A DNA stretch of 41,115 nucleotides. Origin: Betaproteobacteria bacterium HGW-Betaproteobacteria-12. Its GTDB lineage: Bacteria > Pseudomonadota > Gammaproteobacteria > Burkholderiales > Rhodocyclaceae. Each line of letters begins with the position of its first letter. Position 1 is the stretch's first letter. Of this stretch, positions 1-41,115 are shown one piece after another. Made by a program: the position numbers and the translations under genes. The notes under the pieces are model-generated. The model was given only the letters and a program-made list of their open reading frames with translations. It was not told the origin of the DNA and made no database searches. The stretch covers positions 1 through 41,115 of the forward strand of contig PHCU01000016.1 of assembly GCA_002842345.1 (NCBI GenBank). The letters are read 5' to 3'.

Positions 1-1
1 C

Positions 2-583
2 GCTGCCGGTGGTCTGGCTGCCGCTCTGTCGACCGCTGCCGGTCTGCTGATGGCCATCTCCTCCGCCGTGTCGCATGACCTGGTGAAGGGCGTGTTCAAT
101 CCGAACATCAGCGAAAAGAACGAGCTGCTGGCTGGCAAGATCTCGATGGCCGTAGCCATCGTCATCTCCGGCTACCTCGGTCTGAACCCGCCGGGCTTTG
201 CTGCCGGTACGGTCGCCCTGGCCTTCGGTATTGCCGCTTCCTCCCTGTTCCCCGCCATCATGATGGGTATCTTCTCCAAGAAGATGAACAAGGAAGGCGC
301 CATCGCCGGCATGCTGGCAGGTCTGTTCATCACCCTGTTCTACGTGTTCGCACACAAGGGCATCTTCTTCGTCAAGGGTACGGACTTCCTGCCGATGATC
401 GGTGGCGCCAACAGCTTCTTCGGCATCACGCCGGAAGCCTTCGGTGCGGTCGGCGCGCTGTTCAACTTCATCGTCGCCTTCGTAGTCGACAAGCTGACCA
501 AGGAACCGCCGGAGCACATCCAGCACATGGTCGAGAACGTGCGTATCCCGCGCGGCTCCAAAGCTGTCGATGGCGCCCACTAA
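2..583 (+). CDS. actP: Cation/acetate symporter ActP, C-terminal part
   Basis: The frame is open from the window edge, so the 5' end lies outside; about 193 residues are visible. The segment is hydrophobic, with helices broken by short loops, and carries the SSS-family (sodium:solute symporter) C-terminal pattern: a loop with NISEKNELLAGK, a helix after GYLGLNPPGF, and a hydrophobic stretch at IAASSLFPAIMMGIF followed by the basic SKKMNKEGA loop. ActP is an inner-membrane permease that brings in acetate and other short monocarboxylates with Na+. The hydrophilic C-terminus ends in a short acidic/basic tail, usual for the family. A double terminator follows directly, so this is the last gene of its operon. 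Family assignment is firm; acetate as substrate is by family likeness. Confidence 0.88.
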   Translation, partial: AAGGLAAALSTAAGLLMAISSAVSHDLVKGVFNPNISEKNELLAGKISMAVAIVISGYLGLNPPGFAAGTVALAFGIAASSLFPAIMMGIFSKKMNKEGAIAGMLAGLFITLFYVFAHKGIFFVKGTDFLPMIGGANSFFGITPEAFGAVGALFNFIVAFVVDKLTKEPPEHIQHMVENVRIPRGSKAVDGAH

Positions 584-600
584 GTTGTATTGAGGTAAGC

Positions 601-665
601 TCTCCCGTCCGGACACCGGACGGGAGATTCAAAAACCCCGCTGGCGATGTCCACGGGGTTTTTTA
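601..665 (+). terminator. Tandem rho-independent terminators after actP
   Basis: A perfect 12-bp stem with a 3-nt loop (601-612 with 616-627) is followed by a second hairpin (about 633-642 with 651-660) that ends in a run of six T. The second has the classic A-rich / GC stem / T-run form and would stop actP transcription. The first has no T-run and may strengthen termination or protect the 3' end. Confidence 0.85.
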
Positions 666-713
666 TTGAGCGACCGATCAATCGATCAGGTCGCCAAAGC
701 ACCGAGGTTGAAG

Positions 714-1130
714 ATGGTTTTTGATGTTCATGTGGCAATGACCTGGATCCTGTTCCTGGCCCTGTTCCCGATTGCGTTCTTCTGGCTGCGGCGTGCCTGG
801 CGCATTGCCATCAACAAGGATTTCTCCGAGGTCGCGGTCAAACGTGGCGAACCGCCGCCGAATGCCGAAAAATACGCGCCCTACGAAGCGGCGATCAACC
901 TGATCTGCGGCAGCATTGCCGTCGCCGTCATCGTCGGCGTATTCACCGGCGAAATGGATTACGACACCTGGATGGCCGTCGCCGGCTCGACGATCTGGTG
1001 CAAGTTCTTCCTGAGCTTTGCCTTGGGGCGCAACGCCCATATGAATGCCGACCTGAAGAAGAAGCAGGCGGAGATGGCGGCCAAGGCAGCAGCCGAAGCC
1101 CAGGCCAAGACGGCCGGCGAGCAGGGCTGA
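714..1130 (+). CDS. Small membrane protein of unknown function
   Basis: 138 residues. The frame is open from a TTG at 666, but that lies on the terminator of the previous gene. The ATG at 714 has a GAGG ribosome site six bases upstream (704-707), so I choose it. Two or three membrane helices are visible: residues about 8-26 (TWILFLALFPIAFFWLRRAW), about 63-78 (INLICGSIAVAVIVGVF), and a weaker one near 84-104. The C-terminus is a charged Lys/Ala/Glu-rich helix. I do not recognise a named family. It may be a solitary gene: actP terminators precede it and ubiC converges on it 30 bp downstream. Confidence 0.7.
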   Translation: MVFDVHVAMTWILFLALFPIAFFWLRRAWRIAINKDFSEVAVKRGEPPPNAEKYAPYEAAINLICGSIAVAVIVGVFTGEMDYDTWMAVAGSTIWCKFFLSFALGRNAHMNADLKKKQAEMAAKAAAEAQAKTAGEQG

Positions 1131-1160
1131 GCCCAACCAGCCCGCAGCCCCCACGGACCA

Positions 1161-1676
1161 TCAAGGACGTGTCGTGATGGCCGGCAGAAAAACCTCGGTG
1201 ACCAGCACGCTGCCGGCACCGAGATGATGGCGCGAACGTCGCGCCCAGAAGCCCGGCGCCGCACCGGCCGCGGCACAGACCCGAGGATACAGGGGATGCC
1301 GCGCATCGAGCCGCAGGTACTCGATTTCCTCGCGGACGAAGCCCGGATAGCGGAATAGCAGCGACCCCAGCGAACGATTGCCGAGCCCGGCGAACCAGGC
1401 GCCCAGCCGGCCGCTGCGCGGCGAAGACAGGACACTGTGGGCGAAGATCACCGGCACGCCGTCGCATTCGAGCAGCACTTCGCGCTGTGGCAGACAGGCG
1501 CGGCCAAAGACCTCATCGAGCGCCGGTCGACGCCCTTGCTCCAGCACGCGCACACGAAAACTCCGGCAATGCCGCTGGCAGCGCGCCGTCAGCGAATCCG
1601 GCTCGCTCAGCCAGCTACGCAAGGCGGCCGGCAGCAAACCATCCGGCTGCCGCCGCCAGCGACTCCGCCGCTTCAC
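1161..1676 (-). CDS. ubiC: Chorismate--pyruvate lyase UbiC
   Basis: 171 residues, usual for UbiC. The enzyme splits chorismate into 4-hydroxybenzoate and pyruvate, the first committed step of ubiquinone synthesis, in the cytosol. Family traits: an N-terminal SLT.RC....FRVRVL stretch, the central REVLLECDG..VIFAHSVL strand, the LG.RSLGSLLF element, and a C-terminal WARRS....SVLVTEVFLP strand. Start is a GTG at 1676 whose first bases overlap the stop of the DUF192 gene (GTGA), so the two are translationally coupled. The order rluE - DUF192 - ubiC on one strand suggests one transcript. It converges with the small membrane protein gene, 30 bp apart. Confidence 0.88.
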   Translation of the reverse strand: MKRRSRWRRQPDGLLPAALRSWLSEPDSLTARCQRHCRSFRVRVLEQGRRPALDEVFGRACLPQREVLLECDGVPVIFAHSVLSSPRSGRLGAWFAGLGNRSLGSLLFRYPGFVREEIEYLRLDARHPLYPRVCAAAGAAPGFWARRSRHHLGAGSVLVTEVFLPAITTRP

Positions 1677-2119
1677 TGCGGCCGCGGCGCGCGTTCGAGG
1701 CCGCGCAGCTTGGCGCCGGCGGCGATGCCGCGCTGGGTGAACCAGCCGCGATTCATTTCCAGCGCGTAGCGCGCCGGACGCCGGGCGCAGTGGTTGTCCT
1801 CACTGTGCGGCTGCATGTCTTCAATATTGATGATGCCGCCCTCGGCATCGATGAAGGCCACCGACAGCGGCAATAGCGTGTTGCGCATCCACATGCAGTG
1901 GGTGTTTTCCTCGGTGAAGACGAACAGCATGCCGCGCTGCTGCGGCATCGCCTGGCGATTCATCAGGCCGGTCTGGCGGTTGCGGTCGGTGGCGGCGACT
2001 TCCGCCTCGATGCGGTGAAAGCCGGCGGTCAGTTCGATCACCGGCAGTGCCGCCTGCGCCCAGACGGCGGCGCTCAACAGGCTGGCGGCCAGGGCGGCCA
2101 GCAGGGTACGTCCCTTCAT
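1673..2119 (-). CDS. DUF192 family secreted protein
   Basis: 148 residues from the ATG at 2119, preceded by a GGGGA ribosome site; an in-frame upstream start at 2152 would lie inside rluE and is less likely. Residues 1-22 form a signal peptide (MKGRTLLAALAASLLSAAVWAQA), so the product should be periplasmic. The DUF192 core is clear: RQTGLMNR near residues 47-54, GMLFVF, then MWMRNTLLPLSVAFID and the C-terminal ALEMN.GW segment. The family is a small beta-barrel fold of unknown biochemical role. It starts one base after the rluE stop and overlaps ubiC by four bases. Confidence 0.85.
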   Translation of the reverse strand: MKGRTLLAALAASLLSAAVWAQAALPVIELTAGFHRIEAEVAATDRNRQTGLMNRQAMPQQRGMLFVFTEENTHCMWMRNTLLPLSVAFIDAEGGIINIEDMQPHSEDNHCARRPARYALEMNRGWFTQRGIAAGAKLRGLERAPRPQ

Positions 2120-2120
2120 C

Positions 2121-2687
2121 TCATGTTCCCCGGAGTGTGCGGATATCGCCATCGATCTGACGCCACGCGCCGAGATCGAGCCCGGCCAGCGACAGCGCTC
2201 CGACCGCCGCCCGCACCAGGCGGAGCGTAGGATAACCGATCGCTGCGGTCATCCGCCGCACCTGGCGGTTCTTGCCTTCGCGGATGCGGATTTCCAGCCA
2301 GCTGGTCGGAATCGCCGCCCGATAGCGGATCGGCGGATCGCGCGGCCACAACTCGGCCGGCGCGTCGATCAGGCGGACCTGGGCCGGCTGCGCGGTGAAG
2401 TCGGACAAGCGAATGCCGGCGCGCAGCCGCGCCAGCGCTGCCTCGTCGGGCACACCCTCGACCTGCGCCCAGTAGGTCTTTTCCAGCTTGTGCTTCGGTT
2501 CGGCGATCTGCGCCTGCAGCTTGCCATCGTCGGTCAGCAGCAGCAGGCCTTCGCTGTCGGCGTCGAGGCGGCCGGCGACATAGACATCCTTGAGCGGAAT
2601 GAATTCGGCCAGCGCCCGCCACTTGCCTTCCGGCGTGAACTGGCTGAGGACGCCGTAGGGCTTGTTGAACAGGATCAGGCGGGACAC
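2121..2687 (-). CDS. rluE: 23S rRNA pseudouridine synthase, RluE/RsuA family
   Basis: 188 residues from a GTG at 2687; no strong ribosome site precedes it, but the N-terminus (LILFNKPYGVLSQFT) begins just where the family does. The catalytic motif GRLDADSEGLLLLT lies at about residues 39-52, with the active-site Asp in RLD. Later family motifs are EKTYWAQV and the EGKNRQVRRM loop with its basic residues for RNA contact. There is no S4 domain at the N-terminus, which fits RluE (pseudouridine 2457 in 23S rRNA) better than RsuA or RluB. First gene of a rluE-DUF192-ubiC string. Confidence 0.85.
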   Translation of the reverse strand: MSRLILFNKPYGVLSQFTPEGKWRALAEFIPLKDVYVAGRLDADSEGLLLLTDDGKLQAQIAEPKHKLEKTYWAQVEGVPDEAALARLRAGIRLSDFTAQPAQVRLIDAPAELWPRDPPIRYRAAIPTSWLEIRIREGKNRQVRRMTAAIGYPTLRLVRAAVGALSLAGLDLGAWRQIDGDIRTLRGT

Positions 2688-2714
2688 GACAGGGGCGGCT
2701 GGAAGGGATCGATG

Positions 2715-2732
2715 TCCCCGCCGCAGCGGGGA
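2715..2732 (-). terminator. GC hairpin between nirN and rluE
   Basis: A perfect 7-bp stem with a 4-nt loop (2715-2721 pairs with 2726-2732) lies 19 bp past the nirN stop. No T-run follows on the minus strand, so it may be a weak terminator or an mRNA 3'-end stabiliser. Confidence 0.4.
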
Positions 2733-2751
2733 GTGGGCGCCGCGGGAGCCG

Positions 2752-4326
2752 TCAGTGGCTGGTTCCCTCGGACTTGGTGATTTTATTCCAGACGTTGTAT
2801 TTGCCGACCGGTTTCTTCATCGGCAGGCGCTTCACTTCCTTCAAGGTGGCCGCGTCGTAGATGATCAGCGCGCCGTCCATTTCCCACAGACTGGCCAGCA
2901 CGTACTTGCCGTCCTTGGTGAATTCGACGTGGGCGAAGGTCTTGCCCGGTGCCGGTTTCAGTTCGGCAGCGATTTCCAGCGTCTGCTTGTCGATGACCTG
3001 CATGGTGTCCTTGAATTCGCGGCTCATCATCGAGTCGGTCCAGGCATAGCGGCTGTTCTCGTGGCTGCGCATGAAGAAGCCGGGGCCACGGGTCTTGATC
3101 TGCTTGATCGTCTGCCAGCTGGCCATATCGATGATGCTGATCACGCCTTCATTGAGGTTCGGCGTGGCCATCACCGTCCTGCCCTGCCATTGCCAGCTGA
3201 TGCCGGAACCGAGGTGCGGCATGCCGGGCAGTTCGAGGTCGGCGATCTTCTTGCGCGCATCGAGATTGACCACCTGACCGCTGACCGCGCTCTTGGCATC
3301 GTTGCGCGAAGCGCCCATGACTTCGTCGTAGTTCTGGGTGAAGTAGAAATCGTCGAGGTAGTCGTCGAGCTGGCTGCGCTGCGGATTGAGGAAGCCGGGA
3401 ATGAAGGCGCCTTCGCGGTACTTGAAGTCGTGGATCATGCCGGCTGGAATGTCGTCGGCCTTTGGGTTGTAGGAGATCTCCCACACCTCCTTGACGTCCT
3501 TCAGCGCGGCGACAAAGCTCTGCCGCGGCGAAGCGTCGTACACCGCCGAGACGCGCGAGCTCGTCTTGCCGTCCTTGTCGGTGACCGGCAGGATCTTCTG
3601 CAAATTAAGGTCGGCGTCGAGGATGACCAGGCTGTGCGGCAGGTAGTTGGCCACCGCCACCCACTTGCCGTCGCCGGAGACCGCGGCGTTGCGCGTGTTG
3701 ATGCCGGCGCGCACCTCGGCAATCACTTTCAGGTTCCACAGGTCGAACTTGGTGATCCAGCCGTCGCGCGAGGCGAAGAAGACGTAGCGGCCGTCCGGGG
3801 TGAATTTCGGCCCGCCGTGCAGGGCGTAGCGCGAGGGGAAGCGGTGAATCGGCTCCAGCTTGTCGCCGTCGAGGATCGACACATGGTGGTCGCCGGTTTC
3901 GACAACGACGAACAGGTTGAGCGGATCGGCGGTGAACACCGGTTTGTCCGGCAGCTTGCCCGGCTCGTGGACGATGCGCGAGGCGGTGATTTCTTTTTCC
4001 CCCCAGGCCGGCATCGGCTTGATCGGCGTGTAGGCGTAATCGACCAGGGCCTTGACCTCGTCGGCTGACAGCTTGTCGCCAAAGGGCAGCATCTGCGTCG
4101 CCGGCCGGCCTTCGCGGATGACTTTCTCGGCCTCCGGCTTGCGCAGGCGGGCCAGGTTTTCCGGAATCAGTGCCGGGCCGATGCCGCCCAGGCGGGCCTC
4201 GCCGTGGCAGCTGGCACAGTGCTCCTTATAGGCGGCCGGGGCATCGGCGGCCTGGGCCAGTTCCGACATCGCCAGCAGCGAGCAGACGGCCATGCCGGCG
4301 GGAATCAGGATGTTCCACTTGATCAT
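2752..4326 (-). CDS. nirN: NirN, cytochrome c / d1-type dihydro-heme d1 dehydrogenase
   Basis: 524 residues. Signal peptide at residues 1-27 (ends ELAQAADA), then a cytochrome c domain with one heme site, CASCH at 37-41, and an eight-bladed propeller like that of NirS (from about residue 115 to the end). Histidines in YALHGGPKF and GMPHLGSG are in the places where the heme d1 pocket residues of this family sit. NirN oxidises dihydro-heme d1 to heme d1 in the periplasm and can hand it to NirS. It is distinguished from NirS by the lower likeness of the heme c domain and by lying next to nirJ. Start chosen at the ATG overlapping the nirJ stop (ATGA); the open frame upstream is only a shadow inside nirJ. 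Confidence 0.88.
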   Translation of the reverse strand: MIKWNILIPAGMAVCSLLAMSELAQAADAPAAYKEHCASCHGEARLGGIGPALIPENLARLRKPEAEKVIREGRPATQMLPFGDKLSADEVKALVDYAYTPIKPMPAWGEKEITASRIVHEPGKLPDKPVFTADPLNLFVVVETGDHHVSILDGDKLEPIHRFPSRYALHGGPKFTPDGRYVFFASRDGWITKFDLWNLKVIAEVRAGINTRNAAVSGDGKWVAVANYLPHSLVILDADLNLQKILPVTDKDGKTSSRVSAVYDASPRQSFVAALKDVKEVWEISYNPKADDIPAGMIHDFKYREGAFIPGFLNPQRSQLDDYLDDFYFTQNYDEVMGASRNDAKSAVSGQVVNLDARKKIADLELPGMPHLGSGISWQWQGRTVMATPNLNEGVISIIDMASWQTIKQIKTRGPGFFMRSHENSRYAWTDSMMSREFKDTMQVIDKQTLEIAAELKPAPGKTFAHVEFTKDGKYVLASLWEMDGALIIYDAATLKEVKRLPMKKPVGKYNVWNKITKSEGTSH

Positions 4327-5459
4327 GCGATTTCCTCGTCGGACAGGTAGCAGCCGGGATCTTCGGCCCAGGCATCGCCGGTCAGTTGCAGCGCGCGGAC
4401 GCGGGTATTGCCATTGCAGATGGGCAGGTAGGCGCAGCTGCCGCAGCGCCCGCCGACCGCCCGCGGGTAAGCCTTCAGCCCGGCCATCAGCGCATCCGAG
4501 GTATCCGGCCAGATCTGCGAGAACGGCCGCTGCAGCACATTGCCCAGCGTGTGGTGCCACCACATGGTGTCGGGATGGACGTTGCCAAGATTGTCGATGT
4601 TGGCGACGTTAACCCCCGACGAATTGCCGCCCCACTGGCGCAGCTTGGCCTCGACATGCGCCGCCTGCTCGGGGAAGCGCCGGCGCACCCAGTGCAGAAA
4701 ATAAACACCGTCGGCATCGTTGTTGCCGGTGGTGAACTCCTTGTCCAGGCCGCGCTGCTGGTATTCCCAGCAGGTCTCGAACAACAGGTCCATGGCCTGG
4801 CGGGTCAGCTGGTGCTGGGCGTCGTCCTTGCGGTTCTTGTTGCCGCGCCCGGCGTAGTTCAGGTGCGAGAAGTAGAAGCGGTCGATGCCTTCGTCCTCGA
4901 CCAGCTTGAGCAGGCCGGGCAGGTCGTGGGCATTGTCCTGGGTCATCGTGAAGCGGACGCCGATCTTCAGGCCGAGATCGCGGCACAGGCGAATGCCTTT
5001 CAGGGAAGCCTCGAACGCCCCGTCCAGGCGGCGGAACTTGTCGTGCGTGGCGCCGAGGCCGTCGAGCGAGATGCCGACGTAGTTGAAATCGCATGCGGCG
5101 ATCCGCTCAATGTTCTCCTTGTCGATCAGCGTGCCGTTCGACGACAGCCCGACATAGAAGCCCTCGGCCTTGGCCCGTTTGGCGATGTCATAGATGTCCG
5201 GGCGCAGCAACGGTTCGCCGCCGGAGAGGATCAGCACCGGCACGCGGAAGGCCTTGAGGTCGGCCATCACCGTATAGACCTGCTCGGTCGTCAGCTCGCC
5301 GGGGAAATTGGTATCGGCGGAAATCGAGTAGCAATGCTTGCAGGTCAGGTTGCAGCGGCGAATCAGGTTCCAGATCACCACCGGCCCGGGCGGATTGCGC
5401 TTGGGGCCGACCGGCGTCGGGGTGACGATTTCCTGCAGGTACTGGGAAATGCGGAACAT
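4323..5459 (-). CDS. nirJ: NirJ, radical SAM enzyme of heme d1 synthesis
   Basis: 378 residues from the ATG at 5459, which has a GAGGA site just upstream; the frame extends to 5528 but that includes the regulatory box. Radical SAM cluster CNLTCKHC at residues 36-43, the GGEPLLRPD motif that contacts SAM, and a SPASM-like C-terminus with CGSCAYLPIC followed by another Cys (DPGCY) for a second Fe-S cluster. NirJ acts on 12,18-didecarboxysiroheme and replaces two propionate side chains on the way to the oxo groups of heme d1. The stop overlaps the nirN start, so both are cotranslated. It is separated from the other nir genes by the divergent cyanophycin operon. Confidence 0.92.
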   Translation of the reverse strand: MFRISQYLQEIVTPTPVGPKRNPPGPVVIWNLIRRCNLTCKHCYSISADTNFPGELTTEQVYTVMADLKAFRVPVLILSGGEPLLRPDIYDIAKRAKAEGFYVGLSSNGTLIDKENIERIAACDFNYVGISLDGLGATHDKFRRLDGAFEASLKGIRLCRDLGLKIGVRFTMTQDNAHDLPGLLKLVEDEGIDRFYFSHLNYAGRGNKNRKDDAQHQLTRQAMDLLFETCWEYQQRGLDKEFTTGNNDADGVYFLHWVRRRFPEQAAHVEAKLRQWGGNSSGVNVANIDNLGNVHPDTMWWHHTLGNVLQRPFSQIWPDTSDALMAGLKAYPRAVGGRCGSCAYLPICNGNTRVRALQLTGDAWAEDPGCYLSDEEIA

Positions 5460-5514
5460 GGACTTCCTCGAAATAGGGTTTTTCGTATTCAACGGCAGCG
5501 GCGCCGGCAACTCC

Positions 5515-5528
5515 TTGATACGCGTCAA
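5515..5528 (-). promoter_or_regulatory. FNR/Dnr-type box upstream of nirJ
   Basis: TTGAT-ACGC-GTCAA, one base off a perfect TTGAT-N4-ATCAA palindrome and a common form of the CRP/FNR-family site (FNR, Anr, Dnr, NNR). Its centre lies 62 bp before the nirJ start, which leaves room for a class II promoter (site near -41.5) and a short leader. It suggests nirJN is turned on without oxygen and/or with nitric oxide, with the nirS operon. Confidence 0.7.
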
Positions 5529-5585
5529 CCGCTTCCCGATAGCCGCGTTAATCGCTCACCCCGAGCCTTCCGCTATACTCTCCCG

Positions 5586-7880
5586 ATGTTCCCCACCCCC
5601 CTTGCAGCAGCAGGCTCCACCCCTACCCTGCCGACCCCGTGGTTGGCCCCGGTCGCCGCAGTTTTACACGCTGGCGAAACCATCCAGGCCTGGCTGGAAA
5701 CCGACCTCGACGAACGCCTGAATTTTGCCCGCGGCCTGCTGGTGCTGACCGAAGGCCGGCTGCTCGCCTGGCCGGCGAGCGCTGGCAGCTACCGCGAATG
5801 GCCACTGGCCGCCGGCCGGAACCTCGAGCATCACGATCACGCCGGCGTCGGCACGCTGGAACTGCTCGACGGCAGCGGCCGCCTGGCCGTTTGGCGCTAC
5901 ACCCTGGCGCGCAATCTGGCGGCGTTGCGCCTGATCACCGAATTCGACCTGCAGCGCGCCAGCCGGCTCAGCGGCCAGCCGGTCGTCCGCGCCAGTGACG
6001 ACGTCTGCCCGAAATGCAAGGCACCGCTGCCACCGGGCGAGGACGAATGCCCGATCTGCACCATCGAAACCAGCACGCCGCCATCGACGTGGACACTGTT
6101 CCGCCTGTGGCGCTTCGCCAAACCGTACAAGGGCCGCCTGCTCGCCGGCTTCCTGCTGACCCTGGCGTCGACCGCGGCGACGCTGGTGCCGCCCTACCTG
6201 ACCATGCCGCTGATGGACGAGATCCTGATCCCGTTCCAGAACGGCCAGCCGATCGACCGCGACCGGGTCATGCTCTATCTCGGCGGCCTGCTCGGTGCGG
6301 CGCTGCTGGCCTGGGGGCTCGGCTGGCTGCGCACCTACATCCTGGCGCTGGTTTCGGAACGCATCGGCCGCGACCTGCGCACCACCACCTACGAACACCT
6401 GCTCGGCCTGTCGCTCGAATACTTCGGCGGCAAGCGCACCGGCGACCTGATGGCGCGCATCGGATCGGAAACCGACCGCATCAACGTCTTCCTGTCGCTG
6501 CACCTGCTCGATTTCGCCACCGATGTGCTAATGATCGCCATGACCTCGGCCATCCTCTTTTCGATCAACCCGTGGCTGGCGCTGGTCACCTTGCTGCCGC
6601 TGCCCTTCATCGCCTGGCTGATCCACACCGTGCGCGACCGCCTGCGCACCGGCTTCGAGAAGGTGGACCGGGTCTGGGCCGAAGTCACCAACGTGCTCGC
6701 CGACACCATCCCCGGCATCCGCGTAGTCAAGGCCTTCGCCCAGGAAAAGCGCGAGGCCGAGCGCTTCCGCGACGCCAACAAGCACAACCTGGCACTCAAC
6801 GACAAGCTCAACCGCACCTGGTCGCTGTTCGGGCCGACGGTCACGCTGATGACCGAAATCGGCCTGCTGGTCGTCTGGGGCTTCGGCATCTGGCAGATTT
6901 CCGAGGGCGACATCACCGTCGGCGTACTGACCGCCTTCCTCGCCTACATCAGCCGCTTCTACACCCGGCTGGACTCGATGAGCCGCATCGTTTCGGTGAC
7001 GCAGAAGGCCGCCGCCGGCGCCAAGCGTATCTTCGACATCCTCGACCACGTGTCGTCGGTGCCGGAACCCACCAAGCCGGTGCATCTCGGCCAGGTCGAA
7101 GGGCGCATCACGCTGAAGCAGGCCAGTTTCCGCTACGGCACCCGGGCCGTCACCCGTGACGTCGACTTGGTCATCGAGCCGGGCGAGATGATCGGCCTGG
7201 TCGGCCACAGCGGCTCCGGCAAATCGACGCTGGTCAACCTGATCTGCCGCTTCTACGACGTCACCGAAGGCGCCGTCTTCATCGACGGCGTCGACGTGCG
7301 TTCGGTGCCGGTCGCCGAATTCCGCCGCAACATCGGCCTGGTGCTGCAGGAGCCCTTCCTGTTCTTCGGCACCATCGCCGAGAACATCGCCTACGGCAAG
7401 CCGGAAGCGACGCGCGAGGAGGTCATCGCCGCCGCGCGCGCCGCCCACGCCCACGAGTTCATCCTGCGCCTGCCGCAGGGCTACGATTCACTGGTCGGCG
7501 AACGCGGCCAAGGGCTGTCCGGCGGCGAGCGCCAGCGCATCTCGATCGCCCGCGCCCTGTTGATCGATCCGAAGATCCTGATCCTCGACGAAGCCACCTC
7601 CTCGGTCGACACCGAGACCGAGAAGGAAATCCAGAAGGCGCTCGACAACCTGGTGCGCGGCCGCACCACCATCGCCATCGCCCACCGCCTGTCCACACTG
7701 CGCAAGGCCGACCGGCTGGTGGTGATGGATCGCGGCCGCATCGTCGAGACCGGCAACCACGATGCCCTGATGGCGACCGAAGGGCATTACTACAAGCTTT
7801 ATCAGGCGCAGGCGCGCAATGTCGATACCGAGGACGCCGATCCCGACGCGCCCGCCGTTCCCAAAACCGTCACCGTCTGA
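5586..7880 (+). CDS. Cyanophycin-associated ABC exporter with zinc ribbon
   Basis: 764 residues, longer than a usual half-transporter (about 580). Residues 1-135 are an extra N-terminal soluble domain, followed by a zinc ribbon with CPKC at about 141 and CPIC at about 155. A six-helix exporter membrane domain follows (about 175-460), then the ATPase: Walker A GHSGSGKST (about 540), signature LSGGERQ (about 645), Walker B ILILDEAT (about 665) and the H-loop in IAIAHRLS. It should act as a homodimer in the inner membrane. The gene leads an operon with a DUF1854 gene and two cyanophycin synthetase genes, an arrangement seen in other proteobacteria; the substrate is unknown. No ribosome site precedes the ATG; a TATACT -10-like box at 5574-5579 would give an almost leaderless mRNA. 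Confidence 0.85.
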   Translation: MFPTPLAAAGSTPTLPTPWLAPVAAVLHAGETIQAWLETDLDERLNFARGLLVLTEGRLLAWPASAGSYREWPLAAGRNLEHHDHAGVGTLELLDGSGRLAVWRYTLARNLAALRLITEFDLQRASRLSGQPVVRASDDVCPKCKAPLPPGEDECPICTIETSTPPSTWTLFRLWRFAKPYKGRLLAGFLLTLASTAATLVPPYLTMPLMDEILIPFQNGQPIDRDRVMLYLGGLLGAALLAWGLGWLRTYILALVSERIGRDLRTTTYEHLLGLSLEYFGGKRTGDLMARIGSETDRINVFLSLHLLDFATDVLMIAMTSAILFSINPWLALVTLLPLPFIAWLIHTVRDRLRTGFEKVDRVWAEVTNVLADTIPGIRVVKAFAQEKREAERFRDANKHNLALNDKLNRTWSLFGPTVTLMTEIGLLVVWGFGIWQISEGDITVGVLTAFLAYISRFYTRLDSMSRIVSVTQKAAAGAKRIFDILDHVSSVPEPTKPVHLGQVEGRITLKQASFRYGTRAVTRDVDLVIEPGEMIGLVGHSGSGKSTLVNLICRFYDVTEGAVFIDGVDVRSVPVAEFRRNIGLVLQEPFLFFGTIAENIAYGKPEATREEVIAAARAAHAHEFILRLPQGYDSLVGERGQGLSGGERQRISIARALLIDPKILILDEATSSVDTETEKEIQKALDNLVRGRTTIAIAHRLSTLRKADRLVVMDRGRIVETGNHDALMATEGHYYKLYQAQARNVDTEDADPDAPAVPKTVTV

Positions 7881-7889
7881 GGCGAGACC

Positions 7890-8360
7890 ATGGCGCATAC
7901 CCCATTCCAGCTGCAACGCGACGCTTACGGTCGGTTGGTCCTGATCGATGAAACCGGCGCCCGCCACGAAGGCGTCGTGCCGGTCCGCGCTTTTCCCATC
8001 GCCGCCCCCGACGACGGCATCGCCCTGGTCAACAGCGAAGGCCACGAGGCCGGCTGGGCCGACCGGCTGAGCGACCTGCCGGCAGCCGAACGGGCGCTGA
8101 TCGAGGAAGAACTGGCCAGCCGCGAATTCATGCCGGCGATCGAGGCCATCCTCGCCGTTTCCAGTTTTGCCTGCCCGAGCACCTGGCAGGTGCGTACCGA
8201 CCGTGGCCCGGCCGAAGTCCTGCTGAAAGGCGAGGAAGACATCCGCCGCCTGCCGCAGGGCCGCCTGCTGATCGCCGACAGCCACGGCATCCAGTTCCTG
8301 ATTCGCGATCCCGCAGCGCTCGACCGGCACAGCCGGCGGCTGCTCGACCGCTTCCTGTGA
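7890..8360 (+). CDS. DUF1854 protein, cyanophycin operon
   Basis: 156 residues, soluble, no signal peptide. It matches the DUF1854 family (pattern RPVRAFPI/APDDGIALVN near residues 30-48, then LP..ER..IEEELA.REFMP.I and a TDRGP..FLLKGEEDIRRL beta stretch). The family is known mainly by its place beside the ABC exporter and cyanophycin synthetases; its biochemical role is not known. The gene starts nine bases after the exporter stop and its stop codon overlaps a GTG in frame with cphA'. It may be a partner or regulator of the exporter; that is inference from position only. Confidence 0.82.
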   Translation: MAHTPFQLQRDAYGRLVLIDETGARHEGVVPVRAFPIAAPDDGIALVNSEGHEAGWADRLSDLPAAERALIEEELASREFMPAIEAILAVSSFACPSTWQVRTDRGPAEVLLKGEEDIRRLPQGRLLIADSHGIQFLIRDPAALDRHSRRLLDRFL

Positions 8361-8371
8361 GCCCCGACACC

Positions 8372-10609
8372 ATGAAAAACATCGTCATCCGCGACATCAT
8401 CACCCTGCGCGGCCCCAACATCTGGACCTACCGGCCGGTGCTCGAAGCCTGGGTGGATATCGGCGAACTGGAGGAATTTCCCTCCAACAAGATTCCCGGC
8501 TTCGCCGAGCGCCTGGCAGCCTGGCTGCCCTCGCTGGTCGAGCATCGCTGCAGCTACGAAGAGCGCGGCGGCTTCCTGCGCCGCGTCGAGGAAGGTACCT
8601 GGCCCGGCCATATTCTCGAACACGTGTCGCTCGAACTGCAGAATCTCGCCGGCCTCCCCGGCGGTTTCGGCAAGGCGCGCGAAACCACCGAATACGGCGT
8701 CTACAAGGTGATCATCCGCGCCTGGCACGAGGATGTCTCGCGCGCCGCCCTGTACAAGGCCCGCGACCTGGTGATGGCGGCGATCGAGGACCAGCCGTTC
8801 GACGTTGCGGCGACCGTCGAGGAACTGCGCGACATGGTCGATTCGAAGTGCCTCGGCCCGTCCACCGCCAGCATCGTCGATGCCGCCGACGACCGCGACA
8901 TCCCGGCCATCCGCCTGCTCGACGACGGCAATCTGGTGCAACTCGGCTACGGCGCCGCCATGCGCCGCATCTGGACGGCCGAGACCGACCGTACCAGCGC
9001 CATCGCCGAGACCATTTCGCGCGACAAGGATCTCACCAAGTCGCTGCTCGAGTCCTGCGGCGTGCCGATTCCCGAGGGTCGCGAGGTGAAGAGCGCCACC
9101 GACGCCTGGGACGCCGCCGAGGACATCGGCCTGCCGGTCTGCGTCAAGCCGGTGGACGGCAACCACGGACGCGGCGTCTTCATCGACCTGAACAGCCGCG
9201 CGGAAATCGAGAAGGCCTACGCCATCGCCGTCAATGAAGGCTCCGGCGTACTCGTCGAACGCTCCATCCCGGGCAGCGAACACCGCCTGCTGGTAGTCGG
9301 CAACCAGCTGGTCGCCGCCAACCGCAGCGACATGATCATCGTCACCGGCGACGGCAAATCGACGGTGCGCCAGCTGATCGACAGCCAGATCAATACCGAC
9401 CCGCGCCGCGGCCCGACCGAGCTGCATCCGCTGTCGGTGATCCGCATCGACACCGCCGCCCGCATGGAGCTGGAACGCCAGGGGCTGGACGCCGAGGCCG
9501 TGCCGGACGCCGGCCGCGAAGTGCTGATCCAGCGCAACGCCAACCACGCCTTCGACTGCACCGACGAAGTGCATTCGGAAACCGCCGCCGTCTGCGCGCT
9601 GGCCGCCCGCATCGTCGGCCTCGACATCGCCGGCGTCGACCTGGTGTGCAAGGACATTTCCCAGCCGCTGACCGAACAGGGCGGCGCCATTGTCGAAGTC
9701 AATGCCGGCCCCAGCCTGCTGATGCACCTCAAGCCCGGCATCGGCAAGCCGCGTCCGGTCGGCAAGGCCATCGTCAACAACCTGTTCGCCGCCGATGAGA
9801 GTGGCCGCATTCCGGTGGTCGGCGTTTCCGGCTCACGCGGCAAGACGCCGGTCGCCCGCCTGATTGCCCACCTGCTGCACCTGTCCGACCGCCAGGTCGG
9901 CCTGGCCTGCAGCCAGGGCGTGTTCCTCGGCCGCCGGCAGGTGCAGAAGACGGATGCCGCAAACTGGACCGGCGGTCGCCGGCTGCTGCTCAACCGCACC
10001 GTCGAAGCGGCGGTGATCGAGAACGGCGGCCAGGTCATCCTCGGCGAAGGCCTGCCCTACGACCGCTGCCAGATCGGCGTCGTCACCAACATCCTGCCCG
10101 AGGTCGAAGACCTCGGCCGCTGGAACATCCAGCCGACCGGCGGCGAATATTTCACCACCTGGCGCGCCACCTACCGTACCCAGATCGACGTCGTCCTCAA
10201 GGGCGGCCATGCCGTGCTCAATGCCGAGGATGCGGCGGTCGCCGATCTGGCCGAACTGTGCGACGGCGAGGTGATCTTCTTCGCCGCCGACGCCGCCTGC
10301 CCGACACTGGCCGAGCACCGCGCCGCCGGCAAGCGGGGGGTCTACGTCAGCGATGGCCGCATCTGTTTGGCCAGCGGCAGCGACGAGATCCGTCTCGGGC
10401 GCCTGGCCGACGTGCCGGCCATCGGCAAGGCCAGGAAGGCCGAGGACATCGCCAACGTGCTGGCTGCCGTCGCCGCCGGCTGGGCGCTCGGCCTGACCCA
10501 GGACGTGATCGTCACCGGCATCAAGACCTACGGCCTCGACCTGGCCGATCCCTTCGCCCTGCTGCCCCGCCGCGCCCGCAAGTCGGCCGGCGTCGCCAGC
10601 CGCATCTAA
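8372..10609 (+). CDS. cphA': Cyanophycin synthetase-like protein CphA' (C-terminally short)
   Basis: 745 residues from the ATG at 8372; a GTG at 8357 overlapping the previous stop is possible, but the family N-terminus (MK.I.IRDI..LRGPN.W) fits the ATG. N-terminal cyanophycin domain (1-160), ATP-grasp domain with VCVKPVDGNHGRG near residue 255, then a Mur-ligase-like domain. Its P-loop reads GSRGKTP (about 487-493) where CphA has GTNGKTT. The C-terminal Mur-ligase domain with the YGHNPDA motif of CphA is absent, so the protein is about 115 residues shorter. This resembles the CphA2/CphA' group, which in cyanobacteria joins beta-Asp-Arg dipeptides. Whether this copy is active, or only helps CphA, cannot be told from sequence. 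Confidence 0.87.
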   Translation: MKNIVIRDIITLRGPNIWTYRPVLEAWVDIGELEEFPSNKIPGFAERLAAWLPSLVEHRCSYEERGGFLRRVEEGTWPGHILEHVSLELQNLAGLPGGFGKARETTEYGVYKVIIRAWHEDVSRAALYKARDLVMAAIEDQPFDVAATVEELRDMVDSKCLGPSTASIVDAADDRDIPAIRLLDDGNLVQLGYGAAMRRIWTAETDRTSAIAETISRDKDLTKSLLESCGVPIPEGREVKSATDAWDAAEDIGLPVCVKPVDGNHGRGVFIDLNSRAEIEKAYAIAVNEGSGVLVERSIPGSEHRLLVVGNQLVAANRSDMIIVTGDGKSTVRQLIDSQINTDPRRGPTELHPLSVIRIDTAARMELERQGLDAEAVPDAGREVLIQRNANHAFDCTDEVHSETAAVCALAARIVGLDIAGVDLVCKDISQPLTEQGGAIVEVNAGPSLLMHLKPGIGKPRPVGKAIVNNLFAADESGRIPVVGVSGSRGKTPVARLIAHLLHLSDRQVGLACSQGVFLGRRQVQKTDAANWTGGRRLLLNRTVEAAVIENGGQVILGEGLPYDRCQIGVVTNILPEVEDLGRWNIQPTGGEYFTTWRATYRTQIDVVLKGGHAVLNAEDAAVADLAELCDGEVIFFAADAACPTLAEHRAAGKRGVYVSDGRICLASGSDEIRLGRLADVPAIGKARKAEDIANVLAAVAAGWALGLTQDVIVTGIKTYGLDLADPFALLPRRARKSAGVASRI

Positions 10610-10627
10610 CGCTGAGAAAGACCGATC

Positions 10628-13216
10628 ATGGACGTTTCCCGCATCCGTGCCCTGCGCGGCCCCAACCTGTGGAGCCGCCACACCGCCATCCAGGCCATCG
10701 TCACCTGCCCGGACGCCGAGCTTGCCATCGCCGACCTGCCCGGTTTCGAACCGCGCCTGCGCGCCCGTTTCCCGGAGCTCGGCGAGCTGATCCCGACCGA
10801 TCATCTCGATACCGTGTCGATGGCCCACGCCCTCGAATTCGCCGCCCTCGGACTGCAGGCCCAGGCCGGCTGCCCGGTGACCTTCAGCCGGACGACGCAG
10901 ACGGTCGAAGCCGGCGTGTACCAGGTGGTGGTCGAATACACCGAGGAAGACGTCGGCCGCCTGGCCTTCGAGCGCGCCGAACAGCTGTGCCAGGCAGCCC
11001 TCGCCGACACCCCCTTCGACCTCGACGCGACGCTGAAGGAACTGCGCGATCTCGACGAGGACATCCGCCTCGGCCCATCGACCGGCGCCATCGTCGCCGC
11101 CGCCCAGGCGCGCGGCATCCCGTTCCGCCGGCTGACCCAAGGCAGCCTGGTGCAGTTCGGCTGGGGCAGCAAGCAGAAGCGCATCCAGGCGGCGGAAACC
11201 AGTTTCACCAGCGCCATCGCCGAAGCCATCGCCCAGGACAAGGAACTGACCAAGCAGCTGCTGCACGCCGCCGGCGTCGCCGTGCCGACCGGCCGGCCGG
11301 TGTCCGATGAGGACGACGCCTGGAAAGCGGCGCTGGAAATCGGCCTGCCGGTGGTCGTCAAGCCGCAGGACGGCAACCAGGGCAAGGGCATCTCGGTCAA
11401 TCTGAGCAGCGAGGAACAAATCCGCCAGGCCTACCGCGTCGCCATCGAGTTCCGCGACGACATCATGGTCGAGAAGTACCTGCCCGGCCACGATTGGCGC
11501 CTGCTGGTCATCGGCGACAAACTGATCGCCGCCGCCCGGCGCGATCCGCCGCTGGTCGTCGGCGACGGCACGCACACGGTCCGCCAGCTGGTGGACATCG
11601 TCAATAGCGATCCGCGCCGCTCGGACGGCCATGCCACCTCGCTGACCAAGATCCGCTTCGACGAGATCGCCCTCGCCCGCCTGGCCGAACAGGGTTACGG
11701 CGCCGACTCGGTGCCCGCGCGCGGCGTCCGCGTCGTGCTGCGCAACAACGCCAACTTGTCGACCGGCGGCACCGCCACCGACGTTACCGACGATGTTCAT
11801 CCGGAACTCGCCGCCGCCGCCGTCGCCGCGGCGCAGACCGTCGGTCTCGACATCGCCGGCATCGACGTCGTCTGCGACACCATGCTGAAGCCGCTGGAAG
11901 ACCAGGGCGGCGGCATCGTCGAAGTCAATGCCGCGCCCGGCCTGCGCATGCACCTCGACCCGTCGTTCGGCAAGGGCCGGCCGGTCGGCGAAGCCATCGT
12001 CGGCATGATGTATCCCGACGGTCACGACGGCAAACCCGACAACGGCCGCATCCCGGTCGTCGCCGTCACCGGCACCAACGGCAAGACGACGACCAGCCGC
12101 CTGATCGGCCGGATCTTCGAGGCCAACGGTCTGCGCGTCGGCATGACCAGTACCGACGGCATCTACGTCGAGAACCGCCGTATCGACAGCGGCGACTGCT
12201 CCGGTCCACGCAGCGCCCGCAACGTCCTCGGCCACCCGAACGTCGACGCCGCCGTGCTCGAAACCGCCCGCGGCGGCCTGCTGCGCGAAGGCCTCGGCTT
12301 CGACATGTGCGATGTCGCCGTGGTCACCAATATCGGTCTCGGCGACCATCTCGGTCTCAACTTCATCACCACCGTACATGACCTGGCGGTGATCAAGCGC
12401 GTCATCGTCGAAAACGTCGCGCCGACCGGCACCGCCGTACTCAACGCCGCCGACCCGGTGGTCGCGGCGATGGCCCGCCACTGCCCGGGTCACGTCACCT
12501 TTTTCGCCCTCGATCCGATGCACCCGGTGCTGGCCACCCATCGCGCCCAGGGCAAGCGCGTGCTCTACGTTGAAAAAGGCGACCTCGTCTGCGGCGAAGG
12601 CCGCAAGAAGCACCGCATCGCGCTGGCCAACGTGCCGCTGACGCGCAACGGCACGATCGGCTTCCAGGTCGAGAACGTCATGGCCGCCGTCGGCACCGCC
12701 TGGGCGCTCGGCTACGACTGGAAAACCATCGAGCAGGCGCTGGCCGGCTTCGTCAGCGACGCGACGACCGCACCCGGGCGCTTCAACGTCTTCGACTACA
12801 AGGGCGCGACGCTGATCGCCGACTACGGCCACAACCCGGATGCCATGCTGGCCCTGGTCGGCGCCGTCGACAAGATGGCGGCCAATCGCCGCTCGGTGGT
12901 CATCAGCGCCGCCGGCGACCGGCGCGACGAGGACATCCGCCAGCAGACGGAAATTCTCGGCCAGGCCTTCGACGACGTGATCCTCTATCAGGATGCCTGC
13001 CAGCGCGGCCGCGCCGACGGCGAAGTGATCGCCCTGCTGCGCGCCGGCCTGGAAAACGCCAAGCGGGTCCAGCATGTCGAGGCCATCGACGGCGAGTTCA
13101 TCGCCATCGATGCGGCGCTGCAGCGCCTGCAGTCCGGCGACCTGTGCCTGATCCTGATCGACCAGGTGGAAGAAGCGCTGGCCCACATCGCCCGGCGTAT
13201 CGCCGAGAGCCGGTAG
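10628..13216 (+). CDS. cphA: Cyanophycin synthetase CphA
   Basis: 862 residues, usual for CphA. It builds cyanophycin, a storage polymer of an aspartate backbone with arginine side chains, using ATP, in the cytosol. Domains in order: N-terminal domain (1-160; starts RIRALRGPNLWS), ATP-grasp with VVVKPQDGNQGKG at about 240-252 (adds aspartate or arginine through an acyl phosphate), Mur-ligase central domain with P-loop GTNGKTTT at about 482-489, and Mur C-terminal domain with DYGHNPDAM at about 731-740. All key motifs are intact. A GAGAAAG ribosome site precedes the ATG, 18 bp after cphA'. No cyanophycinase or isoaspartyl dipeptidase gene is in the window. It converges with nirH, 23 bp apart. 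Confidence 0.95.
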   Translation: MDVSRIRALRGPNLWSRHTAIQAIVTCPDAELAIADLPGFEPRLRARFPELGELIPTDHLDTVSMAHALEFAALGLQAQAGCPVTFSRTTQTVEAGVYQVVVEYTEEDVGRLAFERAEQLCQAALADTPFDLDATLKELRDLDEDIRLGPSTGAIVAAAQARGIPFRRLTQGSLVQFGWGSKQKRIQAAETSFTSAIAEAIAQDKELTKQLLHAAGVAVPTGRPVSDEDDAWKAALEIGLPVVVKPQDGNQGKGISVNLSSEEQIRQAYRVAIEFRDDIMVEKYLPGHDWRLLVIGDKLIAAARRDPPLVVGDGTHTVRQLVDIVNSDPRRSDGHATSLTKIRFDEIALARLAEQGYGADSVPARGVRVVLRNNANLSTGGTATDVTDDVHPELAAAAVAAAQTVGLDIAGIDVVCDTMLKPLEDQGGGIVEVNAAPGLRMHLDPSFGKGRPVGEAIVGMMYPDGHDGKPDNGRIPVVAVTGTNGKTTTSRLIGRIFEANGLRVGMTSTDGIYVENRRIDSGDCSGPRSARNVLGHPNVDAAVLETARGGLLREGLGFDMCDVAVVTNIGLGDHLGLNFITTVHDLAVIKRVIVENVAPTGTAVLNAADPVVAAMARHCPGHVTFFALDPMHPVLATHRAQGKRVLYVEKGDLVCGEGRKKHRIALANVPLTRNGTIGFQVENVMAAVGTAWALGYDWKTIEQALAGFVSDATTAPGRFNVFDYKGATLIADYGHNPDAMLALVGAVDKMAANRRSVVISAAGDRRDEDIRQQTEILGQAFDDVILYQDACQRGRADGEVIALLRAGLENAKRVQHVEAIDGEFIAIDAALQRLQSGDLCLILIDQVEEALAHIARRIAESR

Positions 13217-13239
13217 GCGTCAGGGGAACAGCGGCCGGC

Positions 13240-13710
13240 TCAGATGCGCAGGCCGCTCTTCTTCAGAATGCGCGAGGAAAACAGGATGTCCTTGGCGCGG
13301 CAGCGCGGGCCGAGCAGCTCGGCGATGATGCCGGCCTTGCTGCGCACTTCGTCGTGCGTACTGCCGTGGACCATGGCGAACAGGTTGTAGGGCCATTCGG
13401 GCAGGGCGCGCGGCCGGCGGTAGCAGTGGGTGACGAACTCGAGGGCGCCGACCTCGGCACCGATGGCATCAACTTCCTCATCCGGAACGTCCCACACCGT
13501 CATGCCATTGGCCGTCCAGCCGATGGCGTAATGATTGGGCACAGCGCCGATGCGACGGATGACGCCGGCGGCGAGCAGCTTTTCCAGGCGCTGCATGACC
13601 TCCTCGGGGGCGATGCCGAGGCGGCCGGCGACCGCATGGTAGGGCCGCGACACCAGCGGCAGGCCGTTCTGCGTGGCGACGATCAGAGCCCGGTCGGTAT
13701 CGTCGATCAT
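13240..13710 (-). CDS. nirH: NirH, siroheme decarboxylase subunit
   Basis: 156 residues of the AsnC/Lrp-like siroheme decarboxylase family. An N-terminal winged helix (DDTDRALIVATQNGLPL..RPY..VA..LGI) is followed by a ferredoxin-like domain with the YRRPRALPEWPYNLFAMVHG motif near the C-terminus, as in NirL/NirH. With NirDL and NirG it removes the two acetate carboxyls at C12 and C18 of siroheme. Start at the ATG overlapping the nirG stop (ATGA); the longer open frame is a shadow of nirG. NirG/NirH naming follows gene order and likeness (the WPYNLF motif for H, HHLNMWFV for G). Confidence 0.85.
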   Translation of the reverse strand: MIDDTDRALIVATQNGLPLVSRPYHAVAGRLGIAPEEVMQRLEKLLAAGVIRRIGAVPNHYAIGWTANGMTVWDVPDEEVDAIGAEVGALEFVTHCYRRPRALPEWPYNLFAMVHGSTHDEVRSKAGIIAELLGPRCRAKDILFSSRILKKSGLRI

Positions 13711-14165
13711 GTCCGCACCGCCAGTTTCATTTCGACGAAATACTCGCGTTCCTTGGGGAAGTTGCGCACCGTCAGGCCGGTGCTGCGCTCGATGCGGGCG
13801 ATCGCCTCGCCGACGCCGGCCGGCGTCTCGGTAGCGAGCACGAACCACATGTTCAGGTGATGCTCGCGGCGGTAATTGTGGGCCACCTGCGGCAGCGCGT
13901 TGACCTGCGCCGCCACTTCCTCGTAGCGCGCCTCGGGCACGGCCAGGGCAGCCAGCGTGAAGGCGCCGCCGATGCGTTCGATCTGGTACATCGGCCCGAA
14001 GCGGGTCAGCACCCGCTGGCTCAGCAGGCGATCGAGGCGCTCGAGCAGTTCCTCCTCGCCGATGCCGAGTCGCCCGGCAACTGCGGCATAGGGCTCGGCA
14101 CAGATCGGAAAGCCGCCCTGCAGTTCGTCGATCAGCCGGCGATCGACCGCATCGAGTTCAGGCAT
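13707..14165 (-). CDS. nirG: NirG, siroheme decarboxylase subunit
   Basis: 152 residues from the ATG at 14165; a GTG at 14174 is an alternative. Same two-domain design as NirH: a winged helix (DAVDRRLIDELQGGFPI) and a ferredoxin-like domain with NYRREHHLNMWFVLAT, the D/G-type version of the motif. It pairs with NirH as NirD pairs with NirL, forming the heterodimeric siroheme decarboxylase. Its start lies inside the end of nirDL (8-bp overlap) and its stop overlaps nirH, so all are translationally coupled. Confidence 0.85.
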   Translation of the reverse strand: MPELDAVDRRLIDELQGGFPICAEPYAAVAGRLGIGEEELLERLDRLLSQRVLTRFGPMYQIERIGGAFTLAALAVPEARYEEVAAQVNALPQVAHNYRREHHLNMWFVLATETPAGVGEAIARIERSTGLTVRNFPKEREYFVEMKLAVRT

Positions 14166-15126
14166 AGCGGGCACCGTTCTGCTTGTAGCGGGTCAGCGAA
14201 AACAGCACATCGTGGGGGCAAGCCTCGAGACCATGGCGCTGGCGCAGGTCGGCGATGATCGCCTCGACCTCGCCACGCTCGCGACCGTGGATCATGCAGA
14301 ACAGGTTGTACGGCCAGTCCGGCAGAGCGCGCGGCCGGCGGTAGCAGAGCGTCACCGCCGGCTCCTCGGCCAGCGCCCGGCCGATCTCGCCGACGCGCTC
14401 GTCGGCGATGTCGTGCACCAGCATGGCATTGGCCAGGTAACCGAGTTCGTGATGGCGGACGACGACGCCGAAGCGCTTGATCGCCCCGTCCGCCAGCCAA
14501 CGGCGGATGCGCCCGAGGACGTCGGACTCGGAGGCGCCGATGCGCTCGGCGATCAGCGCGAAGGGCCGGATGAACAGCGGCAGCCCTTCCTGCAGCACCG
14601 AGACCAGGCGGCGTTCGGCCTCGTCGATCGGCGCTGCCGGTTCGACCCGGTGGGCGGCGGCGACCGGCTTGCCCTTCTGCCCTTGCAGGCAGAAGCCGAG
14701 GTCGATATGGAATTCTTCCTGCAGCGGCAGCGCCAGCAGCGGGTAGCCGGCGGCCTGGGCGATGGCACCGAGCGACGCTTGCAGGCGCCCCTCGCTGCCG
14801 GCGGTGACGACGAACCACAGGTTGTAGCGGTGTTCGCGCTCGTAATTGTGATTGACCTCGGGGAAGCGATTGACCGCCGCCGCTACCGCGTCCAGGCGCT
14901 CGGGTGGCACGGCCATGGCGGCCAGCGTCGAGGCGCCGATGCGCTTCGGGGCGAAGACGGCGCCGACGCGGGAAATCTTGCCTTCGCGGCGCAGTTTTTC
15001 CAGGGCGCCGAGCACGGCCTTTTCGGCGACGCCGAGACGCGCCGCCAGTTCGGCAAAGGGTGCCGGACAGAGCGGGAAATCGCGCTGGAATTCGTTCAAC
15101 AGGCGGAATTCGAAGCTGTCGTTCAT
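14158..15126 (-). CDS. nirDL: NirDL fusion, siroheme decarboxylase
   Basis: 322 residues, twice the length of NirG or NirH. The first half (1-160) is NirD-like: winged helix FEFRLLNEFQRDFPLCPAPF and the motif NYEREHRYNLWFVVT. The second half (about 170-322) is NirL-like: EAERRLVSVLQEGLPLFIRPF and CYRRPRALPDWPYNLFCMIHG. A Gln/Gly/Lys linker (about 148-165) joins them. Fusions of nirD and nirL are known in other denitrifiers. It is predicted to decarboxylate siroheme to 12,18-didecarboxysiroheme with NirG/NirH. The ATG at 15126 overlaps the nirF stop (TGATG). Confidence 0.9.
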   Translation of the reverse strand: MNDSFEFRLLNEFQRDFPLCPAPFAELAARLGVAEKAVLGALEKLRREGKISRVGAVFAPKRIGASTLAAMAVPPERLDAVAAAVNRFPEVNHNYEREHRYNLWFVVTAGSEGRLQASLGAIAQAAGYPLLALPLQEEFHIDLGFCLQGQKGKPVAAAHRVEPAAPIDEAERRLVSVLQEGLPLFIRPFALIAERIGASESDVLGRIRRWLADGAIKRFGVVVRHHELGYLANAMLVHDIADERVGEIGRALAEEPAVTLCYRRPRALPDWPYNLFCMIHGRERGEVEAIIADLRQRHGLEACPHDVLFSLTRYKQNGARYA

Positions 15127-16313
15127 CAGAAACCGATGCGCGCGGCGCGCGAAGTGAAGAAGATGCCGGACGGGCTGTCGGCGGCGATCTCACCCAGGCG
15201 GGTGAAACTGGCCGTGTCGTATATGAGAACTTTATGATCGTCGCGGGCCGAAAGCCAGATGTTTTCGCCGCGCGGCGTGAATTCCATGTGCAGGATGCCC
15301 TTGCCCGGCGCAAAGGCATGCACCACCTGGCCGGCCAGCGTGTCGATGACGTCCATCTTGGCGTTGTCGGGGAAGGCAAAATTGACCCAGACCTGACGCC
15401 CGTCCGGCCGGGCCATGACGAACACCGGCTGGCCGCGCACCGGAATGCGGCCGACTTCCTTCCAGGTGGCGACGTCGACGACCAGCACCTCGTGCCGGCC
15501 GATCGCCGGCAGGTAGGCCTTGCCCTGCGCCACCGACCAGCCGCGCAGGTGCGGCATCTTGAACACCGGCAGCTTTTCTTCGCCGCGGCCGTAGTTTTCC
15601 AGGATCTTGCGCGCGCCCTTTTCCGGCTGCCAGAGGTCGAGCATGGCGACGCCGTCCTCGCCGAAAAGGCCGGCCAGGAAGTAGCGGCCATCCGGCGTCA
15701 CCAGCCCGTCGTAGGGCTGCTTGCCGGCCGGGAAGCGTTGCGTCGTCGGCTGGCGCGGATTGGAGAAATCGGTGACCCAGATCTCGCCGGCATCGAACAA
15801 GGCATAAACAAACTTGTTGCCCGGCGAGTCGGCCAGGCCGACGACCTTGGAGAACTGGCCCGGCGCGTATTCGGCCGGCACCTCGGCGAGCAGTTCGAGG
15901 GTTTCGGCATCGAAGGCCTTGATGCCGCCCGGGGTGTAGTTCTGGGCGACGACAATGCGGCCATCCTGGGAGATCGAGCCGCCGATGGCATTGCCGGCCT
16001 GGATCACGCGCTTGACGATCTTCTCTTCCAGCAGGTCGATCTTGGTCAGCCCGCCGTCGCGGCCGAAGATGTAGGCGTAGCGCCCGTCGCGGCTATAGAC
16101 GGCGGAGGCGTGCGAGAGATCGCCGAGGCCGGCGATGCGCGCATAAGGCTGGCGCGAGCTGGTATTGACCAGAGTCACGTGGCCGCTGGCGCGTTCGATG
16201 ACCAGGCCGAGGTCGCCGGTGCCGCGCAGTGGCGCGCTGTGGGGCGGGCTGGCGCAGGCGCCCAGCAGGGCGGCGAGGAGGAGGGGAAAAATCCGGCTGA
16301 GGATCAGTTTCAT
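15126..16313 (-). CDS. nirF: NirF, heme d1 biosynthesis lipoprotein
   Basis: 395 residues. The N-terminus is a lipoprotein signal (hydrophobic stretch then LLGAC, Cys at about 20), so it is anchored to a membrane on the periplasmic side. The rest is an eight-bladed propeller related to the d1 domain of NirS but with no heme c site. NirF is needed for heme d1 synthesis and binds late dihydro-heme d1 intermediates; its exact reaction is not settled. The start overlaps the nirC stop (ATGA at 16310-16313), so the open frame further upstream is not used. Confidence 0.9.
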   Translation of the reverse strand: MKLILSRIFPLLLAALLGACASPPHSAPLRGTGDLGLVIERASGHVTLVNTSSRQPYARIAGLGDLSHASAVYSRDGRYAYIFGRDGGLTKIDLLEEKIVKRVIQAGNAIGGSISQDGRIVVAQNYTPGGIKAFDAETLELLAEVPAEYAPGQFSKVVGLADSPGNKFVYALFDAGEIWVTDFSNPRQPTTQRFPAGKQPYDGLVTPDGRYFLAGLFGEDGVAMLDLWQPEKGARKILENYGRGEEKLPVFKMPHLRGWSVAQGKAYLPAIGRHEVLVVDVATWKEVGRIPVRGQPVFVMARPDGRQVWVNFAFPDNAKMDVIDTLAGQVVHAFAPGKGILHMEFTPRGENIWLSARDDHKVLIYDTASFTRLGEIAADSPSGIFFTSRAARIGF

Positions 16314-16627
16314 TTGGGGAACTCGCTCATCAATTGGTCGACGATCCACAGCGCCTCGGGTTCCGTCAGAAATTGTTTCCACGGCGGCATCGGCGTACCC
16401 GGCCGGCCGTAGTAGATGGTCGCCGCCAGGCCCTCGGCCGGCTTGTCGCGCAGGCTGGCCGGCAACAATGGCGGGCCGAGACCGCCCTGCAGCGTCATGC
16501 CGTGGCAGGAGCCGCAATCCTGGCGCACCAGATGCACCAGTTCCTGCTGCCGCGCCGGCGCCGGTTCATTGGCCCAGGCGGCGGAAACGGCCAGCAGCAA
16601 CAGCGGCAGGAGTCTATTCGGCGACAA
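16310..16627 (-). CDS. nirC: NirC, c-type cytochrome
   Basis: 105 residues with a signal peptide (ends SAAWA, about residue 19) and one heme c site, CGSCH, at about 38-42; a Met in PPW/MPPW near residue 80 is a likely sixth ligand. NirC is a small periplasmic monoheme cytochrome that can feed electrons to NirS or serve in heme d1 maturation. The frame opens at TTG 16627, preceded by GGAGAA at a fair distance and lying inside the cupredoxin gene end (14-bp overlap); I see no better ATG or GTG before the signal peptide. Confidence 0.85.
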   Translation of the reverse strand: MSPNRLLPLLLLAVSAAWANEPAPARQQELVHLVRQDCGSCHGMTLQGGLGPPLLPASLRDKPAEGLAATIYYGRPGTPMPPWKQFLTEPEALWIVDQLMSEFPK

Positions 16628-16964
16628 GCACTTCTCCCTTCATTTCCGGGTGCGGTCCGCACTGGTACGGATAGCGTCCGGGCTGTTCGAAGCGGCGGAG
16701 CCAGCTTTCATCCGGAAACAGGCGCTCGGATTCCAGGCCGTTTTCATCCGGGAACTGCACCGAATGGCTGGTGCGCTTCTCCTGGTTGGTCCAGCGAACG
16801 CTGTCGCCGGCCTTGATACTGACCGTCGGCGGGTCGAAGCGGTAGTCGGCGATGCGCACCTCGAGCACCGTCTGCGCCGTCGCCGTCAGCGACAGGAGCG
16901 CCAGGAGAAGAGGCGCCCCCGCCGCCGGCCGCCATCGACGAGAAGCGATGACAGCGGCAGGCAT
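16614..16964 (-). CDS. Cupredoxin (plastocyanin-like) in nir operon
   Basis: 116 residues from the ATG at 16964 (a GTG three bases upstream is also possible). Signal peptide to about residue 31 (ends LTATAQ), then a single cupredoxin domain. Copper ligands can be placed: His in TSHSV, then Cys, His and Met in YQCGPHPEM, a type 1 blue copper site. It should be a periplasmic one-electron carrier. Lying between the EB_dh cytochrome and nirC, it could carry electrons to NirS as pseudoazurin does in other denitrifiers; it is shorter than pseudoazurin and not that protein by sequence. Confidence 0.82.
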   Translation of the reverse strand: MPAAVIASRRWRPAAGAPLLLALLSLTATAQTVLEVRIADYRFDPPTVSIKAGDSVRWTNQEKRTSHSVQFPDENGLESERLFPDESWLRRFEQPGRYPYQCGPHPEMKGEVLVAE

Positions 16965-16970
16965 CACGGC

Positions 16971-17807
16971 TTACTGCTTGACCGCCTTGACGTCACCGTC
17001 CGCCCCCAGGCCGATGGTCTGGTTGAAGGAGACGTGGTGGAAGCGGCCGCCGGCATGGTCGGCGTGGATGGCGATGCCGAAGGTGACCGGCTTGCCGGCG
17101 ACCAGCGTGGCATTGCCGGCGAGGCTGCGGGTGAAGGTCACCGTATAGGTGTCGCCAGCCTTGGCGCCTTCCGCCTTGGCCGCTGCCTTGCCGCCTTCCA
17201 TGGCGCGCTTGTCGGTGACGCTGCCGTCGAAGGACTTGCCGCTGCTGCGCCATTGCAGCAGATCGTAGGCGCCGCCCTTGACATACTTGGTCTTCTTGTC
17301 GTCGGCGCCCGGCATGGTCCGCGCATCCTGGTGGCAGGTCGCCCAGCAGCCGACCTGCTCGCCCATGGCCACCTTGTCATTGGGGAACATCAGGCTGGCC
17401 TTGACTTCGTTTTCCTTGTCCGACTTGTCGCCGCCGCCGGCCGGGGCCTTGAAGCTCAGGCGGACGTAGAGGTTGCTGGCATCGTAGGCAGCCTGGACGC
17501 CGACCGTGTAGGTGCCGACCTTGGGCGCGGTCTTGGGTTCCAGTTCCTTGCTCTGCAGGCGCTTGACGTCGAGGCTCAGCTTGCCGTCCTCGATGTGGCA
17601 GCCGGCGCAGCTTTCGCCCTTCTTCAGGCCGGAAGCACCGCTGTGTTCGCCTTTGCCCTGAACCCATTCGATCGGTGCGACGCCGGGGTGGAATACGTGC
17701 ACATCCTTCTTCGGCACTTTGCTCCAGTCGGGAGCGGCCAGGGCCGCGGTGGCGCCGCCGGCCATCAGGGCACCGAGGACGGCGAGGGATACGAGATTCT
17801 TTTTCAT
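16971..17807 (-). CDS. EB_dh-domain cytochrome c in nir operon
   Basis: 278 residues from the ATG at 17807. Signal peptide (1-25, ends AALAA); one canonical heme c site CAGCH at 67-71. The rest is an ethylbenzene-dehydrogenase-related / cytochrome c-552-type beta domain, with CWATCH at 154-159; its cysteines are three residues apart, so it is not a standard heme c motif. A DARTMPGADD stretch follows, usual for this family. Role in denitrification is not established; by position it may be a periplasmic electron carrier for NirS. It starts 131 bp after the nirS stop, beyond a strong hairpin. Confidence 0.82.
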   Translation of the reverse strand: MKKNLVSLAVLGALMAGGATAALAAPDWSKVPKKDVHVFHPGVAPIEWVQGKGEHSGASGLKKGESCAGCHIEDGKLSLDVKRLQSKELEPKTAPKVGTYTVGVQAAYDASNLYVRLSFKAPAGGGDKSDKENEVKASLMFPNDKVAMGEQVGCWATCHQDARTMPGADDKKTKYVKGGAYDLLQWRSSGKSFDGSVTDKRAMEGGKAAAKAEGAKAGDTYTVTFTRSLAGNATLVAGKPVTFGIAIHADHAGGRFHHVSFNQTIGLGADGDVKAVKQ

Positions 17808-17882
17808 CGTGGTCAATCTCCACAAGTTTGTCGATTCCGGCGCCAGGCGGCACCGGCAATAACGGGATCCGACACTGGACAT

Positions 17883-17908
17883 GCTACGGGGGCTTGCGCC
17901 CCCGTAGC
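17883..17908 (-). terminator. Strong hairpin between nirS and the cytochrome gene
   Basis: A perfect 11-bp stem with a 4-nt loop (17883-17893 with 17898-17908) 31 bp past the nirS stop. There is no T-run on the minus strand, so full termination is doubtful. It could be an attenuator or a 3'-end stabiliser that makes nirS mRNA more abundant than that of the genes below it. Confidence 0.6.
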
Positions 17909-17938
17909 TTTATGCCAGATCAAGAAATCCGCAGGTGA

Positions 17939-19618
17939 TCAGTAGATGTCGTGCTGCGTGTTGTAGACGTTGAACTTGCCGGTCGGGGTGATCATCTTCG
18001 GATCGGTGATCACCTTCTTGACCTTCAAGGTCGCATCGTCATAGACAACGATGGCGGACTGGTCGGTCTTGCCGCCCCACAGCGAGATCCACACTTCCTT
18101 GCCGTCCGCCGAGTATTCCGGATGGACAGCGCGCTTGGTCGCCTTGGCTGCCGGCATGCCGGAATCCTTGGCCACATTCAGCACGGCCTTCGGCTTGGAA
18201 AGATCGGCCATGTCCCAGACGGAAACCGATTCCGCCAGATCCTTGTCCGAGTTCTGCGCCGAGTCGGCCCACAGGTGCTTGGAGTTCGGATGCGTCTTGA
18301 CGAACAGGTTGCCCGGGACGTGCTTGATTTCCTGCACGACCTTCCAGTTGTACTGCTTGTACTGGGCGTTCTTCGCGTCATCGGACGGCGTCGAGATCAG
18401 CGTCACGACATCGGCGCCGAGGTGACCCGTGGCCCACACCGGACCGAACTTCGGATGGGTGAAGTTGGCGCCGCGACCCGGGTGCGGAATCTTGGCGACA
18501 TCGACCAATGCGGCCAGCTTGCCGGTCTTGGTATCGACCGCGGCGATCTTGTTGGAGGCGTTGGCAGCCACCAGGAAGTAACGCTTGGTGGCATCCCAGC
18601 CGCCGTCATGGAGGAACTTGGCGGAGGCGATGGTGGTCGTCTTCAGGTTTTCGATATCGGAGTAATCGACCAGCAGGATCTGCCCGGTTTCCTTGATATT
18701 GACCACCCATTCCGGCTTGATGAAGGAAGCGACGATGGAGGCGACGCGCGGCTCCGGATGGTATTCGCCATCGACCGTCATGCCGCGGGTGGAGACGACC
18801 TTGCGCGGCTTCAGCGTATCGCCGTCCATGATCACGTACTGGGGCGGCCAGTAGGAACCGGCAATGGCGTACTTGTCCTCGAAACCGGCGAACTTGGAGG
18901 TATCGACCGAACGGGCGTCGAAACCGATCTTCACTTCGGCAACCACGCCCGGCTTTTCCATCCACAAGTCGATCAGCGACAGGCGGCCATCGCGGCCGAT
19001 CACGTAGACATAGCGGCCGGAAGCCGACAGGCGGGAAATATGCACCGCATAGCCAGTCTTGACGATGCTGCGGATTTCCTTGGTGTCGCCATCGATCAGC
19101 GCCACTTCGCCGGTATCGCGCAGGGTCACCGAGAAGAAGTTCTTCAGGTTGAAGTTATTCATCTGCTTGGTCGGACGCTTGTCGACCGGCACGATGACCT
19201 TCCATGAATCCAGGGTGTCCTTGAAGCTGTATTCCGGCGGCACATCCGGCGTGTTCTGGATGTACTTGGACATCAGGGCGATTTCTTCCTTGGTCAGGAT
19301 GTCGTCGAAGTTGACCATGCCGCCGTCGGTACCGTAGCCGATGATCTTTTCCAGACGCTGCTGGCCGAGCTTCAGCGTTCCGCCTTCGGTCACCTTGCCG
19401 TCCTTGTCCTTCTTCGACCAGTGCGGCTCGAGGTTCTTGCCGGTGGCACCCTTGCGCAGCACGCCATGGCAGCCGGCGCAACGCTCGAAGTAAATCTTCT
19501 TGGCCTGTTCCTTCTCGGCCGCCGTCATTTCCAAACCCTTGGCTGCCTGTGCAAAGGCGGAACCCATGGCCACGGTCATGGCCGACAAGGCAAGCATCCC
19601 CACTACGCTTCTTTTCAT
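17939..19618 (-). CDS. nirS: Cytochrome cd1 nitrite reductase NirS
   Basis: 559 residues, usual length. Periplasmic enzyme that reduces nitrite to nitric oxide. Signal peptide 1-24 (ends AFAQA); heme c site CAGCH at 47-51; eight-bladed d1 propeller from about 130. The His in GYAVHISRLSASGRY is the d1 axial ligand, and the His residues in KFLHDGGWD and ANFTHPKFGP match the two active-site histidines. Start at 19618 has an AGGAGAG ribosome site just upstream; the longer frame to 19717 runs over the promoter. First gene of the operon, with a perfect FNR/Dnr box upstream. Codon use matches the neighbouring host genes. Confidence 0.97.
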   Translation of the reverse strand: MKRSVVGMLALSAMTVAMGSAFAQAAKGLEMTAAEKEQAKKIYFERCAGCHGVLRKGATGKNLEPHWSKKDKDGKVTEGGTLKLGQQRLEKIIGYGTDGGMVNFDDILTKEEIALMSKYIQNTPDVPPEYSFKDTLDSWKVIVPVDKRPTKQMNNFNLKNFFSVTLRDTGEVALIDGDTKEIRSIVKTGYAVHISRLSASGRYVYVIGRDGRLSLIDLWMEKPGVVAEVKIGFDARSVDTSKFAGFEDKYAIAGSYWPPQYVIMDGDTLKPRKVVSTRGMTVDGEYHPEPRVASIVASFIKPEWVVNIKETGQILLVDYSDIENLKTTTIASAKFLHDGGWDATKRYFLVAANASNKIAAVDTKTGKLAALVDVAKIPHPGRGANFTHPKFGPVWATGHLGADVVTLISTPSDDAKNAQYKQYNWKVVQEIKHVPGNLFVKTHPNSKHLWADSAQNSDKDLAESVSVWDMADLSKPKAVLNVAKDSGMPAAKATKRAVHPEYSADGKEVWISLWGGKTDQSAIVVYDDATLKVKKVITDPKMITPTGKFNVYNTQHDIY

Positions 19619-19703
19619 CGCTTCTCTCCTAGAACAAACAATAAATGCGTTCATACCCCCAACGCGATGACCGCAAGGTTGAACTTGCGAAGGCCTTCCA
19701 TCC

Positions 19704-19717
19704 TTGATTCCCATCAA
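19704..19717 (-). promoter_or_regulatory. Perfect FNR/Dnr box of the nirS promoter
   Basis: TTGAT-TCCC-ATCAA is a full match to the CRP/FNR-family consensus. Its centre is 92 bp from the nirS start; with the site at -41.5 the transcript would start near 19669, giving a leader of about 50 nt. I see no strong -10 box at the right distance, as expected for an activator-dependent promoter. Confidence 0.85.
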
Positions 19718-19737
19718 GCTTTTTGAGCATCAAAAAA

Positions 19738-19783
19738 CATTGATATTCAATGACTTGTACTCACTTCGCACTAGTTGACTAGT
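19738..19783. promoter_or_regulatory. Two palindromes in the nirS-nirE gap
   Basis: CATTGA-TAT-TCAATG (19738-19752) is a perfect 6-bp inverted repeat with a 3-nt spacer. ACTAGT-TG-ACTAGT (19770-19783) is a second perfect one. They lie between the FNR box of nirS and the nirE start 94 bp further on, and look like operators. The first shares half of the FNR motif but has the wrong spacing; the second I cannot assign. Confidence 0.45.
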
Positions 19784-19876
19784 TCTTTGTGGGTAGGTAG
19801 GCACAATCATTGACCTGCTGCTATTGGCAGGGGCCGAGCGGGGCATTAGGATGGCCGCGACAATTTGGGAGAGAGC

Positions 19877-20641
19877 ATGCACACCACGAACGCACTGGAA
19901 AAAGGCAAGGTCTGGCTGGTCGGTGCCGGCCCCGGCGACCCCGAACTACTGACGGTCAAGGCCGCCCGCCTGATCGCCGCCGCCGATGCGCTGGTCTACG
20001 ACCATCTGGTCGGCGACGGCATCATCGATCTCGCCCGCCCCGAGGCCCGCCGCATCTATGCCGGCAAGCAAGCCTCGAAACACACGCTGCCGCAGGATGC
20101 GATCAACGACCTGCTCGTCGAGCTGGCTCGCGAAGGCCTCTCGGTCGTCCGCCTGAAAGGCGGCGACCCCTTCATCTTCGGCCGCGGCGGCGAGGAACTG
20201 GAAACCCTGGTCGCCTCCGGCATTCCCTTCGAAGTCGTCCCCGGCGTCACCGCCGCCGCTGGCTGCGGCGCCTATTCCGGCTTTCCGCTGACGCATCGCG
20301 ACCATGCCCAGGCCGTCACCTTCGTCACCGGCCACCTGAAGGACGGCACGGTCAATCTCGACTGGCCAGCGCTGGCCCGCCCGAAGCAGACCGTCGTCTT
20401 CTACATGGGCATCGGCGCCGCCGGCGAGATCTGCCGGCAGATGATCAAGCACGGCCTGCCGTCGCTGACCCCGGCCGCCGTCGTCCGCAACGGCACCCAA
20501 CCCGACCAGCAGACCCTGCTCGCCACCCTTGGCACCTTGCCGCACCGGATCGAGGAAACGGGCATCAAGCCGCCGGCGCTGATCGTCGTCGGCTCGGTGG
20601 TCAACCTGCACGAAAAACTCAGCTGGTTCGAAAAGCCATGA
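19877..20641 (+). CDS. nirE: NirE, uroporphyrinogen-III C-methyltransferase
   Basis: 254 residues from the ATG at 19877, preceded by a GGGAGAGAG ribosome site; a TTG at 19865 is in frame but lies in that site. SAM-dependent methyltransferase that turns uroporphyrinogen III into precorrin-2, the entry to siroheme and heme d1. Motifs: VGAGPGDPELLTVKA (about residues 17-31), the RLKGGDPFIFGRGGEE loop (about 92-107) and PGVTAAAGCGAYSGFPLTHRD (begins about 124). No CysG dehydrogenase/chelatase domain, so it is the single-domain NirE/CobA type. It is divergent from nirS and coupled (ATGA) to the next gene. Confidence 0.9.
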   Translation: MHTTNALEKGKVWLVGAGPGDPELLTVKAARLIAAADALVYDHLVGDGIIDLARPEARRIYAGKQASKHTLPQDAINDLLVELAREGLSVVRLKGGDPFIFGRGGEELETLVASGIPFEVVPGVTAAAGCGAYSGFPLTHRDHAQAVTFVTGHLKDGTVNLDWPALARPKQTVVFYMGIGAAGEICRQMIKHGLPSLTPAAVVRNGTQPDQQTLLATLGTLPHRIEETGIKPPALIVVGSVVNLHEKLSWFEKP

Positions 20642-21018
20642 AAGCCCTCCTCCTGCTCGCAGTCCTGGCGAGCGGCCCGGCGCTCGCCTACACCGGCGAC
20701 GAACTGCGCGGCGACTGCCAGGCGGCCGACGCCCAGTACCGCAACGAACTGCGCGACGACCCGGCGACGACCGTCCGCGCCACCCGCTGCCTCGCCTACG
20801 TGGCCGGCTTCGCCGACGGCTACGCGGTCAGCAGACACCTGGCCGACAAGGTCGGCGTCGGCCTCAACGCCTTCTGCCTGCCGCAAGACGACAACCTGCC
20901 GGCGCGCCTGGTGCGGGCTGTGCTCGCCCACTTCGAACGCCTGCCGCCGAACAGCGACAGCGGCACCGCGACCCTGGTCGCCGGCGCCCTGAGCCGCGCC
21001 TTCCCCTGCCCGGATTAG
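20638..21018 (+). CDS. Rap1a/Tai-like secreted protein
   Basis: 126 residues with a clear signal peptide (MKALLLLAVLASGPALA, cut about residue 17). The mature part has four cysteines (GDC, ATRC, AFCL, FPCPD), enough for two disulfides, and the pattern CLAYVAGFADGY seen in the Rap1a/Tai immunity-like family. Those proteins are periplasmic; a few neutralise type VI amidase effectors, but many family members stand alone with no effector, and none is seen here. Its start overlaps the nirE stop (ATGA), so it is probably cotranscribed with nirE. Function in this place unknown. Confidence 0.68.
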   Translation: MKALLLLAVLASGPALAYTGDELRGDCQAADAQYRNELRDDPATTVRATRCLAYVAGFADGYAVSRHLADKVGVGLNAFCLPQDDNLPARLVRAVLAHFERLPPNSDSGTATLVAGALSRAFPCPD

Positions 21019-21061
21019 CTTGAACCGGGCCGATGATTCGGGGATAATCCGCGCTCGATTT

Positions 21062-21146
21062 GCCCCGATGGCGGAATCGGTAGACGCAGCGGATTCAAAA
21101 TCCGCCGCCGAAAGGTGTGCCGGTTCGAGTCCGGCTCGGGGCACCA
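21062..21146 (+). tRNA. tRNA-Leu(CAA)
   Basis: 85 nt with encoded CCA. Acceptor stem GCCCCGA / TCGGGGC; anticodon stem GCGGA / TCCGC around the loop TTCAAAA gives anticodon CAA (reads UUG); a long variable arm, as for class II tRNAs; and T-loop GGTTCGAGTCC. The 3' half is the likely attachment site of the element that follows. The gene stays intact after insertion. Confidence 0.95.
21123..21146 (+). other. attL, 3' end of tRNA-Leu
   Basis: T-arm and acceptor 3' half of tRNA-Leu. Shares GTTCGA, GGCTCGGG and CACCA, in order and nearly equal spacing, with the right-end site at 35013-35035. P4-type integrases commonly use the tRNA 3' end. Confidence 0.5.
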
Positions 21147-21181
21147 GATAGCAGTTTCAAGTAGTCCAAGCAAGTCCAGAG

Positions 21182-21205
21182 AACCCGCCTAAGTGCGGGT
21201 TTTTT
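21182..21205 (+). terminator. Terminator after tRNA-Leu
   Basis: A 7-bp stem (21182-21188 with 21195-21201), 6-nt loop and a T-run. It would end the tRNA transcript. The stretch from the tRNA to here also holds repeated GTCCA-type words that may be integrase core sites. Confidence 0.75.
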
Positions 21206-21260
21206 ATTGCCTTTCGCTCCACATCGGTCCAGAATCGTCCAAACAAATCCGGACCCCGAT

Positions 21261-21323
21261 GGGGGTAACTATGGGGGTAAGAGCACCTACCCCCACGGGG
21301 GTTACCCCCAAACACCTACCCCC
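21261..21323. repeat. GGGGGTA(A) array before the integrase
   Basis: Two forward copies 12 bp apart (21261 and 21273), then three copies on the other strand (21287, 21301, 21316). The same word recurs twice with the same 12-bp period at the right end (34941 and 34953). Placement at both ends of the element, next to int, fits arm-type integrase binding sites. Confidence 0.6.
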
Positions 21324-21365
21324 ACCGGCTACGGCGCCGCCCCGTCAATCGAAGGAGCAACCGCC

Positions 21366-22583
21366 ATGCCTCTGACCGACACTGCCATTCGTTCCGCCAA
21401 GCCGACCGAAAAGCCCTACAAGCTGGCCGATGAAAAGGGCCTGTTCCTCCTGGTGAATCCCAACGGGGCCAAATGGTGGCGCCTTAAATTTCGGGTTGGG
21501 GGTAAGGAGAAGCTGCTTTCCCTCGGGACTTACCCCGATGTCGGGCTGAAGAAGGCCAGGGCGGACCGCGATGCCGCCCGCTCCATGCTGGCGGATGGCA
21601 TTGACCCCAGCGAGCACCGCAAGGCGACCAAGGCCACCAGGGAGGCACTGGCCGCCAACAGTTTCGAAATCATCTGCAGGGAGTGGCTGCAGAACAAGCG
21701 GAGCAATATCGAGGAAGCCCAGTACACGAAGGCGCTGGCCCGCCTGGAGAAGGATGTACTCCCCTGGATTGGCAGCCGGCCAATCACCGACATAACCGCC
21801 CCCGATGTCCTGGCCGTGCTGCGCCGGATCGATGCCCGTGGGGCACGCTACACCGCCCACAAGGCGAAAAGCGAAATCAGCCAGTGCTTCCGTTACGCCA
21901 TCGCTACCGGCCGGGCCGAACGCGACCCCTGCCCCGACCTGAAAGGCGCCATCCCCGCCCCCAAGACGGAGAACCTACCCTCTATCACCAACCCCAAGGA
22001 CGTCGGCGAAATGCTGCGGGCCTTCGATGGCTTCAAGGGCACCTTCGTTGTGAAGTGCGCCCTGGAGATTGCCCCGCGGGTATTTGTCCGCCCCGGCGAA
22101 CTGCGCAAAGCCGCCTGGGAAGATATCGACCTGGAGAAAGCCGAATGGCGCTACCTGGTCACCAAGACGAAGACCGAACACCTGGTGCCGCTGGCCGCCC
22201 AAGTAGTGGCCACCCTGCGTGAACTGCAGGCACTGACCGGCCATGGCCAGTACGTCTTCCCCGGCCGCGATCCCAAGCAACCCATGAGCGAAGCCGCCGT
22301 AAATGCCGCCCTGCGCCGCTTGGGCTACGACACCAAGACCGAAATCACCGGGCATGGCTTCCGGGCAATGGCCCGCACCATCCTGCATGAGGAACTGCAC
22401 CAGAAACCTGAGGTGATCGAGCACCAGCTGGCACACAGCGTTTCTGATTCCCTGGGCACCGCCTACAACCGCACCAAGTTCCTGAAGGAGCGCAAGGCGA
22501 TGATGCAGCTATGGGCAGACTACTTGGACAAACTGAAGGCTGGGGCTGAGGTTATCCAGCTGCGAGGCAATACCGCCGCCTGA
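21366..22583 (+). CDS. int: P4-type tyrosine integrase
   Basis: 405 residues. The frame is open from 21207, but the ATG at 21366 has an AAGGAG site and begins with the family N-terminus MPLTDTAIRSAKP (DUF4102 arm-binding domain). Core-binding domain about 100-190, catalytic domain about 210-390. Active-site residues can be placed: Arg in PGELRKAAW (about 246), HGFR (about 330), His in HQLAHS and the nucleophile Tyr in GTAYNRT (about 367). It should insert and excise the element at tRNA-Leu. Direction is away from the tRNA. The GGGGGTA array lies between. Confidence 0.95.
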   Translation: MPLTDTAIRSAKPTEKPYKLADEKGLFLLVNPNGAKWWRLKFRVGGKEKLLSLGTYPDVGLKKARADRDAARSMLADGIDPSEHRKATKATREALAANSFEIICREWLQNKRSNIEEAQYTKALARLEKDVLPWIGSRPITDITAPDVLAVLRRIDARGARYTAHKAKSEISQCFRYAIATGRAERDPCPDLKGAIPAPKTENLPSITNPKDVGEMLRAFDGFKGTFVVKCALEIAPRVFVRPGELRKAAWEDIDLEKAEWRYLVTKTKTEHLVPLAAQVVATLRELQALTGHGQYVFPGRDPKQPMSEAAVNAALRRLGYDTKTEITGHGFRAMARTILHEELHQKPEVIEHQLAHSVSDSLGTAYNRTKFLKERKAMMQLWADYLDKLKAGAEVIQLRGNTAA

Positions 22584-22599
22584 CGGAATCAGGCAGAGC

Positions 22600-22631
22600 G
22601 GGCCGGATACTGTTGGAGCAGTAGCCGGCCC
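22600..22631. terminator. Hairpin after int
   Basis: Arms 22600-22612 and 22619-22631 pair over 12 of 13 positions with a 6-nt loop, 17 bp past the int stop. No T-run follows. It may separate int from the next genes or act as an operator. Confidence 0.45.
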
Positions 22632-22661
22632 TGACCATTCATCACTGCAAAGGAGTGAATC

Positions 22662-22898
22662 ATGGCTGAAAACCATTCTACCCGCGCCATCAACTCGGAT
22701 CGTCTCAACCGGGCAACGCTCAGATTGAGCGGAGCCCGCGCCCTTATTGCGACCCTCGGTGTATTGGTATCGGAATCAAGCGAGATTGAGGTGACAGGCA
22801 ATTTGATGGGAGAGGCACTGCAAGGCATTTCCTACCTGCTGGAAGATGTCGACGCCGAACTGATGGCAACCGACGCTGCAGCCCCGGCCAAGCCCTAA
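22662..22898 (+). CDS. Small hypothetical protein
   Basis: 78 residues, preceded by an AAGGAG site eight bases from the ATG. Soluble and helical, with a middle stretch ARALIATLGVLV and an acidic ISYLLEDVDAEL helix. The length and design resemble small phage/plasmid proteins, but I recognise no family. Between int and the first larger cargo gene. Confidence 0.6.
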   Translation: MAENHSTRAINSDRLNRATLRLSGARALIATLGVLVSESSEIEVTGNLMGEALQGISYLLEDVDAELMATDAAAPAKP

Positions 22899-22927
22899 TC
22901 AATTCGCAACTGCGAGGAGTTACGAAA

Positions 22928-23581
22928 ATGGCTGATGCGGAACATACCGACCTTCCACATGGCGTCTCAATTCGCCGTGAATATTCATCTGGCGTCGAGT
23001 ACATCGGAACCGAGCAAGCACTGTTAGCGGGCGGCCTTCTAACGCCTGAAGCTATCGAGGGACTAGGAAGGTTTACGCGGCAATTCACAATGTCCCCTGA
23101 TGGTAGTTTTCTGATCGTTGGCGAAGGGAAAGGCAAACGGATCACACATCGGCACCGTGAAATTGGGGCATATGCCATCAAGCGCCTACATGATGAGAAC
23201 ATTTCTCTCTTTAAGTACCGAACCAGGCTTGAGGAGATGGCCATCGATTACGCCAAACGAGAGCAGCGCGAAAGGGAGGCGCAACAGGAAGCGTGGCAAT
23301 TGGCCAAGAAGGCACACAGCCAGCCTGATTTCCCGGAGCGATGGAAAAATGGTGTCCTTTACCATGTGGGGCAGGTTGAAAAGCTCATTGATGGAAAGCT
23401 TGTTTTCACAGATTTTCCGGATATCGGTCTCAAGTCTCGCGACCTTGAGGCAGCCAAGCAGGCTGTTTCCACGCTTCGCGACATTCTCCAATGCGCCACG
23501 CCCGTTATTAAGGACAAAATTCAGCAAAGCAATGTCGTCTCCTTGAGACCTTCCGCATTTGAATACATGAAACTTGGCTGA
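22928..23581 (+). CDS. Hypothetical cargo protein
   Basis: 217 residues, start at an ATG preceded by GAGGAG. No signal peptide or membrane helix. Residues about 90-135 form a highly charged helix (AKREQREREAQQEAWQLAKKA), perhaps a coiled coil. The GC content is visibly lower than in the flanking host genes and codon use is mixed (AAA, ATT, GTT frequent), which suggests separate acquisition. I do not recognise a family. In satellites the position beside int often holds genes against other phages; here that is inference from position only. Confidence 0.6.
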   Translation: MADAEHTDLPHGVSIRREYSSGVEYIGTEQALLAGGLLTPEAIEGLGRFTRQFTMSPDGSFLIVGEGKGKRITHRHREIGAYAIKRLHDENISLFKYRTRLEEMAIDYAKREQREREAQQEAWQLAKKAHSQPDFPERWKNGVLYHVGQVEKLIDGKLVFTDFPDIGLKSRDLEAAKQAVSTLRDILQCATPVIKDKIQQSNVVSLRPSAFEYMKLG

Positions 23582-23677
23582 TCGAGCACGCCGCCCCCTA
23601 GTCCGGCCAGATGAAAAGCGGGAATCCTTCGCCCGCCTGGGGGTGGCATCCATTCGAGGGAGCGCACGAAGGGCGCT

Positions 23678-24481
23678 ATGCAAAATCAAAGCGACGCAAG
23701 CCAGCTGCCTGAGTGGATACCTTGGGGCGGGAAACTCGTCTACGAAACCATCCAAGGCAATGGCGGCTTTAGCCAGCCCAGGATGTCCGACGTAATGGAC
23801 AAGCTGTTTTTCTCTCCGCAATTGAAGTCCATTTGGCAATCGCTTTCTGAACTCTCCATGCCTGAGCAGGGATGGAGTTACCTGATTGGAAGTCTAGTTT
23901 ACGCGATTGAGTGCGCACCCGAGCGCGGTAAGCGAGCAACGAAAGAGACCGGAAGCGAGAAGCGGAAAATACTTGATAGGCAGCAGGCTGCGGACAAGCT
24001 TCTTCGCCGTATCGAATCAATTTCCCGAGAACTGGCGGCAACTCTTGCTGAACTCGAAAACAATGGCGGCCAATTACCAAGCGAGGCTTACAGCGGACTC
24101 GCCCTTATTCGGTCGTCGATTGAAACCTCAGGCGCTTCGAAAGCATGCTGCGAGAAGCAGTTCCGGACTTTCGAGCGATCCTTGTCCAGTTACGAACGAA
24201 GTCACTTTCCTTCACCAGAATCGTTAATTTTGGGACTAGCCGAGGCCGCCAAAGAGCATCCGGCATGCGCTGAGCTTTACGCAGATGACCCATGGCTTTC
24301 ATCTGGCCAATCAAGCTGGAAGGATTATGTTCGAGTGCTGATGGCCGAATTCGAAGAGTGCAAGAGGATGTACGGTACTGCACCAAAATTCACGGATGCC
24401 CAGTGGACGCTGCTTCTTCAGGTATTCATTGACAAATCAATCAGCAGGCAAACCGTCTCTAAGGGGTTGATTGAGCTGTAA
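23678..24481 (+). CDS. Hypothetical cargo protein
   Basis: 267 residues from the ATG at 23678. Soluble; a Lys/Arg/Glu-rich region (about 88-110), then a predicted helical stretch with RIESISRELAATLAELENN (about 110-128). Two adjacent Cys (KACCEK, about 160). The C-terminal part has tryptophans (AQWTLLLQVF) and ends LIEL. No motif I can tie to an enzyme family. Low GC like the gene before it, so both probably came together. A 96-bp gap separates them and may hold a promoter. Confidence 0.6.
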   Translation: MQNQSDASQLPEWIPWGGKLVYETIQGNGGFSQPRMSDVMDKLFFSPQLKSIWQSLSELSMPEQGWSYLIGSLVYAIECAPERGKRATKETGSEKRKILDRQQAADKLLRRIESISRELAATLAELENNGGQLPSEAYSGLALIRSSIETSGASKACCEKQFRTFERSLSSYERSHFPSPESLILGLAEAAKEHPACAELYADDPWLSSGQSSWKDYVRVLMAEFEECKRMYGTAPKFTDAQWTLLLQVFIDKSISRQTVSKGLIEL

Positions 24482-24579
24482 GGGATTTTTCGTCAGAGAC
24501 AGAAAAAAAACCCTATTCGACTAAAGCAAATGGACTGCCCAGTATTGCCTAGGCCTTCAACGCACTTAGGTACTACAAC

Positions 24580-24789
24580 ATGGACATTCCACAAGACGGC
24601 TTTCTCCGATTGCCGCAAATCATCGGAGATAGGAAGCGCGGCATCCCCGCGATTATTCCGGTCTGCAAATCAGCCTGGTACGAAGGGTGTCGAACGGGGC
24701 GATACCCAAAGCCCGTGCACCTTGGCCCCAAGACGGTAGCCTGGTCCCGTTCGGCCATTGCCGAACTCGTTGAGAAGCTGAAGGGCTGA
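24580..24789 (+). CDS. alpA: AlpA-family transcriptional regulator
   Basis: 69 residues, a single winged-helix/MerR-like DNA-binding domain. Pattern: FLRLPQIIGDRKRGIPAIIPV..S.WYEG...GR.P.PVHLG.KTVAW....I..LVE, typical of AlpA in P4-like islands and gram-negative PICIs, where it turns on the satellite operon and/or excision. The ATG is ~100 bp from the previous gene; that gap includes CCTAGG...TTAGG arms around 24549-24571 that may be its own operator. It starts the long operon that runs through tail, primase and onward. Confidence 0.85.
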   Translation: MDIPQDGFLRLPQIIGDRKRGIPAIIPVCKSAWYEGCRTGRYPKPVHLGPKTVAWSRSAIAELVEKLKG

Positions 24790-24791
24790 CC

Positions 24792-25094
24792 ATGGATCAG
24801 CCTTCCCTTCCCGGCATCCCCACCCTGCCGCCCTTCGCCACCGCCAACCCCCGCGAAATCCGCATCATCTGCGCCCTGGCATCCGGGGCATGCAGCCGGG
24901 AGGAACTGGACCGGATTGCCGGCGCCTCGAATGTGCCGGATGCCATCAAGGCACTGCGCCTGCGTGGCCTCGATATCCCTTGTGATCGCCTCCCGACCAC
25001 CGACAAAGACGGCGAGCCTGTTCAGCGTGGCCGCTATCGCTTCACCGATGCCGACCGCGAACGCACCGCGGCAATCTGGGGGCGGCTGCCATGA
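24792..25094 (+). CDS. Small HTH-like protein
   Basis: 100 residues, starting two bases after the alpA stop. A predicted helix-turn-helix near residues 24-58 (ICALASGACSREELDRIAG..NVPDAIKALRLRGL), and a basic C-terminus. Proteins of this design (a winged helix that senses the reading of ID/CDR loops) lie near replication genes in prophages. The end of this gene (from 25047) is one copy of a 67-bp direct repeat whose other copy is at 26294. Its ATGA stop overlap with the next frame is part of that repeat. Confidence 0.6.
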   Translation: MDQPSLPGIPTLPPFATANPREIRIICALASGACSREELDRIAGASNVPDAIKALRLRGLDIPCDRLPTTDKDGEPVQRGRYRFTDADRERTAAIWGRLP

Positions 25095-25113
25095 GCGCTC
25101 CGACCATCAAAGG
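25047..25113 (+). repeat. 67-bp direct repeat, left copy
   Basis: Covers the last codons of the HTH-like gene and the first codons of a following frame (MSAPTIKG). It matches 26294-26360 at about 57 of 67 bases, including the CTGCCATGA gene overlap. In the right copy the following frame is the tail gene start (MIVPTFKV). The segment between the copies looks like an inserted cassette. Confidence 0.8.
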
Positions 25114-25258
25114 TTGCGCGGTTAAAGCTGTTTCTGCACTGCTCGGCCGTATGGCAAAGCAACGCTATGGAAAAGCAGCGGCGACTTCCCGCGCAGGCAT
25201 TCATTCCAAACCCAAACCGGGTACCTCTACCCCTATACAACCCAAAGGAGTATCAAAC

Positions 25259-25798
25259 ATGTCCACTAATCTCTCTGTCGAAGAAATCCTGGCTCAGATT
25301 CCTGGGGCACAGCAAGCCATCGCCGAAAACACGAAAAAACGCTGGGAAGCCACTGCCAAAGAAAGAGGCGAGTTAATCAAACAGGCGATGGAGGCCGAAG
25401 CAAGGCTTCCAGAACTGGAGAAAGAACTCCGTTCCGCCCAGGCCGAAGTCAAGCGGGCCTATGAATCAATTGGAACATTGGAACGGCGGGTGTGGGCGGC
25501 GCAACAGGCCTTCTCTGATTGCCGGGGAATCTGGACTGCCCGCATGGATTCACTTGCCGAAAAATTCGGCAATAGAGAAATCAATACTGCCTTGACCAAG
25601 CTTGGCGCTTGGCGAACTCATGTCGAGTACATGGCGAAAAATGGGATTGGATCCATTGAAGCTAACCGCCAGCGTCGAGAACATGCCATCGAGGTCCAAA
25701 AGGAACTTGAGAGCCTCGTTTACGCGAATGGTCACCCGGAAGAAATAAATCAAAAAATTACCGAAGCCATGTCCTTGATCGCCATGGACGGTTTCTAA
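25259..25798 (+). CDS. Coiled-coil protein, cassette gene 1
   Basis: 179 residues from the ATG at 25259, which has AAAGGAG at the right distance; the frame is open from 25091, but that part is the repeat-derived start of a displaced gene. After a short N-terminus (SVEEILAQIPGAQQAI) residues about 25-85 form a long charged coiled coil (KEAELIKQAMEAEARLPELEKEL type). C-terminal part is helical, with no enzyme motif seen. Its stop is directly followed by the RadC-like ATG, so the two form a unit. Function unknown. Confidence 0.65.
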   Translation: MSTNLSVEEILAQIPGAQQAIAENTKKRWEATAKERGELIKQAMEAEARLPELEKELRSAQAEVKRAYESIGTLERRVWAAQQAFSDCRGIWTARMDSLAEKFGNREINTALTKLGAWRTHVEYMAKNGIGSIEANRQRREHAIEVQKELESLVYANGHPEEINQKITEAMSLIAMDGF

Positions 25799-26341
25799 AT
25801 GACTGACGATCAATCTATCGAAGCCGGACTGCTGGCCCTAACGAGGAAGCTGGAAACTGTCGGTGTCCAATTTTCCGACATGAAGGATATTGTCCGCCAC
25901 GCTGTACTGCGCCTTCATGAAGAACGTCGCGAGGTATATCTCGGCTACTGGCTGGATGAAAAACTGCGCTTGATTGATGTGTGCGAACTGGCCATCGGGT
26001 CTAGTACAGAGGTTATCTTCGATACACGTTACATCGCCCATAGGGTTGCAGCAGCCGGAGCCGCTCAGGCCGTATTTGTTCACAACCACCCATCCGGAAA
26101 CAGCCTTCCTTCACCCGAAGACCGGCAAACAGCGAAAGCCATCGATAACGCACTGATCGCGATAGGCGTTTTTCCGGCCGCTCATTTTGTCATCGGCAAT
26201 TTGAAAGCCGAAGAAATTAGGTCTGGGGAAGTAGTTGAGTTTGTCATCCGAAAGGTCGATGTAGCTATCTGCAGTTTATGCGGTACCGCCTTGAATGCTG
26301 ACCGCGAACGCACGGCGGCAACCTCGGAGCGGCTGCCATGA
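25799..26341 (+). CDS. radC: RadC-like JAB/MPN+ protein, cassette gene 2
   Basis: 180 residues. The JAMM zinc site is complete: His95, His97 and Asp108 in HNHPSGNSLPSPED (HxH-x7-SxxD). The surrounding RadC pattern is present (EVYLGYWLDEK, FDTRYIAHRVAAAGAAQAVFVHNHPSG). There is no N-terminal UPF0758 helix-hairpin part of chromosomal RadC. Mobile-element RadC proteins are common but their role is not known. The last ~16 residues (ADRERTAATSERLP) are not RadC: they come from the direct repeat and copy the end of the HTH-like protein, so the natural end is probably lost or replaced. Confidence 0.85.
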   Translation: MTDDQSIEAGLLALTRKLETVGVQFSDMKDIVRHAVLRLHEERREVYLGYWLDEKLRLIDVCELAIGSSTEVIFDTRYIAHRVAAAGAAQAVFVHNHPSGNSLPSPEDRQTAKAIDNALIAIGVFPAAHFVIGNLKAEEIRSGEVVEFVIRKVDVAICSLCGTALNADRERTAATSERLP

Positions 26342-26360
26342 TCGTTCCGACCTTCAAAGT
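26294..26360 (+). repeat. 67-bp direct repeat, right copy
   Basis: Second copy of the repeat at 25047-25113. It gives the RadC-like protein its odd C-terminus and contains the start of the tail gene at 26338. Copies differ at about ten bases, so the duplication is not recent. Confidence 0.8.
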
Positions 26361-27087
26361 GCTTGGCCTGCAGGCCCTGCATAGCAGCCTGCAAGACGTC
26401 GAGAAGCAAACCCGGTTCGGCATCGCCAAGGCCATCACCAAGACCGCCAAGGCAACTGAGCTGGCGCTGAAGGAGGAAATGCGGGCCAAGACGGATCGTC
26501 CGACGCCCCATTACATGAAATCAACCTTTGTCGCCCCGGCCACCAAGCGGCGCCTGGTGGCTCGTGTCGGCTTCAAGGATCGCCTGGCCTCGAAGAATCT
26601 CATCAGCGCCGCCGAGCGCTTCGGCCATCACTTCGAGGGCGGCGCCCGTTTGCCCAAGGGACTGGAGGGCTACCTGCGCCGCGCCGGCCTGATCGGTGCG
26701 GATGAATTCGTTGTGCCTGGTGCCGGCGTCCGCCTCGACCAGTTCGGCAACATGAGCCGCGGCCAGGTGCAACAGCTCATTTCACAGCTGCGCATCGGCC
26801 TTGACCCTTACGCCTATGCCTCGGGCAGCAAGCGCAGCCGTCGCAACGTCAAGAAGGCCGGCCGCATCTTCTGGGCCCGCGGCAATGCCCGCGATGGCCA
26901 CCTGCAACGAGGCGCCTATATCGACCTGCCGCCCCCGGTCGGTATCCGCCCCCTGCTGGTCGTCATTGACTCGCCTTCCTACAAGCGCCGCTTCGACCTG
27001 CCCCGTATCGCAGAAACCACCATCGCAAAGACCTGGGAGGAGAACCTCCGTAGCTCCCTGGTTGATGCCTTCAACTCCGCCAAGTAA
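26338..27087 (+). CDS. Phage gp10/minor tail Z-like protein
   Basis: 249 residues. It follows the pattern of the neck/tail-completion proteins of siphophages: ITKTAKATELALKEEM, then DRPTPHYMKSTFVAPATK, a V.FKDR element, GGARLPKGLEGYLRRAGL, VPGAGVRLDQFGNMSRGQVQQL, and the late RPLLVVIDSPSYKRRFDL segment. Such proteins join tail to head or finish the tail tip. The family is diverse, so the exact place in a virion is not certain. It overlaps the RadC-like stop by ATGA and is followed by a chaperone-like gene and the tape measure, the order found in siphophages. No head genes are near. Confidence 0.75.
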   Translation: MIVPTFKVLGLQALHSSLQDVEKQTRFGIAKAITKTAKATELALKEEMRAKTDRPTPHYMKSTFVAPATKRRLVARVGFKDRLASKNLISAAERFGHHFEGGARLPKGLEGYLRRAGLIGADEFVVPGAGVRLDQFGNMSRGQVQQLISQLRIGLDPYAYASGSKRSRRNVKKAGRIFWARGNARDGHLQRGAYIDLPPPVGIRPLLVVIDSPSYKRRFDLPRIAETTIAKTWEENLRSSLVDAFNSAK

Positions 27088-27099
27088 AGGACCTACACC

Positions 27100-27456
27100 A
27101 TGCCGAAAACCTTCCAAGTCAATGCCAATAACAAGACCTTCACCGTCCACGATATGACCATCGCCGAGCTACGCATCTGGTGGGATGGCATCGCCGCCCC
27201 CGGCTCGCCGTGCGACATCGCCAGCGAATACGCAGTGCCGGGGATTTCTCTGGACGACCTGGCCATGCTCTGCCATTGCGAGCTCGCCGACTTCGACGAC
27301 CTGACGGCCAGCGAGCTGGCGCCGATTGCCGAAGCAGCCAGGGAACTGAATCCGCACTTCTTCCGGCTGCGTGAATCAGTTGCCGAGGCCAGCGCCCGCG
27401 TTCTTCAGCTCTTGACCGAGACCTATACGGCTATCGCACAGGGAGAGGCCCAATGA
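27100..27456 (+). CDS. Putative tail assembly chaperone-like protein
   Basis: 118 residues, acidic and soluble. The call rests mainly on position: directly before the tape measure gene and overlapping it by ATGA. The sequence has a C-terminal helical part (LTASELAPIAEAARELNPHF) like proteins found at this place in other prophages. I see no slippery A6G-type sequence at the end that would give a G/GT-like frameshift product, so if it is a chaperone it works without one. Confidence 0.55.
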   Translation: MPKTFQVNANNKTFTVHDMTIAELRIWWDGIAAPGSPCDIASEYAVPGISLDDLAMLCHCELADFDDLTASELAPIAEAARELNPHFFRLRESVAEASARVLQLLTETYTAIAQGEAQ

Positions 27457-29690
27457 GCAACCCGAGAACAGTCGTTGAAATCGGCGGCGACAATGCGCCG
27501 CTGAAAAAGGTACTGAACGAATCGAGCGGCCTTGTCGGCAAGTTCGCCAACAACATGGCGAGCGTGCAGCAGGTTGCCGCCCAAGGCATGCAGAAGACCG
27601 GGGGCGGCTTTGCCGCGCTGGCGCTGCGTGGCCTCGGATCGGTCGCCACGCTCGCCGGCACGGCCGCCGCGGCAGCCGTCACGATGGCAAATAACGCGGC
27701 TCAGGCGGCGAACGAAATCAACAAGCTTTCTGCCAGCTCCGGCATGGGGGCGCAGGACATGGCCAAACTGTCCTATGCCTTCGATGTCGGCGGCGTTGCA
27801 ACCGAGGTTCTTGGGCAAGGGCTCAAGGGCCTGGCCATCAAGATGAACGAGGCGACCAGCGGCAACGCCGATGCCCAGGAAGCCTTCCGGGACTTGGGCG
27901 TAGAGGTCAAGGACACCAGCGGCCGGATGCGCCCGATTCAGGATGTGCTGCTAGATGTTGCCGAGCGCTTCAAGCAGATGCCAGACGGCGCCCGAAAGTC
28001 CGCCCTGGCGGTGAAGCTGATGGAAGAATCCGGACTGAAGCTGATTCCCGTACTCAACCAAGGCGCCGCCGCGATTCGCAAGTTCGGGGAGGAAGCCGAG
28101 AGCATCGGGATTGTCTTCACCCCCGAGCAACTGGCCGCGGCCAAGGAATGGGAGCAGAACCTGCAGCGCCTGAAAGCCGCCGGTACCGGGCTGGCGCACA
28201 ACGTGGGCAATGAGATTGTTCCGCACATGGCGCACCTCTCCACCATCCTGCTGGAAAACAAGGGGGCGGGCCTGGGTTGGTTCGATTCGTTCATGGCCAT
28301 GCTGACCGGCTCCAACAACCCGGCACAGCGCATTGCCGACCTGACGGAAAAGCTGGAATTGCTCAGGGCGAAACAGGCGGAACTGGCGAAGAACGGCAGC
28401 CCGGCCGATAGCGGCCTCAACGAGAAGATTGCCGAGAACGAGCGGGCGCTGGTCTATTTCACCGGCAAGGCCAAGGAAGCCGCCAACGCAGTCGAGAAGG
28501 CAGAGGCGGAAAGCGCCGGCCGCCGGGCAGACATTGAGCAGCAGCTGGCAACCAAGAAAGCCGACCTGGCCAAGTATGTGCGCTTTATCCAGACCGGCGA
28601 GCAGTCGCTGATTGAGACCAACGCCAAGGCCAGCATTGATCGCCAGATTGCTGACCAGACGCGCCTCGTTGATGCCGTCCGCAGCGCCTGGCAGCAAACC
28701 CGGAAGGATGCGGAGAAGGCGAAGACCGACGCCGCCGCGCTCAGTGGCGAAGCTTCACGGGTGCGCACCAATGCAGCGGACAAGGCGCAGCAGATGCGCG
28801 ATGGTGGCCTGACCGAAGAAGAGCGGCAGGGCGCCAATGCCTTCCGAGCTGAAGACATGCTTAGCCAGGGGCGCTTCTATGCAGCTGCAGCCGGCGCCGC
28901 CCAACTCGACGGCCGCGCCGCTCAGTTCGAGCAGTACGCCAAGCAGGCCAAGGAATTTCTTGACCGTGCCGAGAAGTTCGCCGAAGCCTCCGGCAATGCC
29001 GACCTGGTAGAGCAGACCGGCAAGCAACAGGCCGGCCTATTGGATACCCAGGCGAAGGCCAAGCAGAAGGAAGGCAGCGACCTGGACGCCCAGGCCGGCC
29101 AGCAGGCGCAGACCTTGAACGAGCTTCAGGCAAAGCTAGAAGCCCTGAAGGAAAGCGCCCGCTCCATCTCCGTGAGCCTGAAAACCGACGAACTGAAAGC
29201 CAACATTGCCGACCTCGAAGCCGAGCTGGCGAAATTGACGGCGCCGCGCCAGATCCCGGTAAGCATCGTCAAGACCGGCGGAGATACCCCCGCTCCTGCC
29301 GATACCCCGACCCGCGCCTTTGGCGGCCCACTGCCTGGCCGGGCGCCGCATGACCGGGCAGACAATCAGCTGTATTGGGGCACGCCCGGCGAGTGGGTCA
29401 TTCAGCGGCCGGCGGTTCGCCACTACGGGGCGGCTTTCATTGCGGCGCTGAATGAAATGCGGCTGCCGAAGTTCGCCAACGGCGGGCAGATTGGCGCCCC
29501 GGTCATTCGCGGACTTGATCTGCCGCGGGCAATCGCCCCCAGCACGGCCGCCTCCAAAGGTTCGAGCGGCACGCCGGTTGTGCTTGATTTCGGGAAGCTT
29601 GGCCGATATGAGACCAGCGCAAAAGAAGACGTGGCGAAAGCTGTTGTTGAGGTGTTTCGCCGTGCTGCACTGACTCATGGGGGCCGTTGA
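27453..29690 (+). CDS. Phage tail tape measure protein
   Basis: 745 residues. N-terminal domain with VEIGGDNAPLKKVLNE, a hydrophobic glycine/alanine-rich segment (about 55-85), then the conserved INKLSASSGMGAQDMAKLSYAF element of TMP family proteins. Residues about 290-610 are long charged helices with coiled-coil character. The C-terminus has the typical FGGPLPGRAPHDRADNQLY..TPGEWVIQRPAVRHYGAAFIAALN block. Such a protein is a ruler for tail length; at about 1.5 angstrom per residue this one would fit a tail near 110 nm. It is intact, with no frame break. Unusual in an element without capsid genes and placed inside the replication operon. Confidence 0.9.
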   Translation: MSNPRTVVEIGGDNAPLKKVLNESSGLVGKFANNMASVQQVAAQGMQKTGGGFAALALRGLGSVATLAGTAAAAAVTMANNAAQAANEINKLSASSGMGAQDMAKLSYAFDVGGVATEVLGQGLKGLAIKMNEATSGNADAQEAFRDLGVEVKDTSGRMRPIQDVLLDVAERFKQMPDGARKSALAVKLMEESGLKLIPVLNQGAAAIRKFGEEAESIGIVFTPEQLAAAKEWEQNLQRLKAAGTGLAHNVGNEIVPHMAHLSTILLENKGAGLGWFDSFMAMLTGSNNPAQRIADLTEKLELLRAKQAELAKNGSPADSGLNEKIAENERALVYFTGKAKEAANAVEKAEAESAGRRADIEQQLATKKADLAKYVRFIQTGEQSLIETNAKASIDRQIADQTRLVDAVRSAWQQTRKDAEKAKTDAAALSGEASRVRTNAADKAQQMRDGGLTEEERQGANAFRAEDMLSQGRFYAAAAGAAQLDGRAAQFEQYAKQAKEFLDRAEKFAEASGNADLVEQTGKQQAGLLDTQAKAKQKEGSDLDAQAGQQAQTLNELQAKLEALKESARSISVSLKTDELKANIADLEAELAKLTAPRQIPVSIVKTGGDTPAPADTPTRAFGGPLPGRAPHDRADNQLYWGTPGEWVIQRPAVRHYGAAFIAALNEMRLPKFANGGQIGAPVIRGLDLPRAIAPSTAASKGSSGTPVVLDFGKLGRYETSAKEDVAKAVVEVFRRAALTHGGR

Positions 29691-30019
29691 TGATAGCCAC
29701 ACCGAAGCTGCACAACCTGGAAGAGATCCCGGAAGGAATGACGGTCGGCGACTTCAATCCAGCATTTGCCGGCATCAGAAAGGAAATCCGGGTGGGCAAG
29801 TTCAGCGAGTGCTGCACCTGCTGCCGCAAGCCTTTCAACGCTGTCCGCAAGCCCCGCCGGGACATTCGGTTATATCCGGCTGATATCGCCGTTCCCATTG
29901 CCTGGGCTTACCCGATTTGCGGCCGGTGTGCCGTGCTGTGGCGCAACGGAGGCAGTGATCGGGAATCGGTCCTGGCGGCCGTCGAAGCCTTCCACCTGGG
30001 AGACAGGGTAGACCAATGA
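29690..30019 (+). CDS. Small Cys-rich (zinc-ribbon-like) protein
   Basis: 109 residues from the ATG at 29690, whose first base is the last base of the tape measure stop. Cysteines are grouped as CCTCC (about 40-45) and CGRC (about 76-79), with a basic stretch RKPRRD between, as in small zinc-binding proteins. I recognise no named family. It overlaps the primase start by four bases, so it probably belongs to the replication part of the operon, not to the tail. Confidence 0.6.
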   Translation: MIATPKLHNLEEIPEGMTVGDFNPAFAGIRKEIRVGKFSECCTCCRKPFNAVRKPRRDIRLYPADIAVPIAWAYPICGRCAVLWRNGGSDRESVLAAVEAFHLGDRVDQ

Positions 30020-32889
30020 GCGAATCCTTCATTCATCAGGTTGCCGGCGCCGCGCTCGGCAACTTCGATGCGGTCATGGATCATTGCGGGATGGCCGGCG
30101 GCAAGGACCAAGCCCGCGAATACCTGGCACTCAACCCGAAGCGTTCAGACGCCAAGCTGGGGAGCCTGGCCACCAATCGGGACACCGGCGCCGGGGGTGA
30201 CTTCGCCACGGGCGAGACCTGGGGCGACCTGGTTGCATTGACGGCCTGGCGCTTTGACTGCTCCCAGCTGGAAGCCGCCGAGCGCCTGGCCGACCTGCTA
30301 AGCATCCCCAAGCCGAACCGCCAGAGACGCGCCACGGGCGCCGAACGAGCCAACGGCAAGGGCAATACTCAGGCGCTGGCCCGGCGGACGCCTGCCGCCC
30401 CGGCAAACCGCAAACCCGCCCCGGCGGCTGATGACTGGCAGTGCGTTATTCCTGTGCCGGCCGATGCAGCGCCCCCGCCGGCTGTAAATCCCCGCCAAGG
30501 CCGCCCGTCCATCCGCTACGAATACCGCACCGAAGCGGGCGACCTTGGCTTCCTGATTGATCGCTACCAGGGCAAGGACGGCAAGAGCTTTGCCCAGCTG
30601 ACGCTCTGGCGAGGTCCGGACGGCCGCATCGAATGGAAATGGAAGTCACCGCCAGCGCCCCGTCAGTTGTACGGCCTTGATTTGCTGGCGGCTCGCCCGG
30701 CGGCGCCTGTGATCGTCTGCGAAGGCGAGAAGGCCGCCGAGGCTGCCCGGAAGCTGGCCCCCGAGTTCGTTTGTGTGAGCTGGCCGGGCGGATCGAACGC
30801 CGTGGATAAGGCCGGCTTTGCACCGCTCGCCGGCCGCGATGTCACGCTGTGGCCAGACCTCGACGAGCCGGGGGCGGCTTGCATGGGGAAGCTGGCGGCG
30901 ACGCTGGCAGCGCTGCCGGTGCCTCCGGTGGCGCTCTACCTGGTGAAGCCTCAGGCCTTCGGACTGAGCGGCAAGGGCGATGACGCCGCCGACCTGCTGG
31001 GATGGGATGCCGAGCGCTTTGCCGACGTCTGCACCCGCACCGAGTGGCGCACGGCAATCGAGGCCACCAAGCCGGAAAAGGAAGGCACCGCGGCTACCAA
31101 GGAAGGCAAGCCCGGCAAGGCATCGGCGCCAGCCGGCGGCCCGCGCATCTGCTACAGCCTCGATGTCGGGGGCGTGTACTTCACCGACAACGACGGCGCC
31201 GGCAAGTGGATTTGCTCATACCTGGAACCAATGGCCCGCGTGCGCAATCCGGATAACCAGGGCTGGGGCCTGCTGGTCCGCCTCTACGATCCCGACAACG
31301 TAGAGCACAAGCTGGTTATCCCGATGGCGCTGTTTCGAGGCGATGGCCTTGAGGTTGCCGGCATGTTGCTTGATGCCGGCTTGACCATGGCCACCGGCAA
31401 CCGGCAGAAGGTGATTTCCTACCTGCAGAGCACCCGGCCCGATGCCCGCGCACGCATCACCAGCCGCACCGGCTGGCATGCGACCAGCGACGGCCCGACC
31501 GTCTATGTGCTGCCAGATTGCGCCTTTGGTCATGGCGCCGATGAATGGTTGTATCAGGCCGAAGGCAGCAGCGCCCATGCCTTCAAGACGAAGGGCACCG
31601 CCGAGCAATGGCGGGACAACGTGGGGCACCTGTGCCGCGGTAATTCACGCCTGCTGTTTGCCGTCTCCGTGGCCTTCGCTTCCCCGCTGCTGCACCTGGT
31701 GGGCGGCGAATCCGGCGGCTTTCACTACCGCAGCAACTCCAGCGACGGCAAGACAACGGCGCTCCGGGTTGCTTGCTCGGTCTGTGGCGACAACGGCTAT
31801 ATGCAGCGCTGGCGGGCAACAGACAACGGACTGGAAGCCCTGGCCATGCAGCACTGTGACTCCCTGCTGGCCTTGGACGAACTGGCCCAGCTTGACCCCA
31901 AGGTGGCCGGCGAAACCGCTTACATGCTGGCCAATGGTGCCGGCAAGACCCGCGCCGCCCGCACGGGCGGGGCACGGGAGCGGGCGTTCTGGCGGGTGCT
32001 GTTCCTCTCGGCTGGCGAGATCAGCCTGGCGCAGCACATGGCCGAAGCGAACCGCACAACCCGCGCCGGGCAAGAGATTCGCCTGGTCGATATCAACGCC
32101 GACGCGGGGGCGGGCCTCGGTGCCTGGGAAGAGCTGCACGGGCACGCCAACGGTGCCGACTTTTCCCGCGCCCTGGATCAGGCTGCCAAGCGCCAGTACG
32201 GCGCCCCGCTGGCTGCCTTTCTGGACAAGCTGGCCCGTAGCCCTGCCGACCTACCGGAAGAGCTGCGCAAGGCACAGAAGCTGTTCGAGGCGCAGCACCT
32301 GTCCGACGATGCCAGCGGCCAGGCTCGCCGGGTTGCGGATCGCTTCGCCCTGGTTGCGATGGGCGGCGAGCTGGCCACCAAGTGGGGCTTGACCGGCTGG
32401 GAGCCCGGCGCCGCGCTGGCTGCTGCCGGCACCTGTTACCGGGCATGGCTGGCCGGGCGCGGTGGCGAGGGCAATCAGGAAGAAACCAACATGCTGAACC
32501 AGGTGCGTGAGTTCTTCGAGCGGCACGGGGATGGCGCCTTTGACCTGTGGCACCGGGTAGGCGACGACCGCAGCCCGCGGACGGCCGATGCCGCCGGCCT
32601 GCGCCGCTGGCTGCAGCCGGACGGCACCCCGATTGCCAAAGCCGGCCAGATTGAAGAAGGCAGCAACGGCGCGGAGTTCCAGACCGAATTCTTTGTGTTC
32701 GAGGGGCCTTGGAAGAACCGGGTTTGCAAGGGTCTGGACTACCGTGCTGTCAATGCGCTGCTCTCCAAGCTCGGCATTCTTCGCCACAACAAGGGGCGCT
32801 TCCAGTCGCGCCTGCAGATACCCGGCAAGGGGAAGATGCTGGTCTATCACATCACTCCGCAACTGTTCGAAGGGGGCGCCGATGCTTGA
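30016..32889 (+). CDS. Toprim/DUF927 primase-helicase
   Basis: 957 residues. An N-terminal region binds no clear zinc ribbon. A Toprim-like part has VIVCEGEKAAEAA (EGEK at about 236-239) and DLDEPG (about 281-286). A DUF927 domain follows (about 370-700), with Walker A SDGKTT (about 576-581) and Walker B LLALDE (about 617-622). The rest is a helical C-terminus with a final winged-helix-like segment. This is the replication protein of the element: primer synthesis and DNA unwinding. It starts inside the end of the gene before (ATGA) and its end overlaps the next gene. Similar proteins run replication in P4-like and PICI-type elements. Confidence 0.85.
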   Translation: MSESFIHQVAGAALGNFDAVMDHCGMAGGKDQAREYLALNPKRSDAKLGSLATNRDTGAGGDFATGETWGDLVALTAWRFDCSQLEAAERLADLLSIPKPNRQRRATGAERANGKGNTQALARRTPAAPANRKPAPAADDWQCVIPVPADAAPPPAVNPRQGRPSIRYEYRTEAGDLGFLIDRYQGKDGKSFAQLTLWRGPDGRIEWKWKSPPAPRQLYGLDLLAARPAAPVIVCEGEKAAEAARKLAPEFVCVSWPGGSNAVDKAGFAPLAGRDVTLWPDLDEPGAACMGKLAATLAALPVPPVALYLVKPQAFGLSGKGDDAADLLGWDAERFADVCTRTEWRTAIEATKPEKEGTAATKEGKPGKASAPAGGPRICYSLDVGGVYFTDNDGAGKWICSYLEPMARVRNPDNQGWGLLVRLYDPDNVEHKLVIPMALFRGDGLEVAGMLLDAGLTMATGNRQKVISYLQSTRPDARARITSRTGWHATSDGPTVYVLPDCAFGHGADEWLYQAEGSSAHAFKTKGTAEQWRDNVGHLCRGNSRLLFAVSVAFASPLLHLVGGESGGFHYRSNSSDGKTTALRVACSVCGDNGYMQRWRATDNGLEALAMQHCDSLLALDELAQLDPKVAGETAYMLANGAGKTRAARTGGARERAFWRVLFLSAGEISLAQHMAEANRTTRAGQEIRLVDINADAGAGLGAWEELHGHANGADFSRALDQAAKRQYGAPLAAFLDKLARSPADLPEELRKAQKLFEAQHLSDDASGQARRVADRFALVAMGGELATKWGLTGWEPGAALAAAGTCYRAWLAGRGGEGNQEETNMLNQVREFFERHGDGAFDLWHRVGDDRSPRTADAAGLRRWLQPDGTPIAKAGQIEEGSNGAEFQTEFFVFEGPWKNRVCKGLDYRAVNALLSKLGILRHNKGRFQSRLQIPGKGKMLVYHITPQLFEGGADA

Positions 32890-33595
32890 CCTGGAAAGCC
32901 TGTTTTCTGCCCTGCCGCCTCCGGCTGCTGTGTCTGCTTCCGGTGCCTCTGACGCTCAAGCCAGACACAGCGGACACAATGGAAACACCCCTGATTTTGC
33001 CCAAGTGTGTCCGCCGAATCCATTGCAGCACAAGGCGTTCAGTGCCATAGACACAGCAGACACAGCAGACACAGTGCATTTTCAAGGGGGGGAAGATGGG
33101 CAAGACCACCGGGCACCGGGTGGGGGTGCGGCAGTTTTTGATTTCGCGCTGCACCCGGCGGCTGTAATCCTTGCTCTGGCCTACTGTCGGAAGGTGAAGG
33201 CGAGCAATGACGAAAGGGTTGCAGCGCTGCTTCACCTTCAGACTATGCCACCTGGTCAGCAGATACAGCACTGGCACTCGGTCTGCATCGATGTCGGTCT
33301 GAAGCCTTGGGAAGAGTTGCTGATACCAGCCCCCGCTTCCGGCCTTGACTGCACCATGTGCAAGCACCTGACCACCAGGCAGATGGCTGGCGATAGTGGG
33401 CGCCGTGAATTCCATACGGCATGTGGTCAAGGCTTCCTGATCCTGGAGACAGGCCGGGGCACTGAACGGATATGGCTGGCCCCTCCTGACTGCAAGAGCT
33501 TTGAACGCTGGCGCCCTGGTATCCAGACGTCTGCACCCATCACCTACCGTGCCGACCTGCTGGCCAGTAGCCAGCCCGGCAAGCCGTCGGAGTAG
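32882..33595 (+). CDS. Cys-rich hypothetical protein carrying a repeat arm
   Basis: 237 residues from the ATG at 32882, which lies inside the primase end. Residues about 27-72 are encoded by one arm of a 136-bp inverted repeat and read HSGHNGNTP..., then a run of DTADTADT. The part after it (about 85-237) looks like the real domain: ALHPAAVILALAYC, then CTMC (about 157-160), an HTACGQG element, and a W-rich end. The Cys/His set could bind zinc or Fe. Proteins like this follow the primase in other satellites or prophages, but I cannot name it. The repeat may have invaded an older gene in frame. Confidence 0.6.
   Translation: MLDLESLFSALPPPAAVSASGASDAQARHSGHNGNTPDFAQVCPPNPLQHKAFSAIDTADTADTVHFQGGEDGQDHRAPGGGAAVFDFALHPAAVILALAYCRKVKASNDERVAALLHLQTMPPGQQIQHWHSVCIDVGLKPWEELLIPAPASGLDCTMCKHLTTRQMAGDSGRREFHTACGQGFLILETGRGTERIWLAPPDCKSFERWRPGIQTSAPITYRADLLASSQPGKPSE
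32960..33095 (+). repeat. Inverted repeat, left arm (~136 bp)
   Basis: Matches the reverse complement of 34285-34421 at about nine of ten bases. Inside is a 9-bp tandem repeat (ACACAGCAG-type, 33050-33074). The arms enclose ~1.19 kb with the Cys-rich domain, the direct repeats and terS. Confidence 0.85.
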
Positions 33596-33597
33596 GT

Positions 33598-33646
33598 CAG
33601 CGGGTCCTTCCTGAGCCTTCCCCCTTCGGGTAATGCTAACCCCGGT
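33598..33646 (+). repeat. 49-bp direct repeat before terS
   Basis: Begins three bases after a stop codon and matches 34190-34239 (about 90%). Contains GGGTCCTTCCT and a near-palindrome GGGTAATGCTAACCC. Could be a cos- or TerS-binding site, or an operator. Confidence 0.7.
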
Positions 33647-33684
33647 TGACCGCCAGTTCTGGGCTGGCAGAGGAGGTAAGTAAG

Positions 33685-34188
33685 TTGCGCATTGTCGGCC
33701 AGGAACAGATTGCCGACTTCTTGGGGGTTGCCCCCAAGACCATCGTTGAATGGCAGGAACAAGGGCTGCCAATCGAGGTTCGTGGTGGACCTCATGTCCC
33801 TTCTGAATATGATTCAGTGGCCTGCATCAGCTGGATGATTGACCGGGCACTGAAGAAGGCCGGTAGCGAACGCCCCCAGGATCGAGAGGCGAGGCTTAAC
33901 GGCGACTTGAAAGAGATCCTGCTGGCAGAGAAGAGAGGAACCCTGATCTCCGTTCAGCAGATTGAGCCCAAGCTCCGAGCGGCCATCGTTGCAGCTCGAG
34001 AGTTCTGGAGAAACGAGCCAACACGATTGGCCAGAGAGGTGCCCGGCAAACCAATACAAGAAATTGAGGGCCTTCTGTCGACTTCGTTCGAGGGCTTCCT
34101 GGTGAAGCTTTCCCGGTGGCCACAAATGGAGACTGTCGACGATACCGACGAGGAAAACGGGCAGAGCAATGCAAGCCAACCGCAATAG
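33685..34188 (+). CDS. terS: Terminase small subunit (Nu1-like)
   Basis: 167 residues from a TTG at 33685 with a strong AGGAGG site eight bases upstream; the frame opens at TTG 33646, which lies in a repeat. N-terminal winged helix-turn-helix (VGQEQIADFLGVAPKTIVEWQEQGLP, VPSEYDSVACISWMI) of the Nu1 type, then a helical oligomerisation part (EPKLRAAIVAAREFWRNEPTRLAREV). TerS picks the DNA to be packaged. No large subunit gene is near. In PICIs a lone satellite TerS redirects the helper phage terminase to satellite DNA, so this is strong support for satellite life. Direct repeats stand on both sides. Confidence 0.8.
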   Translation: MRIVGQEQIADFLGVAPKTIVEWQEQGLPIEVRGGPHVPSEYDSVACISWMIDRALKKAGSERPQDREARLNGDLKEILLAEKRGTLISVQQIEPKLRAAIVAAREFWRNEPTRLAREVPGKPIQEIEGLLSTSFEGFLVKLSRWPQMETVDDTDEENGQSNASQPQ

Positions 34189-34189
34189 A

Positions 34190-34239
34190 CAGCGGGTCCT
34201 TCCTGGAGCATTCAGCTTTCGGGTAATGCTAACCCCGGT
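34190..34239 (+). repeat. 50-bp direct repeat after terS
   Basis: Second copy of 33598-33646, beginning two bases after the terS stop. The core words GGGTCCTTCCT and GGGTAATGCTAACCCCGGT are kept; the middle is variable. Confidence 0.7.
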
Positions 34240-34284
34240 CTGTATCCAGTCGCCCGCCCTGAAGCCCGCTTGACATGCTTGACC

Positions 34285-34421
34285 CTTCCCCCCCCTTGCA
34301 AATGCACTGTGTCTGCTGTGTCTGCTGTGTCTATGGCATCGAACGCCTTGTGCTGCAATGGTTTCGGCGGACACACTTGGTCAAAATTGGGGGTGTTTCC
34401 ATTGTGCCCGCTGTGTCTGGC
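34285..34421 (-). repeat. Inverted repeat, right arm (~137 bp)
   Basis: Reverse-complement partner of 32960-33095. Read on the minus strand it would code nearly the same peptide (HSGHNGNTP, DTADTADT), which shows the DNA was copied, not that a gene lies here. Confidence 0.85.
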
Positions 34422-34435
34422 AAGGCCTTGAACCG

Positions 34436-34729
34436 ATGGCCTCAAATCAACCAGAACAGCCGCCCCGCCTTGATCTTCGGCGATTTCCTGCAACGCCAGA
34501 CCGTACACAGCTGCAGAGCTTAATCGAGCTCGCCGCCGCTCCGGTTGGCGGCCAGGAAACCAGGGCACGCCCATCGAAGCGGACACACTTTGCTTCACGG
34601 ACGACCGGCCGCCCCTGGTGGCCAGTGGCACACCGGACGACCGGCCGCCCTGCGCCCTTCTGGCCTCTGTGTTCGCGCCGCCAAGAGACAGCAGGGAGCA
34701 TTGCAGGGCATTTTTCGGCGCGCGTTTGA
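34436..34729 (+). CDS. Doubtful small ORF
   Basis: 97 residues from an ATG with a weak AAGG upstream. The first 45 residues look like protein (MASNQPEQPPRLDL, LQSLIELAAAPVGG); the rest is rich in Arg, Pro and Trp and overlaps a duplicated 16-bp word (GGACGACCGGCCGCCC). It may be a real last gene of the element or only a chance frame. No homologue recognised. Confidence 0.25.
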   Translation: MASNQPEQPPRLDLRRFPATPDRTQLQSLIELAAAPVGGQETRARPSKRTHFASRTTGRPWWPVAHRTTGRPAPFWPLCSRRQETAGSIAGHFSARV

Positions 34730-34940
34730 TCTACTGCCGCCCCTCCCCGCCGGCGAAAGTGGCAATACTCTTGGCTTCCGAATGCCTTGCCGCAGTGCTG
34801 ACGTCTGCACTGGTCGGCACCCTAACCCGCCGCCGGTATCTGCTTCCGAATAGCCGTAGTGCAAGTGATAGAATCGCGGCCTCCCACGACGTCCCTCTGG
34901 GGAGGTCGCTCATTTGGTGTTTCTGCAACATCGTTTAAAT
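34730..34940. other. Gene-poor right end of the element
   Basis: No convincing gene. It has a TAGAAT -10-like box (34869-34874) and, just after it, a hairpin with arms CCTCCC (34880) and GGGGAGG (34899-34905), which could mark a short RNA or a late terminator. Nothing else is clear until the GGGGGTAAC pair. Confidence 0.35.
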
Positions 34941-34961
34941 GGGGGTAACTTTGGGGGTAAC
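34941..34961 (+). repeat. GGGGGTAAC pair at the right end
   Basis: Two copies 12 bp apart (34941 and 34953), the same word and period as before the integrase (21261 and 21273). Probable arm-type integrase site 50 bp from the putative attR. Confidence 0.6.
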
Positions 34962-35012
34962 AGTGATTTTCGAAAAACGATTATCCCTGTGCCGCAACAG
35001 TTTCCGCCATTT

Positions 35013-35035
35013 GTTCGATGAAGGCTCGGGCACCA
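35013..35035 (+). other. Putative attR, degenerate tRNA-Leu 3' end
   Basis: GTTCGA-N4-GGCTCGGG-CACCA matches the tRNA-Leu 3' end (21123-21146) except the four bases after GTTCGA and one missing G. Not perfect, as an old or tolerant crossover might leave. It sits 51 bp past the GGGGGTAAC pair, a fitting distance. Confidence 0.5.
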
Positions 35036-35053
35036 AGTTTTAGAATCAACCAG

Positions 35054-35413
35054 TTAGGCCAATTCTTCGGAGTTGGCCTTTTTGCTTTCTGATTCTGGTG
35101 CCGGACAAGCGGTCGGCAGATGCGCCACAGGCGTGACCTTCGGCATGCCGGCCTCTCTCGCTTGCGAGAGGTCGTAGGCGGTTTGCTGTGCCAGCCATGC
35201 GTCGGCATGCCCGCCGTTCTCCAGGCCAAGCCAGCCCTCAAGGCGCAGGGCCATGACCGGGGAAATAGAGGCGCGGCCGTTCAGCACTCTGGACAGCGCA
35301 GTGCGGGTAATGCCAAGTTGGGTTGCCGCTTCGGTAATGGTCAGGCCCAGGGCTGGCAACACATCCTCGCGCAGGGTTTCGCCGGGGTGGGGCGGGTTGA
35401 ACATTCGGTTCAT
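35054..35413 (-). CDS. higA: HigA-family antitoxin-like protein
   Basis: 119 residues. N-terminus RMFNPPHPGETLREDVLPALGLTITEAATQLGITRTALSRVLNGRASISPVMALRLEGWL is a full HigA/VapI HTH domain. The C-terminal 40 residues are a polar tail without known motif. HigA proteins usually pair with a HigB toxin before them; here the gene before is another antitoxin-like gene and the toxin is two genes up. Starts overlap (ATGA at 35410-35413). It may be a second regulator of the toxin-antitoxin operon or a solitary antitoxin. Stop is 18 bp from putative attR, just outside the element. Confidence 0.85.
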   Translation of the reverse strand: MNRMFNPPHPGETLREDVLPALGLTITEAATQLGITRTALSRVLNGRASISPVMALRLEGWLGLENGGHADAWLAQQTAYDLSQAREAGMPKVTPVAHLPTACPAPESESKKANSEELA

Positions 35414-35730
35414 GCGGCCAGCGCCTCTTGGTGTGCTGCCTTCTTGCTGCCCTTGGGCTTCTTGATCGTCACTGAGGGCGCAAGTCCCGCCGTGGCAGCC
35501 ATATCAATCAGGGTATCGAGCGAGAACAGATTGATTCTCCCCCGCACCAAGTCCGAAACTCGCGGCTGGGTTACGCCGAACATTCCAGCGGCAGCTGCTT
35601 GGGTCAGCCCTTCGGACTTGAGCCACTTCTGCAATGCCATCATCAGTTCCGAGCGGACGCGCATACTCGCCGCCTGTTGCGGTGTGTCCTCGATTGCATC
35701 CCATACGCTGGTAAATCTTTGCTCGCTCAT
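35410..35730 (-). CDS. XRE-family antitoxin
   Basis: 106 residues from the ATG at 35730, with a GGAGG site upstream; the frame further up is the toxin's shadow. HTH of the HTH_37/XRE type: LMMALQKWLKSEGLTQAAAAGMFGVTQPRVSDLVRGRINLFSLDTLIDMAATAGL. Such proteins are the antitoxins of Gp49/RelE-like toxins and repress their own promoter. Coupled to the toxin by ATGA at 35727-35730 and to the HigA-like gene downstream. Confidence 0.85.
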   Translation of the reverse strand: MSEQRFTSVWDAIEDTPQQAASMRVRSELMMALQKWLKSEGLTQAAAAGMFGVTQPRVSDLVRGRINLFSLDTLIDMAATAGLAPSVTIKKPKGSKKAAHQEALAA

Positions 35731-36053
35731 TTCTGTACCTCCGTTAATTCCTTGAACCGTTTGCGCGCCAGTCGAATATCGCGCTCGCTTGTTTGCTGGG
35801 TTTTCTTTTGGAAGCAATGCAGCACATACACGGCATCTGCCAGCTTGGCCAGGTAGATAACCCGAAATGCCCCGGCCTCGTCCCAGATGCGGATTTCCTT
35901 TACCCCGCCCCCGATAGTTGCCATGGGTTTCCAGTCGTCTGGTTCTTCGCCATGCTGAACCTTGTCAATCTGGTAGCCAGCTTCTCGCTTGGCCCCTTCT
36001 GGAAAGGCTCGTAGGGCATCCATGGAGTCACCGCAAAATTCTACTGGTTTCAT
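35727..36053 (-). CDS. Gp49/RelE-like toxin
   Basis: 108 residues with the pattern of the phage-derived Gp49-like / HigB family: MKPVEFCGDSMDALRAFPEGAKREAGYQIDKVQHG, GGGVKEIRIWDEAGAFRVIYLAKLADAVYVLHCFQKKTQQT. These toxins are ribosome-dependent mRNA-cutting enzymes of the RelE fold that stop translation. Start at the ATG of 36053: it fits the family N-terminus and lies about where the predicted promoter begins transcription, so the mRNA may be leaderless. First gene of the three-gene operon. Confidence 0.85.
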   Translation of the reverse strand: MKPVEFCGDSMDALRAFPEGAKREAGYQIDKVQHGEEPDDWKPMATIGGGVKEIRIWDEAGAFRVIYLAKLADAVYVLHCFQKKTQQTSERDIRLARKRFKELTEVQK

Positions 36054-36059
36054 GGTCTG

Positions 36060-36087
36060 ATTATATAAATTCTTGTATAACTATCAA
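36060..36087 (-). promoter_or_regulatory. Sigma-70 promoter of the toxin-antitoxin operon
   Basis: On the minus strand: -35 TTGATA (36082-36087), a 16-bp spacer and -10 TATAAT (36060-36065). The AT-rich spacer and -10 include TTATA/TATAA inverted words that may be an antitoxin operator. The start of transcription would fall at about 36053, the toxin ATG. Confidence 0.8.
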
Positions 36088-36262
36088 GTAGTGATTGCCC
36101 GCAACCCTGGCTTTGCATGCCCTTTGGGCTGCTCGATACCAGCCTGCTCAAGCATCCAGCCTTCAATCTTGGTATGGCGCCACTGCATCACCCAGACGAA
36201 CGAGCGCGTAATAAATCGCACCCCTCGCCGACTAATGGTCAAACACCATTCGGAGAAGAATA

Positions 36263-37297
36263 ATGCGCGACACTTTCCCTTTGCTGGTCAAGACCGAGTT
36301 TCCGGCGCTCCGGCGGCGAAAGCTCGAGACGATCCAGGCCAATCTCGGCTATCGCTGCAATCAGTCCTGCGTGCATTGCCATGTGGCGGCGAGTCCCAAG
36401 CGCACAGAGGAAATGGGCTGGGAAACCATGCTTGATCTGCTCGACTTCGCGCGCCGCCACCGGGTGCAAACACTCGACCTGACCGGTGGCGCCCCGGAGA
36501 TGAACCGGCACTTCCGCCGCCTGGTCGGCGCTGCCCGGGCACATGGTCTGCATGTCGTGGATCGCTGCAACCTGACGATCCTCGGCGAGCCGGGATACGA
36601 GACGCTGGCTGAGTTTCTCGCCAGTCAGCAGGTCGAAATCGTCGCCTCGCTGCCCTGCTACCTGGAAGAAAACGTCGATGCCCAGCGCGGCGACGGCAGC
36701 TTTCAGGCGAGCCTCAACGGCCTGCGGCGGCTCAACGCCCTTGGCTACGGCCTGCCGGGTAGCCAGCTGATCCTGAACCTGGTGTACAACCCGCAGGGGC
36801 CCAGCCTGCCTCCCGAGCAGAGCCGGCTGGAAGCGGCCTACAAGGAGCAACTGGCCTCCCGCTACGGGGTGGTGTTCAATCGGCTGTTCGCCCTGGCCAA
36901 TATGCCGATCCGGCGTTTCGGCAGCCAATTGCTGGCGCGCGATGAATTCCACGACTACATGCGTCTGCTCAAGCAGGCCTACCAGCCCGCCAATCTGGAT
37001 GGCGCGATGTGCCGCTCGCTGCTTTCGGTCAGTTGGCAGGGCTATGTCTTCGACTGCGACTTCAACCAGATGCTCGGGCTGGCGCTCGGCGGCTCAGCCA
37101 CGACGCCGATTCAGCTTGCCGATTTGCCCGATGTCGACCTGGCGGAGCGCCCGATCCGGGTGGCCGACCATTGCTACGGCTGCACCGCCGGCCAGGGCAG
37201 CAGTTGTGGCGGCGCCCTGGAGCACGGCCAGGCCAGCGCATTGCCGCAGACCGTTAGTGCCGACGGAAACAGACCTTTTTCTCAGGAACTCCCATGA
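36263..37297 (+). CDS. arsS: ArsS-family radical SAM protein
   Basis: 344 residues from an ATG with GGAGAAG upstream. Radical SAM motif CNQSCVHC at 32-39, then the ArsS pattern: LDLTGGAPEMNRHF, VASLPCYLEENVDAQRG, VYNPQGPSLPPEQ..LE..YK, RLFALANMPIRRFG, MCRSLLSVSWQGYVFDCDFNQML and a C-terminal HCYGCTAGQGSSCGG. ArsS helps make arsenosugars from dimethylarsenite and SAM; the family is found also where arsM is not near, as here, so the true substrate is open. It is the first gene of a four-gene run with ATGA overlaps to a Phn-type transporter, which hints at a shared substrate. Confidence 0.85.
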   Translation: MRDTFPLLVKTEFPALRRRKLETIQANLGYRCNQSCVHCHVAASPKRTEEMGWETMLDLLDFARRHRVQTLDLTGGAPEMNRHFRRLVGAARAHGLHVVDRCNLTILGEPGYETLAEFLASQQVEIVASLPCYLEENVDAQRGDGSFQASLNGLRRLNALGYGLPGSQLILNLVYNPQGPSLPPEQSRLEAAYKEQLASRYGVVFNRLFALANMPIRRFGSQLLARDEFHDYMRLLKQAYQPANLDGAMCRSLLSVSWQGYVFDCDFNQMLGLALGGSATTPIQLADLPDVDLAERPIRVADHCYGCTAGQGSSCGGALEHGQASALPQTVSADGNRPFSQELP

Positions 37298-38160
37298 AAA
37301 TCCTCCCCCGCCTCCTTGCCCTCTTCGCCACCGCCCTGTTTGCCGTCACCGCCCTGGCCGCCGAGCCGCCGCTCAAATTCGGCGTTGGCCTGTTCCAGCC
37401 GGACAAGGACAAGAACGACGCCACCTATCGACCGCTGGCCGACTATCTGGCTGCAAAACTCAACCGGCCGGTCCAACTGCGCACCGTCGACAGCTGGGAA
37501 GGCTTGGCCAAATCGCTGGCCAACGGCGAAACCGACATCGCGCTGCTCGGGCCGTGGGGCTATGTGCTGGCCAACCACCAGGCCGGCGCCCAGGTCATCG
37601 CGACCATCCTCTACGACGGCAAGCCGGAATATTTCGCCATCACCGTCACCCATCCGAAATCCGGCATCAACAACCTGGCCGACCTCAAGGGCAAGACCTT
37701 CGCCTTCGGCGACAAGGGTTCGACCTCCGGCTACCTGATTCCGCTGCACCACCTGATGACCCAGGGCATCACGCCGGAGACGTATTTCAGCAAGGTCGTC
37801 CACACCTCGCACCAGGCCATCGAGACCCAGGTCACCCAGGGGGTGCTCGATGCCGGCGCCGATTACAACCGCAACCGCAACGCGATGATCGAGCAGGGCC
37901 TGATCAAGGCCGAAGACTCGAAGATCATCTGGACCTCCGCGCCGCTGCCCAACGACGCGTTCGCCGTCAGCCGCGCGCTGTCCGCGGACCCGGCGCTGAT
38001 CGCCAGGCTGCAGGCGGCGCTCGGGGAGGTGGGCGAGGCGCTGAAAGGCAATCCGAAGCTGTTGCCGCCGCACTACGGCGGCTTCGTCAGTCGTGACAAT
38101 GCCTTCTACAAGCCGATCCGCGACGCCGGCCTGGCCACCGGCAAACTGCAGGCGAGATGA
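37294..38160 (+). CDS. phnD: PhnD-type ABC substrate-binding protein
   Basis: 288 residues with signal peptide (1-22, ends TALAA). Phosphate/phosphite/phosphonate-binding PhnD fold: LKFGVGLFQPDKDKN, YRPLADYLAAKLNRPV, GETDIALLGPWGYVLANHQAG, GKTFAFGDKGSTSGYLIPLHHL, HQAIETQVTQGVLDAGADYN. The family includes binders of phosphite, phosphonates and, in some relatives (AioX-type), arsenite. The residues do not decide between these. Coupled to arsS by ATGA at 37294-37297 and to phnE. Confidence 0.88.
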   Translation: MKILPRLLALFATALFAVTALAAEPPLKFGVGLFQPDKDKNDATYRPLADYLAAKLNRPVQLRTVDSWEGLAKSLANGETDIALLGPWGYVLANHQAGAQVIATILYDGKPEYFAITVTHPKSGINNLADLKGKTFAFGDKGSTSGYLIPLHHLMTQGITPETYFSKVVHTSHQAIETQVTQGVLDAGADYNRNRNAMIEQGLIKAEDSKIIWTSAPLPNDAFAVSRALSADPALIARLQAALGEVGEALKGNPKLLPPHYGGFVSRDNAFYKPIRDAGLATGKLQAR

Positions 38161-39041
38161 TGAGCAGCCATGCCCTGCGGCAGCGCTTCGGCGGCCGCCT
38201 CGGTTTTCTCGGGCTGACCCTGCTCTACGCGTTGCTGGTCGGCGCCTGCCTGGGCACGTTGGCGCGCGAAGACGAGTTGTCGCTGGGGCGTAACCCCGTC
38301 GCCAATCTGCTCAAGACGGCGGGCGAATTCGCCCAGCCGAGTTTTCTCGACGTCTGGTTCGGCAACACCCGGCTGGAATACCGCAGCGACGACGGCACGC
38401 TGCTGCGCGTCGAGAACCGCCAGGAAGTCGAGACGGATTACCTGGCCGGCCTCGCCCGGGCGACCTGGACGACCATCAGCATCGCCACCCTCGGTTCGCT
38501 GCTCGGCGCCCTGCTCGCCCTGCCGCTGGCCGTGCTCACCGCGCGCAACCTCAACGCCCCGCGGCCGCTGGCCTGGCTGGCCAAGGGCCTGCTCGACATT
38601 GCCCGTTCGATCCACACGCTGGTTTTCGGCCTGGTACTCGTCGGCATCGTCGGCCTCGGCCCGACCGCCGGCATCCTGGCCATCGGCCTGCATTCGATGG
38701 GCACTTACGGCAAGCTCTTCGCCGAAGCCATCGAAGCCCTCGACATGGCGGCCATCGATGCCGTGCGCAGCGTCGGCGCGACGCCCGACCAGGTCTTCTT
38801 CAACGCCGTCTGGCCAGCGGTGCTGCCGCAATTCGTCTCCAGCCACCTCTACGTCTGGGAATTTAATATCCGCGATTCGACCATCCTCGGTCTGATCGGG
38901 GCCGGCGGCCTGGGGCTGCTGATTACCGAGGCCACCGCGTTGTTCCAGTGGGGCCGTCTGGCCACGGTGCTGATCGTCATCGTGCTGATGGTCTCCGCCT
39001 TCGACGCCATCAGCCGGCGCATCCGCCAGGCCCTGTCATGA
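38157..39041 (+). CDS. phnE: PhnE-type ABC permease
   Basis: 294 residues. A first helix near residues 15-36, a periplasmic loop with FLDVWFG.TRLEY, then five further helices of a binding-protein-dependent permease, with the EAA-type loop EALDMAAIDAVRSVGATPDQVFFNAVWP in the cytosol for contact with the ATPase. The late WEFNIRDSTILGLIGAGGLG is typical of PhnE. It overlaps both neighbours (ATG at 38157; a second ATG at 38160). Confidence 0.88.
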   Translation: MMSSHALRQRFGGRLGFLGLTLLYALLVGACLGTLAREDELSLGRNPVANLLKTAGEFAQPSFLDVWFGNTRLEYRSDDGTLLRVENRQEVETDYLAGLARATWTTISIATLGSLLGALLALPLAVLTARNLNAPRPLAWLAKGLLDIARSIHTLVFGLVLVGIVGLGPTAGILAIGLHSMGTYGKLFAEAIEALDMAAIDAVRSVGATPDQVFFNAVWPAVLPQFVSSHLYVWEFNIRDSTILGLIGAGGLGLLITEATALFQWGRLATVLIVIVLMVSAFDAISRRIRQALS

Positions 39042-40852
39042 CCGCCGGCGCCATTGCCCTGCAGGCGGTCTGTTGCGTCGCCGCCGAACGCACCCTGCTC
39101 GACATCGCCAGTCTGCACATCGGCCACGGCGAACGCGTGGCCATCGTCGGCCACAACGGCGCCGGCAAATCGACGCTGCTCCGCCTGCTCAACGGCTTCA
39201 TGCCGGCCACCCTCGGTAGCGTCCAGGTGCTCGGCCACGATCTCTCGCAGCGCCTGCCGACGGCCGAACTGCGCCGGCTGCGCCGCCAGGTCGGGCAGAT
39301 TCATCAGGGACTGCATCTGGTCGGCCGCCTGACGGCGCTGGAGAACGTGCTGATCGGCAGCCTCGGCCGCATCGGCGGCTGGCGCAGCTGGCTCCGCTGC
39401 TTCCCGGCCGATGAAGTCGCCCGGGCCGACGCGGCGCTGCATGCGGTCGGCCTGTTGGCCCGCGCCGCGACGCGGGCCGACCGGCTGTCCGGCGGCGAAC
39501 GCCAGAAGGTCGCCATCGCCCGCCTGCTGCTCCAGCGCCCGGCCCTGATCCTGGCCGACGAACCCACCGCCGCCCTCGACCCGGCCGCCGCCAGCGAGGT
39601 CTGTCACTTGCTGGCGCAGGCCGCTGCCGGCGCCACGCTGATCACCGTGGTGCACAACCCGACCCTGTTGCCGGTGCTGGCCGAACGGGTCATCGGCCTC
39701 AAGCAGGGGCGGGTCGCCTTCGACCTGCCGGTGGCGGCGGTCGACGACCTGACGCTGGAGGTCACGCTCTCCTACCCGTATTCCGAGTTTCCGGCGGTCT
39801 GCGCGCACCCGGCCCTCGCCCCCGTATCGCAGGAGGCCTTCGAGACCGCCGCAGGGCACTTCGGAGGGCAGCCGGCCGGAACGGGACGCTTCCGGTTAGC
39901 GTCCTGGGAGAGAGGCACCCAACTGGTGCTGGAGAAGAACCCGGAATACGCGGGAGCGTCTCCGAGCCATCTCGACGGAGTCACGTTCGTGATCTATGCG
40001 GACGCCGCCGCCGCCTATGCGGCGTTCACCGCGGGCGAGGTGCAGGAAGCGCCGCTGCCCGCGAGCGAGCGGGAAAACGCTCGCGCTGTAAGACCGGACG
40101 AGCTGTATGAGTATCCGCTGCTGGGCACCTACCTGCTCGGCTTCAACATGCGAGCCGAGCCCTGGCGGGACAGCCGTGAACTGCGCCAGGCGCTGAACTA
40201 CGGTATAGATCGGGCGGCGATAGCCGCGGCGCTCACCGACGAGAGTTGGGAACCGGCCGGCAATATCCTCCCGCCCGGCATGGCCGGCGGCGGCGGAGCC
40301 CCCTACTACACGGAGGACCTCGACAGGGCCCGCGGCCTGCTGGCGCAGGCCGGTTATAGCGAAGGAAGCGGGCTGCCGCCCTTGGACCTCGCCTACCTGG
40401 ACAACGCCTCCAACCGCAAAGTGGCGGATGAAGTGCGAGACCAACTGGCCCGTATCGACATCAACGTGGTGCCGCGCGCCCTCGCTAGCAGCGAATACGC
40501 TACGCTCATACTGACCCAGCAACTGTCCTTTTTCCGCTTCTCCTGGCAGGCTCGCTATCCGAACGGTGACGACGTCCTCTATCCCCTCTTTTATTCGGGG
40601 AACGCGGGCTCGGATAACCTGACGCAATACGCGAGCGATGAGGTAGATGGCCTGCTGGAGGAGGCGCGGCGCCGCTCCGATGAGCGCGCCCGACTCGAGC
40701 TCCTGCAGCAGGCGGAGGTCCGCATACTCGAGGACTCTCCGGTCATCCCGCTCCTCTATCAGCGGGCGGCGCGAATGGTCGCGACCACCCTGGGTGGATA
40801 CGCACGGACGCCGCTCGACTACACGCGTTATGAGCTCCTCTTCCTCAGGTGA
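39038..40852 (+). CDS. phnC: PhnC-type ATPase fused in frame to peptide-binding protein part (chimera)
   Basis: The frame codes 604 residues. Residues 1-240 are a PhnC-type ATPase that completes the transporter: Walker A GHNGAGKST, Q-loop QIHQGLHLVGRLTALENVL, signature LSGGERQKVAIAR, Walker B ALILADEPTAALD, and H-loop in VVHN. PhnC should end near AFDLPVAAVDD. From about residue 245 the sequence becomes the C-terminal ~350 residues of a SBP_bac_5 (OppA/DppA-like) protein, with no linker. Codon use also changes (more GGA, AGA, TTA, ATA). A solute-binding domain behind a cytosolic ATPase has no topological sense. I think it is an assembly or recombination chimera, not a functional fusion. PhnC part: starts inside the phnE end (ATGA). 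Confidence 0.8.
   Translation: MTAGAIALQAVCCVAAERTLLDIASLHIGHGERVAIVGHNGAGKSTLLRLLNGFMPATLGSVQVLGHDLSQRLPTAELRRLRRQVGQIHQGLHLVGRLTALENVLIGSLGRIGGWRSWLRCFPADEVARADAALHAVGLLARAATRADRLSGGERQKVAIARLLLQRPALILADEPTAALDPAAASEVCHLLAQAAAGATLITVVHNPTLLPVLAERVIGLKQGRVAFDLPVAAVDDLTLEVTLSYPYSEFPAVCAHPALAPVSQEAFETAAGHFGGQPAGTGRFRLASWERGTQLVLEKNPEYAGASPSHLDGVTFVIYADAAAAYAAFTAGEVQEAPLPASERENARAVRPDELYEYPLLGTYLLGFNMRAEPWRDSRELRQALNYGIDRAAIAAALTDESWEPAGNILPPGMAGGGGAPYYTEDLDRARGLLAQAGYSEGSGLPPLDLAYLDNASNRKVADEVRDQLARIDINVVPRALASSEYATLILTQQLSFFRFSWQARYPNGDDVLYPLFYSGNAGSDNLTQYASDEVDGLLEEARRRSDERARLELLQQAEVRILEDSPVIPLLYQRAARMVATTLGGYARTPLDYTRYELLFLR
39737..39770. other. Chimeric junction
   Basis: The join lies in VAAVDDLTLEVTLSYPY. 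VAAVDD fits PhnC and DDLTLEVTLSYPY fits a SBP_bac_5 protein, so the two sources may share a short GC-rich word here (about 39738-39757). To the left all is betaproteobacterial in style; to the right codon use and gene type differ. Confidence 0.7.
39758..40852 (+). other. Solute-binding protein family 5 C-terminal part (foreign)
   Basis: About 365 residues of an oligopeptide/dipeptide-type binding protein without its N-terminus. Motifs: GTGRFRLASWERGTQLVLEKNPEYAG, TYLLGFNMRAEPWRDSRELRQALNYGIDRAAI, the PPGMAG loop, DLDRARGLLAQAGY, ADEVRDQLARIDINV and the late PVIPLLYQRAARMV. All are standard for SBP_bac_5. The likely source is an actinobacterial or other GC-rich non-proteobacterial genome, judged by the next gene's lipoprotein start and codon use; that is a guess. 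Confidence 0.75.
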
Positions 40853-41115
40853 GGCGCATCACGCTCCTCCGCCCCGGCAGGGCGCTCGCGCTGCTGCTCA
40901 CGGCCACGCTGGTGGTCGCCGCCGGCTGCTCGGGCAGTGGCACCTCGCTTGAGAACACGCCGCGGGAGACGATACCCGCCGCCGGCAGCCCCGATATCCG
41001 CAACCTCCACCTCTCCTACCCGAGCGACCCGGCATCGGCTATCGCGGTGTTGTGGTGGGGCACGCCGGAAGACGCCCGGTCGGTGGTCGAATACGGCACC
41101 ACGACGGCTTACGGC
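40849..41115 (+). CDS. Lipoprotein with purple-acid-phosphatase-type N-domain, partial
   Basis: 89 residues visible, open at the window end. Starts at a GTG overlapping the previous stop (GTGA). Lipoprotein signal: basic RRITLLRPGR, a hydrophobic stretch, then VVAAGCSGSG with the lipid Cys at about 27. After a Ser/Thr/Pro linker the sequence NLHLSYPSDPASAIAVLWWGTPEDARSVVEYGTT is a fibronectin-III-like fold of the kind that precedes metallophosphoesterase domains in purple acid phosphatases. Belongs with the foreign segment. Confidence 0.65.
   Translation, partial: MRRITLLRPGRALALLLTATLVVAAGCSGSGTSLENTPRETIPAAGSPDIRNLHLSYPSDPASAIAVLWWGTPEDARSVVEYGTTTAYG

Follow-up and report, generated by a model that had tools for sequence, protein, structure and literature searches.

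P4-like satellites are characterized by Sid, Psu, delta/epsilon and a P2-type helper, and capsid-forming PICIs (cf-PICIs) encode their own capsid and packaging genes. Gram-negative PICIs of the EcCICFT073 type possess a specific att site with their own integrase, AlpA, a primase and, in some members, TerS. Further traits of the group are a replication origin of conserved organisation, the use of TerS or helper cos/pac in packaging, and induction by a helper with release in infectious particles. EcCICFT073 has two cosN sequences, and the portion of the source covered here mentions no tail genes in PICIs (PMC6092414, in part). The Vibrio PLEs encode a tape measure protein (TMP) and a tail assembly chaperone, and chimeric tails containing the satellite TMP were demonstrated for them in 2026; the same source draws some cf-PICIs with putative tape measures (PMC12987554, in part). 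AH14b of Pseudomonas sp. ANT_H14, a DUF927/AlpA satellite, is co-induced with its helper by mitomycin and packed in helper capsids. Its one helper-like tail gene encodes assembly protein I, described as not belonging to the mature tail (PMC4936722, in part).

The window, the whole stretch of 41,115 nucleotides analysed here, contains a 13.9-kb island inserted in tRNA-Leu(CAA) of a betaproteobacterium (Table 1). The island is probably the integrated form of a satellite of cos-packaging lambda-type phages; the satellite would bring its own tail interior and form chimeric tails. It contains 15 genes, one more than the 14 ORFs counted in a preliminary description. That description had placed an integrase beside tRNA-Leu and had named AlpA, a DUF927 primase and a Nu1-like TerS, all of which are present. 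Like gram-negative PICIs, the island combines a specific att site and dedicated integrase with AlpA and a primase-replication module, and with TerS and two cos-like copies as putative packaging signals. It differs from them in joining cos to iteron-bearing inverted arms and a cassette of tail-completion protein (TCP), chaperone and TMP. None of the 15 ORFs matches a capsid, portal or TerL family with an E value of 0.1 or lower, as claimed earlier and in contrast to cf-PICIs; satellites that combine a capsid gene with cos or cosQ-like sites do occur in the host family (L169 and L143).

Table 1. Features of the island and its integration site, with positions in the window.
Feature	Position	Strand	Evidence and relatives
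tRNA-Leu(CAA), integration target	21062..21146	+	ARAGORN; tRNA common to L020, L037, L038, L192
attL, tRNA 3' end	21123..21146	+	19/24 match to attR
Arm-type integrase repeats GGGGGTAACTATGGGGGTAA	21261..21280	+	resembling repeats in L037, L038
Tyrosine integrase	21366..22583	+	Pfam PF13356, PF22022, PF00589
Cargo ORF, 78 aa	22662..22898	+	no family at E below 0.01
Cargo ORF, 217 aa	22928..23581	+	no family at E below 0.01; 37% relative in L037
Cargo ORF, 267 aa	23678..24481	+	single sub-threshold Pfam match, E 0.006; none in the other family searches
AlpA regulator	24580..24789	+	PF05930, E 2e-6; 81-91% in L020, L037
Core ORF, 100 aa	24792..25094	+	relatives at 60-81% in all 5 other elements
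65-nt direct repeat, left copy	25048..25112	+	88% to right copy
Inserted coiled-coil ORF (orf7), 235 aa	25091..25798	+	weak SMC/JetC-like matches only; none in relatives
Inserted RadC/JAB-domain ORF	25799..26341	+	PF04002 E 8e-21; unmatched in L020 and L037
65-nt direct repeat, right copy	26295..26359	+	pairs with left copy
TCP, lambda gpZ family	26338..27087	+	phrog_1924 E 2.5e-47; AlphaFold pLDDT 82.8
Tail-assembly-chaperone-like protein	27100..27456	+	phrog_7608; immediately 5' of TMP in prophages and LESphi3; weak TAC fold matches
TMP, 745 aa	27453..29690	+	PF10145 E 1e-10, phrog_8462 E 1e-39; 33% full length to same-genus prophage TMP
ORF, 110 aa, accompanies tail cassette	29687..30019	+	51-58% in L020, L037; no match in L038, L039, L192
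Primase-helicase (DUF927)	30016..32889	+	DUF927 E 2e-78 (Pfam), PHROG DNA primase E 5e-87
Core ORF, ~237 aa, cysteine cluster	32882..33595	+	
Inverted-repeat arm A, 9-bp iterons, origin candidate	32960..33092	.	94% complementary to arm B; equal build in 3 relatives
cos copy 1: cosQ-like CGGGTCCTTCC, cosN-like GGGTAATGC	33601..33636	+	
TerS, lambda Nu1 type	33685..34188 (likelier start) or 33646..34188 (longest ORF)	+	Pfam Phage_Nu1 E 4e-8, PHROG terminase small subunit E 2e-20
cos copy 2	34193..34229	+	
Inverted-repeat arm B	34289..34421	.	94% complementary to arm A
Arm-type integrase repeats, right end	34941..34961	+	also in relatives
attR	35013..35035	+	matching form in L020, L037, L038

The integrase, which we take to be of the P4 type, is composed of arm-binding, central and catalytic domains, and arm-type GGGGGTAA repeats are located at the left and right island ends. 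The end repeats had been reported as matched. They are genuine yet imperfect: 19 of 24 columns are identical, with a local score of 13. Among 1000 random stretches the 99th percentile was 11 and the highest score 15. The right ends of L020, L037 and L038 are built like attR of the island.

A primase with 70% identity or more is present in 6 of 76 same-genus genomes, including the island's own. Elements in other genomes of the genus share the site, the integrase-core-primase order and the inverted repeats; the relatives are betaproteobacterial. Insertion in tRNA-Leu(CAA) is seen for five of the six elements (the island, L020, L037, L038 and L192). Two scans of viral contigs with the TCP and the primase returned no relative.

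The inverted arms, with their iterons, are found in four of the five elements tested, namely the island and three relatives. The iterons are of GACACA type in the island and L037 and of GGCACA type in L020 and L038. Both arms switch type together, which does not support an insertion sequence as the source of the inverted repeat. From their sequence, the iteron arrays are a candidate replication origin. The island presumably shares with P4-like satellites a P4-type integrase, an AlpA-type regulator and a primase with repeats suggestive of ori/crr, and none of the Pfam or PHROG matches of its ORFs is named after Sid, Psu or a P2-type regulator.

Among the described satellites, AH14b resembles the island in this module, with 41% identity in the integrase, 37% over 447 aa in the DUF927 protein, and AlpA in both; a search of AH14b found no TMP, TCP or cos pattern. 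Pseudomonas also carries related integrase-AlpA-DUF927 islands whose cargo reads as defence genes, and DUF927 proteins occur on plasmids. These occurrences would fit a non-satellite integrative element, such as a defence or plasmid-like island, that merely lost or gained phage genes. Such an origin is very unlikely for the present island, which contains cos at the phage position, TerS and the tail cassette, and has the general build of a known satellite, AH14b. The cos pattern also lies near the primase at one Pseudomonas-type primase locus (L099) and about 10 kb away at another (L042).

The cassette of TCP, chaperone-like protein and TMP corresponds to the inside of a siphophage tail; tube and tip are absent. 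A tail module was mentioned in the preliminary description, and it is the main point of the island. The TCP family also matches phrog_27 (9 of 18) and PF06763 (2 of 18). A fold search with the TCP model gave no PDB match, and the model appears to resemble published TCPs in the order of secondary structure only. The chaperone-like protein had no match at E 0.001 or better in fold searches of PDB or BFVD, and its assignment is based on synteny and weak fold matches. With this assignment the island, like the PLEs, encodes both a TMP and a tail assembly chaperone. PDB sequence searches gave nothing useful.

The full cassette is common to three of the six elements, with gene order kept and frames intact. 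Its proteins are 46-76% identical among the three, and the TMP, at 56-72% identity, measures 745, 742 and 744 aa. The dN/dS values are 0.08-0.21 for TCP and TMP and 0.26-0.35 for the chaperone-like gene, with dS close to saturation. The cassette is under purifying selection. It is not essential to the island type, nor is cos: the full cassette is missing from three of the six elements, and cos is missing as well from two of these three.

The optional nature of the cassette bears on two other explanations. Antiviral interference with tail assembly, by PICIs among others, has been published (PMC11364771, in part), and the cassette might be a weapon of this kind, in which TMP and chaperone act as decoys that spoil the assembly of helper tails, and the satellite DNA is carried off in helper tails of the normal kind. 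This is unlikely: a TCP would be superfluous for a decoy, as would a TMP that is constant in length and under purifying selection, and deletion of the PLE tmp reduced satellite transfer (PMC12987554, in part). Alternatively, the island could be an ordinary cos/TerS PICI with tail genes as passive or recently gained cargo, in line with its modular history (the RadC module between direct repeats, TerS in one of five judgeable elements, the full cassette in three of six). The retention of gene order, frames, purifying selection and TMP length among three elements at 46-76% identity makes passive cargo quite improbable.

A putative lambda-type cos site is present twice in the island, one copy on each side of TerS. 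The likelier start of TerS is the TTG at 33685, as judged from the ribosome-binding site. The cos pattern has two matches in the island's own genome, both flanking TerS. It occurs in 11 of 101 family genomes (own included) and in 7 of 76 genus genomes, and in none of the controls of either scan. In prophages L024, L026, L168 and L174 it lies between the tail-completion gene and TerL, and in Pseudomonas phage LESphi3 between 'minor tail protein Z' and TerS. L024 and L026, with a tail gene near TerS, were considered as satellites and rejected, since they contain genes reading as TerL and portal, which served as queries. One L024 gene reads as a tail sheath. The cos class therefore extends beyond siphophages, and cos alone leaves the tail type of the helper unfixed.

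TerS had been taken as a hallmark of the island. It is found in one of five judgeable elements, the contig of the sixth stopping 284 bases past cos, and was dropped as a defining feature. The cos pattern is present in four of the six elements; by sequence, cos is therefore the more general putative packaging signal. It also provides a simple handle to find such satellites and helper types in genomes.

A same-genus prophage (G512:C23) contains a phrog_27 tail-completion gene, a cosQ-like site, TerS, TerL, portal and major tail protein. Its TerS is 67% (tblastn) or 66% (blastp) identical to that of the island, its chaperone 36%, and its TMP 33% over the full length. Together with the cos site, these homologues support the claimed dependence on a phage, for a phage of lambda type. 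The prophage has a cosN-like sequence unlike that of the island, so TerS and cosN of the island may be mismatched. The island's own genome (a 95% complete assembly) gave no match to a single lambda-type TerL query, and no resident helper was found.

The presence of phage-type tail genes and TerS without head genes could also be read as the remnant of a deleted prophage. However, the capsid, portal and TerL queries matched nothing at the five related loci, two of which (L038 and L039) are cut short by contig ends; this agrees with the satellite status claimed earlier. In the two phages whose gene order was followed through, the G512 prophage and LESphi3, TerS is separated from the chaperone-TMP pair by the head genes, an arrangement different from that of the island, and AlpA, DUF927 and inverted iteron arms recur among the elements. 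A decayed prophage was rejected from the comparison of relatives and the dN/dS values, and is scarcely credible.

In the favoured reading, a satellite with its own tail interior, entry or induction of a helper phage would lead AlpA to turn the island on, after which the integrase would excise it. The DUF927 primase-helicase would replicate it from the iteron arrays in the two inverted arms. The concatemers would be cut at cos and packed into helper heads by the helper terminase, acting by itself or via the island TerS. The island chaperone would load the island TMP, whose length is helper-like, and the island TCP would cap the DNA end and connect it to the TMP. Head, connector, tail tube and tip would come from the helpers, most likely siphophages. 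Virions built in this way would have chimeric tails, with a matched path from DNA end to TMP for the island and the other tail parts taken from the helper. SaPI1 virions produced with 80alpha contain a completion protein that caps the DNA and binds the TMP N-termini, with hardly any contact to the outer proteins (PMC11661146, in part). The chimeric tails of PLEs, which are unrelated to the island, offer an analogy. PLEs differ from the island in their Vibrio host, lytic contractile-tailed ICP1 helper and island type, and some add a baseplate hub (PMC12987554, in part). The island has a tail-completion protein in addition and would use a helper of lambda type.

The preliminary description proposed a new lineage from gene order. 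Tape measures of satellites are already known from PLEs and appear in drawings of cf-PICIs (PMC12987554, in part). A stronger ground, which sets the island apart, is the conservation of its tail-interior cassette together with the cos architecture. There is an even chance that it represents a lineage of cos-packaged satellites with a matched tail interior that steal the helper head and outer tail. Such a lineage would be the mirror image of cf-PICIs, with the split reversed: the tail interior its own and the head stolen. Tail piracy with a satellite TMP is known from one family with a lytic contractile-tailed helper, reported in 2026 (PMC12987554, in part). If the reading is correct, such piracy would also be practised on lambda-type phages by an unrelated lineage of the AlpA/primase type, and the interior of a phage tail would prove to be a cassette that can be swapped. 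The island would add to this piracy a tail-completion protein, the component that links the DNA end to the TMP in SaPI1/80alpha virions.

A defence role was considered for the cargo and rejected: the matches in PADLOC and NCBIfam were limited to weak coiled-coil ones for orf7 and a single weak one to HamA for an ORF of G218. The RadC module sits between the 65-nt direct repeats as an insertion, which makes the modular history of the island visible.

The island extends over 13,889 bp from its target, tRNA-Leu(CAA), to position 35035, and has a G+C content of 0.606, against 0.656 in the flanks. Its 15 main ORFs all run in the same direction. Family scans assign an integrase, AlpA, RadC/JAB, a minor-tail protein, a tape measure protein (TMP), a DUF927 primase-helicase, and a Nu1-type TerS, and no large terminase (TerL), portal or capsid family among the island ORFs, bearing out the gene content given in the preliminary description. 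The end repeats described there as matched are real, exceeding the 99th percentile of random comparisons, and the right end recurs with GGGGGTAAC arm repeats in three relatives; the match itself is imperfect (19/24). The element is very probably a phage satellite. Were it a deleted prophage, as the preliminary description had also considered, head genes might persist in relatives, but queries for TerL, portal and capsid had no match at the related loci (contig ends limit this for L038 and L039), and the satellite reading is upheld.

The minor-tail protein was matched in 18 of 399 genomes of the order. Apart from the source genome, the only close match is G218, of the same genus (71%); the next best reaches at most 42%. 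G218 carries the same element (locus L020) in the same tRNA, with identities of 85% for the integrase, 81% for AlpA, 81% for orf6, 71% for the minor-tail protein, 46% for orf10, 55% for TMP, 51% for orf12, 82% for the primase, and 57% for orf14; the RadC module and TerS have no match in it. A primase scan of genome contigs yielded 71 loci. Three are from Rhodocyclaceae (70-87%; L037 from a Dechloromonas MAG, L038, and L039 from an Azonexus MAG), and 68 are from Pseudomonas, Stutzerimonas or Azotobacter (37-43%), none of which matches the window minor-tail protein, TMP or TerS. Within the genus, the primase was matched in 20 of 76 genomes and at 70% or more in six: the source genome, G218, G526 (taken as L037), G511 (L038), G540 (L039), and G534 (L192). 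Looking beside tRNA-Leu in other Rhodocyclaceae places five of the six elements, the source one included, in tRNA-Leu(CAA); the G540 contig begins within the integrase. The source genome, G218 and G526 have the full tail cassette. G540 has only a different homologue of the tail-completion protein (TCP), placed after orf14, and G511 and G534 match no cassette gene. Among the elements that can be judged, TerS occurs in the source element alone; the G540 contig stops 284 bases past cos.

Coordinates of features in the window and in compared loci
Feature	Sequence	Position (strand)	Remark
tRNA-Leu(CAA)	window	21062-21146	integration target
Coiled-coil and RadC/JAB gene pair	window	25048-26359	between 65-nt direct repeats (88%)
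TCP (minor-tail) gene	window	26338-27087	phrog_1924
Chaperone-like gene (orf10)	window	27100-27456	phrog_7608
TMP gene	window	27453-29690	family scans
cos copy 1	window	33601-33636	just 5' of TerS; CGGGTCCTTCC then GGGTAATGC
cos copy 2	window	34193-34229	just 3' of TerS; CGGGTCCTTCC then GGGTAATGC
cos-TerS segment compared	window	33601-34229	
cos-TerS segment compared	L230	6400-6530	phage locus with a similar TerS
Two HTH genes and Gp49/RelE-type gene	window	35054-36053	outside attR
GGGAGGGGGGGTTAAAAGTCC stretch	L038	7780-8130	cos-less element
GGGAGGGGGGGTTAAAAGTCC stretch	L192	13060-13420	cos-less element
DUF772 protein	L020	4780-5295 (-)	Pfam-confirmed
DUF772 protein	L170	9386-10045 (-)	Pfam-confirmed
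DUF772 protein	L171	718-1215 (-)	Pfam-confirmed
DUF772 protein	L194	5632-6129 (-)	by similarity
DUF772 protein	L198	4325-4810 (-)	by similarity
DUF772 protein	L234	9278-9709 (-)	by similarity
S49 protease gene	L172	5376-6719	
S49 protease gene	L042	13896-15002	

The tail cassette is sequentially composed of TCP, the chaperone-like gene, and TMP. All 18 TCP family members scanned fall in phrog_1924 ('minor tail protein'), nine in phrog_27 ('tail completion or Neck1'), and two in Pfam Minor_tail_Z. In the AlphaFold model (pLDDT 82.8), a strand-containing middle part separates a long N-terminal helix (residues 11-51) from a C-terminal helix (221-247); a Foldseek search against PDB gave no match. 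The predicted order of helix, strand part and helix is the same as that described for the 80alpha completion protein, to which lambda gpZ adds a β part (PMC11661146).

The chaperone-like family occurs in 6 of 200 genomes of the order, the source genome included. In four of the other five, the gene lies just 5' of a long ORF reading as a tape measure; in G117 and G192 that ORF has a match to the window TMP as well. The fifth copy sits at the edge of a contig. In phage LESphi3, the major tail gene lies upstream of a 29% homologue and TMP directly follows it, which is the position of the tail assembly chaperone. Fold matches of the protein to chaperones are weak and none is significant (HK97 2ob9 at rank 10, PLE protein 5ir0 at rank 32, and YqbN 3klu, which we take to be a chaperone, at rank 42), and several BFVD matches are named 'tail assembly chaperone'.

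The TMPs of the three cassette elements measure 745, 742, and 744 aa and share 56-72% identity, the last 150 alignment columns being the most divergent block. For a ruler protein, keeping its length to within three residues when as much as 44% of the sequence differs speaks for a function in tail building. Nei-Gojobori dN/dS among these elements, rough because synonymous change is near saturation, is 0.08-0.18 for TCP, 0.14-0.21 for TMP, 0.26-0.35 for the chaperone-like gene, 0.11-0.12 for the primase, and 0.05-0.11 for the integrase (with L038 added).

The element probably uses lambda-type cos packaging. Its two cos copies are of lambda type, and GGGTCCT has no further occurrence in the window. 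The terms cosQ and cosN follow PMC6092414, which reports two cosN sequences in EcCICFT073, like the two copies here; L177 and L195 also have two. A strict pattern has two matches in the source genome and occurs in 11 of 101 family genomes (source included) and 7 of 76 genus genomes, and the reversed pattern has none in any of these sets. All 11 places outside the source genome in the family scan were examined as loci. Three have TerL and portal (L168, L174, and L175), six, some on short contigs, match the primase and gave no match to TerL or portal (L170-L173, L177, and L178), L169 has an integrase and a capsid gene, and L176 is left without an assignment. L173 also contains opposite-strand genes reading as tail or baseplate genes. 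In L024, L026, L168, and L174 the completion gene and TerL flank the site; in LESphi3, where the spacer is longer, it has 'minor tail protein Z' on one side and TerS on the other. L024 has a gene reading as a tail sheath, so this cos class is not confined to siphophages. A looser pattern, recovering G218, which the strict one overlooks, is present in exactly the elements with a completion gene (source, G218, G526, and G540) and was not found in G511 and G534; six elements are too few for a test. Of the Pseudomonas-type loci, L099 has the pattern near the primase and L042 has it about 10 kb away. The cos-less elements share a GGGAGGGGGGGTTAAAAGTCC stretch, and similar stretches adjoin cos in L194 and L196.

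One lambda-type TerL query matched nine of 76 genus genomes, seven strongly and two weakly (G530 and G218), and had no match in the source genome. Prophage G512:C23 represents a candidate helper type. It has a phrog_27 completion gene first, followed by a cosQ-like site and the genes for TerS, TerL, portal, and S49 protease; tail terminator, major tail protein, chaperone, and TMP come after these. The satellite set is TCP-chaperone-TMP, without terminator and tube. Prophage and window TerS share 67% identity over 158 aa (tblastn; 66% over 157 aa by blastp), the chaperones 36%, and the TMPs 33% over full length (732 aa in the prophage). DNA likeness of the TerS segment (70% over 460 columns) starts just past the cosN-like part; the cosN-like sequence of the prophage differs from that of the element. 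G526 retains cos and the TerS leader (81% over 93 columns, stopping at the TerS start) and lacks TerS, so TerS has been gained or lost at this site. In G218 the slot is occupied by a DUF772 protein. Such small proteins, with the N-terminal domain of transposases, recur in satellites beside cos or after the primase, and are possibly a domesticated DNA-binding protein.

Capsid-carrying satellite-like elements occur in the same host family, in tRNA-Val (L143, G150) and tmRNA (L169, G431). They contain an integrase, a cos site that is either cosQ-like or full, a gene for TerS or a similar protein, and a capsid gene; the L143 TerS is 50% identical to that of the window. S49 protease genes of the kind seen in phage heads are also found in the primase-bearing elements L172 and L042, with no capsid gene recognised on the stretches examined.

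The completion protein of SaPI1 virions assembled with 80alpha closes off the end of the DNA and forms a sheet with the TMP N-termini, making little contact with the outer neck proteins (PMC11661146). A completion protein, chaperone and TMP brought by the satellite would replace the tail inside and need not match all of the outer parts; such chimeric tails are a slightly favored reading. PLEs, described as doing something similar with their own TMP and chaperone, lose about 99.9% of transduction in PLE11 upon tmp deletion, and a legend in the same report lists putative tmp genes for both PLE-like elements and cf-PICIs (PMC12987554). AH14b, likewise an AlpA/DUF927 satellite, was seen to be co-induced with its helper and packed in helper capsids (PMC4936722). 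The window element is best classed as a phage satellite of the wider PICI kind, within a lineage or variant that is new and is distinguished by cos copies on either side of a changeable TerS slot, together with a conserved cassette for the tail interior. The lineage is undescribed in the literature searched by title and abstract start, outside which most subscription journals fall; 'phage satellite' with 'Rhodocyclaceae' gave 0 records.

A candidate replication origin is formed by two inverted arms (133-142 columns; 91-94% alike within each element), which are present in four of five elements tested (window, L020, L037, and L038); none were found in the truncated L039. The 9-bp repeats in both arms are GACACA-type in the window and L037; L020 and L038 have the GGCACA type. 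Since the type changes jointly in both arms, the repeats point to a binding site, for which the primase is the simplest candidate ligand, parallel to P4 ori and crr.

The RadC pair is missing in G218 and L037, where orf6 directly joins the TCP gene, and therefore looks like a clean insertion. The genes outside attR are toxin-antitoxin-like, and an HTH relative (77%) is cargo within the L038 element, beside the integrase.
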